From positions 1-64,000 of the forward strand of contig GG745355.1 of assembly GCA_000151295.1 (NCBI GenBank): 64,000 bases of DNA, in the 5' to 3' direction. This document shows positions 1-64,000 of this stretch, piece by piece. A program made the translations under genes and the position numbers. The number at the start of each line of letters is the position of its first letter. The first letter of the stretch is position 1. Origin of the DNA: Allomyces macrogynus ATCC 38327 (taxonomy: Eukaryota; Blastocladiomycota; Blastocladiomycetes; Blastocladiales; Blastocladiaceae). The notes under the pieces were generated by a model that did no database searches, had not been told where the DNA came from, and saw only the letters and a list, made by a program, of their open reading frames with translations.

Positions 1-1
1 C

Positions 2-307
2 AACACAATCCTCACGATACGCGCGTTGCTGGAAGAGTTCAGGTACAATCAAGATGGTCGGACACCGCTCATGGAAGATAACGAGTTGGCGGAGCGTGTA
101 GCCAAGGACGCGCTGCTCTCGTCGAAACACATTGAGATCCACGCCCACTGGTTGCAGGACCAAGTTGCCAAGAAGACGATTGACCTGCGGCGCGTGGACA
201 TGGAGAACCAGATTGCCGACATTTTGACCAAGCCGCTTGCTGCTCCCGCATTCCGCATGCTTCGTGACATGATTGGAGTTGCGGAAGTGATTGCTCTGCG
301 CGCATAG
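2..307 (+). mobile_element. Copia-type retrotransposon polyprotein, C-terminal end (RNase H tail)
   Basis: This frame is open from the window edge and ends at a stop at 305-307. It carries the hallmark end of a Ty1/Copia polyprotein: an SKHIEI-x-HWLQDQV block followed by NQIADILTKPL, which close the RNase H domain in that superfamily. It converts element RNA to DNA as part of reverse transcriptase/RNase H. The rest of gag-pol lies outside the window, so integrity cannot be judged. A purine-rich tract and a TG-starting LTR follow at once, as expected for the 3' end of such an element. Assignment to Copia rather than Gypsy rests on the ADILTKPL motif. Confidence 0.85.
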
Positions 308-319
308 GGAATGCTCGCC

Positions 320-328
320 GTGGGGGAG
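320..328 (+). other. Polypurine tract of Copia element
   Basis: GTGGGGGAG lies directly before the TGTCGAAG start of the LTR. This is the position and composition of the plus-strand primer of an LTR retroelement. Confidence 0.6.
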
Positions 329-512
329 TGTCGAAGTGTTCTTCTCACATTTGTGTTTCTTGTTTTTTGTCTTCCCTCAATGTTTCCTTGTTGGAGCTGT
401 TCGAGTTGGATTCTTGTGTAAATGATGGTGGCAACCTAGGTTATGGTTGCCACCACCACTGAACTGCAGAGTGCACACACCAAATGCATTCCCTCTCCCG
501 CTCAACCTTGCA
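329..512 (+). repeat. Copia 3' LTR (plus orientation)
   Basis: This roughly 184-base block starts TGTCGAAG and ends ..CCTTGCA, and matches in inverted orientation the block at 3780-3961. Identity continues three A bases further, so the end could be 515. It contains a perfect 11-base inverted repeat (426-436 and 445-455, TGGTGGCAACC / GGTTGCCACCA) around CCTAGGTTAT that could fold as a hairpin in RNA. Gypsy-derived sequence starts immediately after it. Confidence 0.8.
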
Positions 513-515
513 AAA

Positions 516-1690
516 CGTACTATCTCGCCGTGCAAGGACTCTACTGGCCCAGCCTCTACCACGACATCGAGTCGCTAGTCAAGAAGTGCACGACCTGTGC
601 CAAGTTTCGAACCCGTAACCAGCCGCCCCAACAAGTACAGCCGCTTCCCATTCTAATGGGCCGTTCTCGGAAATTTCAATGGACTTCATCAAGGGGCTCC
701 CAATGTTGCATGCAGGCAACAACCAGGTCCTCACCATTGTTGACCGTTTTACCAAGTACACTGTCTTTGTGCCATGCCTCGACACAATCACAGCCGAGGA
801 TGCCGCGGAAATTCTGTTCAAGGAGTGGGTCAAGTACTTTTCGCTTCCCGCGTCCATTGTCTCCAATCACGACGTTCTCTTCCGTGCCCAGGTCTCCACA
901 TACTTGTGGAAACGTCTTGGCACAAAGCTCAAGCCGACAACAGCTTATCGCCTGCAGAGCAATGGCCAGGCTGAAGTGACCAACCGCGAGTTCTCTCGCA
1001 TCTTGAAAACAGAGCTGCACGGTCTTGACAGCACGCGGTGGGAAGACATGGTTCCAATTGTGCAGTTGACGTACAACTCTGCCCGTCATCACACTCTTGG
1101 CATGTCACTACTCCAAGCAGCTGTTGGCACACTACCTTGACTTCCACCAACCACGTTTATGGCCAATTGTCTCGATCCACCCATGTTCAGCGACCTGGCC
1201 TCATGACGCCATCTTGGACTCGCAGCAGTGCATGCTGCAATGCAATCCTCAAAACCAAGCAGCTGTTTGGCAACCACGCATCGGCGATTTCGTCATGCTC
1301 AATGCACGCAACCTGAATGCTGATACTGCTGGACTTCCAGTCACAGCTAAGCTCCGGCCATTGTATGTCGGACCATTCAAGGTCATTGCACAATGCTCGC
1401 CTGTGAGCTTCCAGCTCGAACTACCGGATCGTATGGTTGCCAATTGTGTTCACGATGTCTTCCACGCCAACCACTTAAAACAAGCACCTTTGGATGGTGC
1501 GCCAGCACAAGGCCACGATTGCACTGATGAAAGTGATACCTCTGACTCTGGCAACGAACCTGATGATGGCACTGGCAAGTATGACAAGATTGTGCTGCCA
1601 CCCAATCATGTCACTGCTGCTCCTAAACCCGCTTCCCTGAATGAGAACCGCAAGTCGCGCCGGTTGCTTGGACATGCACCCGAAATTTAA
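516..1690 (+). pseudogene. Gypsy/Ty3-type integrase relic (frame-broken)
   Basis: Three consecutive frames give the 3' part of a Ty3/Gypsy pol. About 520-660 encodes the end of the HHCC zinc region (GLYWPSLYHDI then KKCTTCAKF). The integrase core at 679-1140 has TIVDRFTKY, VSNHDVLF and GQAEVTNR at the three acidic catalytic positions. The C-terminal part is at about 1270-1690 (YVGPFKVI, VFHANHLK). The frame changes near 670 and again near 1110, so no single polypeptide is possible. Asn-His replaces the usual Ser-Asp-Arg near the second catalytic Asp. There is no LTR or primer site of its own here. The sequence abuts the Copia LTR, so it was either the Copia insertion target or was joined later. 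Confidence 0.8.
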
Positions 1691-1784
1691 AAACGTTTCA
1701 ATCCGGAACTGCGTTGATGTCGCTAGCTGGAGGGGGGAGAAATGATGTGAAGCAGAGCTACCCGTATCACTCCTTTGCAAACCT

Positions 1785-1803
1785 GTTGTTGTTGTTGTTG
1801 TTG
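1785..1803 (+). repeat. TTG microsatellite
   Basis: About six TTG units sit between the Gypsy relic and the inverted Copia relic. They may mark the junction of the two. Confidence 0.6.
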
Positions 1804-1814
1804 ATTCCTGTTTG

Positions 1815-3568
1815 TCATTCCATGTATGTAAACACCCAAACATACCCCTGGGTATGACAGGCTCGTTCCACACTCGACACCATATCAACGCCCTTGGCGA
1901 GCGGATCTCCTGTCTCACAATGCACGAACTGGACGTCTTGATCCCCGAAGATGACTCGCATGGCAGTCCGATTGTACAGCTCAGAGACTGAGACAAGCAT
2001 CTTGAAGCCAGGTATGTACCAGACCGGGTCGAGGTGAACAATGTTGCCTGAAGGCGTGTGGATGCTCATCGTGCCCTTACCAATCGGATGGCACACACAG
2101 TGGTCACCCAGTGAGACAAGGAACCCTTCGTAGCAAACAGCGACTTGTCACCTCAAAAGTGTGCACCAGCAGCCGAGTCGACTTTTGGGCTCTGTGCAAG
2201 ACGTGTGCGTGCTGACAAAGGCATCAGCGCGCGTGCACGATGATGGTGAGGATCCGGTCCTTCATAATTTGATGCATCGACATGAATGATGGGCGGGTAT
2301 GTGCTGGGTGGCGTCGCCATGCCCTGATGGCTTTGACGTTCAAGTCTCACGATTTTGGGGCAGAGGGCAACAATTGGGTAGTGAGCAAATCCGTCAAATT
2401 CAGCAGCACCAAAAACAACACCAGCGGCGTCCGCACCACAGGCAGACGCCATCAAACGCTCATACTCGTCCACCGACAAATGCACCATTGCATGTTCGTC
2501 GCCGTCCTTGGCCACAACATTCGCGCCCTTCTTTTTGCGCCAGTTCGCGGTTTCAGCACCGTTCTTGCGCTGGTGGTCCCGGTTCGGGCAAAAGCGCACT
2601 TAATGATCAATCTTGCCACAGTTGTGACAGGCATTCGTGTCCTTGTACTTTGTCACAACAAGCACCTGCGTCTCAGTCCCAGAGCTGCATTCGAGCTGGT
2701 TGGTGGCCCCCTTGAGAATTGTCTGTAATTTGACAAGTGCCATTTCCTCATAGCGTTCACCCAAAGAGAGCACCATTGGCAAATACTCAGGCAGCAGCGA
2801 GGAGAGCAGTGCGAGGACCAAGAACAAGTCAGCAAAGTTGGTGCACAGGTGCAAGGACGACTTGGCACATTCATGGCACTGAATCATGTCAAAACGGCGT
2901 TGCAAATTGGCAATGTACTCACAAACCACCACAGCACCAGAACCCGACATGGGCTTTGTGAACAGCCCCTTGACATTGGCAAGATGAGCTTGCACGGAAC
3001 ACTTGTCAAAATGAGCATGCAGCAGTGCCCATGCATCAGTGACACAGGTGGCGTCCGAGAAGACTGGCAGGAGTTCAGACGCAACAGCAGATGGCAAAAC
3101 GACCTTGATGATGCTCTGGATGCACGACTTGGCCTTGTAGCTGTTGTGGGCCATGCACTTCTTGTGTTCAGCACCTGCAGGACCATTCCAATAGATCACT
3201 TCAGCGACAAACTTGACGTCCGAGTCAAGCTCAATGAGTTTCTTGAATTGTGTGTCCATCATTTCCTCTTGCTGTTCCAGCGACATGATCTCGATATCAG
3301 TGTCAACCAAAACCTTGAAGGACTTGAGTTTGAGCAGGTCTTTGAGCTGGTTGGTGGTCAAAAAGCCGAGAAAACGGTCGGCAAACGTCAGCCAGTTCGA
3401 GCCATCGGCCTTGAGCATCTCAATTGTCACTGGTTGGCCAGAGATTGGCGTCTTGACCAAAACAGACAAGGTCATGGTGACTGTCATGGTGCAGGTCGAA
3501 AGTTGGCAAAAATCGTCAAAATCGAGTTTATAAAGTTGGCATTGCACTGTCTCGAGGGGATGCAGCAT
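1815..3568 (-). pseudogene. Copia-type gag/protease relic (inverted, nonsense and frameshifts)
   Basis: The minus-strand frame at 3568-2600 is a Copia gag (UBN2-like). It ends in a CCHC zinc knuckle, CHNCGKIDH then a TAA stop then VRFC. The spacing C-x2-C-x4-H-x4-C is kept, but the stop sits inside it at 2600-2602. The next frame (2599-2153) carries a protease-like DSA at about 2180 and hits a TGA. After a frame change, 2096-1815 shows the pre-integrase segment (VWYIPGFKMLVSVSEL). Integrase, reverse transcriptase and RNase H are missing, so this is the 5' third of an element. It is oriented opposite to the Copia fragment at the left edge. Confidence 0.8.
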
Positions 3569-3762
3569 GTTTCAGGTGGTGGTGGTTCGAGTTTTGGTTG
3601 TTGTTGTCGTCGTCGTGGTAACGGATGGGTCCAGCATGGCCCCACTCAGTTGGTTGGTCAAATCGGTCCGTTTCTCGCAGAAATCAGCAAGCACAGCAGC
3701 AGCGGGTCCATGACGAGGATATCAGCAGCATTTGTTCAGTCTGTGAGTGCTTGGGATGTGCT
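3569..3762 (-). other. Untranslated leader of the inverted Copia relic
   Basis: This stretch lies between the primer site and the gag start and has no open frame of note. Short CAA/CAGCAG-rich stretches are visible. Its position suggests a 5' leader that may carry packaging signals. Confidence 0.5.
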
Positions 3763-3776
3763 CAGGGCTCATAACC
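3763..3776 (-). other. Primer binding site matching initiator tRNA-Met anticodon arm
   Basis: The plus strand reads CAGGGCTCATAACC, the anticodon-arm sequence of eukaryotic initiator tRNA-Met with anticodon CAT at 3770-3772. The element strand therefore carries its complement directly after the LTR. Some Copia-group elements (Drosophila copia, yeast Ty5) prime from an internal half of initiator tRNA-Met, so the position and sequence support this reading. Confidence 0.75.
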
Positions 3777-3779
3777 TTT

Positions 3780-3961
3780 TGCAAGGTTGAGTGGGAGAAG
3801 GAATGCATTTGGTGTGTGCACTCTGCACTTCAGTGGTGGTGGCAACCATAACCTAGGTTGCCACCATCATTTACACAAGAGCAACTCGAACAGCTCCAAC
3901 AAGGAAACAATGAGGGAAGACAAAAAACAAGAAACACAAATGCAAGACAAACACTTCGACA
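3780..3961 (-). repeat. Copia 5' LTR (minus orientation)
   Basis: On the minus strand it starts TGTCGAAG and ends CCTTGCA, like the LTR at 329-512, with scattered substitutions. It carries the same 11-base hairpin arms (3837-3847 and 3856-3866). With the first copy it forms an inverted repeat of about 183 bases flanking some 3.3 kb. Confidence 0.8.
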
Positions 3962-4035
3962 TGCATTTGGTGTGTGCACTCTTCATTTTGACAGTGGTGG
4001 CAACCATAACCTAGGTTACAGTTGCCAGCACTGTT
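3962..4035 (-). repeat. Older truncated LTR copy next to the Copia LTR
   Basis: TGCATTTGGTGTGTGCACTC and then GTGGCAACCATAACCTAGGTTA repeat the inner part of the neighbouring LTR in the same orientation, but more diverged and without its outer end. This looks like an older LTR interrupted by the later insertion. Confidence 0.65.
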
Positions 4036-4458
4036 GAAGTCAGAGGGGTTGCAGCTTGCTGTCCCACATGTGCACCACCCTGGGTTTGGGCGTGCATGGT
4101 GGCTTATGCCTAGGCTGGTTCCTTGGGTGCATCATTGACATTCAGGTCTTCTCCACCTTCAGCTTCGATTCCTTTGCTGATGGAAAAACATCTCCATGCT
4201 TCTTTTTTGGTACAAAAATCAGGACCAGTGCCCCTCACAAGATATCATAATCTGAAGAGTCTCGACTTGGTGTGTGTTTGTGAGTAAGATGGTGCCAAAA
4301 TTGTCCAAGCCATTGTGGGCAATGTGTTAACCACAGATGTACATATGTTGGTTGGCCTAAACCTTGTGTGCCAGTTGGAGCAATGAGGACAGAGAAATGT
4401 GCCATGACCAAGCACGTTCCACCAGAACGACTAATGTAAGGAAACAAAGCATTCATGT
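4036..4458. other. Intergenic, nothing recognised
   Basis: No domain-bearing frame was found between the LTR debris and the RNase H1 stop. The short minus-strand ORF at 4235-4456 has no recognisable motif. Confidence 0.5.
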
Positions 4459-5631
4459 CTATTGAAGCGTCCCCCGTTTGGCCAACCGATCCGCGGCCTC
4501 GTTGCCTTCAATCCCAGCGTGCCCTGGGCAGTACTCAAACTTGATTTGACCATGGTGCGCCTGTATGGCCGCATCGAGTTCCTTGAAGTAGAGCGTGTTT
4601 TGCACGTCGCGCTGCTGCGAGTCCTTGTATCCGTTCTTGCGCCACTTGATGATCCAGCTCGTCATGGCGTTGATCACGTATTGCGAGTCGGTGCGGATCA
4701 GCAGGTTTTCAAACGGGGAGACGGTGCGGAGGACCTCGGTCACCGCCTAAAGAAGCGCGAAACGGTCGTGCCGTCAGACGAGGGGGTAGGCAAGGTGCGG
4801 GAATGAGCGAGGAGTAGGGAGGGTCGGTACCTGGATCTCGGCCTTTTGGTTTGAGTGCAGCGATGCGGCGCTGGCCGACGTTTCGAGAATCCGTAACGGC
4901 AGCGAGATGTTTCTGGTAATGGGTGGGACCGCATGAGCACGCGCCGGTTCGAAATCGATCGCTCGCATCCAAAGCAATGAGCATACCGTGGATCACCGCG
5001 ACCAAACCACGCACCGCTAAACACGACAGGATAGTGAGTCGCGCAAATCACAACGGGACCGCACTTGAGCCACAGCCGAGGACGTACATGCCGCCTCGCC
5101 GGCGCTCGGCGGGGCCCTGGCAACTCCCGTCCGTGTAGACGACGGTCACGTTATCGGGCGCGGGCGTGTCGACGGGCACGGGCGTGAATCGGCGAAGCAG
5201 TTCCTGCGCAATGGCGGAGGTTCCCGCGCCGTCGAGATTCGCTGCGTGGGTGCGTGACAATGAGCTTGATGAGGTAGCGTGTGGCCGTTTCCTCGATCCC
5301 GACTGGTATCGATGGTCAGGGGTCATTGGAGAACACCAAGGTCGATGATCACTTGCGAGACGCGCACCTCCTTCTTGAACCGCGGACCGCCTTGCACACC
5401 CAATCCGGGTTCGGCAGTGCTACTGCTTGGTCCTGCCGACGACCTGGTCGCCGCGGCCGTCTCGAGCCCATTCTCCCGCATGTACTCGACAGCCTGGTAC
5501 TGCGATTCAAATCCCTGGAATTTGGCGTTCGAGAACCCAGCCGTTTGCGCTTGACACTCGGGCCAAGACCGGTAGAGACCCGGCTTGCGGCCGCGCACGA
5601 CAACGTAGAAGTTTTTCTTGGCCTTGGCCAT
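4459..5631 (-). CDS. Ribonuclease H1 (hybrid-binding domain + RNase H domain)
   Basis: The enzyme cuts the RNA strand of RNA-DNA hybrids in nucleus and mitochondria. Exons: 5631-5368, 5302-5052, 4912-4831, 4746-4459, all phase-compatible. Residues 1-50 (MAKAKKNFYVVVRGRKPGLY, then WPECQAQTAGF) are the N-terminal hybrid-binding domain of eukaryotic RNase H1. A Ser/Pro-rich linker follows. The catalytic domain shows all four acidic positions: YTDGSCQG, NQKAEIQ, RTDSQYV and GHAGIEGNEAADRLA. The reading frame stays open upstream of this ATG to 5982 and contains an in-frame ATG at 5865, which would add 78 residues resembling a mitochondrial presequence. It is divergent from the proteasome gene. Confidence 0.85.
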
Positions 5632-5865
5632 GGTGGTCGACGAGAAGCAGCGAGTGGAGCCGTTTGGGAGGCCGACGAACGCGACGCGTCGTCGACGCGC
5701 GTCGGGAGCCGAGAAATCGATGGCGGGATGGCCGAGCAAGTGGCGTGAAGTGTGCGCCGTTGAGAGCAGCCGTGCCGTCGCGCGGGTCGAGAAATGGCGG
5801 GTTAATTGGCGTGCGGGAGAGGCAAGGGGGGACGAGATTGATGCGCGAGCGACTGGACCAAGCAT
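5632..5865 (-). CDS. Possible in-frame N-terminal extension of RNase H1 (mitochondrial presequence)
   Basis: From the ATG at 5865 the frame reads 78 codons straight into the RNase H1 ATG at 5631. The first 45 residues are rich in Arg, Ser, Ala and Thr with no acidic residue (MLGPVARASISSPLASPARQ at the start). Animal RNase H1 uses two start codons to make mitochondrial and nuclear forms, so this may be the same arrangement. Whether transcripts begin far enough upstream is not visible. Confidence 0.5.
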
Positions 5866-6346
5866 TAACTTGAGGGTCGGCCAAGGGTGCAGCAGGCCGT
5901 CGAAAGCGCGGCGGTGCAGTGGGCAAGAGCTTGAGCAGGTTGCGGTTGCTTGGCCAATCAATTCGACTTGATGGTGAGGCAACAGCAGTCGCGATGCGGC
6001 GGCCAGGCTCTCTCTGACTCGCCAAACGAAGACGACGACAGTGAGCCAGCTGGCGAGGTGACGTCGTCTGACTCACTGTGCGGTGAGAAAGTCCCTGCCG
6101 ACTCACACGTGCACTGGCGCATTCGGGCGTGACCGCGGAACGTCAGCGCGCTCTGGGGCCTCGTCGTGGACTGCCAGCTGCTCAACGATCCGACAACGGC
6201 GAGCACGATCACGACGAGCACGTCCACGACGACCACGACGACAACCGCTCGAGGACCGACCGCACACGCACCTGCGCCGGTGCATCCACCAACTGCCTTC
6301 TCGCTGCACGCTCCGACCAACCACCCCACCCACGCAACCAACCACC
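5866..6346. promoter_or_regulatory. Divergent promoter region, RNase H1 / proteasome beta-2
   Basis: This interval of about 480 bases separates two divergently transcribed genes. It is GC-rich with ACG/CGA-rich runs near 6200-6245, and no clear TATA box was seen. Shared control is inferred from geometry only. Confidence 0.4.
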
Positions 6347-7301
6347 ATGGCGCTCAAGCTCGAGGCACCAAAGGCCGGCTTCTCGTTTGACCTGCACGCG
6401 CGCAATGACATGCTCGTCTCGCGCGGCGCCAAGGTGCCCAAGGCCACCAAGACCGGCACCACCATCGTCGGCGTCGTCTACAAGGTACGCTTACTAACCC
6501 GTTTAAATCGGTGCGTCGCGTCTAGCGCTGATACGCGTCTCGATGCCCACACAGGACGGCGTCGTGCTCGGTGCCGATACCCGCGCGACCGAGGGCCCGA
6601 TCGTCGCCGACAAGAACTGCGAAAAGATCCACTACATTGCCCCCAACATGTACTGTTGCGGAGCCGGTACCGCCGCCGACACGGAGTTCACCACCAACCT
6701 CATCTCCTCTCAAATCGAGCTGCACAGCCTCTCCACGGGCCGCGAAGCCCGCGTCGTCACGGCCATGACCATGCTCAAGCAACATCTCTTCCGGTACCAA
6801 GGCCACGTCGGTGCCGCCTTGATTCTCGGCGGTGTCGACTTCCACGGGCCGCAGCTCTTCACGATCCACCCGCACGGGTCGACCGACAAGCTGCCCTACG
6901 TGACCATGGGGTCCGGATCGCTCGCGGCCATGGCCGTCATGGAAGCCAAGTGGCAGCCCGACATGGACCGCCAACAGGCGATTGATGTCGTTGACGAGGC
7001 CATTCGCGCCGGTATCTTCAACGACCTCGGATCCGGGTCGAACGTCGACGTGTGCGTGATTACCAAGGGCAACGTCGACTACCTGCGCAACTACGCCAGG
7101 CCCAACGAGCGCGGCGTGCGCGAGGGTGTCTACACCTACGCACCGGGAACCACAAGTGCGTTTTCGATTCGATACACCATAAGTTATTGTTCTTGCGCGT
7201 CCAACTTACTTTCCCTCGCGATATTTCCTGTAGAGGTTCTCACCGAAAAGATCACGAACCTTGTCGACGTGATCGAGGGCGAGGACATGGACTTGTCCTA
7301 A
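6347..7301 (+). CDS. PUP1: 20S proteasome subunit beta-2 (trypsin-like site)
   Basis: This catalytic subunit of the 20S core gives trypsin-like cleavage. Exons: 6347-6484, 6555-7155, 7234-7301 (268 residues). The ATG sits in ACCATGG. The propeptide ends at KTG, followed by the mature N-terminus [20 protein letters not shown] with catalytic Thr1; Asp17 (GADTRAT) and Lys33 (VADKNC) are in place. Residues [12 protein letters not shown] and [14 protein letters not shown] are further family blocks. The C-terminal arm (GTTKVLTEKI) that wraps the neighbouring subunit is joined across intron 2 in the correct phase. The length is normal for the family, and the name follows yeast Pup1/human PSMB7. Confidence 0.95.
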
Positions 7302-8269
7302 CCGGTCGAGCACAACAGTTGTGGCTCGGTCTGGAGGGGACACATTGAGGAGGGGATCAGGTCGGGCAGAGCCAGAGAGTGATGTATGAAGTCCATACCG
7401 AGTCGTCAATCTTGGCGTTTTCTCTCCAAACTTTGTTTTCTTGTCACCTTGTCAGCCGTCAGCATGTAATTCGCAAGCTCCGATATGCTCTGGCGCGGCT
7501 CTGCCGTGTTCACTGTGGCTGCGGTGGGTGGTGGGCTGCAGTGCGTCCAACTTGCCAAAAGGATCGCCTCTGCGTGCACGCGTCTCTGCCTGTTCACACT
7601 AACATTTTCATTTGTCTGTAAATCCACACCATCGCAACTGCCAAATGTTGGATATTATCAATGCTGCCCGCCGAAATTCGTTCGCACCAAAGTACCTGTG
7701 GCCCGCACCGCATTGCCAGCACCGTACGCAAATGGGCGAGCCATGCGCGACAGTAGAGAGCATCGCGCAAGTGAAGCGCACCGCTTGGTCATGGGAAAGC
7801 AACAATGGACGCGGCATTCAGAGGGATGGGCGTGGTGACTGGGGACGCCAATGCAAACGTCGCCTGAACAAGCGTGGTTGGGGAGAGGGAGACGGCGGCC
7901 AATGAGAGGGTGGCGTAGAGGGGGCGACACAACAGAGAGTGATGCACGATGAGAGTCAGGCGTGCGGACAGCGGTGGAGAAGAACGTTCAGAGGGGGATT
8001 CGAGGGCAGCAGAAGAGCGACGTGTAACGACAGGACAAAACCACGGAATAAACGGCACGACGGCCGTGTCGGACAACGCAGTGCACGGCCGAGCAGAACG
8101 GCACGCAACTGAGAAGTGCAAGGAGAGAGAGGGCGACAGGGGCGCAGAAATCTGAGAAGGAAACGCTGCGAATGGTGAGCAAAGAACAGTCATGGGACTT
8201 GGCAAAAGCTAAAGCGGCAGCAGGACCACGGGAGACAGCGATAGAGAGCAGAGAAATCGGAGTAGTCGA
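7302..8269. other. Intergenic, no gene recognised
   Basis: This holds only short ORFs without motifs. The first 200 bases are presumably the 3' region of the proteasome gene. The rest is purine-rich on the plus strand and leads into the repeat block. Confidence 0.5.
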
Positions 8270-9425
8270 GGTGAGCAGGTCTGTGCTGACGGATGTGCTC
8301 CTCACGACTTACACGAAGTGCTTCTGGGAAAAGCAGGGCATGAGCTAGACGTGCGAGAGGGCTATGAAACCGTGGAGAATTACATCGGACGGAAAGCGAG
8401 CGTGGTGCAAGCATGAGGAGGGATTCGGCAACAAAGGAGAGCAATGCAGGAGCTGCGGCGGGAGCGTGGCGAGCGACGATGGCTGTAAGTGCGCAGCTGT
8501 CGCGAGAATCGCACGGCCGCGTCGTGAAATATTCAAAGGACATGCAAGAAAGGAGATTGACCAGGAAAAAAAAACAAATGCGCGATAGCGAGCAGCAAAC
8601 ACTAACCTGGATCGGCAATCTGCAGCCATGAAAATAGCAACACAACGTGCAATGGAACTCGGCAACTTGAAGCGGCAAGGCCACCACGGAGACGATGCGA
8701 GCAGCCCAGCGGAATTTGCAAACGACACGGCAATCGTCGAGAGCGCTGCGAAATTGAGCAGAGCGACGTGCGAATGGAGATAGCCGTAAAGTGTGCGGTC
8801 ATGAATATGAACGCGGCATGGCGCAATGAATCGCGCGTAACCGTCGAGAGACAGCGAGAGAGGAGAGCAGCGCAAGACGGTTGACACCGCTGCGCGAGTG
8901 GATGGCAGCAGACGGCCGGTCAAGGCTGTAGGAGAGGTGAACGATACACGGCCGAGGAGAAAGCGATGGTGGTGCGGAACCCACACCGCCGACACTGGAG
9001 GAGAATCAACAATGGAGAACAATGTAAGAGCAGTAGCAAGTGCGTGGAGAACGACGACGGTGACACGCGCAGTTGTCGCGAGACTCACGCGGTCACGAAG
9101 GCGCAAATCGTGAGAGAGAGACTCTGAGGAGGCGCGAGAAGGGAGATCGACCCGCAGAAAATGCGCGGCAGCAAACAGTGAACACCGGACAGCGACCAAG
9201 GCCAGCAACTTGCAGTCATGAAAATAGCAACGTGACTCGCGGCCGACCTCGGCAGCTAGAACCGGAAGTACCGAGCGAGCGACGCAGCAGATTCCGTCAG
9301 CGACGCAGCAAATATCGAGGTCACCGTGAGAGTGGGCGGAGCGACGCGTTAATGGAGAGAACCGCGTGACTTCGGAAAAGAGTGCAAGGTCGTGAAGAAA
9401 GATACGGCGCGGGGCAACAAGTGAC
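8270..9425. repeat. Diverged tandem duplication, period about 580 bases
   Basis: Two copies can be aligned by eye. GCGCAGCTGTCGCGAGAATC at 8491 matches GCGCAGTTGTCGCGAGACTC at 9067 (offset 576). GCAGCAAAC at 8592 matches 9168 (offset 576). TGCAGCCATGAAAATAGCAA at 8621 matches TGCAGTCATGAAAATAGCAA at 9211 (offset 590). The copies are too diverged to be recent. No coding frame is shared, so this is more likely a non-coding satellite-like repeat than a gene pair. Confidence 0.6.
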
Positions 9426-9899
9426 GACAATAGTCGAGAGCAATAAAGTTGAGAAAAATGGATTAATGGCATCGGTCGATGTGCAAGAGGAGCGGCGCGC
9501 GGCCGTGGTGAACGTTCCCAAGCCGAGGATGAAACGGTGCTGGGGAACCGACAGCTGGAGAGGGCGCGCGCGTGTTCGCGCGCGACCGCCGTCATCGATG
9601 CGGCCGACTGTGGATGCGCGACGCGGGCGCGGGCATGGGTCCGCCGGCAGGGCGCAGTGCCGGGCAAGTGAGCGAGCTCGCATGTGGGGCAACCAAATGT
9701 CAAAGTCGAGACATATAAGACGACGCGGCCGCGGGGCAACGGAGCCCTAGCGAGTAGCCGGCCATGCAGGGCATCGTAGTCGCGTTTTGCGGTCGCCGTC
9801 GTGCCGTCGATTTGGTACCGGTCGTCGGGACAGTGGTGTCGTGCAGCTGGTGCGTGAGAAGACAGTGAGCCGCGCAGGCCTCGGCGCCGCCATGACCGG

Positions 9900-10660
9900 C
9901 CTCTTCGGGTCGTTGGTGGTGCCGTTGAGGAGGCGCGGAGCGCCACGGCGGAACGGCTGCGGGTCGGGCGCAGAATGCGTGGACAAAGGTGCGACGCGCG
10001 GAGAGGGCGGCCCCGCGCCGGGCGTCGGCGCCGACGTAACCGGGCGACGTGGCCTGGAGACAGCGCGCAGATATAATCGTGGTGGTGCTGTAGGTTGGTG
10101 ATGGTGCAGTCGAGGAGGTGCGGCGCGCGACAGGACGACCTCGAGTTGGGCGAGTGCAACAACTCGGGACGGTACGCGAGATGAGGGCACGGCGCGCCGA
10201 GGCATGGAAATGGCGCGCAATAATGACCATGGTGCTGCCGCAAGTCGTTCAAGATGCTGCCGAGGAGGAGGTACAGCGGGCGACGTCGGGACGCGTTGGT
10301 TGGGCGCAACGGCGTGGGTCTGGAAGGGCGTGCCACGCGGGCGGTGGCGGCACCGACGTGGCCTTCTGGCATGGTCTGGAGATCTCGTGCAATGGTCCAT
10401 GATGGTGATCGCTGCAAGTTGATGTTGGTGTCGTCGTGGAGGTGCAGTGCGCAAGGGTGAGGTCGTGGCGGGTCGGGGACGTGACGCTGGGGAAAGGGCG
10501 GCGGCGCCTCGCGACTGGCCGCAAAAGCCGCAGCGTTCGCGCATCATGGAGTTGCTGCAAGTCGTGCTGATGTCGTCGCGGTGGTCGCTAGTGAGGACGG
10601 GACGGGGCAGTCGCGCGCAACACGGACGACGGACGACGACGACGACGACGGCCAAGGCCA
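9900..10660. repeat. Degenerate tandem repeat, unit about 150-185 bases
   Basis: A GGAGG(T/C)(G/A)C-type core recurs at 9929, 10114, 10267 and 10438, each followed by GCGC-rich sequence and GTCG/TGGTG-rich flanks. Units are strongly diverged. They explain why the opposite strand shows very long arginine/proline/histidine-rich open frames without a domain. Confidence 0.45.
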
Positions 10661-11400
10661 GCTGCGCAAGTGATATCGACAGTGGCGAAAGGTTTCAAGT
10701 GTCACGGCTGTCAGGAAAATGCTGCAAGCCACGATAATTGCGTAACGGACAGCCAATCGCCGTTGAGCGACGTGGCTTCTAGTCGTCGTCGATTGGCGCT
10801 GAGGTTGTTGCAGTCGATTCGATGTCGCGGCGCATGGTTTCCCCAATTCTGTTGTTGACAGACCAAGCAACCAAGCAACCAAGCAACTTGCTGGAGACCG
10901 CGTCCGCAGGCCTCTTGCGCAAAACTGGTCCTGTCGCGTTGAAAGCTGTAAGTGCTCGTCGACCAAGCCCGCAGAGCGGCAGAAGTCTGCCAACATCGTC
11001 CCGTCCGCCCCTACTTCAAGCAGCTCCAGCACAACAAGTCCCCCCATTCGGGCGGTATCCTTGAGCCCCGGTGCCTGCACCTCTGCTAGTCATCCAACCG
11101 TGCCCTTCCCGCTCTCCGATCCGCGCGACACAACCATGCACGGTAATGCGCGACATTCTCGAAATGAAACGGCACCGGCAGCATCGAAGATGATCCGGCT
11201 CACATGGTTGGTATTGCTGGATAGGTCGCCCGCCAACGGGCTCAGGCGCTGCACCACGGCCGGGAACAAGGAGTGGAACGTGTACGTGTGCGATTGCATC
11301 GTTGATCTCGGTCGGACTGGTGTACTCGTTCGCTGACCGACGACTCTTCGTGGATCGAAATCATGCAGCATGGGGTCGCGGCGCAACATCGCTCGGTGGA
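10661..11400. other. Intergenic / upstream of IFT74
   Basis: No gene was recognised. It contains a short CCAAGCAA triplicate near 10861-10885. The first exon or exons of IFT74 may lie in its right part, but I could not fix them. Confidence 0.4.
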
Positions 11401-13461
11401 CCGCCCAAGACGGGCATGGGGTTCTCGATGGTACTCACACTCACTCTCCGCTGCGTGGCCACATCGGTTTGATATCCACTGACACTCTTCCGGTCAATCA
11501 CGAACAGCCGCCGTCGACTGCCATGATGCGGCCCGGCACATCCGCGCGAGGTATGGGTGCTCTCTTCGATGTGACGCGCACACCCGAAACGCTCGCTCAA
11601 CCCCCCCCCCCCCCCTAACGTCTCCATCCCCAATAGTCCCAGTGACGGCCATGGGCGAGCGCCCTCTCACGCAGCAAGGGATCGGAGGCATGCCAAAAAC
11701 CGGGTACGGCACGAGCGCGGGCGGCGGCGGTGGACGCGCCGTCCAGGACCGGTCCTACTGGATGGGGGAGATCAAGCAGCGGCTCGCGGCGCTGAACGTG
11801 GAAATGAACAAAATTCGCAGCGACATGGATGTGCTCGAGCGCGAAAATGCCAATTACGTCAACTTAGAAAAACGGTACGCGTGCTCCCCTGACGTTGTCC
11901 CGTGATTAGCGCGAGTTACTCACAACCGACGACATGTAGCGCGACGGGATTGACCGACGAGTTGCGCGACTTGCAGGGCCAGCTCGGCGATTACAATACG
12001 CTGATTGATAAGCTGCATACGGGCGCCGACCTCGAAGAGACGCAGCGCGCGGCCAAGGAGCTCGCGATTAAGAATAACCGCGATCAGGAGGAGATTGACA
12101 CGCTGTTTATGGGCCGGCAGGAGTACGTGCTTTTTTCCCCTGCTGGGTGTTGGGGCACCCGCAGGTCGACTGATCGCCTTCGCCTCCGTCCGCGTGCACA
12201 GAAACGAGCGCCAAATCAAGTCCTGCGAGGAGCAACTCGCCCAAGAAAAGGACAAGGCCTCGTCGCGCATTTCCGAGCTGGTGCGTCTCGTCTGGCCTGT
12301 CGCTGAGTTGACGTTCCAAATTGCTCACTTCCACGTTGCCGGACCGACGAATAGGGTCCCGACGCGCAAGCCGCATGGGCGCAACTCGAAGCCGACAACA
12401 CCCGACTGCTCACCGACATTGCGCAGCAGCAAACGGCACTCACTGGCGCTCAGGCCATGCAGACGCAGCTCGAGCGCGACCTGCAGCAGGATCCGGCGCG
12501 GCAAAAGACGTGGTCGTTGCAGGAAAAGAAGCGTCAACAACAGACCAAGCTGCACGACATGGCCGCGGCTGACCAGGCGGGCGCGGCGCTCGATACCAAG
12601 GAAGCGATTCTCGAGGAAATCAAGAAGAACAATGCCGAGATTGCCAATATCGAGCGCAACTTGGCCGACCTCGAGCGCACGCGGCAGGCCTTGGCCATGC
12701 AGATTCAGCAGCTCGATTCGACCGTGTCCGAGGAAAAGGCAGCCAAGTTTGAGGAACTCACGCGCAAGGACAAGGAAATGACGGCGTTCTTGGCCGACGC
12801 GCCGGGGTTGCTCCAGGCCGAGGCCGATCGGACCAAGGCCGTGCAGGCCGAGATTGTCGCGCTGCTCGCGGGACTGCACGACTTGTCGGGCACGACGCTC
12901 GGGACCGCGGCCGACTTGCAGACCATGACGGGCGACTTGGCCGAAAAGGAGAAGGAGCTGACCAACGCTGAGCGCACGCAGCGGCACCTCGATTCGGAGC
13001 GCGAGCGGCTCATGGGCGACTTGGACCGCGTGCACCAGCTCGAGACCAAGATCGATGCCGAGCGCGTCGCGTTGCAGAAGCGCGTCGAGACGCTGAACGC
13101 GGAAATGCGGTCGTTTGACGACGTGGACCGGATCCAGCGCGAGCTCACGGCCAAGCATACGGCGCTCGCGGCCGAGGTCGCGCAGCGGCGCACGACGCGG
13201 AGATGGACCAAGCAGCAGTTGACGATGCAGACTACGCGGTACGAGCTGAAGAAGGCGCAGTTGCAGGACAATGAGGCGCATCGGCAGCTGGCCGCGCTCG
13301 AGACCAAGTGGAAGCAGCTCGAGGCGAATAACGCGGCCGCGCGCGAGTTTATTGCCGACAAGACGGCCGAGGCCGAGTACAGCGACGTGCAGCACGATGT
13401 CATGGCCCTCGTCGGCGAGTGCTTGGAGCAGAACGTGAAGATGGTGGGACTCGCGCCGTGA
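11401..13461 (+). CDS. IFT74: Intraflagellar transport protein 74 (IFT-B core), 5' end incomplete
   Basis: IFT74 pairs with IFT81 in the IFT-B complex that carries tubulin and other cargo along the flagellum. Exons supported by frame and splice sites: up to 11430, 11508-11550, 11637-11874, 11940-12122, 12202-12280, 12355-13461. The Gly/Pro/Ser-rich start (GPPKTGMGFSM, RPGTSARVPVTAMGERPLTQQ) leads into DRSYWMGEIKQRL, ELRDLQGQLGDYN and a long coiled coil of more than 450 residues, ending with KWKQLEANNAAAREFIADKT. TQQG and LQGQLxDYN match animal IFT74. The true start codon lies upstream of 11401 and is unresolved. The small 43-base exon and the 15-C tract in the following intron may trip gene finders. 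It is tail-to-tail with the CDF gene. Confidence 0.88.
11601..11615 (+). repeat. Poly-C tract (15 C) in an IFT74 intron
   Basis: An uninterrupted run of 15 C lies between the 43-base exon and the next acceptor. A similar run of 13 C sits at 17248-17260. Confidence 0.9.
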
Positions 13462-13715
13462 CGGAGGGGACTGTAGGTCGAACAACTCGATCAAATGAAC
13501 GTTGAAATTGCTCTTGCCATTTGACTGTTTGGAACATGAGCGAACAGCTCGCATTCACGTCGTCGAAAGAAATGTGGATTCAGAACGAGCTGTTCGAACA
13601 AAGTCGGGATTCACGGCCAGCATTAGTTAGAAAAAAAAAGGACCAATTACTGTGCGACGGGAAAGAATCAAATCTACACCAACGAAGCGACCGCCATCAC
13701 CAGGACAACGGCAAA

Positions 13716-15546
13716 CTAATGCTCGGGCCGGTGATCAAACTCGTAGTCACAATGCACAAACGCGCGCTCGACATTGGGCAGCATCTCGAGCTTCTTCTGC
13801 AGCGACTCGCCAATGTCGTGCGACTCGTGCAGCGTCATTTCGGGCGGCAAGACAATGTCGACCTCGACAAACATGCTGTTGCCCAAGTAGTAGGCCTTGC
13901 ACGTATCGACCTGCCGGATTTTGGCGTGATGCGTAGCGGCAATGTAGGTGATCTTGTTCAGGAAGGCTGGCGGCGCCGACCGGCCGACAAGGAGCTGGAT
14001 GTTCTCTGGCGTCGGTGGAGGGAAGGTCAGCGACGACGAAACAATTGGTGAGGAGTTGTGCGAAATGACGCCGCACCCCACGCCGACGCGGACCACGACC
14101 GCAAAATCAAGAGGCCAATCACAATCGCGCCAATCGGATCAATCCACCAAATCACCTTGGTACCTACAGTGCGGAAAAAGAGCGTGGTCAGGACATGAAC
14201 GGTGAATCAAAAGATCAGGTGGAAGGGTATGAACCGAGCAAGGCCATGGTCAAACCAAACGTGTTGAGCGTCAAGTCGTTGGAATGGTCTGTGGCCAAGG
14301 TCTTGGCCGTGTTGGACCGGCGGAGCGCGTAGCAGTAAAAGAAGAGCGCGACCTTGACGCCTATTGTCGGCATGGTTTGCAGCGTGAGAAATAGCGAGAC
14401 GATCGCGCCTGGATCGTGCCGAAAGTGCGAGCACGTACAAAGCGCGACGCAAATGAGCACAATTTCTTGCCACGACATGGTCGGGATCTTCTCCTCAAAC
14501 GCAATAAGAGTCGTCGCGCCTTGAATCTGTTGAAGGTATTGCAAGAGTGAGCCCCAACAGCGTTTCGGGGGATGGGGGCCAAAGTCAGCACGTACGACGA
14601 GCTGCAGCGAGAGAGCGGCCATGAGGCACGAGAACACAATGATGCCAATCGTCTCGTAGCGCTTCTTGCCCTGATTGTCGATTCGCGGTTAGAAAATGCT
14701 GCGGACTTTGAGATAGGCCGTGTGCGCATACACGGACCGTAGGGTAGTCGAGGACATTTTGGCGCTTGGCGGCGCGGTCGGCAAGAAGCAGCACCATCTA
14801 AACCTTCAAATGTCAGATCATCTCCACCACAAACGTCGGGAAACAAGACGAACCCCGGACAGAAGGTCCATGAATGCATCGGTCGCCGTGCCAAGCAGCG
14901 AGAGGGACCCCGAGAGCGACGCGGCCGTGACTTGGCAGCTGCAAAATGCACAAACACCGGGATCGGGTCAGAAACGATCAGTGGGGTACGTTCTTGGGAA
15001 ATGTGCAGCGTGGAGCCATACCAAAAGAGAACCACGTTGGCGGCCAAACTGAGCTGAACCGCCATCGTCACCTACGCCATGGCGCTCGAAAGTGAGCCCA
15101 GCGATGAATTTCAATTCGGCAACGCCAGCTCTCCGCACTTTACGGTCCGTGTCGGCCTGCTCGGCCGAATTGTCGGAAATCGGCGCCAAGAGGTCGTCGA
15201 TGAGCTCATTCTGCTCCTCGTAAAACTGCACAACTTTCTTGCCCGACGCGCCCGAGGTCTTGCGCAGCTGCTTGAGCTCTTCGGGCGACTTGCGCGAATT
15301 GGTCAGGCGGTGCGTGAGCCCCTCGGAGAGCCACGGGTGCTGCAGCGACTCGGTTGAGACTGAGGTACTGGCCGAGCGCAGCCGCGGCGGCTCCGGCATC
15401 ATGGGGACGCGCGGCGTCGACGGCGACACGGACGAGGAGGCGCCCGCCGCGGCGACGAGCGGGATCATGTCGAATGCGGTTGGACTTGGCGCAAAGGGCA
15501 TGGGGCTCTGCGCGATGGGCGAGGCCGACGGGAAATTCGAGGCCAT
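13716..15546 (-). CDS. Cation diffusion facilitator (CDF) metal transporter
   Basis: It exports or sequesters divalent metal using a proton gradient; the family members with this N-terminus are mostly Mn/Fe-type. Nine exons close in frame: 15546-15124, 15071-15022, 14938-14854, 14797-14738, 14670-14599, 14526-14439, 14360-14235, 14163-14077, 14005-13716 (426 residues). A Ser/Pro-rich tail precedes [18 protein letters not shown]. The membrane part has [16 protein letters not shown] (metal-binding Asp pair), [19 protein letters not shown] (second site HxxxD) and [12 protein letters not shown]. The C-terminal dimer domain runs from [13 protein letters not shown] to [10 protein letters not shown]. 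The first donor (GTTGCC) is atypical, so the exon 1 boundary is the weakest point. Substrate is not provable from sequence. Confidence 0.88.
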
Positions 15547-16097
15547 GGTGCTGCTCAGGTCGCGGTCGGTGGTGTCGTGGCGCTCTCCTCGGGCGCTGGC
15601 ACTTGCAGCAGGTTGCAGCAGTCGCGGTTGCAGCGACAAGAAAGGGTGGCGGACTAGTCGAACGTAAGAGTGCCGCTCGCTGTTTGGCGTCCCTGCCGCG
15701 CCATCGGCAGCGCCGCCACGATCGCCTGAGGCGCCTGACTTGCGCCCCGCCGGTCCTGCCAGCGCTGTCGTCGAGTCCCGCACGTCCCGCGGCTGCACGC
15801 GGCACTTCGGGCTTTTCCTGGCGCGGCCCAGCGTCCACTGGTCCCCCTTCCGGCCGGCCCACCGGCGCTGCAGCCGCGATGCTGCAACGAAAGGCCCCAT
15901 CCGCGCTCTTGCCGACCAGCACCGGCTCCCGAGCTGCTACTTAGCGACCGTTCCCCTCCCTTCCCAAGGCTCTCGAGGTTCTTCACGTTCGCTGCAACGT
16001 CCTGCCGCTCATTTTGAACGCTGCGACCGCACGCTGCATTTCATCGCGCTTTTGTTCTCGAGCAACCAATTTGAATCCGCCTCTGCACTACGACATC
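15547..16097. promoter_or_regulatory. Divergent promoter region, CDF / PQ-loop gene 1
   Basis: This roughly 550-base GC-rich interval lies between two divergent starts. No distinct element was recognised. Confidence 0.35.
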
Positions 16098-16646
16098 ATG
16101 ACCAACCTGTCGACGACCGAAGTGGAGGCCATTGGTTACGTCGGCGGCGTCGTTTTGGGTACCGCTTGGCCCCATTTTTTCTCCAAGCAACCTGCACGAC
16201 GCTCATGCCTCGTGCGGCTCATTCTTTTGTCCATGACGAAAAGCGCTGTGTCTGGCGCCGCAAATTGTTCAAGTCGTGCGCACCGAGTCGGCCGAGGACA
16301 TTTCCTACGCGTGGCAGTTCCTGTACCTCGTCGGCCTCGCAATCACCTTGGTACGCAGCGCGTTGGCGTCGGTGGCCCACGTCTGCGAATCTGCGAACTG
16401 CTGCTGACCCCTGTCAATGACCACGTGTAGGCATACCTGGTCCTGGTCGATGCCGTCGCCGGATACGTCTCGGTGATTGTCGAGATTGCGCTCCTTCTCG
16501 TCCTCGTTGCGTGCAAATGGTATTACGACCGGAAACGCGTAAAGCGCGCGCTGCAGGCCGAGCTCGTGGGCGACGCGCTCACGGGCATACGCGAAAGCGA
16601 GAATGGCGCGGATTCGGATGCCAAGACGCCGCTCGCGTTCGTTTGA
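16098..16646 (+). CDS. Single PQ-loop (SemiSWEET-like) membrane protein, copy 1
   Basis: Exons: 16098-16158, 16244-16350, 16431-16646 (about 127 residues). It has one PQ-loop repeat with three predicted membrane helices: EAIGYVGGVVLALCLAPQIV, then QVVRTESAEDISYAWQFLYL, then AYLVLVDAVAGYVSVIVEIA. A charged cytosolic tail follows (KWYYDRKRVKRALQ). A lone three-helix PQ-loop is the architecture of SemiSWEET sugar transporters, which act as dimers; most eukaryotic SWEETs have two repeats. It forms a tandem pair with the gene at 17586. The function as a sugar pore is inferred. A lysosomal or mitochondrial PQ-loop role is possible. Confidence 0.8.
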
Positions 16647-17585
16647 CGGGTGGACAAGAAGCCTGCATCGTTTCTTGTTCTGGTTTTGGGCGTGAATGCA
16701 TATCATTTGGTATTAAATGGTTCTTTTGATGGGTTGCCGTTTGCGACCTCTCTGCACCACGCGTCGCGTCGCGCCAAGCGCGTCTTCTCGCTCACAGAGA
16801 GAGAAGAGAGAGCAAGACAACAAATCCGGCTCAAGAGAGCGAGCTCGCACGAGAATACATGCATCTACTCATCTTGTCTTGTCGTGGCACGGCGGCGGCG
16901 CGCCTCTCAACCGCCTCTCGACCGGTCCGAGCCGATGGTCAGATCGCCCACAGCCGACCATCGCGAATGGTGCCGTTTGATTGTTCAGGACCGTCTGCAC
17001 ATGATGATGGTTCGACTGTCATTTCGGCCCTTCTTTGCTCACAAACGAAGCTGCAACGCCAACCATCAGTTTATTCTGGTGCATTCCTCCGTGTGCGACG
17101 CGTCCTGCCGAACGCGTCCACCTGCGACCTCGTCGCCACCAAAACGCACGCATGTGTTCACGACGCGCACGAACCACGAGTGCCTGTCTTGTTCCATGCC
17201 AGAGGTATTTCGATCTCCTCGCTCGTCCATAAATACCGTCTCCCCCTCCCCCCCCCCCCCACGCTGCCGTGGTCCCGCCATCAACAAGCCTTCCCCGCGT
17301 GCATCTGTCACGATCGACAGTTCGCGCTCGCAAGTCTTGCAGTTCCCGAATCACGCATCGGCGCGCCGTTTCTTTCCCGCCACGTTGACCTGCGCTGGAT
17401 GGCTGGTTCGACTTGCTCCATTATCTTCTCGTATACGACCCGCCGCGCGTTTTTGTCCCCCGACGTCGCGAACCGGCCGTAAGCAAACAAACTGGACCCG
17501 ATGGTAATGAATTGTCCGATGCCGACGAGGAATTCCGCGCAGGCGATGGGCGCCGAATCGACTGCGGCGGGTCAGCACAGTGCCC
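16647..17585. other. Intergenic between the PQ-loop pair
   Basis: No gene was recognised in this roughly 940-base stretch. The plus-strand ORF across it (16650-17507) lacks motifs and has out-of-frame shadows on both strands. It contains a 13-C run at 17248-17260. Confidence 0.5.
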
Positions 17586-18202
17586 ATGGTGGAGGCAATC
17601 GGTTATGTGAGCGGTGGGATTCTCGGTACGTTTCTGGACGCGAAAAGTGGTGGAGAGTGTTTTGATCGGGATCTTGGTCCCTGACGCACGATGATAATGT
17701 GGTGGGGTCAAATAGCCGTGTGCCTCGTGCCGCAAATCTACCAAGTGTGGAAAACGCGGTCGGCCGAAGATATTTCGTACTGGTGGTCGTTCTTGTACTT
17801 TCTCGGCACGGTCGGGACGTTGGTGCGTCCGTCTGCGCATGACGCGTCAATCGGTGATGGACTAGAACCTGAAGCGCGCGGATATAGGTGTACATGGTGC
17901 TCGTTAACGCCGTGGCCGGGTGGGTCTCGGGCGCGATTGAGACAGTGATGCTGTTTGTGTTGGTCGGGATCAAGTGGTGGTATGACCGCCGCGCGCGCCT
18001 GGCCGGAGATGGTGGAGAGATGGGGGAGGAAGCCATGGCGATGGCAGCGGCGAGGGCGGCAGCGGCGAGGGCGGCACCGTCGGTGCGCAGTCATCGGTCG
18101 GCGTCGTCGTCGACGGTCAAGTACCCGGGCCGCGTTCTGTACGCAGTGGTGGATCGGGTCGAGGACGAGGACGCGACCACAGTCCATTCGGGTGAAGTGT
18201 AA
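17586..18202 (+). CDS. Single PQ-loop (SemiSWEET-like) membrane protein, copy 2
   Basis: Exons: 17586-17625, 17716-17822, 17888-18202 (about 153 residues). It is closely related to the gene at 16098: EAIGYVSGGIL, AVCLVPQIYQVWKTRSAEDI, SYWWSFLYFLGTVGTL and VYMVLVNAVAGWVSGAIETV. Exon 2 is exactly 107 bases in both genes and both introns have the same phases (1 and 0), which shows tandem duplication. The tail is longer and differs: a low-complexity Ala/Met stretch and then RVEDEDATTVHSGEV. The tail difference suggests divergence in targeting or regulation. Confidence 0.8.
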
Positions 18203-18370
18203 GGAGCGAAGCGGGTCTCGGTGGAGAAAGGCCAGGACGAAGAGACAAGAAAAATATACACGTGTTTTTTGGTTGGTTGCATGATATTGGGCAGCACGGC
18301 AACGGAAAAGTGGAGAGAGAGGCCACCGCCCGACGAGACAAAAGGAGAGCGACGGCAACGAGAGAAAACT

Positions 18371-19189
18371 TCAAATAACGCGGCGGTCCGACATGACGCG
18401 GACAATCGAGCCGACGCCCGAGACCTCGGTGATCTGTTTGAAAGCAAAGAGATCAGTTTCAGCGAGAGCACTTGCGCAGCAACCACGACGACGGATACCT
18501 TTTCATGCCATGCGAGGAGCGCACCGCAGTTGTAGAGTTGCGGCTGGGCCATGGCCTTGTAGACGTACTTGAGGAGCAGGTCACGGTCGGCGGGCGAGAG
18601 GGGGGGCAGGTACTGGGCGGCATCGGCGACGCGGGCCGTGGTCAAAACGTCGGCAACGGCCTTGGTCGACTGTTCCTTGGCCGGAGCGAGGGCTGGATCG
18701 GTGCCGTAGGGCGCGTCGCCCGTGAGCGCGGCGGTGAGGGCCTCGGCAACGGCACCACTGGAAATGAAGGAGCGGGACGCGACAGGCGGTGGACGGCGTT
18801 AGATTCCGTTCGAATCGGGTGAAGGGGACGGACTGGGCGGTCGAAGCTCGCAAGACGCGTCGCGTGCAGTTTATTGGTTCAACAGGGGCACGCGCCGCGC
18901 GGTGACCCATCGGCATGCCCCACGGCGTCGCCAAGCGGTGGCGCTGCTCTGCGCAGAGTGCAGCTGGTGGCTCGCTGGCTGGGTGGGCGTGGATCGGCGC
19001 GCGGCCCCGCTCAAAGAAGCGAGCAGGTCGCAGTAAATACCGTGCAAGCAGGTTGGCAACGTGGGCGGCGCGCTCGGCGGCAACGGCATTGAGCACGTCG
19101 GGCGGCGGGCCGGCCGGGTTGAGCGCGGCCGACTCGTAGTCCTCGTCGTCGAGGCCGAGCGAGTCGACGTCGACTTTGCGGTGCGACAT
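18371..19189 (-). CDS. ARPC5: Arp2/3 complex subunit 5 (p16-Arc)
   Basis: This is the small subunit that links Arp2 to the rest of the actin-branching complex. Exons: 19189-19041, 18757-18499, 18433-18371 (156 residues, normal length). It opens MSHRKVDVDSLGLDDEDYES, the acidic start typical of ARPC5. It continues VANLLARGAVAEALTAAL and LSPADRDLLLKYVYKAMAQP, then LLAWHEK, and ends ITEVSGVGSIVRVMSDRRVI. All three junctions keep phase. Branched-actin machinery fits an amoeboid or zoosporic life stage. Its two donors (GTATTT, GTATCC) deviate from the common GTRCGY pattern of the window. Confidence 0.93.
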
Positions 19190-19390
19190 GGTATCGTATT
19201 GGCTGTTGCGCGAGCTGGCGGGCGGCGTCGCAGGCGGGGTCGGGACGCAGAGCAGGTTGAGCGCGCGCGAGAACATTGACTGGAGTGCGGTGGGTGCGGT
19301 TGCGGACGGACGCGGTGATGTGCGCTGCTGCAGGCGCGCTCGTCGTTGGGAGCGAGTTTGCGTGTGGGAAACGAGCAGAGCCCGGGGGCT

Positions 19391-19430
19391 CGGGGCAGCT
19401 CGGAGCAGCTCGGGGCAGCTCGGGGCAGCT
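19391..19430 (+). repeat. 10-base tandem repeat (CGGGGCAGCT x4)
   Basis: There are four consecutive 10-base units with one mismatch, upstream of ARPC5 in its probable promoter. Confidence 0.9.
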
Positions 19431-19609
19431 CGGCCGGCGACCGTGGCGTGATCAACCGCGGCCCGGCTGAAGCTCTTGCAGCCGCGCCGGCCGGGAGCAG
19501 CAGGCAGCCACTGACTCACTCCTCGATCGCCGGGGCTCCTTGCTCGACCGCACGCGACCGCCCATCATGCAGAACATGGCCCGCACGGCCGTGATCCCGC
19601 GCGTGATGG

Positions 19610-19651
19610 CCGCACCGCCCGCACGGCACGCACCGCCCGCACGGCACGCAC
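19610..19651 (+). repeat. 18-base tandem repeat (CACCGCCCGCACGGCACG)
   Basis: A little over two copies lie in the ARPC5 / multi-AIM divergent interval. Confidence 0.8.
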
Positions 19652-19769
19652 CGACGCGTGCCACGGACATGCCCACCGACCCGACCCACGCCGCCAAGGC
19701 GCCGATGCACCGACACGACGCGCACCGGCCTGCGCCGACTCCTCGCGGCTCGCGCACGGCTCGCGCGAC

Positions 19770-21627
19770 ATGGCTGCCGCCCGCAATGACCGACACGGAC
19801 CCGACACGCCAACAGCGCACCATGTCCTGACCGCGCGCTTCTCCGTGTCGCTGCCGGCCCTGGCCACCGACGCCGGCGCCACTGTGCGTCCGGCGCAGGC
19901 CAAGGTCACCGTTGCTGCAACGTTGGCCGTTCCGACGACGCGCTCTGAGGCCCTCCCCGACCTTGCAAGTCTCGCTGCTACCCTCGACATCGACGCGGCC
20001 CCAAGCGCATTGCCAGCCGCTGCCGCGAGTGCGCACCGCGTCGTTGGCGCTCACTTTGCCTGTTCGCTCTCGGTCCCGGCTGCAACGCCCGCTGCTGGCG
20101 GCGAGATACGGCCCCAATGCAATGCTGCGTCGAGCGCGTGGATCGCCAAGTGCCTCGCTGCCGTGTGGGCGCCCATGGACGTTGTCGTCGTGCCACATCA
20201 CCTTGATCAGCACGCGGCGCTCGACAACCCGCACACGCTGGTTCTTGGTGCGTACGGTGTTCCCTTCGCTCCATTGCTCCATTCTCTCTCTGATCCTCTT
20301 CTGACACTTGTCGTCGATAGCGTCTGCCACGATGATCCCGCGCGCCAGCGCGTCGCTCGTTCATGCTCATCCGCAGCTGCGCCTGCCCGCCCCGTCACGC
20401 ACCGCGACACTCATCGCTATCCACGTTCATGTGCACATTCCCGCTCGCGTCGCGTCGGAAGTGCGCGCGGGCCTTTGCTCGCCAACCCCGGTCACTGACC
20501 CGGCGACTCGCGCTTTTGTTGCAGCGCTCGTTATTGCGACCCGCGTGCACTTTCAGCGGCTCTTCCCGCGCATCTTTTCCGCGCCCTACGTGACCACTAT
20601 CACCAAGTCGGCCACCTACCTCCCGACGATGGCCACAGCCATGGCCAACATTCTGCATCGTCGACGAGCGGCGCGACTTTCGGAACAGCCCGCCGAGTCG
20701 CTGGTTCCGGTGCCCGCTGCCGACCACGTCCACCCGGAACCTGCGGCACCAGCAACTCGATTCGGCGACGAAACCGACTTGATTACCGCTGCGACCCACC
20801 TGGCATCGACGGACGCGACGACGCAGTTGCTCTATCGCCTCATCCGCACCGCTGCGCTCAAGATACGGATTCCGCGACCGGCGCCCGACTGGATCGCAAG
20901 CGTCGCAAGTGGACGACCGGGAGCGCCCGTCAGCGACGGCGAACCACCCCCGCTGAACCATTCGCAGCACCGCGTGCGCGACGCGCATGCTGCACTGGAA
21001 CCGGCGTGGCTCGCCGAGATCGACGACTACGCGTGGGAACCCATTGTCGCACAGGATGCAGGCGGTTCCCAAGTGCCCACCGGCGCGTCCTCGATGCACT
21101 CTTCATCCTTGGATGGCGTCAACTGGGAACCGCTCGGTGTCGCTGCAGTGGGCGGGTTCCCACCGAGTTCGTCGGACTTGGCGGGTCTCGCCGAATCGAT
21201 GACGCAGGACGACGTGCCCTGGGAACCGCTCGGTCGCGTCGGTGTCGATCCGCGAGATCCGCTCGGGCACATCGGCGCCGACGCACGGCCGCCGGTCCTG
21301 CAACTCGCGAATGGGCCTGGTTTCGCTGAGTCGGCGACGCTTGACGACGTGTCGTGGGTTCGTGTGGGACCAGTCGTCACGCATGCCGACCTGGTACCGC
21401 CACATCGAGGTCGTGCGGCTCCAGAATCGGCCGAGGCCGTGGAGGACGTGGAAATGGTCGATAACGATGATGAAGACGATTTGTGGGAGTGGCAGCGCGT
21501 ACGTGACGGCGTGAACGTGCCGGCGCTTCCTGACCTGTCCGAGATGGCGCGCCGGGCCGCTGCGCTGGCTGAGTTTGTTGAGGACAATGAGATGGCGTGG
21601 GAGCCGCTTGGTCACGGCCGGCTGTAG
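19770..21627 (+). CDS. Unrecognised protein with six C-terminal Atg8-interaction-like (WxxL) motifs
   Basis: Exons: 19770-20247 and 20321-21627 (594 residues), phase-compatible. I do not recognise the N-terminal 390 residues; they are Ala/Val/Pro-rich with alternating hydrophobic stretches (TATLIAIHVHVHIPARV) and an Arg-rich turn (LHRRRAARL). The C-terminal 200 residues repeat a short acidic-aromatic motif: DDYAWEPI (W398), DGVNWEPL (W428), DDVPWEPL (W460), DDVSWVRV (W505), WEWQRV (W550) and EMAWEPL (W586). All six fit W-x-x-(L/I/V) with acidic residues near by, the pattern of Atg8-family interaction motifs (plant NBR1 uses WDPI). A role as an autophagy receptor or adaptor is inference. The first ATG is chosen by frame; upstream starts are possible. 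Confidence 0.65.
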
Positions 21628-22301
21628 GAAGGGATCGATGCGCGTGGGGTCCCGTATGAGGTGGAGTCCGATATGAAAGTGGATTAAGACGTGTTTCTTC
21701 AACGGCTGATGCAGGGTTACACTTTTTGATGCGGGATCGCTTCCATTTCCGCCAACGACGGACGCGGGCGACCGGATCCCCTCAAGCTCGCGCTGCCACC
21801 CGGCAGTCATGGGTGCGACTGCGCCGACGGCGACCGAGTCGGGATCGCCATCGTTGGTCGCCATGGGTAGACGATACGCCTCAGCCACGGCAGCGCGACT
21901 CGGCTTGTTGCACTGGCGCCGTGCGGTCCTCCGCGCGCTCCCGTCCTCGCGTTGTGTTCGTTGTGTTGAGGTTTGCTTGCGTTGTATGTCTTGTCTGTAA
22001 TTACAACAGGGCGCCAAGGTCTGCAAGTTCGCATTTCGAAAGGAAGGGCTGCGCAGCCCTCAACGCACCACATCATGTTTGGGGCCATTCGGCCGCAGAA
22101 ATGGAATTGAAAACGAGAACCAAACGCGGGATCAGTCGCGCGAAAACGGATTCATTTCAATGGTTTCGTTTTTTGCGAATCGCATCTAGATACACCCTTG
22201 GGAATTGGTAGCCCCTCATCAAATAAACACCTGCAAGCCAAAACCAGAGTCAGAACTGCCTTTCAACCAAGTTTCAGAAATCTCGGACATTGGTACCGTC
22301 G
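21628..22301. other. Convergent intergenic region
   Basis: This lies between the tail-to-tail multi-AIM and MFSD1-like genes. No gene was recognised. The last 200 bases are visibly less GC-rich. Confidence 0.5.
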
Positions 22302-24951
22302 TCAATGCAGTTGTCGGAAACAGACGGCGACAGTGACGCCGCCCAGCACCGCCAGCGCCGCCAACGCATTCATTGCCAACCCATACGAACTATCCTGCGC
22401 AATCAGCGCCGCGATCCCGGCGGGAATCATCGCGAGCGACCCGTTCACACAGCATGTGACGACCCCGTACGCCGTCGACAGCGTGCGCGGGTCGTGCACA
22501 ATATACGGGATCAGCGGCCACAACATCGACGCACCGACCGCATACGCCGTCCCGCACCCAAGCAGTGCCGGTAACAGGAACCGGCGGTCTTCCGAGTGCC
22601 CAAACGCGAGACAGACGAGCGCGAGCAAAACACCGTTCGCGTGCAGCGCAAACTGTCGCTGCCGGTGCGACATGCGCTCAAACAGGTACCCCGAAACCGG
22701 GACGACAAGCGTCGCCATCGTGTCGGCGAGCGCGACCATCGACCCGGCCTCGGTCGCGGCGAGACCGTACTTGGACTGCAAGAAACCCGACGCCAAACTC
22801 GTCACCGTGTTGCACGTACCGTAGACGCTCACCATACCGAGCGCGAGAGCCCAGTACTCGATGGGGAACGATCGCAATACCCACTGGCCGTCGGCCGCCG
22901 CAGGCGGGTCCGGGACCAAGTACGCGCTCGCCGGGATCGGGATCGCCGAGCCCATGACCGAAGGGACGACTGTCGCGGGCGGCCGCGGCTTTTCATCGCT
23001 CCTGTAGTCGGCGGGATCCTCGGCGCTCGTCGTTGCGTGACCAAACGCGTCACTCAGCGTCCGCTCGAGCCACCATCCGTGCCGTGTCTGTGCGTCGAGG
23101 TCCGGCACACCATGAGCCGGATCGCGCGCGACGGGCCACGGCTCGACTCCCGCCGTCGACCCCGCATCGTCGTGGCGACCCGGGACCGTGGAAACGAGGC
23201 CTAGTGTCGACATGCGACGGCTACCCACGGGCGGTGAGACCGCGGATGCGTGCAATAACGGCGTGCCCTCGGAGACGGACGGGGGTGCGCGCAAACTCGC
23301 CCACGAATCAAAGCTCTGCAGCCGCGACCGATGCGAGAGGTGTCGTGGGCGGCGGAAACGGGCCTCGGACGCGGATCGTAGGAGTGATACGGGCACGTCC
23401 TCTTCGTCATCCGACGAGACGTGGTGCGCGGATTGCGCGCGGTGGTAGTCGATGAGGCATGCGAACGCGCCGAGAACGAGAGAGATGGAGCAAAGGATCA
23501 GGGCCAACATCCCCGCGACCGAGGGGCCAAAGCGCGTCGCGATGACGGGCGTGAGCAGGTCGTTCATGACGGAACCCAATCTGCACAGTGGCAAGTGCGC
23601 GCGACGAGGTCAGGAATGGGTGCAATGCGAAGCAAAGTGGCGCGAAACCGTGAGCAACGAACCGTGCCAGCGCGAGATGGAAACCGAGCGCAAATCCCAG
23701 CGATCGTTCATGGAACCTGACAGAAAGCAAGACCGTCAAATTGGTGTCCAAAGTCGGCGAGGATGTGCCACACGAGGACGCACCAATCGCAAGTGATGCG
23801 AGTCTGCGATACACTGAGCGACTCGCCGCCGACGCCAAGGAGGAACCGGCCGAGGAGGAGCCACTCCATGCTGGTCCACTGGATGCCGAGCGCAACGAGC
23901 CCTTGGCCGGCGACGACCAAAGCGAGAAGGATCATGTGGATAGTCCGGGCACCTACACCGAGGAATCGCAAAGCATGAGCTTGCAAACTCGGTATAGATC
24001 GCACTGCGCGAACGCACCGTGGATATCAATCATTCGCCCCGCGAGAAACGGCATGACGGCATTCGGCAGCGCGTACATGGCGTACATGCGCCCAAACGGG
24101 CCTTGCCACGCGTCCTCGTCAAATCCGAACCGGTCCTCGAGCTGCGTGTTGAGTTGGCCCGGCAAATCAAACGCATAAAACGAGCCGGTCACAGACAGCG
24201 CGAGCGTCAGCAGGAGAAGCGGGCGGTTGGGAACGTGGGTCACTGCATCATCACGAGCAGCAACACTCCCACCGGCAATGGTCGCGGCGCCGCGGTGCAG
24301 AGGGAGCGCAACGACGCTTCCCGCACAGGAAGGCAAGACTCGACCCGCAACGCCGCCGAATCCGCAGATTTCGTCGCTGCTGGGCACTTCTCCCGTCAGG
24401 CCCAACGAACTGGCCACGTGCAGTGGAAGCGTCGTGGAAACGACGACGCCTGGGTCCATGGCGACAACAAACGTGGTGGTGGGAGGCTCGACGCCATCGC
24501 AAAAGACGGACGGGTCGGGGATCATCGGGTCGTTTTCATGGCCGTCGTGCGGCCCAGCACCATGGTCGTCTCTGCGCTGCTCCACAGGGCCAGGGCCACG
24601 GTCAATCGGGAGCCCGAACCGGAGCATTCCAGGTGGAAAAACATCGTCTTTCGCGTCAGCGACCGAAGCCGTGTAGGTTGAGCCCGTCGCACACAGACTC
24701 GACGAGAAAACGGAATGGCCCGTCAGCGTCATAGTATCGCCGCGGAAATGAGAGTGGTGCACCGGATGCGGCAGGTCGTCGGCGTCCGGGAGCGTCGCAG
24801 AAATCGGCTCGTACGGGTTGGTGGTACATTCAGGTGGTCGTGCACAGCGAGGACCATTCCCTTGTAGCGGCAGCGTATTGGATGCGGACTCGGGTCGTGG
24901 CGAGAGAGAACGAGGCAGGGACGTTGGCGACCGAGCGGATGTCGAGGACAT
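22302..24951 (-). CDS. MFSD1-like major facilitator transporter, enlarged
   Basis: MFSD1 proteins export dipeptides from lysosomes. Exons: 24951-24018, 23952-23784, 23716-23663, 23580-22302 (811 residues). Family signatures: DLPGQLNTQLEDRFG, MYALPNAVMPFLAGRMID, LLGRFLLGVGGESLSVSQ (the GGESL(S/A)V(S/A)Q hallmark), ERSLGFALGFHLALARLGSV and a C-terminal six-helix half (EYWALALGMVSVYGTCNTV onward). Animal MFSD1 is about 465 residues. Here about 215 extra N-terminal residues precede the first helix (near PNRPLLLLTLALS) and about 200 residues fill the central loop, including EGTPLL, a (D/E)xxxL(L/I) lysosome-sorting pattern. An in-frame ATG at 25164 would extend it further. Substrate and vacuolar location are inferred. 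Confidence 0.85.
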
Positions 24952-25441
24952 GGGCCGCGAAATTCGAATGACGAGGTGCGTGAAGAGCTTCTGTCGCCGT
25001 GGACTCGAGATGGTCGGATCTGCACAGGACGCACAGCGACGGAAGAAACGGTGGGTCGGTCGAGATCCAGTCGCGGCGGCAGGATGAACCGAGAGGGCGC
25101 CGGGCAGGCACACTGGGCTGGAGAGAAGCAAATTTGATGAGCTTGGTGAGGCACGCTGCAGCAAGTTACGTTTGGTGTCCGGACGAAATAATGTTGTTTT
25201 GGTTTGCGACGTCGCAGCGGCAGAAAGGTGCTGATGTGACCTGTCACCATGTCAAACTAGCAAACCAGCAAACACACAAAAATCAAAAGGAACACTTGCT
25301 CAAAGAGGTTTCGACTGCGCCTCGCAATTTCGATCCCAAATGCAAGCGCAGACGCGACATGATAGGTGCTTGCCTGATCCACCTCTTTGCGACGGACTTG
25401 TACGCAGTTCCGAACACGCGGAAAGCAATGGGCACAAGACT
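24952..25441. other. Upstream of the MFSD1-like gene, nothing recognised
   Basis: The frame of the MFSD1-like gene stays open to an ATG at 25164, with an Arg/Ser/Pro-rich stretch of uncertain reality. Beyond that no gene is supported. Confidence 0.4.
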
Positions 25442-26265
25442 TCACTCAGCAACATCGTGCGCTGCCGTGCGCCCAACCTTGTCAGCGGACTGAATGGATT
25501 GTTGAGTTCGAGCAGCATTTTCAATGTCGAAGCAAACGGCGCAAGGCTCAGGATAATTGGAAGCGACCACCACGAGACGCGTTTTCTTGGTTTTCCTTTC
25601 GATGCGCATCCAGCGGCTGACACGATGAGAGTCACTGGAGGAGGTTGGTCCTCTCTGCTGTGCTTTCCAACAACGGCGTGCAGTCCAATAACTCACAGCC
25701 CCAACTGCATTCTGTTCGCCCAGCAGACCCCACAGGCGATCGCTGCCAGACTTCGTCAAGTGAGCAAGACTGTCCTGCAATTGACAAACCAGGATAGCCA
25801 AGCGTTGAAGTTCAATCGCCTGAGTAGTCACAATACCCAGCTTGTGAGCGTGGCAGATCAATGGATCGCAATGCGCAGACACAGCTTGTAGAAGGGGCGG
25901 CAAGTGACGTGAAATGTTCGTGCTTTCTGGCTCACCCTGTGGCTTAAGGCAGCCAATCCACTCAGCCATATGCAACAAGATCACACATGGCAGTTGACTG
26001 AGTTGCATTCCTGGCATCGATTTCGTTGAGCATGACGGTTCGCAGGAAGTCTGAACGTTGTTCAGAGGGAGCTGATGGTGATCAGGACCAAGTCCATGAG
26101 CTTTCTGCACTTGACCTGTATTGATTCAAGAGAGCAAGTGCAAACATGATCATGTGGAGCAGCAATTATTTCGACATGACAATCCGAGAGTTCTGCCACA
26201 CCATGAATGAATCCTCTGTTTAAAATCGCGCCAGAGAACAGAGCCTGCACTTCAATGTTGCTCAA
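25442..26265 (-). CDS. Unrecognised ORF pair in an atypical-composition island
   Basis: Minus-strand frames at 26265-26062 (67 residues) and 26110-25442 (222 residues) overlap in different frames. I see no known domain. The longer one has short hydrophobic/Leu-rich stretches (LAILVCQLQDSLAHL) and several Cys and His residues. Base composition from about 25.2 to 26.9 kb looks clearly less GC-rich than the genes on either side. It may be a relic of a mobile element or non-coding sequence; reality as a gene is doubtful. Confidence 0.2.
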
Positions 26266-27372
26266 GCAGATGTCATGAACTAAAAGTCATTCTACCACAG
26301 TAACACCTGCAAACCCATTCTGCTGCACAGTTGCTTCTTGGCGACCAGCAAAACAGTGATTTTGGTCAATTATTGAACACAACAAGCACCTTTTAGCTCC
26401 ACCGTTTTGCATTTTCTGGCAGAAGAAAGCAATAACTGCCTGTGCACACCAGAATCAGCTCTTCATTACAGCCCACAATTGACCACCACGAATGGAAGTC
26501 ATTGCCCTCTCAAAACCAGTTCGTGAGGGCAGCTCACGTTTCCCTAGGTGACTGTTGGCTCCCCTGTGAACTGCTCCATTGCAGCCTGTCAGTTTTCACA
26601 AAGAAAAACGCTAACAGCAATGCCAACAACAACAACATCATTGTCTTCTCAGCAACAGTCCATCGCAAGCTCCAAACCCAACGTTCCCAATTGCCCAGAC
26701 ATCTGATTTTACCACATTCCCCAGCCAATTGCAAACAGTGCAGAGTAGCAAAACAGTTGTGTGACCAATGAATGGGTATGACTGAAGCCAGGCTCAAATC
26801 CAGGGCTTCTGGCATACTTGTGCATTTCGGCGAGCGGTTGTGCGATTCAAATGTCTTAGGGCAATCTTGAAGTTTCTTTGTCTCTATTCTGTTTTCCAAT
26901 GTCCGACCAAGCCGTCAACAGAAGACACGGCAGGCGTCTCCTGCCTCGGTGTCACTTGCACGTGCCGTGGCGGCTTGCCGGCCAATGTGGGCGCAGCGCA
27001 GCCGCACTGCCTTACTTCACACTCACAGTTCACAGCAACGCATAGCGCGCCAAGTCGCACCATCGCTGACCGACCAAACTGACGGCATCGGCTTCGACGA
27101 CGACGACGACGACGTCGCCGCGCCTGCCCCGCCTACCGCATCGACACCCCCGGGACTGCCTGCAGTCGCTGCGACCGCTCCCGCGCCTCTCACCCACAGC
27201 GCCCCCTCTCGCGCGGTCCCCTGTCCGCACCGCCACCCACGGCCCCGCCGCTCTGACCAGACCGACCGACCGACTCGGCTGCGACCCCCAACCCTCCACG
27301 AATTTATCGGGTTGCACCAGCTTGCCGCTCCCGCACGCCGTACACGCAGCAACGCACGCCTTAGTCAAGACC
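26266..27372. other. Intergenic, lower GC then CG-rich promoter
   Basis: The sequence to about 26950 is lower in GC, with short ORFs lacking motifs. From 27090 a run of CGA/ACG triplets begins (about 27096-27116), followed by the presumed 5' region of the next gene. Confidence 0.4.
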
Positions 27373-29523
27373 ATGGCCGAGCACCACCGTACCGTCACCA
27401 CCTCGTCGGAAATCTCCGTCGGCGACATTTCCTCGCTCTCCGAGGACGACGACGACCTTCTGCCCGACGAAGACTCTCTCTACCGCGCGATTGCCGCGCA
27501 CCCGACCGGCCACGGCCACGGCCACCACTATGCGCCGTCTGCCGCTGCCATTTCCGCGGCTGGCGCCGGCCACTATCACCCGCATCCGCACGCGGCGCAC
27601 CCCGGCGGCACAGGCGGCGCGCCACCGGTCCCGCAACCGCCATCGGGTCTCTACTCGGTCCCGGCCGCCGTCAACTCGGCCGTTTCCCTGCGGCAAGCGC
27701 TGGCTGCGGACCCATCGCTCGCGCTCGCTGCCGCCTCGTCCTTTGCCGGCCTCCGACTCGGCGCCGATGCCGCACCGGCGCAACCAGTCCCCGCGACGCC
27801 CCCCACCCACTCGGAGGCGACGACCCTCGGCGACGTTCTTTCCAGCAGCCAGGGCAGTTCGCCGCTCGTCGCGCGCGCGCCGCGGTTGATCCCAGACTCG
27901 CCCACGGGCAAACCGCGGTCGTCGGGCACCGACTCGCTGATTGCCTTTCTCAACTCGAATCCGCCGGAACCGACCGTGCACGGGAGTAAAAAGGATAAGG
28001 GCATGCGCGGTCTGTTCAAGTGGAAGCGCGACAAGGACCGCGCCGGCGGGATTCGCGATACGCCCGGGGGTAAACCACGGAAACCCAAGATGGGCGTACC
28101 GGGGCAGGAGCCCAAGTTTGTGTTGCTGCAGGTGCCGTACGACCAAGTCGCGTCGGCCACGTCCTCGGCGTCGTCGGCGTCGGGGACCGCCGAGACAGTC
28201 GGTGGGGTGGGGATGGGGGTGACGGGACCAGTGCCGTACGGGTACGCTACCGGGAACGGCACGAGGGATGCGGGTTACCTCGGCGGCGGAAACGTGAGCG
28301 CGGCCGACATGTATGGCAACGCGTCGGCGAGCTCGAGCTCGGCGTCTTCCGGAACCGGGACGGACCCGCAGCAACAGCAGCAGCAACAGCAACAACAACA
28401 ACAACCGCAGCAGCCGCACGACGCGCCACTATCCGGGCCCAACGCACCAACCGACGCGACTGCGCCCCCCGCCGCGACGGCCGGTCCCCCGCTGCAACGG
28501 TCGAATTCGCGCACGTCTACCATGTCCCGACACCAGCGCCGACTCGCGAGTCTCATGGAACAGTCGGCCGCGCTCGAATCGAGCATGGCGTTGCGCAATG
28601 GCACCACCGACCCAGCGGTCGCTGCCCCGGCCGCGACCGCTCCGCCCGTCCGGCCACCGCGCACGTCGCTCGAATCGCTTGACGACCCCGTCTCTGTCTT
28701 CCTCGGCGCTGGCGGGGCCGGTGGCGAAAACGGCGACTTCCCACCTGGCACGGCGATTGACCGCCCGCACCCGCCGTCCAGCTCGACGCTCGTCTCCTCC
28801 GCCGCGCGGCTGTCGGCAGGCACGGCACCTCCCTCGTGGGCCGCGCACCGGCTCTCGGCCATGAGTGGCGGGACCAGTTCGCCACTGCACGACCCGACAT
28901 CTCCGACCGGCCGCGCCGGCAGTCCGGCATCCAACGGGTACGGCTCGCCGCACCTGAGTTCTGGGCTCGGCAGTGTCGGACGGCGGAAAGTGCGGCACGT
29001 GCAGACGCAGACCGGGTCCCGCGGCGCCGTGACGCGCGAAGTGCAGGCGGATCTTGGTCCCGCGACCGCGCCGACCGGATCGGCAGCGGCTGAGGCCGGC
29101 GAGGGCTTGACGGCGCTGCAGTCGCAGAACACGTCGCTGCAATCGAACGTGACGACGCTCAGTTCCGAAGTCACGCAATTGCAGGCCGAGACGGCAAGCT
29201 TGACCGCGCGGTTGACCGCGGCTGAGGCTGAGCTGACGCGCGCGCGCAACCATGCGGCTTCGGTCGAGATGCAGTACACGGACTTGCACGCGGCTTATGT
29301 GCACCAGGCGACGCTCGCGCAGCAGTTGGCCGAGGAATTGACAGAGACGCGCGCCGAGTTGGCGCAAAAGGTGGCGGAACACATGCAGCAGAACGACCAG
29401 TTTGAGCACCTCTCGCGGCTCGCGCACAGTAAAATGTGCCAGTTGATTGTGGAACGTATGGACCATGTCCGCGCGATTGACGAGTTGGAGCGGAGGATCG
29501 CGCGCGCGAGGGATACGCTCGTG
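27373..29523 (+). CDS. Large low-complexity protein with polyQ tract and coiled coil, truncated by gap
   Basis: The frame is open without introns from the ATG at 27373 into the N-gap (717 codons visible). I do not recognise a family. Residues 1-40 are acidic and Ser-rich (ISVGDISSLSEDDDDLL). His/Gly/Pro-rich sequence follows, then a basic block around residue 210 (KKDKGMRGLFKWKRDKDR). A glutamine tract (12 Q, then PQQP) lies near residue 335. After Ser/Pro-rich linkers a coiled coil runs from about residue 575 to the gap (LTALQSQNTSLQSNVTTLSS onward). It may act as a scaffold. The 3' part is missing. Confidence 0.7.
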
Positions 29524-30143
29524 NNNNNNNNNNNNNNNNNNNNNNNNNNNNNNNNNNNNNNNNNNNNNNNNNNNNNNNNNNNNNNNNNNNNNNNNNNNNN
29601 NNNNNNNNNNNNNNNNNNNNNNNNNNNNNNNNNNNNNNNNNNNNNNNNNNNNNNNNNNNNNNNNNNNNNNNNNNNNNNNNNNNNNNNNNNNNNNNNNNNN
29701 NNNNNNNNNNNNNNNNNNNNNNNNNNNNNNNNNNNNNNNNNNNNNNNNNNNNNNNNNNNNNNNNNNNNNNNNNNNNNNNNNNNNNNNNNNNNNNNNNNNN
29801 NNNNNNNNNNNNNNNNNNNNNNNNNNNNNNNNNNNNNNNNNNNNNNNNNNNNNNNNNNNNNNNNNNNNNNNNNNNNNNNNNNNNNNNNNNNNNNNNNNNN
29901 NNNNNNNNNNNNNNNNNNNNNNNNNNNNNNNNNNNNNNNNNNNNNNNNNNNNNNNNNNNNNNNNNNNNNNNNNNNNNNNNNNNNNNNNNNNNNNNNNNNN
30001 NNNNNNNNNNNNNNNNNNNNNNNNNNNNNNNNNNNNNNNNNNNNNNNNNNNNNNNNNNNNNNNNNNNNNNNNNNNNNNNNNNNNNNNNNNNNNNNNNNNN
30101 NNNNNNNNNNNNNNNNNNNNNNNNNNNNNNNNNNNNNNNNNNN
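29524..30143. other. Assembly gap (620 N)
   Basis: This is an unsequenced run of exactly 620 N inside or just after the coiled-coil gene. Its real length is unknown. Confidence 1.
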
Positions 30144-30238
30144 GCTCGTGGTGCATGCGTCTCTTTCGAGACGGTCGTGTTTCGGAGTTGGTTGTTGTCG
30201 TTCGCTGAGGACAGCGCGCCGAGCACGCGACGAACGTG
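30144..30238 (+). CDS. Possible C-terminal end of the gap-interrupted coiled-coil gene
   Basis: One frame after the gap reads about 31 codons (FETVVFRSWLLSFAEDSAPS) to a TGA at 30236-30238. It may be the end of the protein that enters the gap, but continuity cannot be shown. Confidence 0.25.
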
Positions 30239-31299
30239 ATTGACACGCTGTGGCGGAGCAAGCTGCAGCGGGGGCAGAGCCGCGGCCGGCCGAACGTTTC
30301 CGCACTTCATTGGCCGAGGCTGCGCAGCGCTGACACCTTTGACAGGACAGGGACGCGACGCGCTCCACGCCGCCGGCTCTGCGCGCGCGCGTCCCGTGCA
30401 CCAATTTTGGGCGCCCGTCGCTGCCTTCGCCACGGCCAACCACGACGGCTCCAGCGACGACCACCGCTGCCAGCCTCCGCTCTCCTGCTCAGCAAGCATC
30501 AGCCTGCAAGCCGCAACTGCACGACGACGGCCACGAGCGAGCGTTTGGTTCGCGAACAAATCAGCCAAGGCACCCGCCGCCGGCCCTTCTTCAGCTTTGG
30601 CTTGCGCCGGCCTGCCCTCTCTCGACGCGCCACCGACCCCGTGTCCCGTCTTGCCGTCGCCTGCTCGACTCGTTTGCTCCTCCCTGCCTTGGCACGCACG
30701 CACGACCTGCAAGCGGAACCAGCAACCCCCGGTCGCCCCGCCCTCATCGTCGACGTTCATCCTCTGTCGACCCGCCCAACCGACCGACCACTCTTGCTGG
30801 CCCGCCGTCTTGCAGCTCGTGCCGACTTGCCGCTGCGCCATCCATCCGCGCCGACCAACCGACCCTCCGGCCATTGTTCGCTGCCCGACGTTGCGGCGCT
30901 CGCTTGCTTGCTGCTGACACCGTGAGCACGCGCCTCCACGGTAAAAGGTATGTGCCCGCTCGCCCCGAATTTGCTTTGGTGTGACCTGGGCGTGGTTGTT
31001 CCGATACGAGGTGGCGAACCCGGGGCCATGTCCTCCCTTGCGCGACGCCGCCGCTGCGTGCCTACTTGCGTGTCAACGTTTGTTCCTCCCGCTCACCATC
31101 TCTGCACTTGTCCCGCTCGCTTCGGCCCTCGCCCTCTCGCCTCCCCCGCTCGTCAACCCGACCCGCTCGCTCCGGTCGGCCTCCCATTTCAGCTCTTCCA
31201 TCCATCGACCAATCAATCGACTCTCGTGTCGCCAGCGCCACCGTTGCGCCCCGTCCCCCCGCTCCCGCTCCTCGTCGCGCCACCAATCCCTCTTCCACT
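30239..31299. other. Upstream of G-alpha, no gene recognised
   Basis: This is CT-rich on the plus strand with several overlapping open frames in all phases and no motif. It is presumably promoter and leader of the G-alpha gene. Confidence 0.45.
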
Positions 31300-32681
31300 A
31301 TGGGCTGCGTCTCCAGTTCCGAGGCCCAGGGCAAGTCCAACTCGGACGCCATCGACATGCAGCTCAAGCGCGACGCGGCCCGCGCGCGCAACGAAGTCAA
31401 GCTGCTGCTGCTCGGCGCCGGTGAATCCGGCAAGTCAACGATTCTCAAGCAAATGACGCTGATTCACGGCGGCGGGTACACCGACTCGGACCGGCAAGCC
31501 TTCCGCGAAATCATCTTCGCCAACGTCCTGCAAGCCATGGTCGCGCTCGCCAACGGGTGCACGCAGCGGCTTGGTCTGCCGCTCGCCGGTGGGGCTGCTG
31601 CAGAGGAGGCCGCGGAAATGCTCGCGGATGCGGTAGCGATTGCCGGCACCTCGTCGCCGCTCGCGGGGGTCGATACGTTCCCGGCCGACCTGGCGCGTGC
31701 GGTTGCGATGCTCTGGCAAGATTCGGCGATTCAGGCGGCGTACTTGCGGTCGCGCGAGTTCCAGTTGAACGATTCGGCGAAATACTACTTTGACGCGCTC
31801 GAGCGGATTGCTGCACCGGGGTATGTCCCGACCGACCAGGATATCTTGCGGTCGCGTGTCAAGACCACGGGCATTGTCGAGACCACGTTCCATATTGGCG
31901 ACTTGACGTACCGGTGCGTATTGTGTTCGGTTTCATGCGATGCGCCACGGCACGATCCTTATCGTTCCTTGTCTCTTCCACAGCATGTTCGACGTCGGCG
32001 GCCAGCGGTCCGAGCGCAAAAAGTGGATTCACTGCTTTGAGAACGTCACGGCTATTGTCTTCCTCGTCGCCATTTCCGAGTACGACCAGGTGCTCGTCGA
32101 GGATGAGTCGGTCAACCGCATGATGGAAGCCCTGGCCCTGTTCGACAGCAGTACGTTGCGCCGCATTGTCTTCGTCGTCTCTATTCGGCTACTCACCACT
32201 CTTCTCCCTCAACAGTTTGCAACTCGCGGTGGTTTGCTCACACGTCCATCATTCTGTTCCTCAACAAGGTGCGCACTGCCCTTTTCCCGTATATACTTCT
32301 CGTGCCAACGTAGCGCTCCGGCCCGCATGCCATGTAGATCGACCTGTTCAAGCAAAAGCTCATGTCCGGGTCGTCGCCACTGTCGCACTACTTCCCGGAT
32401 TTCCCGGCCGTCAACGACAGCAACTACGACGCGGCATGCGAGTACTTCCTGCAGCGGTTCACGGCACTCAACCGGTCCACGGAAAAGCAAGTCTACACGC
32501 ACTTCACGTGCGCGACTGACACGACGCAAGTGCGCTTTGTCATGGCCGCTGTACGCATCAACCCGTCCTTACCTCCCAGTCCCGCACCTGGTGCACGACG
32601 CTGACCCCTCGACCGTCTCGTCTCGAATAGGTCAACGACATTGTCATCCAGGAGAACCTGCGCCGCGTTGGGTTACTGTAA
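31300..32681 (+). CDS. Heterotrimeric G-protein alpha subunit
   Basis: This GTPase couples seven-helix receptors to effectors at the plasma membrane. Exons: 31300-31913, 31984-32150, 32216-32268, 32338-32550, 32631-32681 (365 residues). The start MGCVSSSE offers N-myristoylation at Gly2 and palmitoylation at Cys3. G-box motifs: GAGESGKST (G1), RSRVKTTGI (G2, catalytic Arg and Thr), [13 protein letters not shown] (G3), ILFLNKIDLF (G4, joined across an intron) and TCATDT (G5). The tail ENLRRVGLL lacks the Cys at -4, so pertussis-toxin-type ADP-ribosylation is not expected. Between G1 and G2 the helical domain has an Ala-rich insert ([16 protein letters not shown]). All junctions are phase-consistent. 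Confidence 0.95.
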
Positions 32682-34777
32682 ACGCCTCGTTGTTGCCGTT
32701 CGTTCCAAGTTATGTTTGTTCGTTCTTTTTGGTGTACCGTTTTTTCTTCGCTAGACCGCTTGCATGCTCTTTTTTTTCACTTCTTTTTGTCGTCGTGCCT
32801 GTCGTCTCGCCCCTTGGCCGTGTCCCCGGGTGTGTCGGATCCTGCCCAAGGAGGCGGCGCATGCATTCGTTCGTTTTTGAAACCGTATCCGCTTGGTCTC
32901 TTTGCAGAGATCATATGGATGCTCGGGCGCTCTCTGCCCCTTTTTCCCTTTCCCTTCATCGACTTCTTGCGCTTGCCGTTAGACCTTTGGATACATGTGC
33001 CTGCTTCATTTTGATTCGGTCGGTGCTCTCTTCGTGCTGAACAGTTGCGTCAGAACGTCAGGGTTCGCTGGCCCACCTGGGGCTTTCAGTGCTTGCTCTG
33101 CAAACAGCATCTCTTGCTCTTCGACAATTTGGGTGGGATCTCGTCGATGCATACATGACTATTAGCTGAGACATTCATGCTGTTCTTCTCCATGGCTGCG
33201 GTCAGCTTCTCCGCGGTCATGCTTTTGCGGCCTCAGGTACGACCTCTAGTCGCGCTGAACCCGACCATCACCTGTAGGTCTGATGTATTTGTTTTCAAGT
33301 TCGACGTCAGCAGAGGAAGTTCGTATCCAACATGATTTCCATCCTCGCCCTCCTTGGCCTCTCCTCCTCCCCGCCCCCATGATGATTGTGTTGCAGCGGC
33401 ATGTTGTGATGGTGGCTTGCGCCCGTTCAACAGGGATGTATTCGATTCGACCTGACCCAGCAACGTCATACGCATGTTCAATCGAGGCATGCGAGACGAC
33501 AGGGACCTTGCTGCATCGAGAGTATATTGGAGGGGATTGTTCTACTCATGATCTGATCGCTTCAGTCCAGTCGCGGCATCACTGATAGTGGGCGATTGAC
33601 TCAGGTCACAGTGACGACAATAACAGTCGCCACGCCCGTCATCATCCAGCGGCCGTTTGTGCAGCACGTTTTGCTCATGAAGGTGCTGCTGGCCTGCCGC
33701 TCGTTTGACGTCAACCGCACCGCAGACTGTCCTGAAAATCTGCGGTGGTGGTATCATCCTTCGTCTCAGCAACCGCACAACCTCACAGGTGATGTTTGAA
33801 TGCTGGAACCAGGCTCACGACAGACGTTCCCCATCGCATCCACTAGTGACGAGGGCCGTCCGTCGATTCAGCGTCATCATCACCTCACCCAAACGCAACG
33901 TGGTTGCCGGTCTTGGTCTGGTGCAATGTGGGGCCGATCGCGACTGGATGTTCTTCTATCGGCCGAAGTGAAAAGTTATACGACATTCAATTAGCACAAG
34001 GACGCGACGTGCTTGGTGCGACAAGCCAAACGGCCCTGCAATGGATGGCTCGCTGGTCCCCGTTTGAAGAAGTTTAGTGGAGGAGACTTCGATGAGCTAT
34101 GGGCTGCGCGCAATCAACGTGATATTAGGTGTGATCGCTTGCAGCTGTTATCCAAACGACCAGGAGGGTGCTGTCTCGCTGATCATGGTTTCCAATCGCT
34201 GCAACCGTGTTCGAAGGCTCAAAAAAAGCCTAACAAAGTTCAGTTCGCTTTTCAGGGCCCATTCCGCACATCAGAAAATGAACTGCCACCCTTGAGCGGC
34301 AGTGCAGCAGAGCAATGCATGGAATGCCTTGACCAGACAGACCGAAGATCGGACGTGATGCCGCTGACAACGCCTCCAAGAGCTTCGTCGCGCTTCAACT
34401 CTTTGGTGGTCTGCCTGACAAGCTGGCTCACAGCTGGCACGGTCGGTGTGGCAAGCGCGGCGCAAGTCTGTGCGGAGGTGGCGAAGCCGTATCCTGAAGG
34501 TCGTGAGCGTAAAGTATCGCAAGTGGCATCACACACCTGAGCACACGAAAACTGGCCTGATATCCCACGGATTTGGTCTCGCTCACATCAAGTCGAGCAC
34601 ACAAACTGGACCTGCGATCTTATCGAGTGCAGCAAGATTGCGTGCTTCAAACGACGCTGCCGGCGGACCACTCCACCAGGGCTCACAGCTCGAGCGCCCA
34701 CATCGCCGCGCACAACCCGCACCGCTCGACTGGCGCCCGCTGCAAGCGATCAAGCACCCGGCCCACCTGTTGCAAGA
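32682..34777. other. Long intergenic region, nothing recognised
   Basis: These 2.1 kb have only short frames without motifs. The first part is T-rich 3' sequence of the G-alpha gene. From about 33 to 34.5 kb the composition is less GC-rich. Confidence 0.5.
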
Positions 34778-36715
34778 ATGTCGCTCGGCCCTACCGCCGC
34801 CGTCGCTGCCAAGATGCCGGCCAAGCCGCGCCAGAGCAAGACGATCATGACCGGCCGCATGCCATGGTACTCGATGGACGGCGCGCCCAACCGGCCCTAC
34901 ATTATCGGCATCGCCGGCGGATCGGCTTCGGGCAAGACCACCGTCTCGCAGCGCATCTTGCAGAACCTCGGGTCACAGGTCGTGCTGCTCTCCATGGACT
35001 CGTTCTACAAGTCGTTGACCGACGAAGAGATTGCGCGCGCCCACCGCAAGTACGGTTCCTCCGTCCTCGCTGTTCCTGCCGAGGCGCACGGTTGGGGACT
35101 TGGATCTGCGCAAGTTGGCCTGTGAAATCGTCGCTGATCGGCCTGCATCATGATTCAACTTTTTTTTTTTCCAGCGAGCACAACTTCGACCACCCAACGT
35201 CGTTCGACTACGACATTCTGTTTGACGTGCTGCGCAAGCTCAAGGACGGCAAGTCCGTTGAAGTGCCTGTCTACGACTTTTCCACTCATTCGCGGCTCAA
35301 GGACAAGACCACGACCATCTACGGCGCCAACGTCATCATTTTCGAAGGCATTTTCGCACTCTTCGACCAGTCGGTCCGCGACCTCATGGACCTCAAGGTC
35401 TTTGTTGACACCGACTCAGATATTCGGTTGGCACGCCGCTGTACGCTACCAATCAGCTGAACCAGCGGAAGCGAAAGGCCGGGGATTGACCTTTCATGTC
35501 CACCACGCTCCATTTCCAGTGAAGCGCGACATTGCCGAGCGCGGCCGCGACGTAGCCGGCGTCCTCCAGCAGTACAATATGTTTGTGAAGCCGGCGTTTG
35601 ACGAGTTCATTTACCCGACGATGAAGTTTGCCGACGTGATTATTCCGCGCGGAAAGGAGAATTTGGGTTCGTCCGCTTTCGTCGCATTTGAGCCGCCGTT
35701 GCAACCACGCTCATCTTGCCGTGATCCACAATCTAGTCGCGATTGACCTCATCATGAAGCACATTCAGCACCAGCTCGACGAGCGCGGTCTCTCGTTCCG
35801 CCACCAGCTCGCCAAGGCCAACTTTCCCGCCGAACTGCCGTCAACGGTCGTGGTCATGCCGCCGCGCGGGCAGCTCAAGGCACTGCACACGATTATCCGC
35901 GACAAGACAACGTCGCGCAGTACGTTTTTGCTCGAAGTTTCGACGTTTCGTCGCCAACGACCGCGCTGACCCGTCGTTTTTGTTCTGCAGGTGATTTCAT
36001 CTTCTACTCGGAGCGACTGAGCTGCCTCGTCATGGAACGCGCGCTCGCCGAGTCGCCACACGTTGAGCGCGTCGTGCGCACGCCGACGGGTGACACGTAC
36101 GCGGGCCTCGCCATGACCGAGAACGTACGCATTCTCGCGCTCTCCTCCATAACCATCACTTCGCTCTTCTAACTCGTCTGTTCCACCACCGCCTAGATTT
36201 GCGGCGTCTCCGTGATCAGGTCTGGAGCGACCATGGAATCCGGCCTCCGCCGCGTCTACAAGGACGTGCCCATCGGCAAGTTGCTCATCCAGTCGTCGCC
36301 CATCTCGGGCGAGCCCGAGTTGCACTACTGCAAGTTGCCCGTCGATATCAAGGACCGCGTGGTTCTGCTCATGGACGCGACGATCGCATCGGGTGCGGCA
36401 GCGCTCATGGCTATCCGCGTCCTGCTCGACCACGAAGTCAAGGAGGAGAATATCATTTTCACGACGCTGATTGCCGCGCCGCCGGGGTTGCACGCGATTC
36501 ACCGCGCGTTCCCGCGCGTGCGCGTCGTTGTCTCGGAGGTCGACCCGGAAATCAACGACCAGTATCATATTTTGCCCGGGATCGGGAATTATGCGGGTAC
36601 GTTGCGTGGTGCGGCGACGCTGCAGTGCGGTGATGGAGGGTGCCGGAGAAAGATTGGGGAGGACTGACCTATACTCTGTTCGATGCTAGACCGGTACTTT
36701 GGCTCGGACGACTAG
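34778..36715 (+). CDS. Uridine kinase-like protein with fused UPRT domain (UCKL/Urk1 type)
   Basis: It phosphorylates uridine/cytidine in pyrimidine salvage. Seven exons: 34778-35049, 35175-35440, 35520-35666, 35737-35919, 35991-36124, 36197-36596, 36690-36715 (475 residues). The kinase half shows [12 protein letters not shown] (P-loop), [29 protein letters not shown] and [13 protein letters not shown]. The phosphoribosyltransferase half has [30 protein letters not shown] and the end [14 protein letters not shown]. Its PRPP-loop position reads [13 protein letters not shown], with Ala residues instead of the Gly-rich active loop, as in animal UCKL1, so UPRT activity is probably lost. A run of about 20 T precedes the exon 2 acceptor. 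Confidence 0.94.
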
Positions 36716-37328
36716 GTGGAGAAGAAAAAGTGCGGCCCCGGCGTTCAGGGGGGCCGATACGGCCTGGGCTCGAAGGTGTTATGGAGCCAGCGTTGGGATG
36801 TGTTGCTTGGCGGCCGCTCTCGCGGGCGACGTCGCTTTGATTATTGTTGCGTGCTTTCTTGGGCGAAGGGGTGGAAATACATAATATGCGTTCAACTTCC
36901 ACCAGCCAACGTGCCAGCGCTGCTCTGCATTGTTACGCAAACGCACAACGAAGCCATGGAGAGCGACCCCCTCAGCATTGATTTGATTGCGTCAAGTCTC
37001 AGTTCGAACGAGGACGAATATCCTCGGAGCACCTGCACTGTTCATTGTCACATTCATTCGTCTGTCCGAGGAAGGGATGAAAGACTTCTTTTCGGGTGAG
37101 TCTGCCGCACATGGGTTGCATACAGGCGGGTTGATGCTATCTGTCACACTTGTCTTGGTGGTGTGGCACCGTTTCATGCTCTTCCTGGTTCAACCTGCAA
37201 ACGACCAAATCTGTCCTTCATCGAGCTGCTGTGCGCACGATTAATCTCACCAACAACCACAACTTCCTGCATTTGCGCGCCGTGCAATTGTGGACAATCA
37301 AGCCAAGTGCGACCCGCCTTGCGCACCG
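36716..37328. other. Intergenic, nothing recognised
   Basis: This is the 3' region of the kinase gene and the approach to the first LRR relic. Only short, motif-free frames are present. Confidence 0.45.
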
Positions 37329-39084
37329 ATGTTGGTCTTGCCAGTAGCGACGGCCAGCTCCCTACGCTCAACACGAGACCATCACAGCATCTTGCAGTTG
37401 CCCTACGATGTCATCGAGATCATTTCACACTGGATTATGCGCGCCAATTCGGATGGGATAGCCCGCGCCACGCCGTCGTGGCCTTTGCATGCGCATCCTC
37501 GGTCTTTTTCACGCCAGCCATTCGCGTTCTGCTGCGGGGCGAAAGTCCTCATCGCAACCTTTTCTTCCAAAGGATCGAAATGAGTGGGAAGACGATTACA
37601 TTACCACTTGGTCGGGCCAGTTTGTCGTCCCTTCTCAACATGGCACGGATATTCGACATATTTACTTGGTGCTTCCGTCCCGCCTTGATGATGACGACGA
37701 CGACGAAGAGTATTAGGGCGAATCCGAGGACGACGATGTTGCTGCGGAAGAGGCTTACAGCGCCTCGCGATATGTCAAGTTGGTGGCTGATCACACTGCC
37801 ATGCTCCCATTCCAATTCACCTGCTGGCGAGGACGCAAATCGATGCGCGGAAGCTGCACATCATGGCGATCCCACCTGCGTGTCGCGCTCTCACTCTTCA
37901 TCGTGGGCCCATTGACGATTGGCCAATGATTCCGTCGTCGGTCAAGTACTTGTTGTTGACCTCTCATCGCTTCTCGCTGTCAAAGATGCCTGGGGTTGTT
38001 GCATCGCTTCCCGTGGCGCTGCTCGAATTGTGCCTGCACGCTTTCCATGTTGACGACACAGCCTCGCTGGAGTATCTTTACGATCACTTGCCTGCAACAC
38101 TGACGGTGCTCAAATTTGACACTGACACGGTTGTCATGCGGACCAATTTGCATTCTATGCCCGGCCAGCGCAGTGCATGCTCTTACCGGTTTGGCCTTGG
38201 CGAAGGAAGAAGCTCGATGCGCTCGGTGGTCGTGCATATTTTGCGCCCCACGTTGATTTCCACGGCACCATGGCCACAACTCCACAAACCAGGCAAATCG
38301 TGTTGGTGTCGAGGATCTGACTGTCATACTCGCTGAGCCCTCCGACCATCCCGCGCTGACCAATGAAGAAGCGAACCGATTCTCTGCGTTGCTCTTTCTC
38401 ATGCCTGTGCTAACTCGGGCACTGTCTTTCGACGCAACAAACTGGCCTGACCGAATCGTTTCACACATCATGCGACAGTTTGCATCCCCAACGCTGCGCT
38501 TTCTGAGTGTCTGCGGTCGCCTTCGTTCCGTACTAACCAGGCATGATCACAACTCGCAACTGTTCCTTGACAACTATTTCCACCTCTCGTCACTGGGCCA
38601 ACTGGACGCGTGCTTCCCGTCGCTCACGTCGCTTGACATTCACGGGTATCTGCCAAGTGGCATCATTTCCACCGACTATCGCTTGAAGGCGTCGTCTTGG
38701 GCATTGCCATCTTCGCTGCGTGTGCTCGACTTGTCCAACAATGACCTCACGGCACATGACGCCAAGATGTTGTCGCCCAAGTTACCTGCCGTCTTGCGTG
38801 AGCTGCGGCTCAAGTCGAACCGGCTGCATACTCTCCTGATCCCGTTCCCAGCCTCGCTGCGTGTGCTGGATGAGAGTTTCAACCAGGTCATGCGCAATGA
38901 TCTTTACCCAGCCATCTGGATCAATGCTTTGCCACCAACGCTTCGTTATCTCAACGGTTGCAATTGCTATCTCAACGGTTGCAGTTGCTATCTCGCCGAT
39001 GAGGCAGGGGCGGCCATCGCAGCAGCACGCGAGCGCTCTGGCACCTCGCGGTTGACTGTCGCGCCACGGCTCAAGGTGAAATGA
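37329..39084 (+). pseudogene. LRR/F-box-like family I, copy 1 (broken)
   Basis: An F-box-like start (LQLPYDVIEIISHWIM) is followed in another frame by AVVAFACASSVFFTPAIRVL. The frame then shifts again and meets an in-frame TAG at 37714-37716 after an Asp/Glu run. A further shift restores MAIPPACRALTL and SSVKYLLL. The C-terminal 230 codons (38389-39084) are intact LRRs: SSLRVLDLSNNDLTAHDAKM, LRELRLKSNRLHTL. Paralogues at 39993 and 62510 share the blocks PPACR-x-L and LKSNRLHTL. A 21-base in-frame duplication sits at 38950-38991. Neither the introns tried nor any single frame rescues the whole. Confidence 0.65.
38950..38991 (+). repeat. 21-base tandem duplication inside LRR copy 1
   Basis: CTCAACGGTTGCAATTGCTA(T) is followed at once by the same unit with one A/G change. 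This adds a seven-residue repeat (LNGCNCY / LNGCSCY) in frame. Confidence 0.9.
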
Positions 39085-39992
39085 AATAGCGTCGGCCCTG
39101 GTCATTTAGTTGTTGTTCTTGTCGTTGTATTTTTTGATACGCCTGTGTTTCGTTTGTGGTTCCCAGTCTTATTCGAAATTAAGTTGTGCTTCCTCATCAT
39201 TTCTTGACTTGACAGCAAATGACCTCAGCACGCTTTTGACCCAACCAGTTTCACCTTCACGCAAAAGAAAAAGGGACGCGCTCCCGAACCACCTTGCGCC
39301 ATGATCAGGCCATGCTATTGACGCCCCTTTCTGTCCTGGCGCTGGCACGTTTTTATATCAATCTGTGTGGCATTTGCTGTGATCCTCCTTCCAGCCCAGC
39401 CCAAGCTCAAGTGGGATGGGATCTAGTGCTTAAATAAACGTATATTTGTAAAAAATACACGACCTAACAACGCAGGAGGCTGATATCTCACAGCGTCTTT
39501 GTGAAACTGAGTGAATGAGTGAACAGAGATCACTGCAGATAAGTTTGGTTGAATGGAATCCGCCCCAAGCCCAGGGCTGTTAACGTCCGCCCGGACACGT
39601 CCAGCTCCCCAGCCAAGAAAGCACTGCGCCCGAACGCGTCCGCCCGGAAATTAACAGCTCTCCCAAGCCCCAGATCATTTCGCTCTTCAACCATGAGAAC
39701 ATGGGCGAATGCTCAGAAGAATGGAGAGCTTGAACGTGCCACCAATTCCGCCCATTGTTAGCGTTCAATGATCCCAAAATTCCCAAAGGAACTCATCGGC
39801 TTTGCATTCCCGTAAGTTGCAGCGCACGGCCATCGCAACTGGCCCATTTCCATCACCTCGTGTTCCAAGCCTCAACCCTTTGTGCATCTCCTGTTCGACC
39901 CACACCCAACACCAACGCCCATTTCTTGCCGCGTTGAATAAAGATCAGAATGGCTGCTCGAATCGAGCACAACACGTCGCGCCCGCCGGACG
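39085..39992. other. Intergenic between LRR relics
   Basis: This is lower-GC sequence without a recognisable gene. Confidence 0.45.
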
Positions 39993-41260
39993 ATGGCTTG
40001 GTCAATGAATGACTGCAAGCTCTTGATGCTAATGACTTTTCAAGCTCTCGAAACTCACCATCATCGGATCATCATAGGATTTCTGAAGTTGCCCAACAAC
40101 GTCGTCGAGCTCATTTCTTTCTGGCTGACGCGCATCGACTCCCTAATTGATCGCACCCAGTGGCAAGAAGACTTTGTAGACCTCCCTGGACCCGGCCAGT
40201 TTCTTGTTCCTTCGTAAAATGACGCTGAGCCTCACTACGTTGATCTGGTTCTGCCGCCCCGCTTCAAGATTGGTGGGGGTGAAGATACCAAGAACCTGGA
40301 CGAACGTGAGGACGATGAAGACGACGAGGATACTTGTGTCGCTGTTGAATACGCCAAGTTGCTGTCCGACCGTTCAGCGTTAATTCCTATTCCGACTCGC
40401 CATCTGGTGAACATGCACATTGATGCATGGGACTTTGATACTGTGCCGTTTCCGCCTGCTTGCCGCTTCCTCACCATTGAGTCCGGACCTGTTGATATTT
40501 GTTCGAAGCTCTCATCGTCGGTCATGTGTTTGAACCTGGTCTACCATGACATTCGCATATGGTCGATGTGCCAATGTTCATGGCATCTCTTCCTGCCGGG
40601 CTGTGTGAAATAGAGCTGTTTAATGCGAACATCGACGACGTTGCTTCTTGGTGTTCCCTGTACGTTCACTTGCCGTCTACACTGACTGTGTTCGAGTTCA
40701 CCATGTTTTCGCCTGCGTTGGAGTCCGGGATGAAGAGCTTGGGTGACTCTCACATGTGCGCTTGGATGGCTACAGCACTTGACCGTTTTCCACCACGGCT
40801 TCCTCTCTCCTGCCAACGCTGTGCACACTCTCAATGGCCTGGCTCTGGCAAAGAAGGTGGGCAGCACCAGCACGCCAATGCGCTCTGTATACCTGCATAT
40901 TCTCGCTGACGGGCTTTTGCCTCCAGCGCCTGCATGGCCGGAGCTTGCAAACCAGGCTCGCGACCTTCATGTTACCAATTTGACAGTCGATGTTGCTGAA
41001 CGCTCTGCCAATATTGCGGTGACTCGAGACGAATCGCTACGATTCCTTGACTTGTTGCGGCTCATGTGCCAACCCTTTCGCTAGTTCTCAAGGCACCATC
41101 CTGACCAGACAGCATTGTCAGGCCGATTGTGCGGCACTTCAAATCACCGACGCTGCCCTCTCTGTGTATTCATGGTCGGATTGGTCGTGATCTCGTAAGA
41201 GGCGACCATTTTTCCGAATCCTTCTTTTGTGACCTTGATGACGAGGGTGTTGAGGCATGA
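39993..41260 (+). pseudogene. LRR/F-box-like family I, copy 2 (broken)
   Basis: It begins with MAWSMNDCKLL and an F-box-like LKLPNNVVELISFWLTRI. The frame ends in TAA after GQFLVPS, where copy 1 reads on. It continues in the same frame (VDLVLPPRFKIGG) through an acidic stretch to AKLLSDRSALIP and PFPPACRFLTI. It then shifts to SLPAGLCEIELFNANIDD, and again to LTVFHHGFLSPANAVHTLNG. The last recognisable block is RHFKSPTLPSLCIHGRIG near 41140. At least three frame changes and one stop mark it as a relic. Confidence 0.65.
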
Positions 41261-41847
41261 CAGCATATTGGGCCCAAGCTCAACGTCAGGTGTTGAGAAT
41301 TCCTTTCGTTACGCTTTTCATCTTTCGTGGCCGTTTGTTTCCAGATCTTTGGCGTTTTCCCCAGTTTTTAAGTTTTTGGTTCGTTACATCACGACCAGCA
41401 CGCTGCACCAGCAGTCTGATGTAGTCCCCTGATACCAGCTTGGGCATTTAGTTAGATGGCGATTTGTGGTTAAGCCGGGAATGGAGGGTCATTTCATCAT
41501 GATTCAAGACAGAGCTTCACGTAACAGTGCAAGCTGGGTTTACATTAGTGCGGCGCAGAGTTGAGTGTCGCCGAACGTTGTGAAATGTTGAACGCCCCAT
41601 GTGACCACATAGCTATCAGAGCCAGGCCAACTTTCTCCACCGGCTTACGGCAAGGCCCATCCATACGACGGTTCCAATCGACTGCCGGCTCGAATGCTCT
41701 CCCTGTCAACTTCGCGAATCACATTGAAAGACGACGGATTGTTCCATTTCCCCCACATTCACGCGATGCACCGAAACCACAACAACAAGCGCCCCTCTGC
41801 CCCTCCTCCATCCCGGCCCACGCACCCTCGACTCTCGACGCACGCCA
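41261..41847. other. Intergenic, nothing recognised
   Basis: This lies between LRR copy 2 and the stop of the P450 gene and shows no motif-bearing frame. Confidence 0.45.
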
Positions 41848-43861
41848 TTACGTGTGCACACTCAACGACACGCGACGCTTCATCACTTGCTGCTTCTCCA
41901 TGTTGAGCATCTCGCGCATCGCCGGGTCGCGCTCGGTCGCCGTGACGAGCACCTTCTCCTTGGGCAACGCCGTCAACCCAAACCGCGCCTCATCGCTGAA
42001 CGGCTTCCCCGGGTGCAGCGCCGAGTCGAGTGTGACACACGCCATGAGCCGCGACACGAGAATGAACATTTCGCGCAGCGCGAGATGCACGCCCGGGCAC
42101 AGGCGGCGACCCTGGCCAAACAAGTAAATCCCATCGAGCAAATCGAGCCGGTGCCCTGCCTCGTCGGGCGCCATCAACGGCGCGGCCCCGTCCTCGGCCA
42201 CGGTCTTGAGGCCGGACCCACGACGGCCGCCGGAACCTGCCGCCGGCAAGATGGGTCCGTTGCCCGAGTCGTTGAAGTTGGCCGCAAGCCACCGCTCGGG
42301 CTTGAACTTTTCCGTGTCCTCTGGGTAGAGCCCCTCGTGGATCCCGACCGTGTTGTAGATGACTTGCGCGTCCTTGGGAATGTAGTACCCGGCGACCGTG
42401 TCTTCCTCGATCGTCTGCCGCGGCAGGCCGAGCGGGCCGACGGGACGGATGCGCGTGGCTTCCTTGATAATCGCGCGAGTGTAGGGCATCGCGTCCATGT
42501 CCTCGAAGCACGGGAGCCGCCCGTGCGTCTTGACGATGCGGTCGGCCTCGGCCTGTGCGCGCTTCTGCACTTGCGGGTAGTTGCACAGGTAGAGCATGAC
42601 CCAGTGCAGCGTCGCCGACGTCGTGTCCTAGGAAATGAAGGGTGTGCCAGTTAGGACGAACCCAAGGGATCGGAAACGCGCGCAAAAATCAGCCACGTAC
42701 AATGCCCGCAAAAATGAAGTCCACCATGAGCAGCTTGATGTCGTTGAGCGTGAGCTTCTCCTCGTTCATGGACAGCAACAGCTCCTCGACGTAGCACAGT
42801 TCGCGGTCGGTGCGCGGGTCGCGGCCCTGCGCGAGATCACCCTTGATGATGGCCTCGAGCTCGCGGATGCGGCCGAAAATGAACCCATTGTGCACGCGCT
42901 CCTTGATACGTTCCATGACCTCGCGCTTGTGCTTGGTGAGCACGTAGTCGAACAGACCACCGCCGTTGAAGTAGTCTTCGAGCCCTCCCACGCCGCCAAT
43001 CACAAACACTTCGAGAATGGCCTCGATCAGGCCCGTGAACGTTGAGTTATCAGACGAGGCAAACGTGACGCCGAGCGACTTGGCCGCGATAATGTTGCAC
43101 GTGTAGAGAATCAGGCGCTTGGCAATGTCGATAGGCTCGGTGCGGTGCTTGTCGTTGTGCTCCAGCAGCTGCTGAATCATGCGCAGCGACTCGTTCTCGA
43201 GCATCACGTCCATTTGCGTGAGCGCAAGTGGGGTCAGGACCTTGTGCGCGACGCGACGCAGGTGGCGCCAGCGCTCGCCGTACGGCGACTGTTTGCGGTG
43301 GGTGAAAAGCGTCGAGGTGAGACAATGAACATGCGAGCGAGACCACACGCGACAGAAACACCATTCGTCGTCACGTACCATGACCAAATCCTGCGCGCCG
43401 TCGCCCGACATGGACAGCACCTTGCCGGTGAACCGACCGGCGTAGATTTTGCCGTGCTTGATGAGCGTCTCGCGCGCGAGCTCCTCGCTCGAAATGACAA
43501 TAACCGTGACATTACCGAGCTTGAGGTGGAAGATCGGCCCGTATTCCTTGGCGAGCCCCTGGATCAACTTGTCGGTCTCGGTCGTCGAGGCCATGAGCGG
43601 CAAGTGGCCAATGATCGGCCATGCGGGCGGGCCCGGCGGCAGTCGCTTGGTTGCGTCGGAAGACTTGAGCAATGCACGACGCAGTGCCAGAGCGAGCCCG
43701 AGCGAGACGGCAAGGACGGCGACGAGCGGCACCGACGAGTTCTCGGCCGCGGCGAACGGCAGAACGCGCGCGACGTACGCGGACAGGGCCGTGACGGCCG
43801 AACCGGCCGTGTCGCGCAACGGCGCCGGAATCAGGTTGGTGACGGTGCTGAGGATCGGCAT
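41848..43861 (-). CDS. Cytochrome P450 monooxygenase
   Basis: This is a heme-thiolate monooxygenase of the endoplasmic reticulum. Exons: 43861-43379, 43288-42701, 42627-41848 (616 residues, somewhat long). An N-terminal membrane anchor (LVAVLAVSLGLALALRRALL) precedes the Pro hinge LPPGPPAWPIIGHLPL. The I-helix FAGIDTTSATLHW is joined across intron 2. The ExxR motif is KEATRIRP, followed by PERW. The heme loop is FGQGRRLCPG with the Cys ligand. Between PERW and the heme loop lies a Gly/Ala-rich insert of about 40 residues (GSGGRRGSGLKTVAEDGA), longer than usual. The frame stays open upstream to 44236, but that part lacks P450 character. Substrate unknown. Confidence 0.92.
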
Positions 43862-44760
43862 GGCGGTGGAGAAGGGGCGGGACCACGCTCGAGATCGAGA
43901 TGCGTCGTACGGGAGAGAGAAGTGGAGAGCGGTCACGGCAGCACCGGGAAGAAATCCACTTCGCCGACCTGATGCGCGTGTGGCCGCATACAGTCGTGGC
44001 CCGGTGGCCGTCGTCGCGCGGGCAACTCGACGCTGGTCGCGACGTCGCATTGGTGGAGATGGGGGACCCCTGGCGCGGCGCTTGAAATATGGAGCAAGAT
44101 CACGACGCGGCCACTCGTCGAGCTGGTGACGCCAGGAGAGTGCCGGTGCCGCGGACGGGGTGCACAGAACAATGGTTGTGGCAGTGGCCCCGCATCGCGT
44201 TGCTCGGGGCACTGGCCATCGAGAAACCGAGGTCAAATGCCATGAACGGCCAACTTGGCGGCCTAATAGTCGAACAATTGATGTTTATGTACGTCGAGCC
44301 AGGGGACCATTTGGGAAATGAATAGAATACTGGCGACTTTTGCAAAAATTGCTTCTCGCGGATCATTGACCAGGAAACAATTTGAGGCCCATCGAACGTG
44401 GATGCGGTCGAACAACGCCGACGTCGTCCACGATCGTATAAAATCCTTGGTCGGGTCGATGATAACAGTGCGACAAGTTATGAATGTTCAGGCAACATTT
44501 CCGAGGATTGGTTGTGATCTGCAGCTGCTGCTCGACATGCAACGTTTGGTGACTTGGGCTGTACGGGGTCGCGATCTGCGGCTGACTTTCACCCTTTCCA
44601 CCAGCAAAGTTGCTTCGGCTTGGCCGCCCATCGCAACGACACGACGGCCACAACGTCGACCACAACGTCGGCAAAACCAACCATAACTGGTCGCGCTCCA
44701 TCAAGACCGGATTTATCAAGCCCCAGCGTGGCTACTGACTGCCAACAACTACGCGCACGC
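43862..44760. promoter_or_regulatory. Divergent region P450 / SET-domain gene
   Basis: This is 900 bases between divergent starts. The central part (44250-44550) is less GC-rich. No distinct element was recognised. Confidence 0.35.
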
Positions 44761-46233
44761 ATGTACCAGTCCATCAAGACCCTTTTCGACGCTGTTGCCG
44801 CGCTCCCCGGCGCGCAACTCAGCGGCGTGACGGTGGCGCCGTCGCGATTTGGCGGTAATGGCTTGTTCTCGACCTCAAGCGGCGCATCGTCGAGTGTCAA
44901 GGATGGCGAAGGTAACGCCAGTGTCGCGCGTATCCCCGCCAACGCCGTGCTGACTGCGTGCAAGATTGCCGACTGGGCACGCGATCACGACGAGCCGCTG
45001 GCCAACGCGCTCTCCGTACTGACCGCCGACGCGCCGGCCAGATCGTGGTCGAGCCACGTCGAGCGAATCGTGTTCCTCGCCTTTTTGCTACGCTACGCGC
45101 GGCCCGATGCGAGTGTGCCCGCCCTGCCGCCGTACGACCGCGCGTACCTCGACGCGCTGCCGGGCCCCGATGCTGTCCTGACGCCCGTTTCGTGGACCGA
45201 ACATGAGCTTGAGGGGTTGCTGTCGGGCTCGGCGATCCCGACGTTGGTCCACGCCAAGCGCGGCCGATTGGTCAAGGAGTTTGCTGCTGTCGCGGGCGCA
45301 TTCGACGTCCAGCTGCCTGCAACGCTCGCCGATTTCCAGTGGGTCGATGCTGTCTTTTGGACTCGCGTGCTCCAGGTCCCTTTGACGACGCACGGGACCG
45401 AGTTGGCCATGATCCCGATTCTCGACTTTGCCAACCACTCTTTTGACCCGACGTTGCGGTGGGAACGCGCCGAGAACGGCGATATCGTGCTCGTGCCGCT
45501 TGCGCCACCGCTCGCGCCCAACACGGAACTCTTCATCTCCTACGACATGGAAAAGGGCAACGAGGAGCTCCTCTTCGCACACGGGTTCTGCATCCGCGGC
45601 AACGCGCGCGGTCTCGTGTCGGTGCCCGTCGCGCACCCGGTCCAGTCGCTCGCGAGCGACAACCCAATGCTCGCGGCGCGTGTGCAGTGGGCCGTGACCC
45701 ATGCCGGCGTGAAACTGTTGCTCCGCGTGGTTGCGGACCCGGCCACGGTCCCGCCCGAGGACCGGCTCGACGCGTTGCAGCACATGCTCGATACTCCGTC
45801 GCTGACTCTTGCGCTGGTGATTGCACTCGAGGACGAGCGCGACGACCTCGAGGCGATTGCCCGCGTCGACGAAAAGGCGCCGCCGCCCGTCGACCCGCAC
45901 CGGCTCGTAAAGTACCTCGTCGACCACGCGCGCGTGTTCCCGGACGTGGTCGACCGCGCGTGCGAGTTTGTGGCTACCGTGTGCGGCATGTTTATCAGCG
46001 ACGTCATGTCGGTGCGGTGGACGCCCGTCGCCGAGGAGAAGGATACGGTTCAGGTCGAGGCGCGCGCGATGGGCGTCGACCCGGTTTCGGGTGAGCCGGT
46101 CGTGCAGGAGGTCGTGCAGTTTACGGCGCGCCGCGCCGTCGTTGAGGCGGCGCAAGTGTATCGCGATCAGGTGCTCGAGACGCTCGGTCGTGTCGTGGAG
46201 CGGTTTGCGGATGAGGGGGATGCGGAAGCGTAG
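44761..46233 (+). CDS. SET-domain protein lysine methyltransferase (RuBisCO LSMT / SETD3-Rkm type)
   Basis: This is a single exon of 490 residues. It belongs to the class of non-histone lysine methyltransferases with a split SET domain and a Rubis-subs-bind C-terminal domain. Visible blocks: SRFGGNGLFST near the start (SET-N), SHVERIVFLAFLL, FWTRVLQVP, then MIPILDFANHSFDPTLRW (the NH-S cofactor-binding motif) and NTELFISYDMEKGNEELLFA-HGF (catalytic Tyr region). The C-terminal 200 residues are helical and acidic. Yeast relatives (Rkm1-4, Efm1) modify ribosomal proteins or elongation factor; the target here is unknown. The frame opens upstream from a TTG at 44554, but the first ATG is at 44761. 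Confidence 0.88.
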   Translation: MYQSIKTLFDAVAALPGAQLSGVTVAPSRFGGNGLFSTSSGASSSVKDGEGNASVARIPANAVLTACKIADWARDHDEPLANALSVLTADAPARSWSSHVERIVFLAFLLRYARPDASVPALPPYDRAYLDALPGPDAVLTPVSWTEHELEGLLSGSAIPTLVHAKRGRLVKEFAAVAGAFDVQLPATLADFQWVDAVFWTRVLQVPLTTHGTELAMIPILDFANHSFDPTLRWERAENGDIVLVPLAPPLAPNTELFISYDMEKGNEELLFAHGFCIRGNARGLVSVPVAHPVQSLASDNPMLAARVQWAVTHAGVKLLLRVVADPATVPPEDRLDALQHMLDTPSLTLALVIALEDERDDLEAIARVDEKAPPPVDPHRLVKYLVDHARVFPDVVDRACEFVATVCGMFISDVMSVRWTPVAEEKDTVQVEARAMGVDPVSGEPVVQEVVQFTARRAVVEAAQVYRDQVLETLGRVVERFADEGDAEA

Positions 46234-46581
46234 TTACGTGCAGCGCTGAACCAGTATGTGCCAGTTTTCCCGGCCGCTTTGGCATGGTCCCATTTTGTTC
46301 CTAATCCACGTTCTGCCTCGTGTAATATAAGTGACACGAGCATCGTCACTTGCATCTCTTTGCTGCCACATTCCACACCGTCCTGATTTCCTCGCATTGT
46401 GTTGTTAACCCATCGGCCATCGCCACGTTGGGCGCTCACACGCGGTATGGTCGCAAACTTGGCGAATGGTCTACGTCTGTAAAAGTGTGGCCATGCAACG
46501 ACACAACACAGTCGACACAAGATCTCACTTCTCCCAGCTCACCCGCCGCAAACGACAACCTCTCGAAATTACCTGCAACTC
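46234..46581. other. 5' flank of LRR family II copy 1 (duplicated)
   Basis: From about 46335 this flank matches 48145-48300: CATCGTCACTTGCATCTC, CGCATTGTGTTGTT and GGTCGCAAACTTGG recur in order. The duplication that produced the two family II copies therefore included the upstream region. Confidence 0.55.
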
Positions 46582-47682
46582 GTGATGATTGGCGCTCATA
46601 AAGTTCTGAATGCAGCTGGTCAACCTTCACGGCGATGCCAGCATGCCGTTGACAGCGACTTGAGTGTGGTTGATCTGCCCGCCCTTCGACCTGCTATTCC
46701 CGCTCGCTTGTCGCTGCTCGAGCCGCTTCCGGATATTCTGATCGAGGATATTGCGACGGTCATGCTCCTCGACAACGAAGGTTGCACCCAGATCGATCTT
46801 TTTTTTTCGCGCGTGCCTCGCCGCACTTGTACCGTCCAGCGATCCGTGCCATTATGAAGTTTGTGTTTCTACCCGTGTGCCTTGTCCCAGCCGCTGACCA
46901 TGACCGCAACAAACTGCTCGCTTTCATGTGGAGTCTTAGCAAGGGTCTTGCTCCTATTTCGGATGACTCGGCGGTTGGAAACGTCGGGGTTGTGGTTGAA
47001 GCCGAGAACGTGCAGTTGGTCCAGAATGCACGCTGTGACGGTCAATCAGGCCGACAAGCAGCCAGCCAATAAGCTCCAGCAGCTCGAGGTCGTTTGTGCT
47101 ACTGAGCCGCACAAGTTGTTCCTGATTGCGCACGTCTTGCCGGAAACGCAGGAGCACCAGCTGGCGCTTATTGATCGACGTGACCTCATTCCTGTGCCGG
47201 ATTATCGGATTCGGCACTTAACGCTCTCGCACGGCCCATTTACACGTGTCCCGCCGCGCACCCTGACGTTCTGGGTCAATCGCGTTTGGCGCAGCTCGCC
47301 CGACAAGGAGATCCACCCACACCTGCTTCGGCAGATCGCTCTTACGTTTCCCTCAACTCTGTGCTCCGTCAAGATTGGCAACGTGGATTTGATTGCTTCG
47401 CTCAGTGCACTTTTTCGCAATCTCCCACGCAACCTGCCGATGCTGCACCTCGAGGACATCTGGATTGAGGATGCACGCACCATCGAGCAAGCAATTTCTC
47501 CGCATGGGCTTCCGGCGCGTTTGGAGTTTCTGGCTATTGTGAACTCTGGTTTGCGCGGCGAGGGATTGCAAGTTCTGTGCGCACATTTGCCACATGAGCC
47601 GATCACTTTGAACCTCAGTTTGAACCAGTTTGACACGGAAGCCCTTCGCCTTGTCTTCTTGAACCAAACTTGGCGAATATAA
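46582..47682 (+). pseudogene. LRR-like family II, copy 1 (frameshifted)
   Basis: It starts with MMIGAHKVLNAAGQ. At a nine-base T run (about 46798-46807) the frame must change to read FFFARASPHLYRPAIRAIMK. It changes again near 47050 to reach LEVVCATEPHKLFLIAHV. The last frame (to 47682) is open and LRR-like: FPSTLCSVKIGNVDLIAS, GLPARLEFLAIVNSGLRGEG, LNLSLNQFDTEALRL. A tandem relative lies at 48396. The T-run suggests either slippage or a genuine lesion. Confidence 0.6.
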
Positions 47683-48395
47683 AGAAGCGACTTGAAGAAG
47701 AGATTGACATGACTTGCGACGAGGAAGGATGGGCGGCATGAGTGAGATGATAACTTATTGGAGGCATGGAAACGTTGTTTGAGTCTGGATCAAGAAAAAC
47801 TATCCATCTTGTCTCTTACTCGACGTTCAAAAGGATGCATTCGAGCATCTACTTTGTGACGTCGTGAGTGATCAGTATGTATGAGTGGAAGGATCGCAAA
47901 GGGTAACGCACAGACGTGTTCTCTGACCGTGCAGCTCCCGTCCATGTGCCACTGCGCTGTCGGCAAGCTTTGCTGCTGACAACCCGTGCCTTTGGCCTCG
48001 TCACAAACTACCACAGTGATTCCCTTCCTCATTCACTATCGTCCTGATATTAAAATCATGATCTTGCGGTCAGTTTGACGAACGTACGTGGCCAGTTTCA
48101 AACAATGTGCGATCGCTCAGGTGTAAGGAAGTCGCCATCTACGTGGCACAAGGATCATCACTTGCATCTCCTTGCCGCCGTATTCCACGTCACCCAATTT
48201 TCCTCGCATGGTGTTGTTTCCCCATCGCCTTGTTAGACGTTCACACACGTTCTGGTCGCAAACTTGGTTATTTGATGGTCTGGGTCGACACGAGTGCGGC
48301 CTAGCGGCAGCGCGACACATGAGACGCGAGATCTCAGCAACCAGATCGCTCATCGTGAACGACAACCTCTTGAAGCCACCTGCACCTCGCGATGA
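47683..48395. other. Intergenic, includes duplicated 5' flank of family II copy 2
   Basis: No gene was recognised. From about 48145 it matches the flank of copy 1. Confidence 0.5.
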
Positions 48396-48900
48396 TTGGC
48401 ACCCGCAACAATCAGAACGCAGCCGGCCAAGCGCCGCGGCGTCAGCCGGCCAACTACAGTGACTCCCAAACGATTGCTCCGCCCACTCCCCCCGCCCGCG
48501 TCTCGCTGCTCGAGTCGCTTAGAGGATTTTGCGACTTTTATGCTCTCCGACGAGGAAAGCTGCGCCGAGGGTGATCTGTTTCTCTTCGCGCGTGCTTCGC
48601 CGCTCTTGTACCGCCAAGTGATTCGTGCCGTCATGAAGTTTGCATTCCTGCCCGTGTATCTTGTCCAGGCCGCCAGCCAGGACTCCAACAAGATTCTCCC
48701 TCTCGCGTGGGGTCCCGACAAGTGTCTCGATCCCGTTCCTGCGGCGTCCGCGCTTGGAAACGTCGCGGTTGTGGTCGAAGCCAAGGACGTGCCGCTGATC
48801 CAGAAGGCGCACAATGACGGTCGGTCTGGTCAGCAGGCGGCCAACACGCCCCAGTAGCTCGAAGTCGATCGTGCTATCGAGCCGTGCAGTTTAGTCCTGA
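48396..48900 (+). pseudogene. LRR-like family II, copy 2 (truncated)
   Basis: It matches copy 1 in FARASPLLYRQVIRAVMKFAF and NVAVVVEAKDVPLIQ. A deletion of about 14 bases after CTCGAGTCGCTT (near 48518) shifts the frame relative to copy 1. An in-frame TAG at 48855-48857 comes just before the conserved LEV block. The remaining LRR part of copy 1 is absent; Pelota begins 300 bases on. Confidence 0.65.
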
Positions 48901-49198
48901 TCGCGCACATAAGTGTGGTGTGATGTGGTCCTTGTTGACTTCAGTGACGCACTCGCACGTGTGATTTCGATCGCTTTCCATCTTTCTTTTAACGTCGTCA
49001 GAGATTTTGTCTTTCCTCAACAGCGACGCGCAACCCGCTTCTTTCGCGGTAACTATCCGTTCAAAACTTGCTGCAACCCAAGTAAAGCACGATGAACAAC
49101 AGCCAAAACGGTCTTCCTGATGCTCCTGTCCTTGCGGCCGCCTCACCTTCCCCCACAACCTTGATCAGCAACCGCATTCTCGACACGATCAACACGCA
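48901..49198. promoter_or_regulatory. Probable Pelota promoter
   Basis: This short T/C-rich interval lies before the Pelota ATG. No defined element was recognised. Confidence 0.3.
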
Positions 49199-50663
49199 AT
49201 GAAGCAACTTGGCCGCCACATTGAAAAGGACGCGAGTGGCTACGTCAAGCTGTGCCCGGAAGAGTCCGAGGACATGTGGCACATTTACAATTTGATTGCA
49301 CCAGGGGACCGCATTCGAGCATCGACCATTCGGTGCGCTGTCACGACCCATTGCTACATTCGTTCGGGCCATTCGTTGACCCGCTCCGCTCAACGGTAGC
49401 CGCGTGCAATCCGAGTCGTCAACCGGGTCCGTCGAGTCGCAGCGCATGCGCGTCACGCTCACGCTCGAGGTCGAGGACACCGAGTTTGACGGCACGGCGT
49501 GCCAGGTCAAGATCAAGGGCCGCAACGCCGAGGAGAACCGATTTGTCAAGCTCGGCCAGTACCATACCATGGACCTCGAGCTCAACAAGCCGTTCACGCT
49601 CATCAAGCGTGAGTGGGACTCGATTTCGTTTGAGCGCATCGACAATGCGTGCAATGTGGCCAAGCGCGCCGAGATCGCCGCTATTGTTCTGCAAGAGGGT
49701 TCGTTTTGCGCGCGTCACCTCGACCCCTCTCGCCTCGGTGCGCAGCGTTCTCATTGTCCTTCATTTCTCGGTCATAGGTTTGGCAAATCTGTGCTTGCTG
49801 ACCGAGCACATGACCATTGTACGGCAACGCATCGAGGTCACGATCCCACGCAAGCGCAAGGGCAGCGCGTCGAACCACGACAAGGCCATCACCAAGTTTT
49901 TCGATCAAATCTACCAGGCGATCCTGCGGCACATTGACTTTTCGATTGTCAAGGGCGTCTTGCTCGCGAGTCCAGGATTTTTGAAGGTTTGCGGGTTCCT
50001 CCTTGGCCCACTTCTCGGCTGATTCTCGGCAGCTGAAGCATTTCGTTTTGGCTCGTGGCTAGGACCAGCTGTTCGAGTACATTTTTGCCGAGGCCGTACG
50101 CACGGAGCAGCGCACGCTCATCGAGAACAAGCCCAAGTTTCTCGTCCTGCACTGCTCGTCGGGCCACAAGCACGCGCTCACGGAGCTCATGCAGGACCCG
50201 ACAGTGCTCGCCAAATTGTCCGACACCAAGTTTGCGACGGAGACGCGCGCGCTCGATCGGTTCCACCGCATGCTTCAGGACGACCCGGATCGTGCCTTCT
50301 ATGGGACAGCGCACGTGCTCAAGGCGTACGAGCTGGGCGCCATCGACACGCTCATGATCGCCGACTCGCTGTTCCGGTCAAACGACGTGGCCACGCGGCG
50401 AAAGTACATTGCGCTCGTCAAGGGGGTTCGGAAGAACGGCGGGACGGCGCTGATCTACAGCAGTATGCATGTGACGGGCGAACGTACGTGCTGTGCTGTT
50501 CTTTGGGTCATTCTTTCGCTCGTTGCTTAGGAGCACGACCAATACTAACGGCCCTCCCTCTCTCTTTTTCCTTGGCATTGCTTCCGTCGCACCAGAGTTG
50601 AACAATCTTTCGGGGATCGCTGCTATCTTGTCGTTCCCGGTCCCAGAAATTGACGATGAGTAA
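49199..50663 (+). CDS. DOM34: Pelota/Dom34 ribosome-rescue factor
   Basis: It works with Hbs1 and ABCE1 to split stalled ribosomes (no-go and non-stop decay). Exons: 49199-49332, 49400-49698, 49778-49986, 50063-50483, 50596-50663 (376 residues, normal length). Domain 1 shows [29 protein letters not shown] and [17 protein letters not shown]. The middle domain has [20 protein letters not shown] and IPRKRKG. The C-terminal eRF1-like domain has [18 protein letters not shown] and [20 protein letters not shown]. As expected, there is no GGQ peptidyl-hydrolysis motif. All four introns keep phase. Confidence 0.96.
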
Positions 50664-51019
50664 CATTGTTTTCGCTGTCACTGTTGACTTGTTGCGCCGA
50701 GCTGGCTCATCCAGACATGATTCGTCGACGTCAATCCCTGTTGTAACCTCCACAGTCCACCGTTCAGGAAAAACTAGCTATTTCAAGTGCTTTGTGTTGA
50801 TTTTGATGTGGAGGAATGTTCCTTTCCGCCTTTTGCCGGCGCGCCGCTTCATCAGTGCTGACCGGAGCGTTCCTTGTCTGTCAAGTTCGCTTCGCAAGTT
50901 GATCACTAGTCTCAAAACGGCTCCGACATTCTTGCACTCTCGACTCTCCAGAATTTGTGCAACTGCTATAATCGACATCGCTTTCGCTCTTCCCCGCCTG
51001 TCCCGTCCGTAACGTCACA
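50664..51019. other. Intergenic, nothing recognised
   Basis: This is T-rich 3' sequence of Pelota and the approach to the next LRR relic. Confidence 0.45.
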
Positions 51020-52457
51020 ATGGACGAGAACGCTCCAGCCACATTTTCGCTTGCCAGCAACGTTGCCCGTACTCCCGACAGTCAACAACGCATCCCTGGC
51101 CTTGTTGACCTGCCCATTGAATTCTTGCAACAAGTTGTCGGTTATATCTCCGCATTGGGGCTCAAGGATGGGAACACCGTCGACGTGCACTCGGTCGCAT
51201 GTCGCGCTTGTTGCTCTGCGTGGGACATGCTCGCTGTTCTTGCGCGTCATTGGCAGCACTGTACGCTGGCATGTTGACCTCAAAACCGCAACCTTGGTGG
51301 ATCCGGCGACTGTCATGGACCGGAAGCCCAAGGGCAGGGCAAGGGCATGGTTGGACTGCCAGCACCGTGGATGCTTGCCCTAATTCCTCGAGATTATTCG
51401 ATTAGCTTTGCAGAAGAGGTCGATGGTCGCCCAGTTTTGACCTTGCCCATGTCGCCGCGCCATTGGCACAATCTCTCGTTTGACAAGTCCGAACAGTTCC
51501 CAATTTTACAGTGGCGAGAGCATGTTGAACCGCTCGCTGGAGCAGCATGCCCATTCATGTTTATTTTGTCCGCCGGTTGTGGCAGTGCCTGACCTTCATT
51601 TGTTATTTCGCGGGAGCAAACGTGGTCGGCCAAGATTGGGCTGCACGCAAACAGGTTCCCAGAGCTGTTGGACCAGAGTGGTGATGAAAGGCAAGGTGGG
51701 GACGATGATGCAGGCGCCGCAAATTGCCATGGCATTTTCGCATTTGTGGCACCTGTGTATCCACTTCTTTGGGGTTGACGCTGACATGATGCGTCCGATC
51801 ATGGACACGCCCGCGCCACAGCTTAGGATGCTGGATTTGCGCATTCGGCGAGGTTGGAATCGCGAGTTTGGACCTGATTTCATTCTACCGCAACTGCGCT
51901 GTCGGAAACTGGACGTGCTCGTTCCAGACTATTATGTCTCTCACGCGTCCGCGATGGTGACGGCGAGACAGCAGAGGAGATCCGGGGCTTGTGGACATGA
52001 CCAACAATGCCACAGCTCACTGACTTGACTTTGTCGGCTCCATTTGTGTCCTATGACCTGAACGCTGCACTTGCTCGTGTGGGCACGAATCTGTGTTCCC
52101 TCTCCATGCGTTTCGAAACATGTGTGCCTAACAATGGCACACGTACTTGGCCTGCTCCGATGCCAGCATTGCAACATCTCAAGTCCACGCCTGCGGGTCT
52201 GCATGTCCTTGTTGGAAACTGTGGCGATATGGCCAGCTCTTCATACACTTGATGCTACCGGATCCGGTCGCATTCCGTTGACATTTCCGGCCATGCCACA
52301 GTTGTTGTTGGACAGAGTTGTCTTGGGGCCACTGAGCTCCAAGCATCTCCACCAGTTGGCTGCAGCGCCGCTCCTGAAAGAGCTCGAGCTCAGTTTTTCC
52401 AAGTATTTCCGTGCGACCAACGCACTGTTTGCGAATGTCATCAAACCCTCGTTGTGA
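51020..52457 (+). pseudogene. F-box/LRR-like relic (multi-frameshift)
   Basis: It starts MDENAPATFSLASNVARTPD with an F-box-like LPIEFLQQVVGYIS, then ends at a stop near 51275. Later frames carry LALIPRDYSISFAEEVDG, LWHLCIHFFGVDADMMRPIM, MPQLTDLTLSAPFVSYDLNA and LLKELELSFSKYFRATNALF. These are consistent with LRRs but lie in at least four different frames. It is related in style to, but not clearly the same subfamily as, the relics at 37 and 40 kb. Confidence 0.55.
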
Positions 52458-52626
52458 AGTACTCCATCCGCACAGTACGACCAGGATGAGCACTCAAGAA
52501 AGCCTGAGCGGTGCAACATCAACATGCCTGGACAAAATTGTATCAACGGATTGAACTGGGAACAACATCCAACGGCCTCTTCGGAATAACCGCATCCTAC
52601 ACCACCGTCACCAAACCCCACATATT

Positions 52627-54286
52627 CTACACGACATTCGCGACCGCCGAATCGCTCGCCTTCGTATCCAACTCGACACCCTCTTTCGCCAACGGCGTGC
52701 GCGCCAAATCGCGTGACGCCCCCGCGCGGCGCATTTCCACCGACGACGAAATCCGCGCGCCAACATAATCAAACGTAAACTCGCCCATTTGCGCATGATC
52801 GATCCCGTCCTCCTCGGCCTCGGCCGAAACGCGCAGCGGCAACCCGATTTTCCCCATCACAAACGCGATAATGTAGGTCACGACAAACGCCCATGCGCAC
52901 CCGGCGCCAATCGACGCCAACTGGTAGACGATCTGGATCGGGTGGCCCGCAATCGCGCCGCCGGGCTTGACCGTGCCGTCGAGCGCGATCCAGTAGGGTT
53001 CCGCGAAAATGCCCGTGAGAAAGGCGCCGACCATCCCGCCAATCGCGTGCACGCCAAACGCATCGAGCGCGTCGTCGTACCCGAGCGCGTGCTTCCAATG
53101 GGTCGCGTAGTTGCACGCGACGGCGCCGAGGAACCCGAACGCGAGCGACGCGGCGGGGCCGACGAACCCGGATGCGGGAGTGATCGCGACGAGGCCGGCG
53201 ACCGCGCCGGAACAGAACCCGAGCGCCGAAACGCGCCGGTCGCGAATGTAATCCATCACCAGCCAAGTCAACGATCCCACAGCCGAGGCGAGATACGTGA
53301 CAAGCACGGCGAGGGCCGCGCGAGCATTGGCCGCACCGGCACTGCCGCCGTCGAATCCGGCCCACCCGAAAATGAGCAGACCCGTGCCGAGAATCACCGA
53401 CGACATGGAGTGCGGGACGATCGGCTCCGTGGATTCGCGGCGGCGGCCGACGACGAGGGCCATGGCGAGCGCCGAGAAACCGGAGGTCATGTGCACGGGC
53501 AGACCGCCGGCGAAGTCGAGCGCGCCAAGCTGGTTGAGCCACCCGTTGGCGCCCCAGGTCCAGTAAGCTAGAGACATGGAGGTTGGTAAGTTTCCGAGTG
53601 GGGGGTGCGAATTCTCTGCAGAACGAGACGTTGAAGCGCACCAATCGGGTCATACACGAGCGTCGTCCAGACGAGGATGAACACGCAGGTCGGGATCAGC
53701 GAGAACCTGTTGAAGAAGCGGTCGTGTCAGCGCTCTGATCGTCATCCCACACATTCCGGAACGAAGCGAGAAGCGTACCGCTCCGCAACCGCACCGACGG
53801 CGAGCGCCGGCGTCAGCGCCGCAAACATGGCCTGGTAGAGGCAAAACGCGAGGTTCGGCAGCGTCGAAATGACCGACTGGTCGCCGCCCACGTTCATCAA
53901 GAACGCAAACTGGCCGTCGCCGAGGAACGGTCCGCCCGTGGTCGAGAAGCACAGACTGTAGCCGATGACCATCCATTGCACGAGCACAATGGCGAGCGAG
54001 AGCATCGAGATGAGGAGCAGCGAGAGCGCATTCTTGTCGCGCGCCATGCCCGAGCTATACACGAAAAAGAAAGCACCAAGAGCGTCAGCAATCGGCAACA
54101 TTGGGCGGATGAACAACGCGAATCAACGCACTAGAAATATCCCAATCCCGGGATCATGATGAACACGAGCGCGGCCGACGTCAAGATCCACGCGACGTCG
54201 CCTGCCGCGGGAGGTGCCAACGGCGCGGCCGCCGCGGGTGTTGGCGTCGCCGTCTCGGTCGGAACCAAAGACGATGTTGCTGACAT
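52627..54286 (-). CDS. Ammonium transporter (Amt/Mep family)
   Basis: It takes up ammonium across the plasma membrane. Exons: 54286-54132, 54054-53779, 53706-53642, 53567-52627 (478 residues). The periplasmic-side start GDVAWILTSAALVFIMIPGL runs into FYSGMARDKNALSL across intron 1. Eleven helices are readable, with GAVAERFSLIP, DPIAYWTWGANGWL and LGALDFAGGLPVHMTSGFSA (first twin His). FGVHAIGGMVGAFLTGIFA holds the second twin His. The cytosolic tail (about 60 residues) is Ser/Ala-rich. The microexon of 65 bases joins in phase on both sides. Transport rather than sensing is inferred from family. Confidence 0.95.
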
Positions 54287-55282
54287 GGCGCTGCTGGTGT
54301 TACTGGTCGGTTTCGCGTTGGTTGAGTGGTGGGGGTTGTCGTTGGGCGAGCGAGCAATGGATCCGCTGGCAAAGTTGGAAATGCGGAGTCGCGGTCCGGT
54401 GGAGAATCAAGACAGGAGCGAAATCAAGGATGAGCAAGTCAATTCTAGTCCCATCGAGCGGGTCGTCGTTGACTTTATACCGAGCGCGACTGCTGCAGGC
54501 GTCTGGGTCCCACTGCATCGCCCGCAGCGCAAGCCGAGCGTCAGTCGCCATGGCACCCTCGCCCGTCCGTCCCGTCCGCAACCGTCCGTGACGTGCATGA
54601 CCGCGCGAGCAACCGGACGAGATTCGCGCGTGCGGGGTGGACGCGTGCGAGCGCGACGCGACCCCGCGTGCCCACCTCGCCGCCCCCGCCCATGCCCGCG
54701 TGCGGCAGGCAAGTTTCCTGTTTCCGCCCCTCCTGACCGCGGTCACGGTCCGCCTCGCTGATGGAGCGGTTGCGGTTAGGCGTCGCTGCGCGTCGATGTC
54801 GGGAGGTGGCGGACCGCGAGCAGGTCAGGCGGGTCGTAATCGGTGTGCGAATGTGGCGAAGCGCCCCATCGGGGGACCGGCTGCTTGAGCGGCGCGCACA
54901 TTTTCTTTTCCTATCCTTGTCGTTGCCGCAGTCTTCCAAGACATGGCCTGAATTGGAGGCAAATTGAATTTCTTTGCGGTTTGCGCCGGCGCTGGTGAGC
55001 ACAAGAGAGCGTCAAGGATGAGCATGACGATGGTGGGTGTGCAAGGGGACGTGAAGGAGAGAAGGATTGTCATGCGTGTGGCGAAAAGGCAAAGTGATGA
55101 CATGCATAGGGTCAGATATCGCTGGATTGCTGGATTGCAGCCGTCATTTGCAAAAAAAATAGCCCAATGACCAGCTGGATCAACCTGCTGCCTTCGAGCT
55201 CGTTCCTCTCGGTTGATGGTTCGTCTTGCGCAAAGCACGCTCCAACAACCATCAGTCCACCACGAGCAAAGTATCCGACTTG
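54287..55282. promoter_or_regulatory. Divergent region AMT / ELP5
   Basis: This is 1 kb between divergent starts. Several overlapping motif-free frames are present and no RNA gene was recognised. Confidence 0.35.
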
Positions 55283-56690
55283 ATGCAGCCCAACGTAACA
55301 GCAGCGTCGATAGCTGCCCAATGTCTGCAAGACCGCATCGTGACGGGCAAGGAGCCCGTCCCCATTCTCGCCATCTTCGACTCGGTCTACCAGACCGGGA
55401 CGGCTGTTCTCGTGGATCTCGTCGCAAGGTCATTGGCAAGGTTGGTTGGCACATGTTTTTTCACCAACTAGGGTCGCACACGGACGAGCCCATTGCAGCG
55501 AGTGTTGGCCATGTGGATGACTTGATCCCTGTTGGCGTCGTTTCTGATGCAAGGCTTCTGAAATATCGCGCCCCATAGGCAACGACCAGTCACCGTGCTC
55601 TGTCTCGAGTACTCGGCAACGACATGGCGATCCATATTGGCCAAGACCGTGGGCGGGTCGGCGGCCGCGTCGCCCCACCTCAACTTGGTCGACCTCTCCG
55701 CGTCGCTGCCCGCCACCGCGGACGCAACGTACTTTGATACCCGGATCCTGCCGGCCCTGCACAAGCACGCCAAGTCCGGTTCGTTACTCTTGACCATGTC
55801 CTGCTGCGTGCGTTGCAACACGAACCAGCAATTGATTGGATCACTTTCGACTTTCAGAGGACCCGATCCTGGCCATCATTGACGCCGTCGACGCGCTCGT
55901 CCAGCTTGCACCGCGCTCCACCACCCTGTCTACCGGGGCATGGCTCACACGACACCTCCGACGCACCCACGCTGCGTGCCCGTCCGGGTCGACCCTCGCG
56001 TTTGGCGTCGGCGCCGACACGTTTACCGCTCCGCGGCAGGACCACGTCGCCACACGCGTCATTGACGTGCCGACGGCGGTGCGGCACTTGGCCATGGTCA
56101 CGATTGACGCGGAGAACGCGGCGCTCGCCGAGCAGGAACGGACGGTCGTGCGCAATGTGGCCGCGCACGACTTGCGGCTCGATCTCGGCGCAAACGACCC
56201 GGACCGGCTCGTGTGTCGCGTGACGTGCCGCAAGACGCGCGCGGGCAAGTATGTTGCCGAGCGAAATCTCGCCGAGTGGCGCGGTGGGCAGTTGCACGTG
56301 CAGCCATTTGTGGATGCAGAGTCTGGCGAGCCCGAGGTGGTGGTTCCGGTACCGGCGCGTGCACCGGACGGGGAGGGCGAAGTGGTGCGTGCAGTGCCCA
56401 AGACGAGCAAGGCCGTGACGACGAAGGCACCATCGCCCTCGACGGCGGCAGCCGCCGCCGATCCGGCCGCCAACTTGTCGTTCAACTTGCGGTTGACGGA
56501 CCGGCAGCGCGAGGCAAGGGAGCGTGTCGTGCTGCCGTACATGGCCGTGCAGCACGAGTCGCAGCTGGGGACGGCCGCGACGACCGCGCTGGCAGCGTCG
56601 CCGACCGGCGGTGGCGCGACCATTTTCTACGAGTACGACGTGGACGACGATTTTGACGACGACGATCCCGATGCGGATTTGGAGATTTGA
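55283..56690 (+). CDS. ELP5: Elongator complex subunit Elp5
   Basis: Elp5 joins Elp4 and Elp6 in the RecA-like ring of Elongator, which modifies wobble uridines of tRNAs. Exons: 55283-55428, 55579-55778, 55858-56690 (392 residues). The N-terminal RecA-like fold shows PVPILAIFDSVYQTGTAVLV, RPVTVLCLEYSATTW and EDPILAIIDAVDALVQL. The C-terminus is the family hallmark: NLSFNLRLTDRQREARERVV, LPYM, then IFYEYDVDDDFDDDDPDADL and EI. No Walker A is present, as in other Elp5. The low similarity of this family in the N-terminal part leaves the start (first ATG in frame) somewhat open. Confidence 0.9.
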
Positions 56691-57200
56691 GCGGATTGAG
56701 CAGAGCAGAAGCACAGTGAAATGTGTTGTGTTAAGAAACAATCGAAAAGAAACGACCGGGCGAATGTTGGGCGAAACCGTGGTGAAAAAGCCAAACGAGT
56801 TACGCCCCGTTCGCACCAGGTTCGCACCGGACTAAACAGCCAACACCACCCAACCGCTTCCCATGTCGACGTTGACGACTTTGACGGCCGCCGTCCACAC
56901 CGTCGGTCCCTCCCGCTCAACGTTCGCGACTGCTCGCTGCACTCCCCCATCGCCCACGCCGGCCCTCACTCCCCGCACTGCACGCTGCCGCGGCACCACC
57001 GTCGACGCCGCGAGCTCCCGGGTCCCGCCGTACCGACAGCACCAACTGTGCCACAACTTGCGCAGTCCTCCCAAGGAGCCATCAACTTCCCAGTAACGCC
57101 TTGACGAACCAACCGCAACCGCCCTACGAATCCTTGACTGCCGGCCAGCCGGTTGATTGATTGGTTCCTCGCGCCCCGTCCGCACCGTCACCCTGACACG
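56691..57200. promoter_or_regulatory. Intergenic, upstream of the CBS-PB1 gene
   Basis: There is no gene. The second half is CG-rich promoter-like sequence. Confidence 0.35.
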
Positions 57201-59387
57201 ATGAGCTCCGCGTCCTTCCCCGCGCGGCTCGCATCGACGCCGCCCGGCAGCGCCTCGGCGCTCGGCGGCGACGTGCGCCGTCGCCACAAGGCCCGCGACG
57301 ACGCTATCCGTCGCAAGATTGACCAAGGTACTTGGTGGTGCTCGAGCTGCGCATCCGTGAGGTGATTGGGCGGCTCACGACGACGACACCGGACATAGAA
57401 CTGTTGCGCAAGGGCGGCCGTCGCCCGGCCCCACCGTCGCGGTCGAACACGGCGGCCTCAGCGGCACCGCTCCTGCCCAACGCCAAGGCCGGGACTGTTG
57501 CGGCGTTGCGACCGACGCCGCCGATTACGATTCGCCAGACGATGCGCGTGCTCGATGGAGCGCAGTTGATGGCCGCGCGCCGGTGCGATGCGCTGTTGGT
57601 GGTTGACCAGCAGGTATGTTGTTGGATCGGTGCTGCAGCGAAGTCGGGCGTTTCCGGGTGGGGTGGGTGCTGACCGGAAGGGATCGATGGCGCCGTTTTA
57701 GGATCGCTTGTGCGGGATCGTCACGGACAAGGACTTGACGTTCCGCGTTGTTGCGGAAGGCCGCGATCCGATTGCGACCAAGAGTACGTTTGGCTCTCGC
57801 ATCACATACCTCCGCCTTTTTCCCTCACTCGTCACCTTGTGGGTAGTCTCGGACGTCATGACCAAGGACGTCGAGTTTGTCAACGCCAACCAGACCGCGT
57901 CCGAAGCGCTCTCCGCCATGATCCAGGGCGGGTTCCGGCACTTGCCCGTCATGGACGACGAGGGCGATGTCGTCGGGATTCTCGATATCACCAAGTGTCT
58001 CTACGAGGCGCTCGACCGCGTCGACAAGATCTACGGGTCGTCCAAGAAACTGACCGACGCGCTCGAGGACGTGCAGCGCGACTGGGCGCTGACGGGCATC
58101 AACGCCGCGCTCTCGCAGCAGTTTGAAATGATTCGCCAAAAAATGCTGTGCCCGGACCTGGCCAGCGTCATGGCCGCCGACACGATGCGCCCGCCCAAGC
58201 TCGGCGTCAAGGCCACCGTCCGTGACGCCGCGCGCGCGATGAAAGCGGCCGGGTCGACGGCGACGTTGATTTTCGACGAGAATGCGCAACTCGCGGGCAT
58301 TTTCACGTCCAAGGACGTGGTCCTGCGTGTCGTCGCGGTCAAGGGGGACCCGAACTCGACCTCGGTGATTCGCGTCATGACGCCGCGCCCGGATACGGTC
58401 ACCAACAGCGCGACCATTTACGAGGCGCTGAAAATGATGCACGATAATCATTACCTTCACTTGCCCGTCGTCGACGCGCAGTCTCCCGGCGCCGTGCTGG
58501 GCCTGATTGATGTGCTCAAGCTCACCTACACTGTGCTCGACAAGATCCACACGGTGCGCGACCAGGACGGGCCCGCGTGGGACGATTTCTGGAAAGCCAC
58601 GTTTGCGCCCGAGTCGACCGTGAACGGTGGGAACAATAACCAGCACGACGTGGACTCGGTCATTTCGGCCACGACGGGCCCCGCAGGCGGGTCCATGATT
58701 CGGCCGTCCGACTCGGCGTCAGTGATTTCTGACGGGTACGCGTTCGGGCTCGCGCAGCAGCAGACTTACGACCCGGACCAGTGCTTTGTCTTCAAGTTCC
58801 GCGACCCGTCGACCATGGCGGTGCACCGCGTCACGTCGCCGCTGTCGCTGGCCGTGCTCGTGACCTTGCTCAAGGAAAAGATTGGACCGCACGTGGAAAT
58901 CAATACGCTGTCGTACTCGGACGACGATGGGGACGACGTGACGATCCAGACGGACGTGGACCTCGTGGCCGCAGTCGCCATGGCGCGCGACGCCGGTTTG
59001 CGCCGGATCCTCCTCGCGATCAACGGCGTGCGGCCGACGGTCGACTCGCCCGCGGCCGCCATGTCCGGCGGGACCGCGCCGGCCCGGCGCCGGTCGCAGC
59101 AGGGGGATATGTTCTCGGACCCCGTCCTTGTCGGTGTGGGCGCGGACGTGCCGCCGATGCCACCGAAACCGGCGTCGGTCACGATGTCGCAGACGTCGGC
59201 GACGCGGTCGCTCGGTGGGGGTGCGGTCGCGCCTGCGTCGGCAGTGGGCAGCGCGATGAGTGGGGCGACAGTCGCGCCCAAGAGGAGCTGGATGCAGGCG
59301 TTGTTTGAGCATCCGGCCATGTTGGTGGGCATGGGCGCGTTGACTACGTTGAGTATGGTCGGGTTGGCGAGCTTGATGCGGCGTTGA
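57201..59387 (+). CDS. CBS-PB1 domain protein with C-terminal membrane anchor (Mug70-like)
   Basis: Exons: 57201-57327, 57399-57613, 57702-57783, 57847-59387 (654 residues). Two Bateman pairs (four CBS motifs) are readable: TIRQTMRVLDGAQLMAARRC to GIVTDKDLTFRVVA; VSDVMTKDVEFV to GILDITKCLYEAL; LGVKATVRDAARAMKAAG to GIFTSKDVVLRVVA; VIRVMTPRPDTV to GLIDVLKLTYTVL. A PB1 domain follows (CFVFKFRDPSTMAVHRV, acidic YSDDDGDDVTIQTDVDL). A C-terminal hydrophobic segment ends in RR (PAMLVGMGALTTLSMVGLAS), suggesting a tail anchor. CBS pairs usually sense adenine nucleotides. S. pombe Mug70 has the same CBS-PB1 layout. Function not established. Confidence 0.9.
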
Positions 59388-59689
59388 GTAGGTAAGAGGT
59401 GGAGGGTTGGAGTATGTATCAGTTTTTTTTGCGGGTTTTGAGTGAGTGCTTTGATTCTTTTTTGTTGTTGTCTTGTTGGCGTTTTTGGCTCTACCCTTCC
59501 TGTGTTCTGTTGCTGGCAAAAGGTCCTGTTTCTGCACTTGGTGCTGGGTCACTCCAAAGGCATCTGAAAGGATCGAACGAGAGAAACGAGGAGCAATCTC
59601 AAGGACGAAAAGCATCAAATGTGAACAGCCAAGGCGGTGACGTTATCACACGCTAGGCAGCCCGAGATCTTGATTGTTGATTTGCGGAT
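59388..59689. other. 3' region of the CBS-PB1 gene
   Basis: T-rich 3' sequence; no gene seen. Confidence 0.45.
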
Positions 59690-60508
59690 GATGTCAAGGA
59701 CTGCAACGGCCCTCGATGGGGTTGCTCTTGATAACGTGTTCGGCCCCAGCGGTTACGTCTCCCCGACGCCGTCATTGATTGGTTCGATCACGTCCCGCTT
59801 CTTCTATCTGTCACTGACCTCGAAGCGACCCCGACAACGCTCGCCGAGTTTCCGCGCAATGCGCTTCCAAAGTTGACACAATTATACTTTCACAGAAGCG
59901 GCCATGGTTCCGCAGTTCTCGTTTGCCAACCTCCAGCACTTGCGCGTGGATGACGTGTCGGTGCCCTTCCTCTCGCTTGTGTCTCGGCTCCCACATCTCG
60001 AGGAGTCCCATATTTGGGCGAACAGCGAGCCCAATGACATGCTCGACGTCCAGTACCACGATGACCACTTCGTGTTTAGGGAATCTGCGATTTCTTTCGA
60101 CTGGGCGCGGTTTGGTTCGATTGCGCGTGCGTGTTATCTGTTGCTGATGTCGATCGAGCCGTCGAGCGTATTGCCAAATTAGCGTAATGGGTCATTCTCT
60201 CGCACTGCGACCATGACGTCGAAATAGAGCATGAAGACGTGGATGACGCTGACCCGCGGCTCGCGTTCATTGAGGTCATGGCCACCGTGCGGCAGATCGA
60301 GGAAACCTTGTTCAAGGCGCAGCTCGAGCTGGCATTTGAAGCGTCACCGGTATCGCCCGATACAGCTATGAGCGCTGCTCAAATCAAGCTCAATGTGCGC
60401 TTGCTGAGATTAGGGAGGGCAAGATCATCAGTTGCCCGCAACTTTCGGAAGAGCGCCCGCAAGAACACTGGATGGTTCAATATCAAAATCAAAGTCGCTA
60501 CTGTTTGA
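59690..60508 (+). pseudogene. LRR-like relic
   Basis: The block at 59789-59827 (CCCGCTTCTTC then ACTGACCTCGAAG) matches 62459-62497 in the relic at the right edge. LRR-like sequence follows (FANLQHLRVDDVSVPFLSLV, SRLPHLEESHIW) to a stop at 60180-60182, and a separate short frame runs to 60508. Frames are discontinuous. Confidence 0.45.
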
Positions 60509-61181
60509 TTGTTTCTCAATGCCGCCCTAATCATGCCCGCCGGGGCGCATTCATCCTTCAACGTCGGATTATGGCTAAGAATGTTGTGGAGTTCAAGGAC
60601 TCCATCAAGGGTAATCAAGCAGCTGGGCCGACAAAGCTTGCGTGGTAACGTTGGAGAGTATCAGCAGCATCAGCGGCGGAAAAATGACAAACCAGCCCGG
60701 CATACGTGACGATAATCATGCAAAACTGGAGAGTGGGTTCGTTTCCTTTGCGCTGTGCACTATTCATGAGCTGCACGGCCTCCGCCGCTAGAAGGAGTGA
60801 CTGTGACTTCAATCAAGTGGATGGCTCGCCGCTATTGACTTGATTCCCCCCACGGTGGTCGGATGGGCTCAGCGACAAGCTCACAGCTGCTGTTGTGCAT
60901 TATGGATCCAGCCCTCTAGGCCAACCGATTGGCCTGCTCGTCTCATCGATTAGTTCGGTATTCCAACGCGAGTAGTAATTGACCCAAATGAAGTCGGATC
61001 GATTGACATCACGAAATGGTGTCCCAGGGGAGAGACGCCGACGTGGCAAGACGATTTGCCGCAAATTCTCGAGTGACTTGATGCTGGTTTGCCGAACTTG
61101 CGCCATTTGGATGTGCAAACGCCGTCGAGTACTCAAACATTGCGACTTGGCATCACGACGTAGGCTCTTGCGATTCGGTCC
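60509..61181. other. Intergenic, nothing recognised
   Basis: This is lower-GC sequence with short motif-free frames. Confidence 0.45.
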
Positions 61182-62434
61182 TTGACTATGACTGTGGAAA
61201 CAGATTACAACAAGGAACTTCGCCTGTCGCTCAAGTTGCCGCATTTGACCTCACTGATTGTGACGCTGCCGGGCGAGCAGGCCATTCGCACTCTATCGAC
61301 TCTGCCTTGGTCATGTAACTTGGCGGCGGCAGCGTATGGAGTACATTCTTACTTTCTCGGAGCGCTCGACCGAGTGTGCCTTACCTTGCGTATGCTGCAC
61401 ATTGATGCGCCATTGGCGATGGAGCCATCCGACGGCCAGTCCCAGCTCGCACTTCCGTTGTTGAGCAAACTTGAAGTGACGTCGATGGTCTTCACATTGT
61501 TGTTGCCTGGCTCCCCCGCTGCGCCCGCTGCCGCTACGACTGTCATCCCGTCGCTTCGTACGCTCACAGTGCGAGGATCAACATCCATCCTTGTCGTTCA
61601 GCTGGCTTCGTTGCCCAACGATCTGCTGATTTTGGACGTGTCGCTCTCGTCTGTCGGCTTGACCAATTCCTTGTTCTCTTGGCCACGGAAGCTGCGCACC
61701 TCAGATCGCTACACCTCAAGGATTGCCCCCTCGCCGAGGACGGGTCAGACGCGGAGAATCTGACATTTGTCTTACTCACGGAGCTGCATTTTGAATGGTC
61801 GCATCCGTTCCCTCCGTGTATCGCAACTGCACGCTTCCCACATCTGAAGCGTGGCGCACTTGACTTTGGAGCAACTTCGGGTACTGCTAATTGTTACGTC
61901 CCGTTCATGGTCTGGCCGGAAATGGAAGATATGAGCTTCGAAACGAGGACGGGATCGGAATCGACCATTTTTATCAGCGGTGATGCTCTCGACCAAATGC
62001 CGCGGCTGCAACGTCTACATCTCCCGGAAATAAATATGGAATGGGAAAATCTTATCCTGTTGCAAAAAGGGGGTTTGGAGAAGATGTTGGAAAATGGGAA
62101 TTTGCCCTCCTCGAATCAACTCGTGGGGGCGGCCCGCCTTACAGCGGCGGCGACCGTCGGCTCCCCAACAAGCTGCTTCGTGATGCGGCTCATGTATTTC
62201 ATCAACCCGAAACAAAAGCATCAGCGATGCCCTTGTCGCCCACTTGACGACGCTTCGGCGCCATCGCCTTGTCGTCGCGTCGTACTCTATGTTTGTTTCC
62301 TTCCAGCCTCGATGTCTTGTCCTGCTACCTCATCATGGCGCGCGCACGTCACTTGTTCCGCACTCCCCCGGGTGCGGGAACACGTCTCGCGCCGTGTCCA
62401 ACGGTCAGTTGATGAGCCGTTGATACGTCTGTAG
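61182..62434 (+). pseudogene. LRR-like relic with one clear frameshift
   Basis: The first frame (61182-61763) has LSLKLPHLTSLIVTLPGEQA, PLLSKLEVTSMVF and IPSLRTLTVRGSTSILVV. Near 61675 the frame must change to read AHLRSLHLKDCPLAEDG, LLTELHFEW and MPRLQRLHLPEINMEWENLI. The LRR pattern ends near 62100; the rest of the frame to 62434 is Arg/Ser/Pro-rich and probably read past the true end. It is the least damaged of the relics apart from the single shift. Confidence 0.55.
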
Positions 62435-62458
62435 CGACACTTGAGCCTGCACTGTTCA

Positions 62459-63966
62459 CATATCCCGCTTCTTCAAGCTGTGACTGACCTCGAAGTGAAT
62501 CCGGCCACATTGTCCATGCTTACTTGATTTTGGCGTCCCGTCTTGAAATTGATGGCAATGCAGGCTTCAAGGAGGACAGCGATGATGACAATGATTACGA
62601 GGATATCTTGCTGCAGAGTATGCCAAGTTGCTGTCTGACCGCTCTGCACTGCCCCCTGTTCCAATTCATCAGCTTGCAAACGCCTTCATTGACGTGTGTG
62701 ACCTGGGCAATGTGCTGATTCCGCCTGCTTGTCGATTCCTAGCCATTGTTCTTGAGCTGGTTAATGGCTGGCCAACTTTCCCAGCGTCCGTCAAGTGTTT
62801 GTCGCTCAACTCTCAAGACTGGACATTTCACGATATACCAAAGGATGTCATTGCTTCCCACAGCTCTGTGCGAACTGACGTTGAGTGACATGAGTTGCGA
62901 TGGCAATGCAATGCTTGAGTACTTGTACGCGCATTTGCCATCTGCGCTGAGGGCGCTCAAGTTGACAACAGTTTCAACACGGGCCATATTGCCCAACGTG
63001 GCTCTCTGCGAGAAGTTGGATTGGTTCTTTCGCAAGAGTTGGCTCGCTTGCCACATTTGACCGTTTTCCATCACAATAACCTCTCTCCCGCCAGGGCTCT
63101 GCACGCTCTAAACGGCCTGGCCGAGGCGGGGACAACCATGCCAATGCGAATGCGGTCGTGTTCCTCCGCTTGCTTATTGAGTAATGGTTTCGAGTCTCCA
63201 GAACCGATTTGGCCACAACTTGCTAGCCAGACTCGCCTTCTTGGCGTCCGTTCTCTAACGGTTGAAGTTGCCGGTAGCCTGGTCGGTTCTGCGTTTAGCT
63301 TGGTCGAAGCATCGCAATTCTTCGACTTTATGCTGCGCATGCCTGCACCAGCTCATTCGCTCATCCTCTCAACGAACTCCTGGCCTGACCGCATTGTTTC
63401 GCAACTGTGCCGGCACTTTACATCACCGACGCTGCGCTCACTGTGCATCCGCAGTCGCCTCTGTCCTGCGGTATCACGGAGTGATTGCTATTCCAATGCT
63501 TTGCTCAAGCAGTCGTTTCGTCTCTCTTCAATGGGACGTCTTGACGTGCTGTTCCCGTCGCTCACGTCACTCACCATTGCTGGGTGAATTCCAAACGCAT
63601 CATCACTGCAGATCCTGATTTGGCGGCCTCATGGACACTGCCGTGCTCGCTTCTCGCGCTCAACTTGTCCAACAATGATCTCACGATACGTGACGTCAAA
63701 ACCATGTGGTCCACGTTACCCGCCGGTGTGCAAAAGCTGCGGCTCAAATCGAACCGACTGCACACTCTCCCGACCTCATTCCCAGCCTCGCTGCGCGTTT
63801 TGGATATCAGTTTCAATATGCGCATGCTCGATGATTACGTGCAGCAGCTTGGATCAATGCGCTGCCAGTGACGATCCGCTCTCTAAGCGTGAGCAAATGC
63901 CACCTTAATGAGGAGGCCGTTGCAGCCAAATCGGCGTACGCGAGCGTGCGGGCGCCCAGCAACTGA
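62459..63966 (+). pseudogene. LRR family I, copy 3 (broken)
   Basis: It aligns with the copies at 37 and 40 kb: KLLSDRSALPPVPIHQLAN, IPPACRFLAIV, PASVKCLSLNS, then in other frames LPTALCELTLSDMSCDGNAM and LTVFHHNNLSPARALHALNG. The LRR end follows: LLALNLSNNDLTIRDVKTMW, KLRLKSNRLHTLPTSF. Frame breaks occur near 62640, 62840, 63020, 63590 and 63845; the last shift restores WINALPVTIRSLSV and a stop at 63964-63966. The gene body is otherwise collinear with copy 1. Confidence 0.65.
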
Positions 63967-64000
63967 CTGATCCGCTAAGGGTCGAGGTCGTAGGGATTGA

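Follow-up and report, generated by a model that had tools for sequence, protein, structure and literature searches.

The window, a 64,000-nucleotide stretch of Allomyces macrogynus DNA, carries among others the genes for RNase H1, proteasome beta-7, a G-protein alpha subunit, a uridine kinase, a cytochrome P450, Pelota and an ammonium transporter. Most introns, in the window and beyond it, open with GT(A/G)CG and not with the usual GT(A/G)AG, the difference lying at position +4 of the donor. Homology-checked donors number 22, of which 19 lie inside the window (17 with C and 2 with T at +4); these are listed below, HMM standing for our own gene models.

4747..4830, minus strand: RNase H1 intron, donor GTACCG (+4 C, +5 C); hand-placed, restores an NQKAEI stretch in a region skipped by the aligned model
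4913..4986, minus strand: RNase H1 intron, donor GTATGC (+4 T, exception); hand-placed from the DNA
5017..5087, minus strand: RNase H1 intron, donor GTACGT (+4 C); hand-placed from the DNA
6485..6554, plus strand: proteasome beta-7 intron 1, donor GTACGC; HMM, gap-free against PSMB7 at residue 47
7156..7233, plus strand: proteasome beta-7 intron 2, donor GTGCGT; HMM, gap-free against PSMB7 at residue 247
31914..31983, plus strand: G-protein alpha intron, donor GTGCGT; HMM, gap-free against G-alpha and A. arbusculus P0001
32151..32215, plus strand: G-protein alpha intron, donor GTACGT; HMM, G-alpha and A. arbusculus P0001 alignments
32269..32337, plus strand: G-protein alpha intron, donor GTGCGC; acceptor set 15 bases upstream of the HMM acceptor, orthologues having five extra residues
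35050..35174, plus strand: uridine kinase intron, donor GTACGG; HMM and homologue alignment
35441..35519, plus strand: uridine kinase intron, donor GTACGC; read by hand from the DNA at a 16-residue alignment gap, supersedes a false HMM donor GTCTTT at 35398
35667..35736, plus strand: uridine kinase intron, donor GTTCGT; HMM and homologue alignment
42628..42700, minus strand: cytochrome P450 intron, donor GTACGT; HMM and homology
43289..43378, minus strand: cytochrome P450 intron, donor GTACGT; HMM and homology
49333..49399, plus strand: Pelota intron, donor GTGCGC; HMM and homologue alignment
49699..49777, plus strand: Pelota intron, donor GTTCGT; HMM and homologue alignment
49987..50062, plus strand: Pelota intron, donor GTTTGC (+4 T, exception); acceptor set 6 bases upstream, closing a two-residue gap
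53568..53641, minus strand: ammonium transporter intron, donor GTGCGC; HMM and homologue alignment
53707..53778, minus strand: ammonium transporter intron, donor GTACGC; HMM and homologue alignment
54055..54131, minus strand: ammonium transporter intron, donor GTGCGT; HMM and homologue alignment

Eighteen of the 22 junctions are backed by a machine alignment or by a split Pfam domain (17 C and 1 T at +4); in two of these the acceptor was shifted under the guidance of homologue alignments, the donors being left untouched. The other four (uridine kinase 35441; RNase H1 5087, 4986 and 4830) were corrected by hand on the DNA (3 C, 1 T). We take the restored NQKAEI stretch to be like one known from RNase H1; the hand-derived acceptor of that intron ends at 4747, which is also the first coordinate of the earlier +4 C finding. 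Left out of the count were the bystin junctions (one falls on a one-residue gap, others on weakly conserved stretches), two junctions of the methylthioribose-phosphate isomerase model, at residues 243 and 354 (misaligned or beyond the alignment), the first intron of the RNase H1 model (5242-5336), the fourth uridine kinase intron (beyond the alignment) and a likely extra intron at the 3' end of the G-alpha gene, where orthologue ends differ.

Introns were also predicted with our own unsupervised generalised HMM, applied to the window, 200 kb of another contig and small loci, in versions with a flat donor (no donor motif), with +4 masked, or with both -3 and +4 masked. The first-pass annotation had claimed, from a hand count of about 42 in 52 window introns, that donors systematically carry C at +4, and this is upheld by the homology-checked donors (20 C, 2 T) as well as by the +4-masked HMM, which gives C in 27 of 35 window introns (T 6, G 1, A 1) and in 145 of 198 introns of the whole sample (A in 12), although the exact fraction is uncertain since the HMM finds fewer window introns than the hand count and some of them are wrong. 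The bias persists with the flat donor (107/167) and with -3 and +4 masked (147/196), which rules out an artefact of donor modelling; donors with A at +4 number 8 to 12 in the wider sample, depending on the version. The further claim that GTRAGT is absent stands for the window, where none of the 35 donors reads GTAAGT or GTGAGT, but not for the wider sample, in which 3 of 198 donors are GTAAGT. The first-pass annotation saw its exceptions cluster in ARPC5 and CDF; in an HMM gene spanning 18371-19276, which by eye resembles ARPC5, each of the two donors carries T at +4.

In U1, position 5 faces +4. The genome contains one canonical U1 gene, L001, with an intact 11-base 5' end (ATACTTACC), and two variant genes, L020 and L102, in which position 5 is G in place of (pseudo)uridine. 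The 5' end of L020 (ATACGTACCTT) differs from that of L001 at two of 11 positions, 5 and 11, the latter being U. Like canonical U1 (RF00003), L020 has the four-helix fold, the GAUC loop, the GCACU of stem-loop II (loop GGCACU), the Sm site and the 5' end AUAC-UACCU; it carries ATACGTACC, and is U1-like in its 5' end and loops, while its stems have little sequence in common with L001. Its match to RF00003 scores 35.1 bits (E 1.6e-6), and the gathering score of 69.5 is missed by L020 and by canonical L001 (43.4) alike. With the 5' end and Sm site held open, L020 folds as a four-helix U1 (H, SLI-SLIII, then the Sm site; z -2.33); its unconstrained fold is no better than that of shuffles (z -0.76; L001, z -2.45).

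L102 is 85% identical to L020 and keeps G5. Over the 44 helix pairs of L020, it has 32 unchanged, 6 changed on one side, 3 changed on both sides and 3 broken, while random placement of the changes breaks 11.3 pairs on average and more than 3 in every one of 2000 trials; in the predicted helices, the differences between the two genes are mostly pair-preserving. L102 looks less intact than L020, with another first base, A at position 11 and AAATATTTGG as its Sm site; when L102 itself is folded under constraint, the minimum-energy structure deviates from the four-helix shape, no Rfam match was found at E<=1 and a motif scan found no 3' box. A U1 pattern search of the genome returned two places, L001 and L020, against none in the reversed control, and a second pattern again returned only these; a broader pattern gave 9 matches (8 in the reversed control), and by eye only L001 and L020 among the 9 are U1-like. 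Both L102, missed by the patterns on account of its Sm site (plus its first base in one of them) and found by a DNA search with L020, and L020, missed by the Rfam search of the genome, had to be recovered in other ways, and a divergent second canonical copy may have escaped these searches. Viral contigs gave no match to the variant U1.

The first-pass annotation had proposed that U1, or else U6 or Prp8, had changed in this lineage, and that the U1 and U6 bases facing +4 be inspected. The U1 part is supported by the two genes with G5 beside one canonical gene; the U6 part is not, as all four U6 copies found in the genome have the canonical ACAGAGA. With U5>G, U1 regains Watson-Crick pairing to +4 C; of all 33 single-base replacements in the canonical 5' end, this one improves donor pairing most, in energy and in pair count, although duplex energies with G in the U1 5' end rise for decoys too. 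Among the 16 combinations at positions 5 and 11, G5 with U11 fits the donors best, while the canonical U5 with G11 falls below zero; the U11 of L020 fits A at donor position -3. We consider it probable that A. macrogynus has a second class of U1 with G5 which reads most donors, and that most 5' splice sites have evolved to match it; the expression, abundance and use of this class we infer from the genes and their fit.

An alternative is that the variant U1 is expressed but acts elsewhere (on some of the sites or in polyadenylation control) or has no role, with the canonical U1 reading +4 C tolerantly. The presence of a canonical gene with its intact 5' end speaks for this, and means that the variant need not be the main U1. 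However, L020 matches the bulk of donors at both changed positions, and its flanks favour it over the canonical copy: L020 has a TATA-like box at about -37, positioned as in U2 genes, whereas L001 has no TATA match within 60 upstream bases, and L020 is followed by an exact small-RNA 3' box, the same as after four of five U2 and two of three U5 genes. That box occurs at 63 sites in the genome against 2 in the control, and among 56 further ones, 11 have a snoRNA family match (E<=0.01). In promoter, judged on the TATA box, and in 3' end, L020 is of the snRNA type, and another role for it seems unlikely, if conceivable.

It may also be argued that a GC- and CpG-rich genome has drifted to +4 C with the position hardly under selection, the variant U1 being incidental. 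Non-donor GTRNG sites are indeed rich in C at +4 (475/912 CDS sense, 613/1118 CDS antisense, 56/125 introns sense, 67/216 introns antisense and 494/1513 intergenic, thus 31-55% by region) and poor in A (54/912 CDS sense, 10/125 introns sense). GTRNG donors nevertheless have C in 67 of 81 cases with no donor motif modelled and in 109 of 133 with +4 masked, and next to matched G|GTRNG decoys they are richer in C (72/87 compared with 127/268; odds ratio 5.3, Fisher 2.9e-9), with A below the decoy level (odds ratio 0.35). Besides, CDS GT decoys most often have G at +4 (38%), a base that is down to 15/196 at donors, and two altered U1 positions match the donors. Composition accounts for part of the +4 C, and the excess is real but smaller than against a 25% baseline; as the explanation of the whole, drift is quite unlikely.

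Finally, a U6 modification or a protein change (METTL16, SNRNP27K, Prp8 or U1-C) could have shifted the preference to C; inosine in place of m6A at the U6 ACAGA adenosine, for example, would pair with C. The canonical sequence of the four U6 copies found rules out, for these, an altered base facing +4. A PF05971 (METTL16-family) domain with NPPF, a match at the family level, was found in the genome, and so was SNRNP27K, which retains YRQYMNRKGGFNRP, its Met being what we take to be human Met141; loss of the METTL16-family protein or of SNRNP27K is ruled out as the cause. Because the domain, SNRNP27K and its presumed Met141 are kept, the known +4 determinants predict A here, and none of the losses (METTL16, SNRNP27K or Met141) of a METTL16/SNRNP27K-type (Parker-type) switch was found. 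The +4 preference of Saccharomycotina (PMC10581693) does track METTL16 and SNRNP27K with U1 and U6 invariant, yet with U6 canonical and both families represented we hold such a route very unlikely in A. macrogynus. A change in U2 branch binding matched by a changed branch site was also looked for, and no flanking base preference was found around CTRAC.

Returning to the G5 U1 as the reader of most donors, its G5 would form a Watson-Crick pair with +4 C and wobble with U, the second commonest +4 base, and the U11 of L020 would pair with -3 A; GT(A/G)CG(T/C) would be the form that most 5' splice sites have taken on in adapting to this U1. With U6 unchanged, +4 C would, after hand-over, find no standard partner in the adenosine of U6 ACAGA that it faces, leaving the U6 helix to depend on +5 and +6. 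A few other donors, or another U1 task, may be the reason why the canonical U1 is retained. We lean, with more reserve, towards the stronger view that the G5 U1 took over as the main U1 while donors adapted in step with it, to +4 C and -3 A; this would be natural compensation on a genome scale, with U6 unchanged and +4 selected by U1 alone.

The 5' end of U1 is usually held to be nearly unchangeable. In a large Saccharomycotina survey (PMC10581693), U1 ACUUACC is invariant wherever a U1 candidate was found (in 227 of the 230 Saccharomycotina and in 9 of the 10 outgroups), and compensation at U1 position 5 is named as a possibility and was not found. The +4 A-to-U switches described there resemble the present case as a genome-wide shift of +4 preference; they differ in being A/U switches, with a W:S ratio that varies much less and with U1 (ACUUACC) and U6 (ACAGA) invariant among the species surveyed, whereas here +4 C goes with an altered U1 base. 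Human vU1 snRNAs likewise are paralogues of U1 that carry base changes, many of these at the 5' end, but they are described for select targets (PMC5159530), while the change in L020 fits the bulk of introns. In laboratory U1 suppressors (Zhuang and Weiner 1986, as cited in PMC11732430), a compensatory U1 base rescues a changed 5' splice site; these were engineered for one gene, in contrast to the natural and genome-wide case proposed here. Where +4 C and a G5 U1 coexist with an unchanged U6, the shares of U1 and U6 in the choice of +4 could be separated. The annotation of such fungi may also suffer, since gene predictors tuned to GTRAGT could put introns in the wrong place.

Gene models came from our own two-strand HMM, whose splice model was flat at the start. 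Its unsupervised training drew on the window, which is C48 from base 1 to 64000, together with a 200 kb stretch of contig C75 and sixteen loci of 3-4 kb; the assembly searched holds 54.0 Mb in 75 contigs. The first-pass annotation had described donors (intron 5' splice sites) in the window as GT(A/G)CG(T/C), with C at the fourth intron base (+4), and this bias was borne out. With GT as the only donor requirement, +4 was C in 107, A in 10, G in 24 and T in 26 of 167 introns, and with +4 masked in the model it was C in 145, A in 12, G in 14 and T in 27 of 198. The full motif gave C 162, A 8, G 12 and T 18 (200 introns), while masking both +4 and exon base -3 gave C 147, A 9, G 15 and T 25 (196 introns). 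Among the 198 donors of window, C75 and small loci, the most frequent hexamers were GTACGT (34), GTGCGT (24), GTACGC (19) and GTGCGC (15); GT(A/G)CG accounted for 109 and GTAAGT for three.

Since non-donor GTRNG sites are already C-rich, the proper baseline for C at +4 is 31-55% and not 25%: such sites carry C in 475/912 (sense) and 613/1118 (antisense) cases within CDS, in 56/125 and 67/216 within introns, and in 494/1513 between genes. GTRNG donors have C in 67/81 cases without a donor motif and 109/133 with +4 masked, the remaining donors in 40/86 and 36/65, respectively. The donor bias was shown against matched decoys (non-donor GT sites that share -1 G, +3 R and +5 G with the donors), with C in 72/87 donors versus 127/268 decoys (odds ratio 5.3, Fisher 2.9e-9) and A rarer in donors (odds ratio 0.35).

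Junctions were also checked by aligning proteins predicted in the window and on C75 with the chains of solved structures, a junction being counted if the alignment or a split Pfam domain supported it. Eighteen were supported, 17 with C at +4 and one with T.

Supported junctions by gene
Proteasome beta-7: two
G-alpha: three; one acceptor moved, donor unchanged
Uridine kinase: two
Pelota: three; one acceptor moved, donor unchanged
Ammonium transporter: three
Methylthioribose-phosphate isomerase: two
P450: two
SNRNP27K: one

Correction by hand added four more, at 35441 in uridine kinase and at 5087, 4986 and 4830 in RNase H1, with three C and one T. The model donor GTCTTT at 35398 in the uridine kinase gene proved false and GTACGC takes its place, so that gene-model errors can lower the C fraction. 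Over 96% of its length the window G-alpha model shares 98% identity with an Allomyces arbusculus protein, which places the organism in Allomyces or very close to it and agrees with the Blastocladiomycota. By eye, window bases 1-4000 hold retroelement-like pieces (an integrase-like reading frame and related fragments), and a run of N, masked or withheld bases, lies inside one gene model just before 30151.

As the source of the bias, a lineage-specific change in U1, or else in U6 or Prp8, had been proposed. The U6 alternative found no support, ATACAGAGAAGATTAGC being present in all four copies found. U4 has two copies. Of the three U5 genes, L011 has a canonical loop 1; the loop reads GCCTTTTAC in L011 and L012 and GCCTTTTCC in L013. 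A changed U1 was found: G replaces U at position 5, which faces +4, in two variants (L020 and L102), beside a canonical gene. This canonical U1 gene, L001 on C66, has the 5' end ATACTTACCTG, and a search for ATACNTACC followed by an Sm site 110-139 bases on hit exactly two places, L001 and L020, with none in the reversed control. L020, on C63, reads ATACGTACCTTGG. Its whole length matches the Rfam U1 model (35.1 bits, E 1.6e-6), but under the gathering score, a threshold that L001 misses too.

U1 gene structure was shown by folding: when the 5' end and the Sm site are kept unpaired, both L001 and L020 form helix H and three stem-loops (z -3.67 and -2.33, respectively, relative to shuffles of the intervening sequence), with little common sequence in their stems. 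Unconstrained, the canonical fold is stable (z -2.45) and that of L020 unremarkable (-0.76). The TATA-like box of L020, CATAAAA at about -37, corresponds in position to the TATAAA of four U2 genes and the AATAAA of a fifth, and the L020 gene is followed at once by TTTGCTGGCTTTATG. The core TTGCTGGCTTTRT, exact in the L020 3' box, recurs exactly downstream of four of five U2 and two of three U5 genes; neither U4 gene is among the exact sites of the genome search, which number 63 versus 2 in the control. The 56 further sites, beyond L020 and the six at U2 and U5 genes, were read as 271-base pieces; 11 had an Rfam match at E<=0.01, each to a snoRNA family and in four cases to U3; three of these 11 matches exceeded the gathering score. 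Because it is shared by U2 and U5 genes, far exceeds the control and accompanies snoRNA matches, TTGCTGGCTTTRT very likely serves as a 3' box for small RNAs; the 45 sites with no Rfam match at that threshold may point to unannotated small RNAs. Two similar RNA candidates (L061, L068) have an Sm-like TTAATTTTTGGAACTC just before the box, a placement reminiscent of fungal telomerase RNA or spliced-leader RNA. Another candidate (L091) has AATTTTTGC about 20 bases before the box; none of the three has an Rfam match. Unlike the variant and most U2 genes, L001 lacks a TATA match within 60 bases upstream, and its 3' box place holds TTGCTGGATTTGT, one base different; canonical U1 may be weakly or differently expressed.

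When the DNA was searched with L020, a copy with 85% identity appeared on C45 (L102, L103). The 5' end of L102, CTACGTACCTAGG, retains G5 and is changed at positions 1 and 11; TATAAA stands at -39 and the Sm site is AAATATTTGG. A motif scan found no 3' box, and Rfam by itself does not recognise the copy. Placed on the 44 helix pairs of L020, L102 keeps 32, changes six on one side and three on both, and breaks three, which indicates selection for the U1 fold, since the 16 paired substitutions placed at random break 11.3 on average (as few as three in 0/2000 trials). Folded by itself under the constraint, L102 has a minimum-energy structure that deviates from the four-helix shape.

Complementarity between U1 and the donors was likewise shown. 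U5>G ranks first among the 33 single substitutions in the canonical 11-base 5' end, improving mean duplex energy by 3.1 to 3.7 kcal/mol and adding 0.59 to 0.70 pairs per donor. In ungapped pairing the variant does better than canonical U1 on 120 of 198 donors and worse on 20, versus 283 better and 381 worse for 1000 CDS decoys. Its duplex-energy gain (-4.3 to -7.8 for donors) partly reflects a general stickiness of G, as decoys gain too, if less (-2.1 to -3.8). At -3, which faces U1 position 11, A is enriched in donors (log2 1.2) and C is not; U11 of the variant pairs with A, G11 of canonical U1 with C. With -3 and +4 masked in training, all 16 base choices at positions 5 and 11 were scored: G5+U11 came out best, with an excess of +0.541, and the canonical U5+G11 fitted poorly (-0.317).

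Most likely, recognition of the 5' splice site would fall to the G5 U1, paired with bases -3 to +6, the +4 C included; U6 would then replace it by way of +5 G and +6 U, and +4 C would face the ACAGA adenosine. From sequence, we infer a variant U1 that is expressed, dominant over canonical U1 and used in splicing. The genome encodes a METTL16-family domain (PF05971) that contains NPPF, and an SNRNP27K that keeps its methionine, which we take to be Met141. In Saccharomycotina, according to PMC10581693, METTL16 and SNRNP27K with Met141 go with +4 A; since both features are present and predict A, the known determinants leave C unexplained. The same paper considers compensation at U1 position 5 and reports ACUUACC as invariant wherever a U1 candidate was found. 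Among titles and abstract beginnings of the open-licence PMC literature, subscription journals being mostly outside it, we recognised no report that pairs a naturally occurring change at U1 position 5 with a shift of donors across the genome. Donors with +4 C are permitted in other fungi, since GTACGT appears in a list of donor hexamers from a Hypoxylaceae motif search (PMC9024468).

Intron density has been reported for Allomyces macrogynus (PMC8476143). In Blastocladiella emersonii, 102 of 105 retained introns have GT..AG ends and the branch sequence is CTAAC-like (PMC2773782). Of the five U2 genes here (L006-L010), four have GUAGUU as branch-site binding sequence and one has GUAGUC, the Rfam consensus being GUAGUA. 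With no flanking preference seen around them, CTGAC and CTCAC are enriched near intron 3' ends, in 64 introns versus 6 antisense and 44 versus 4, respectively.
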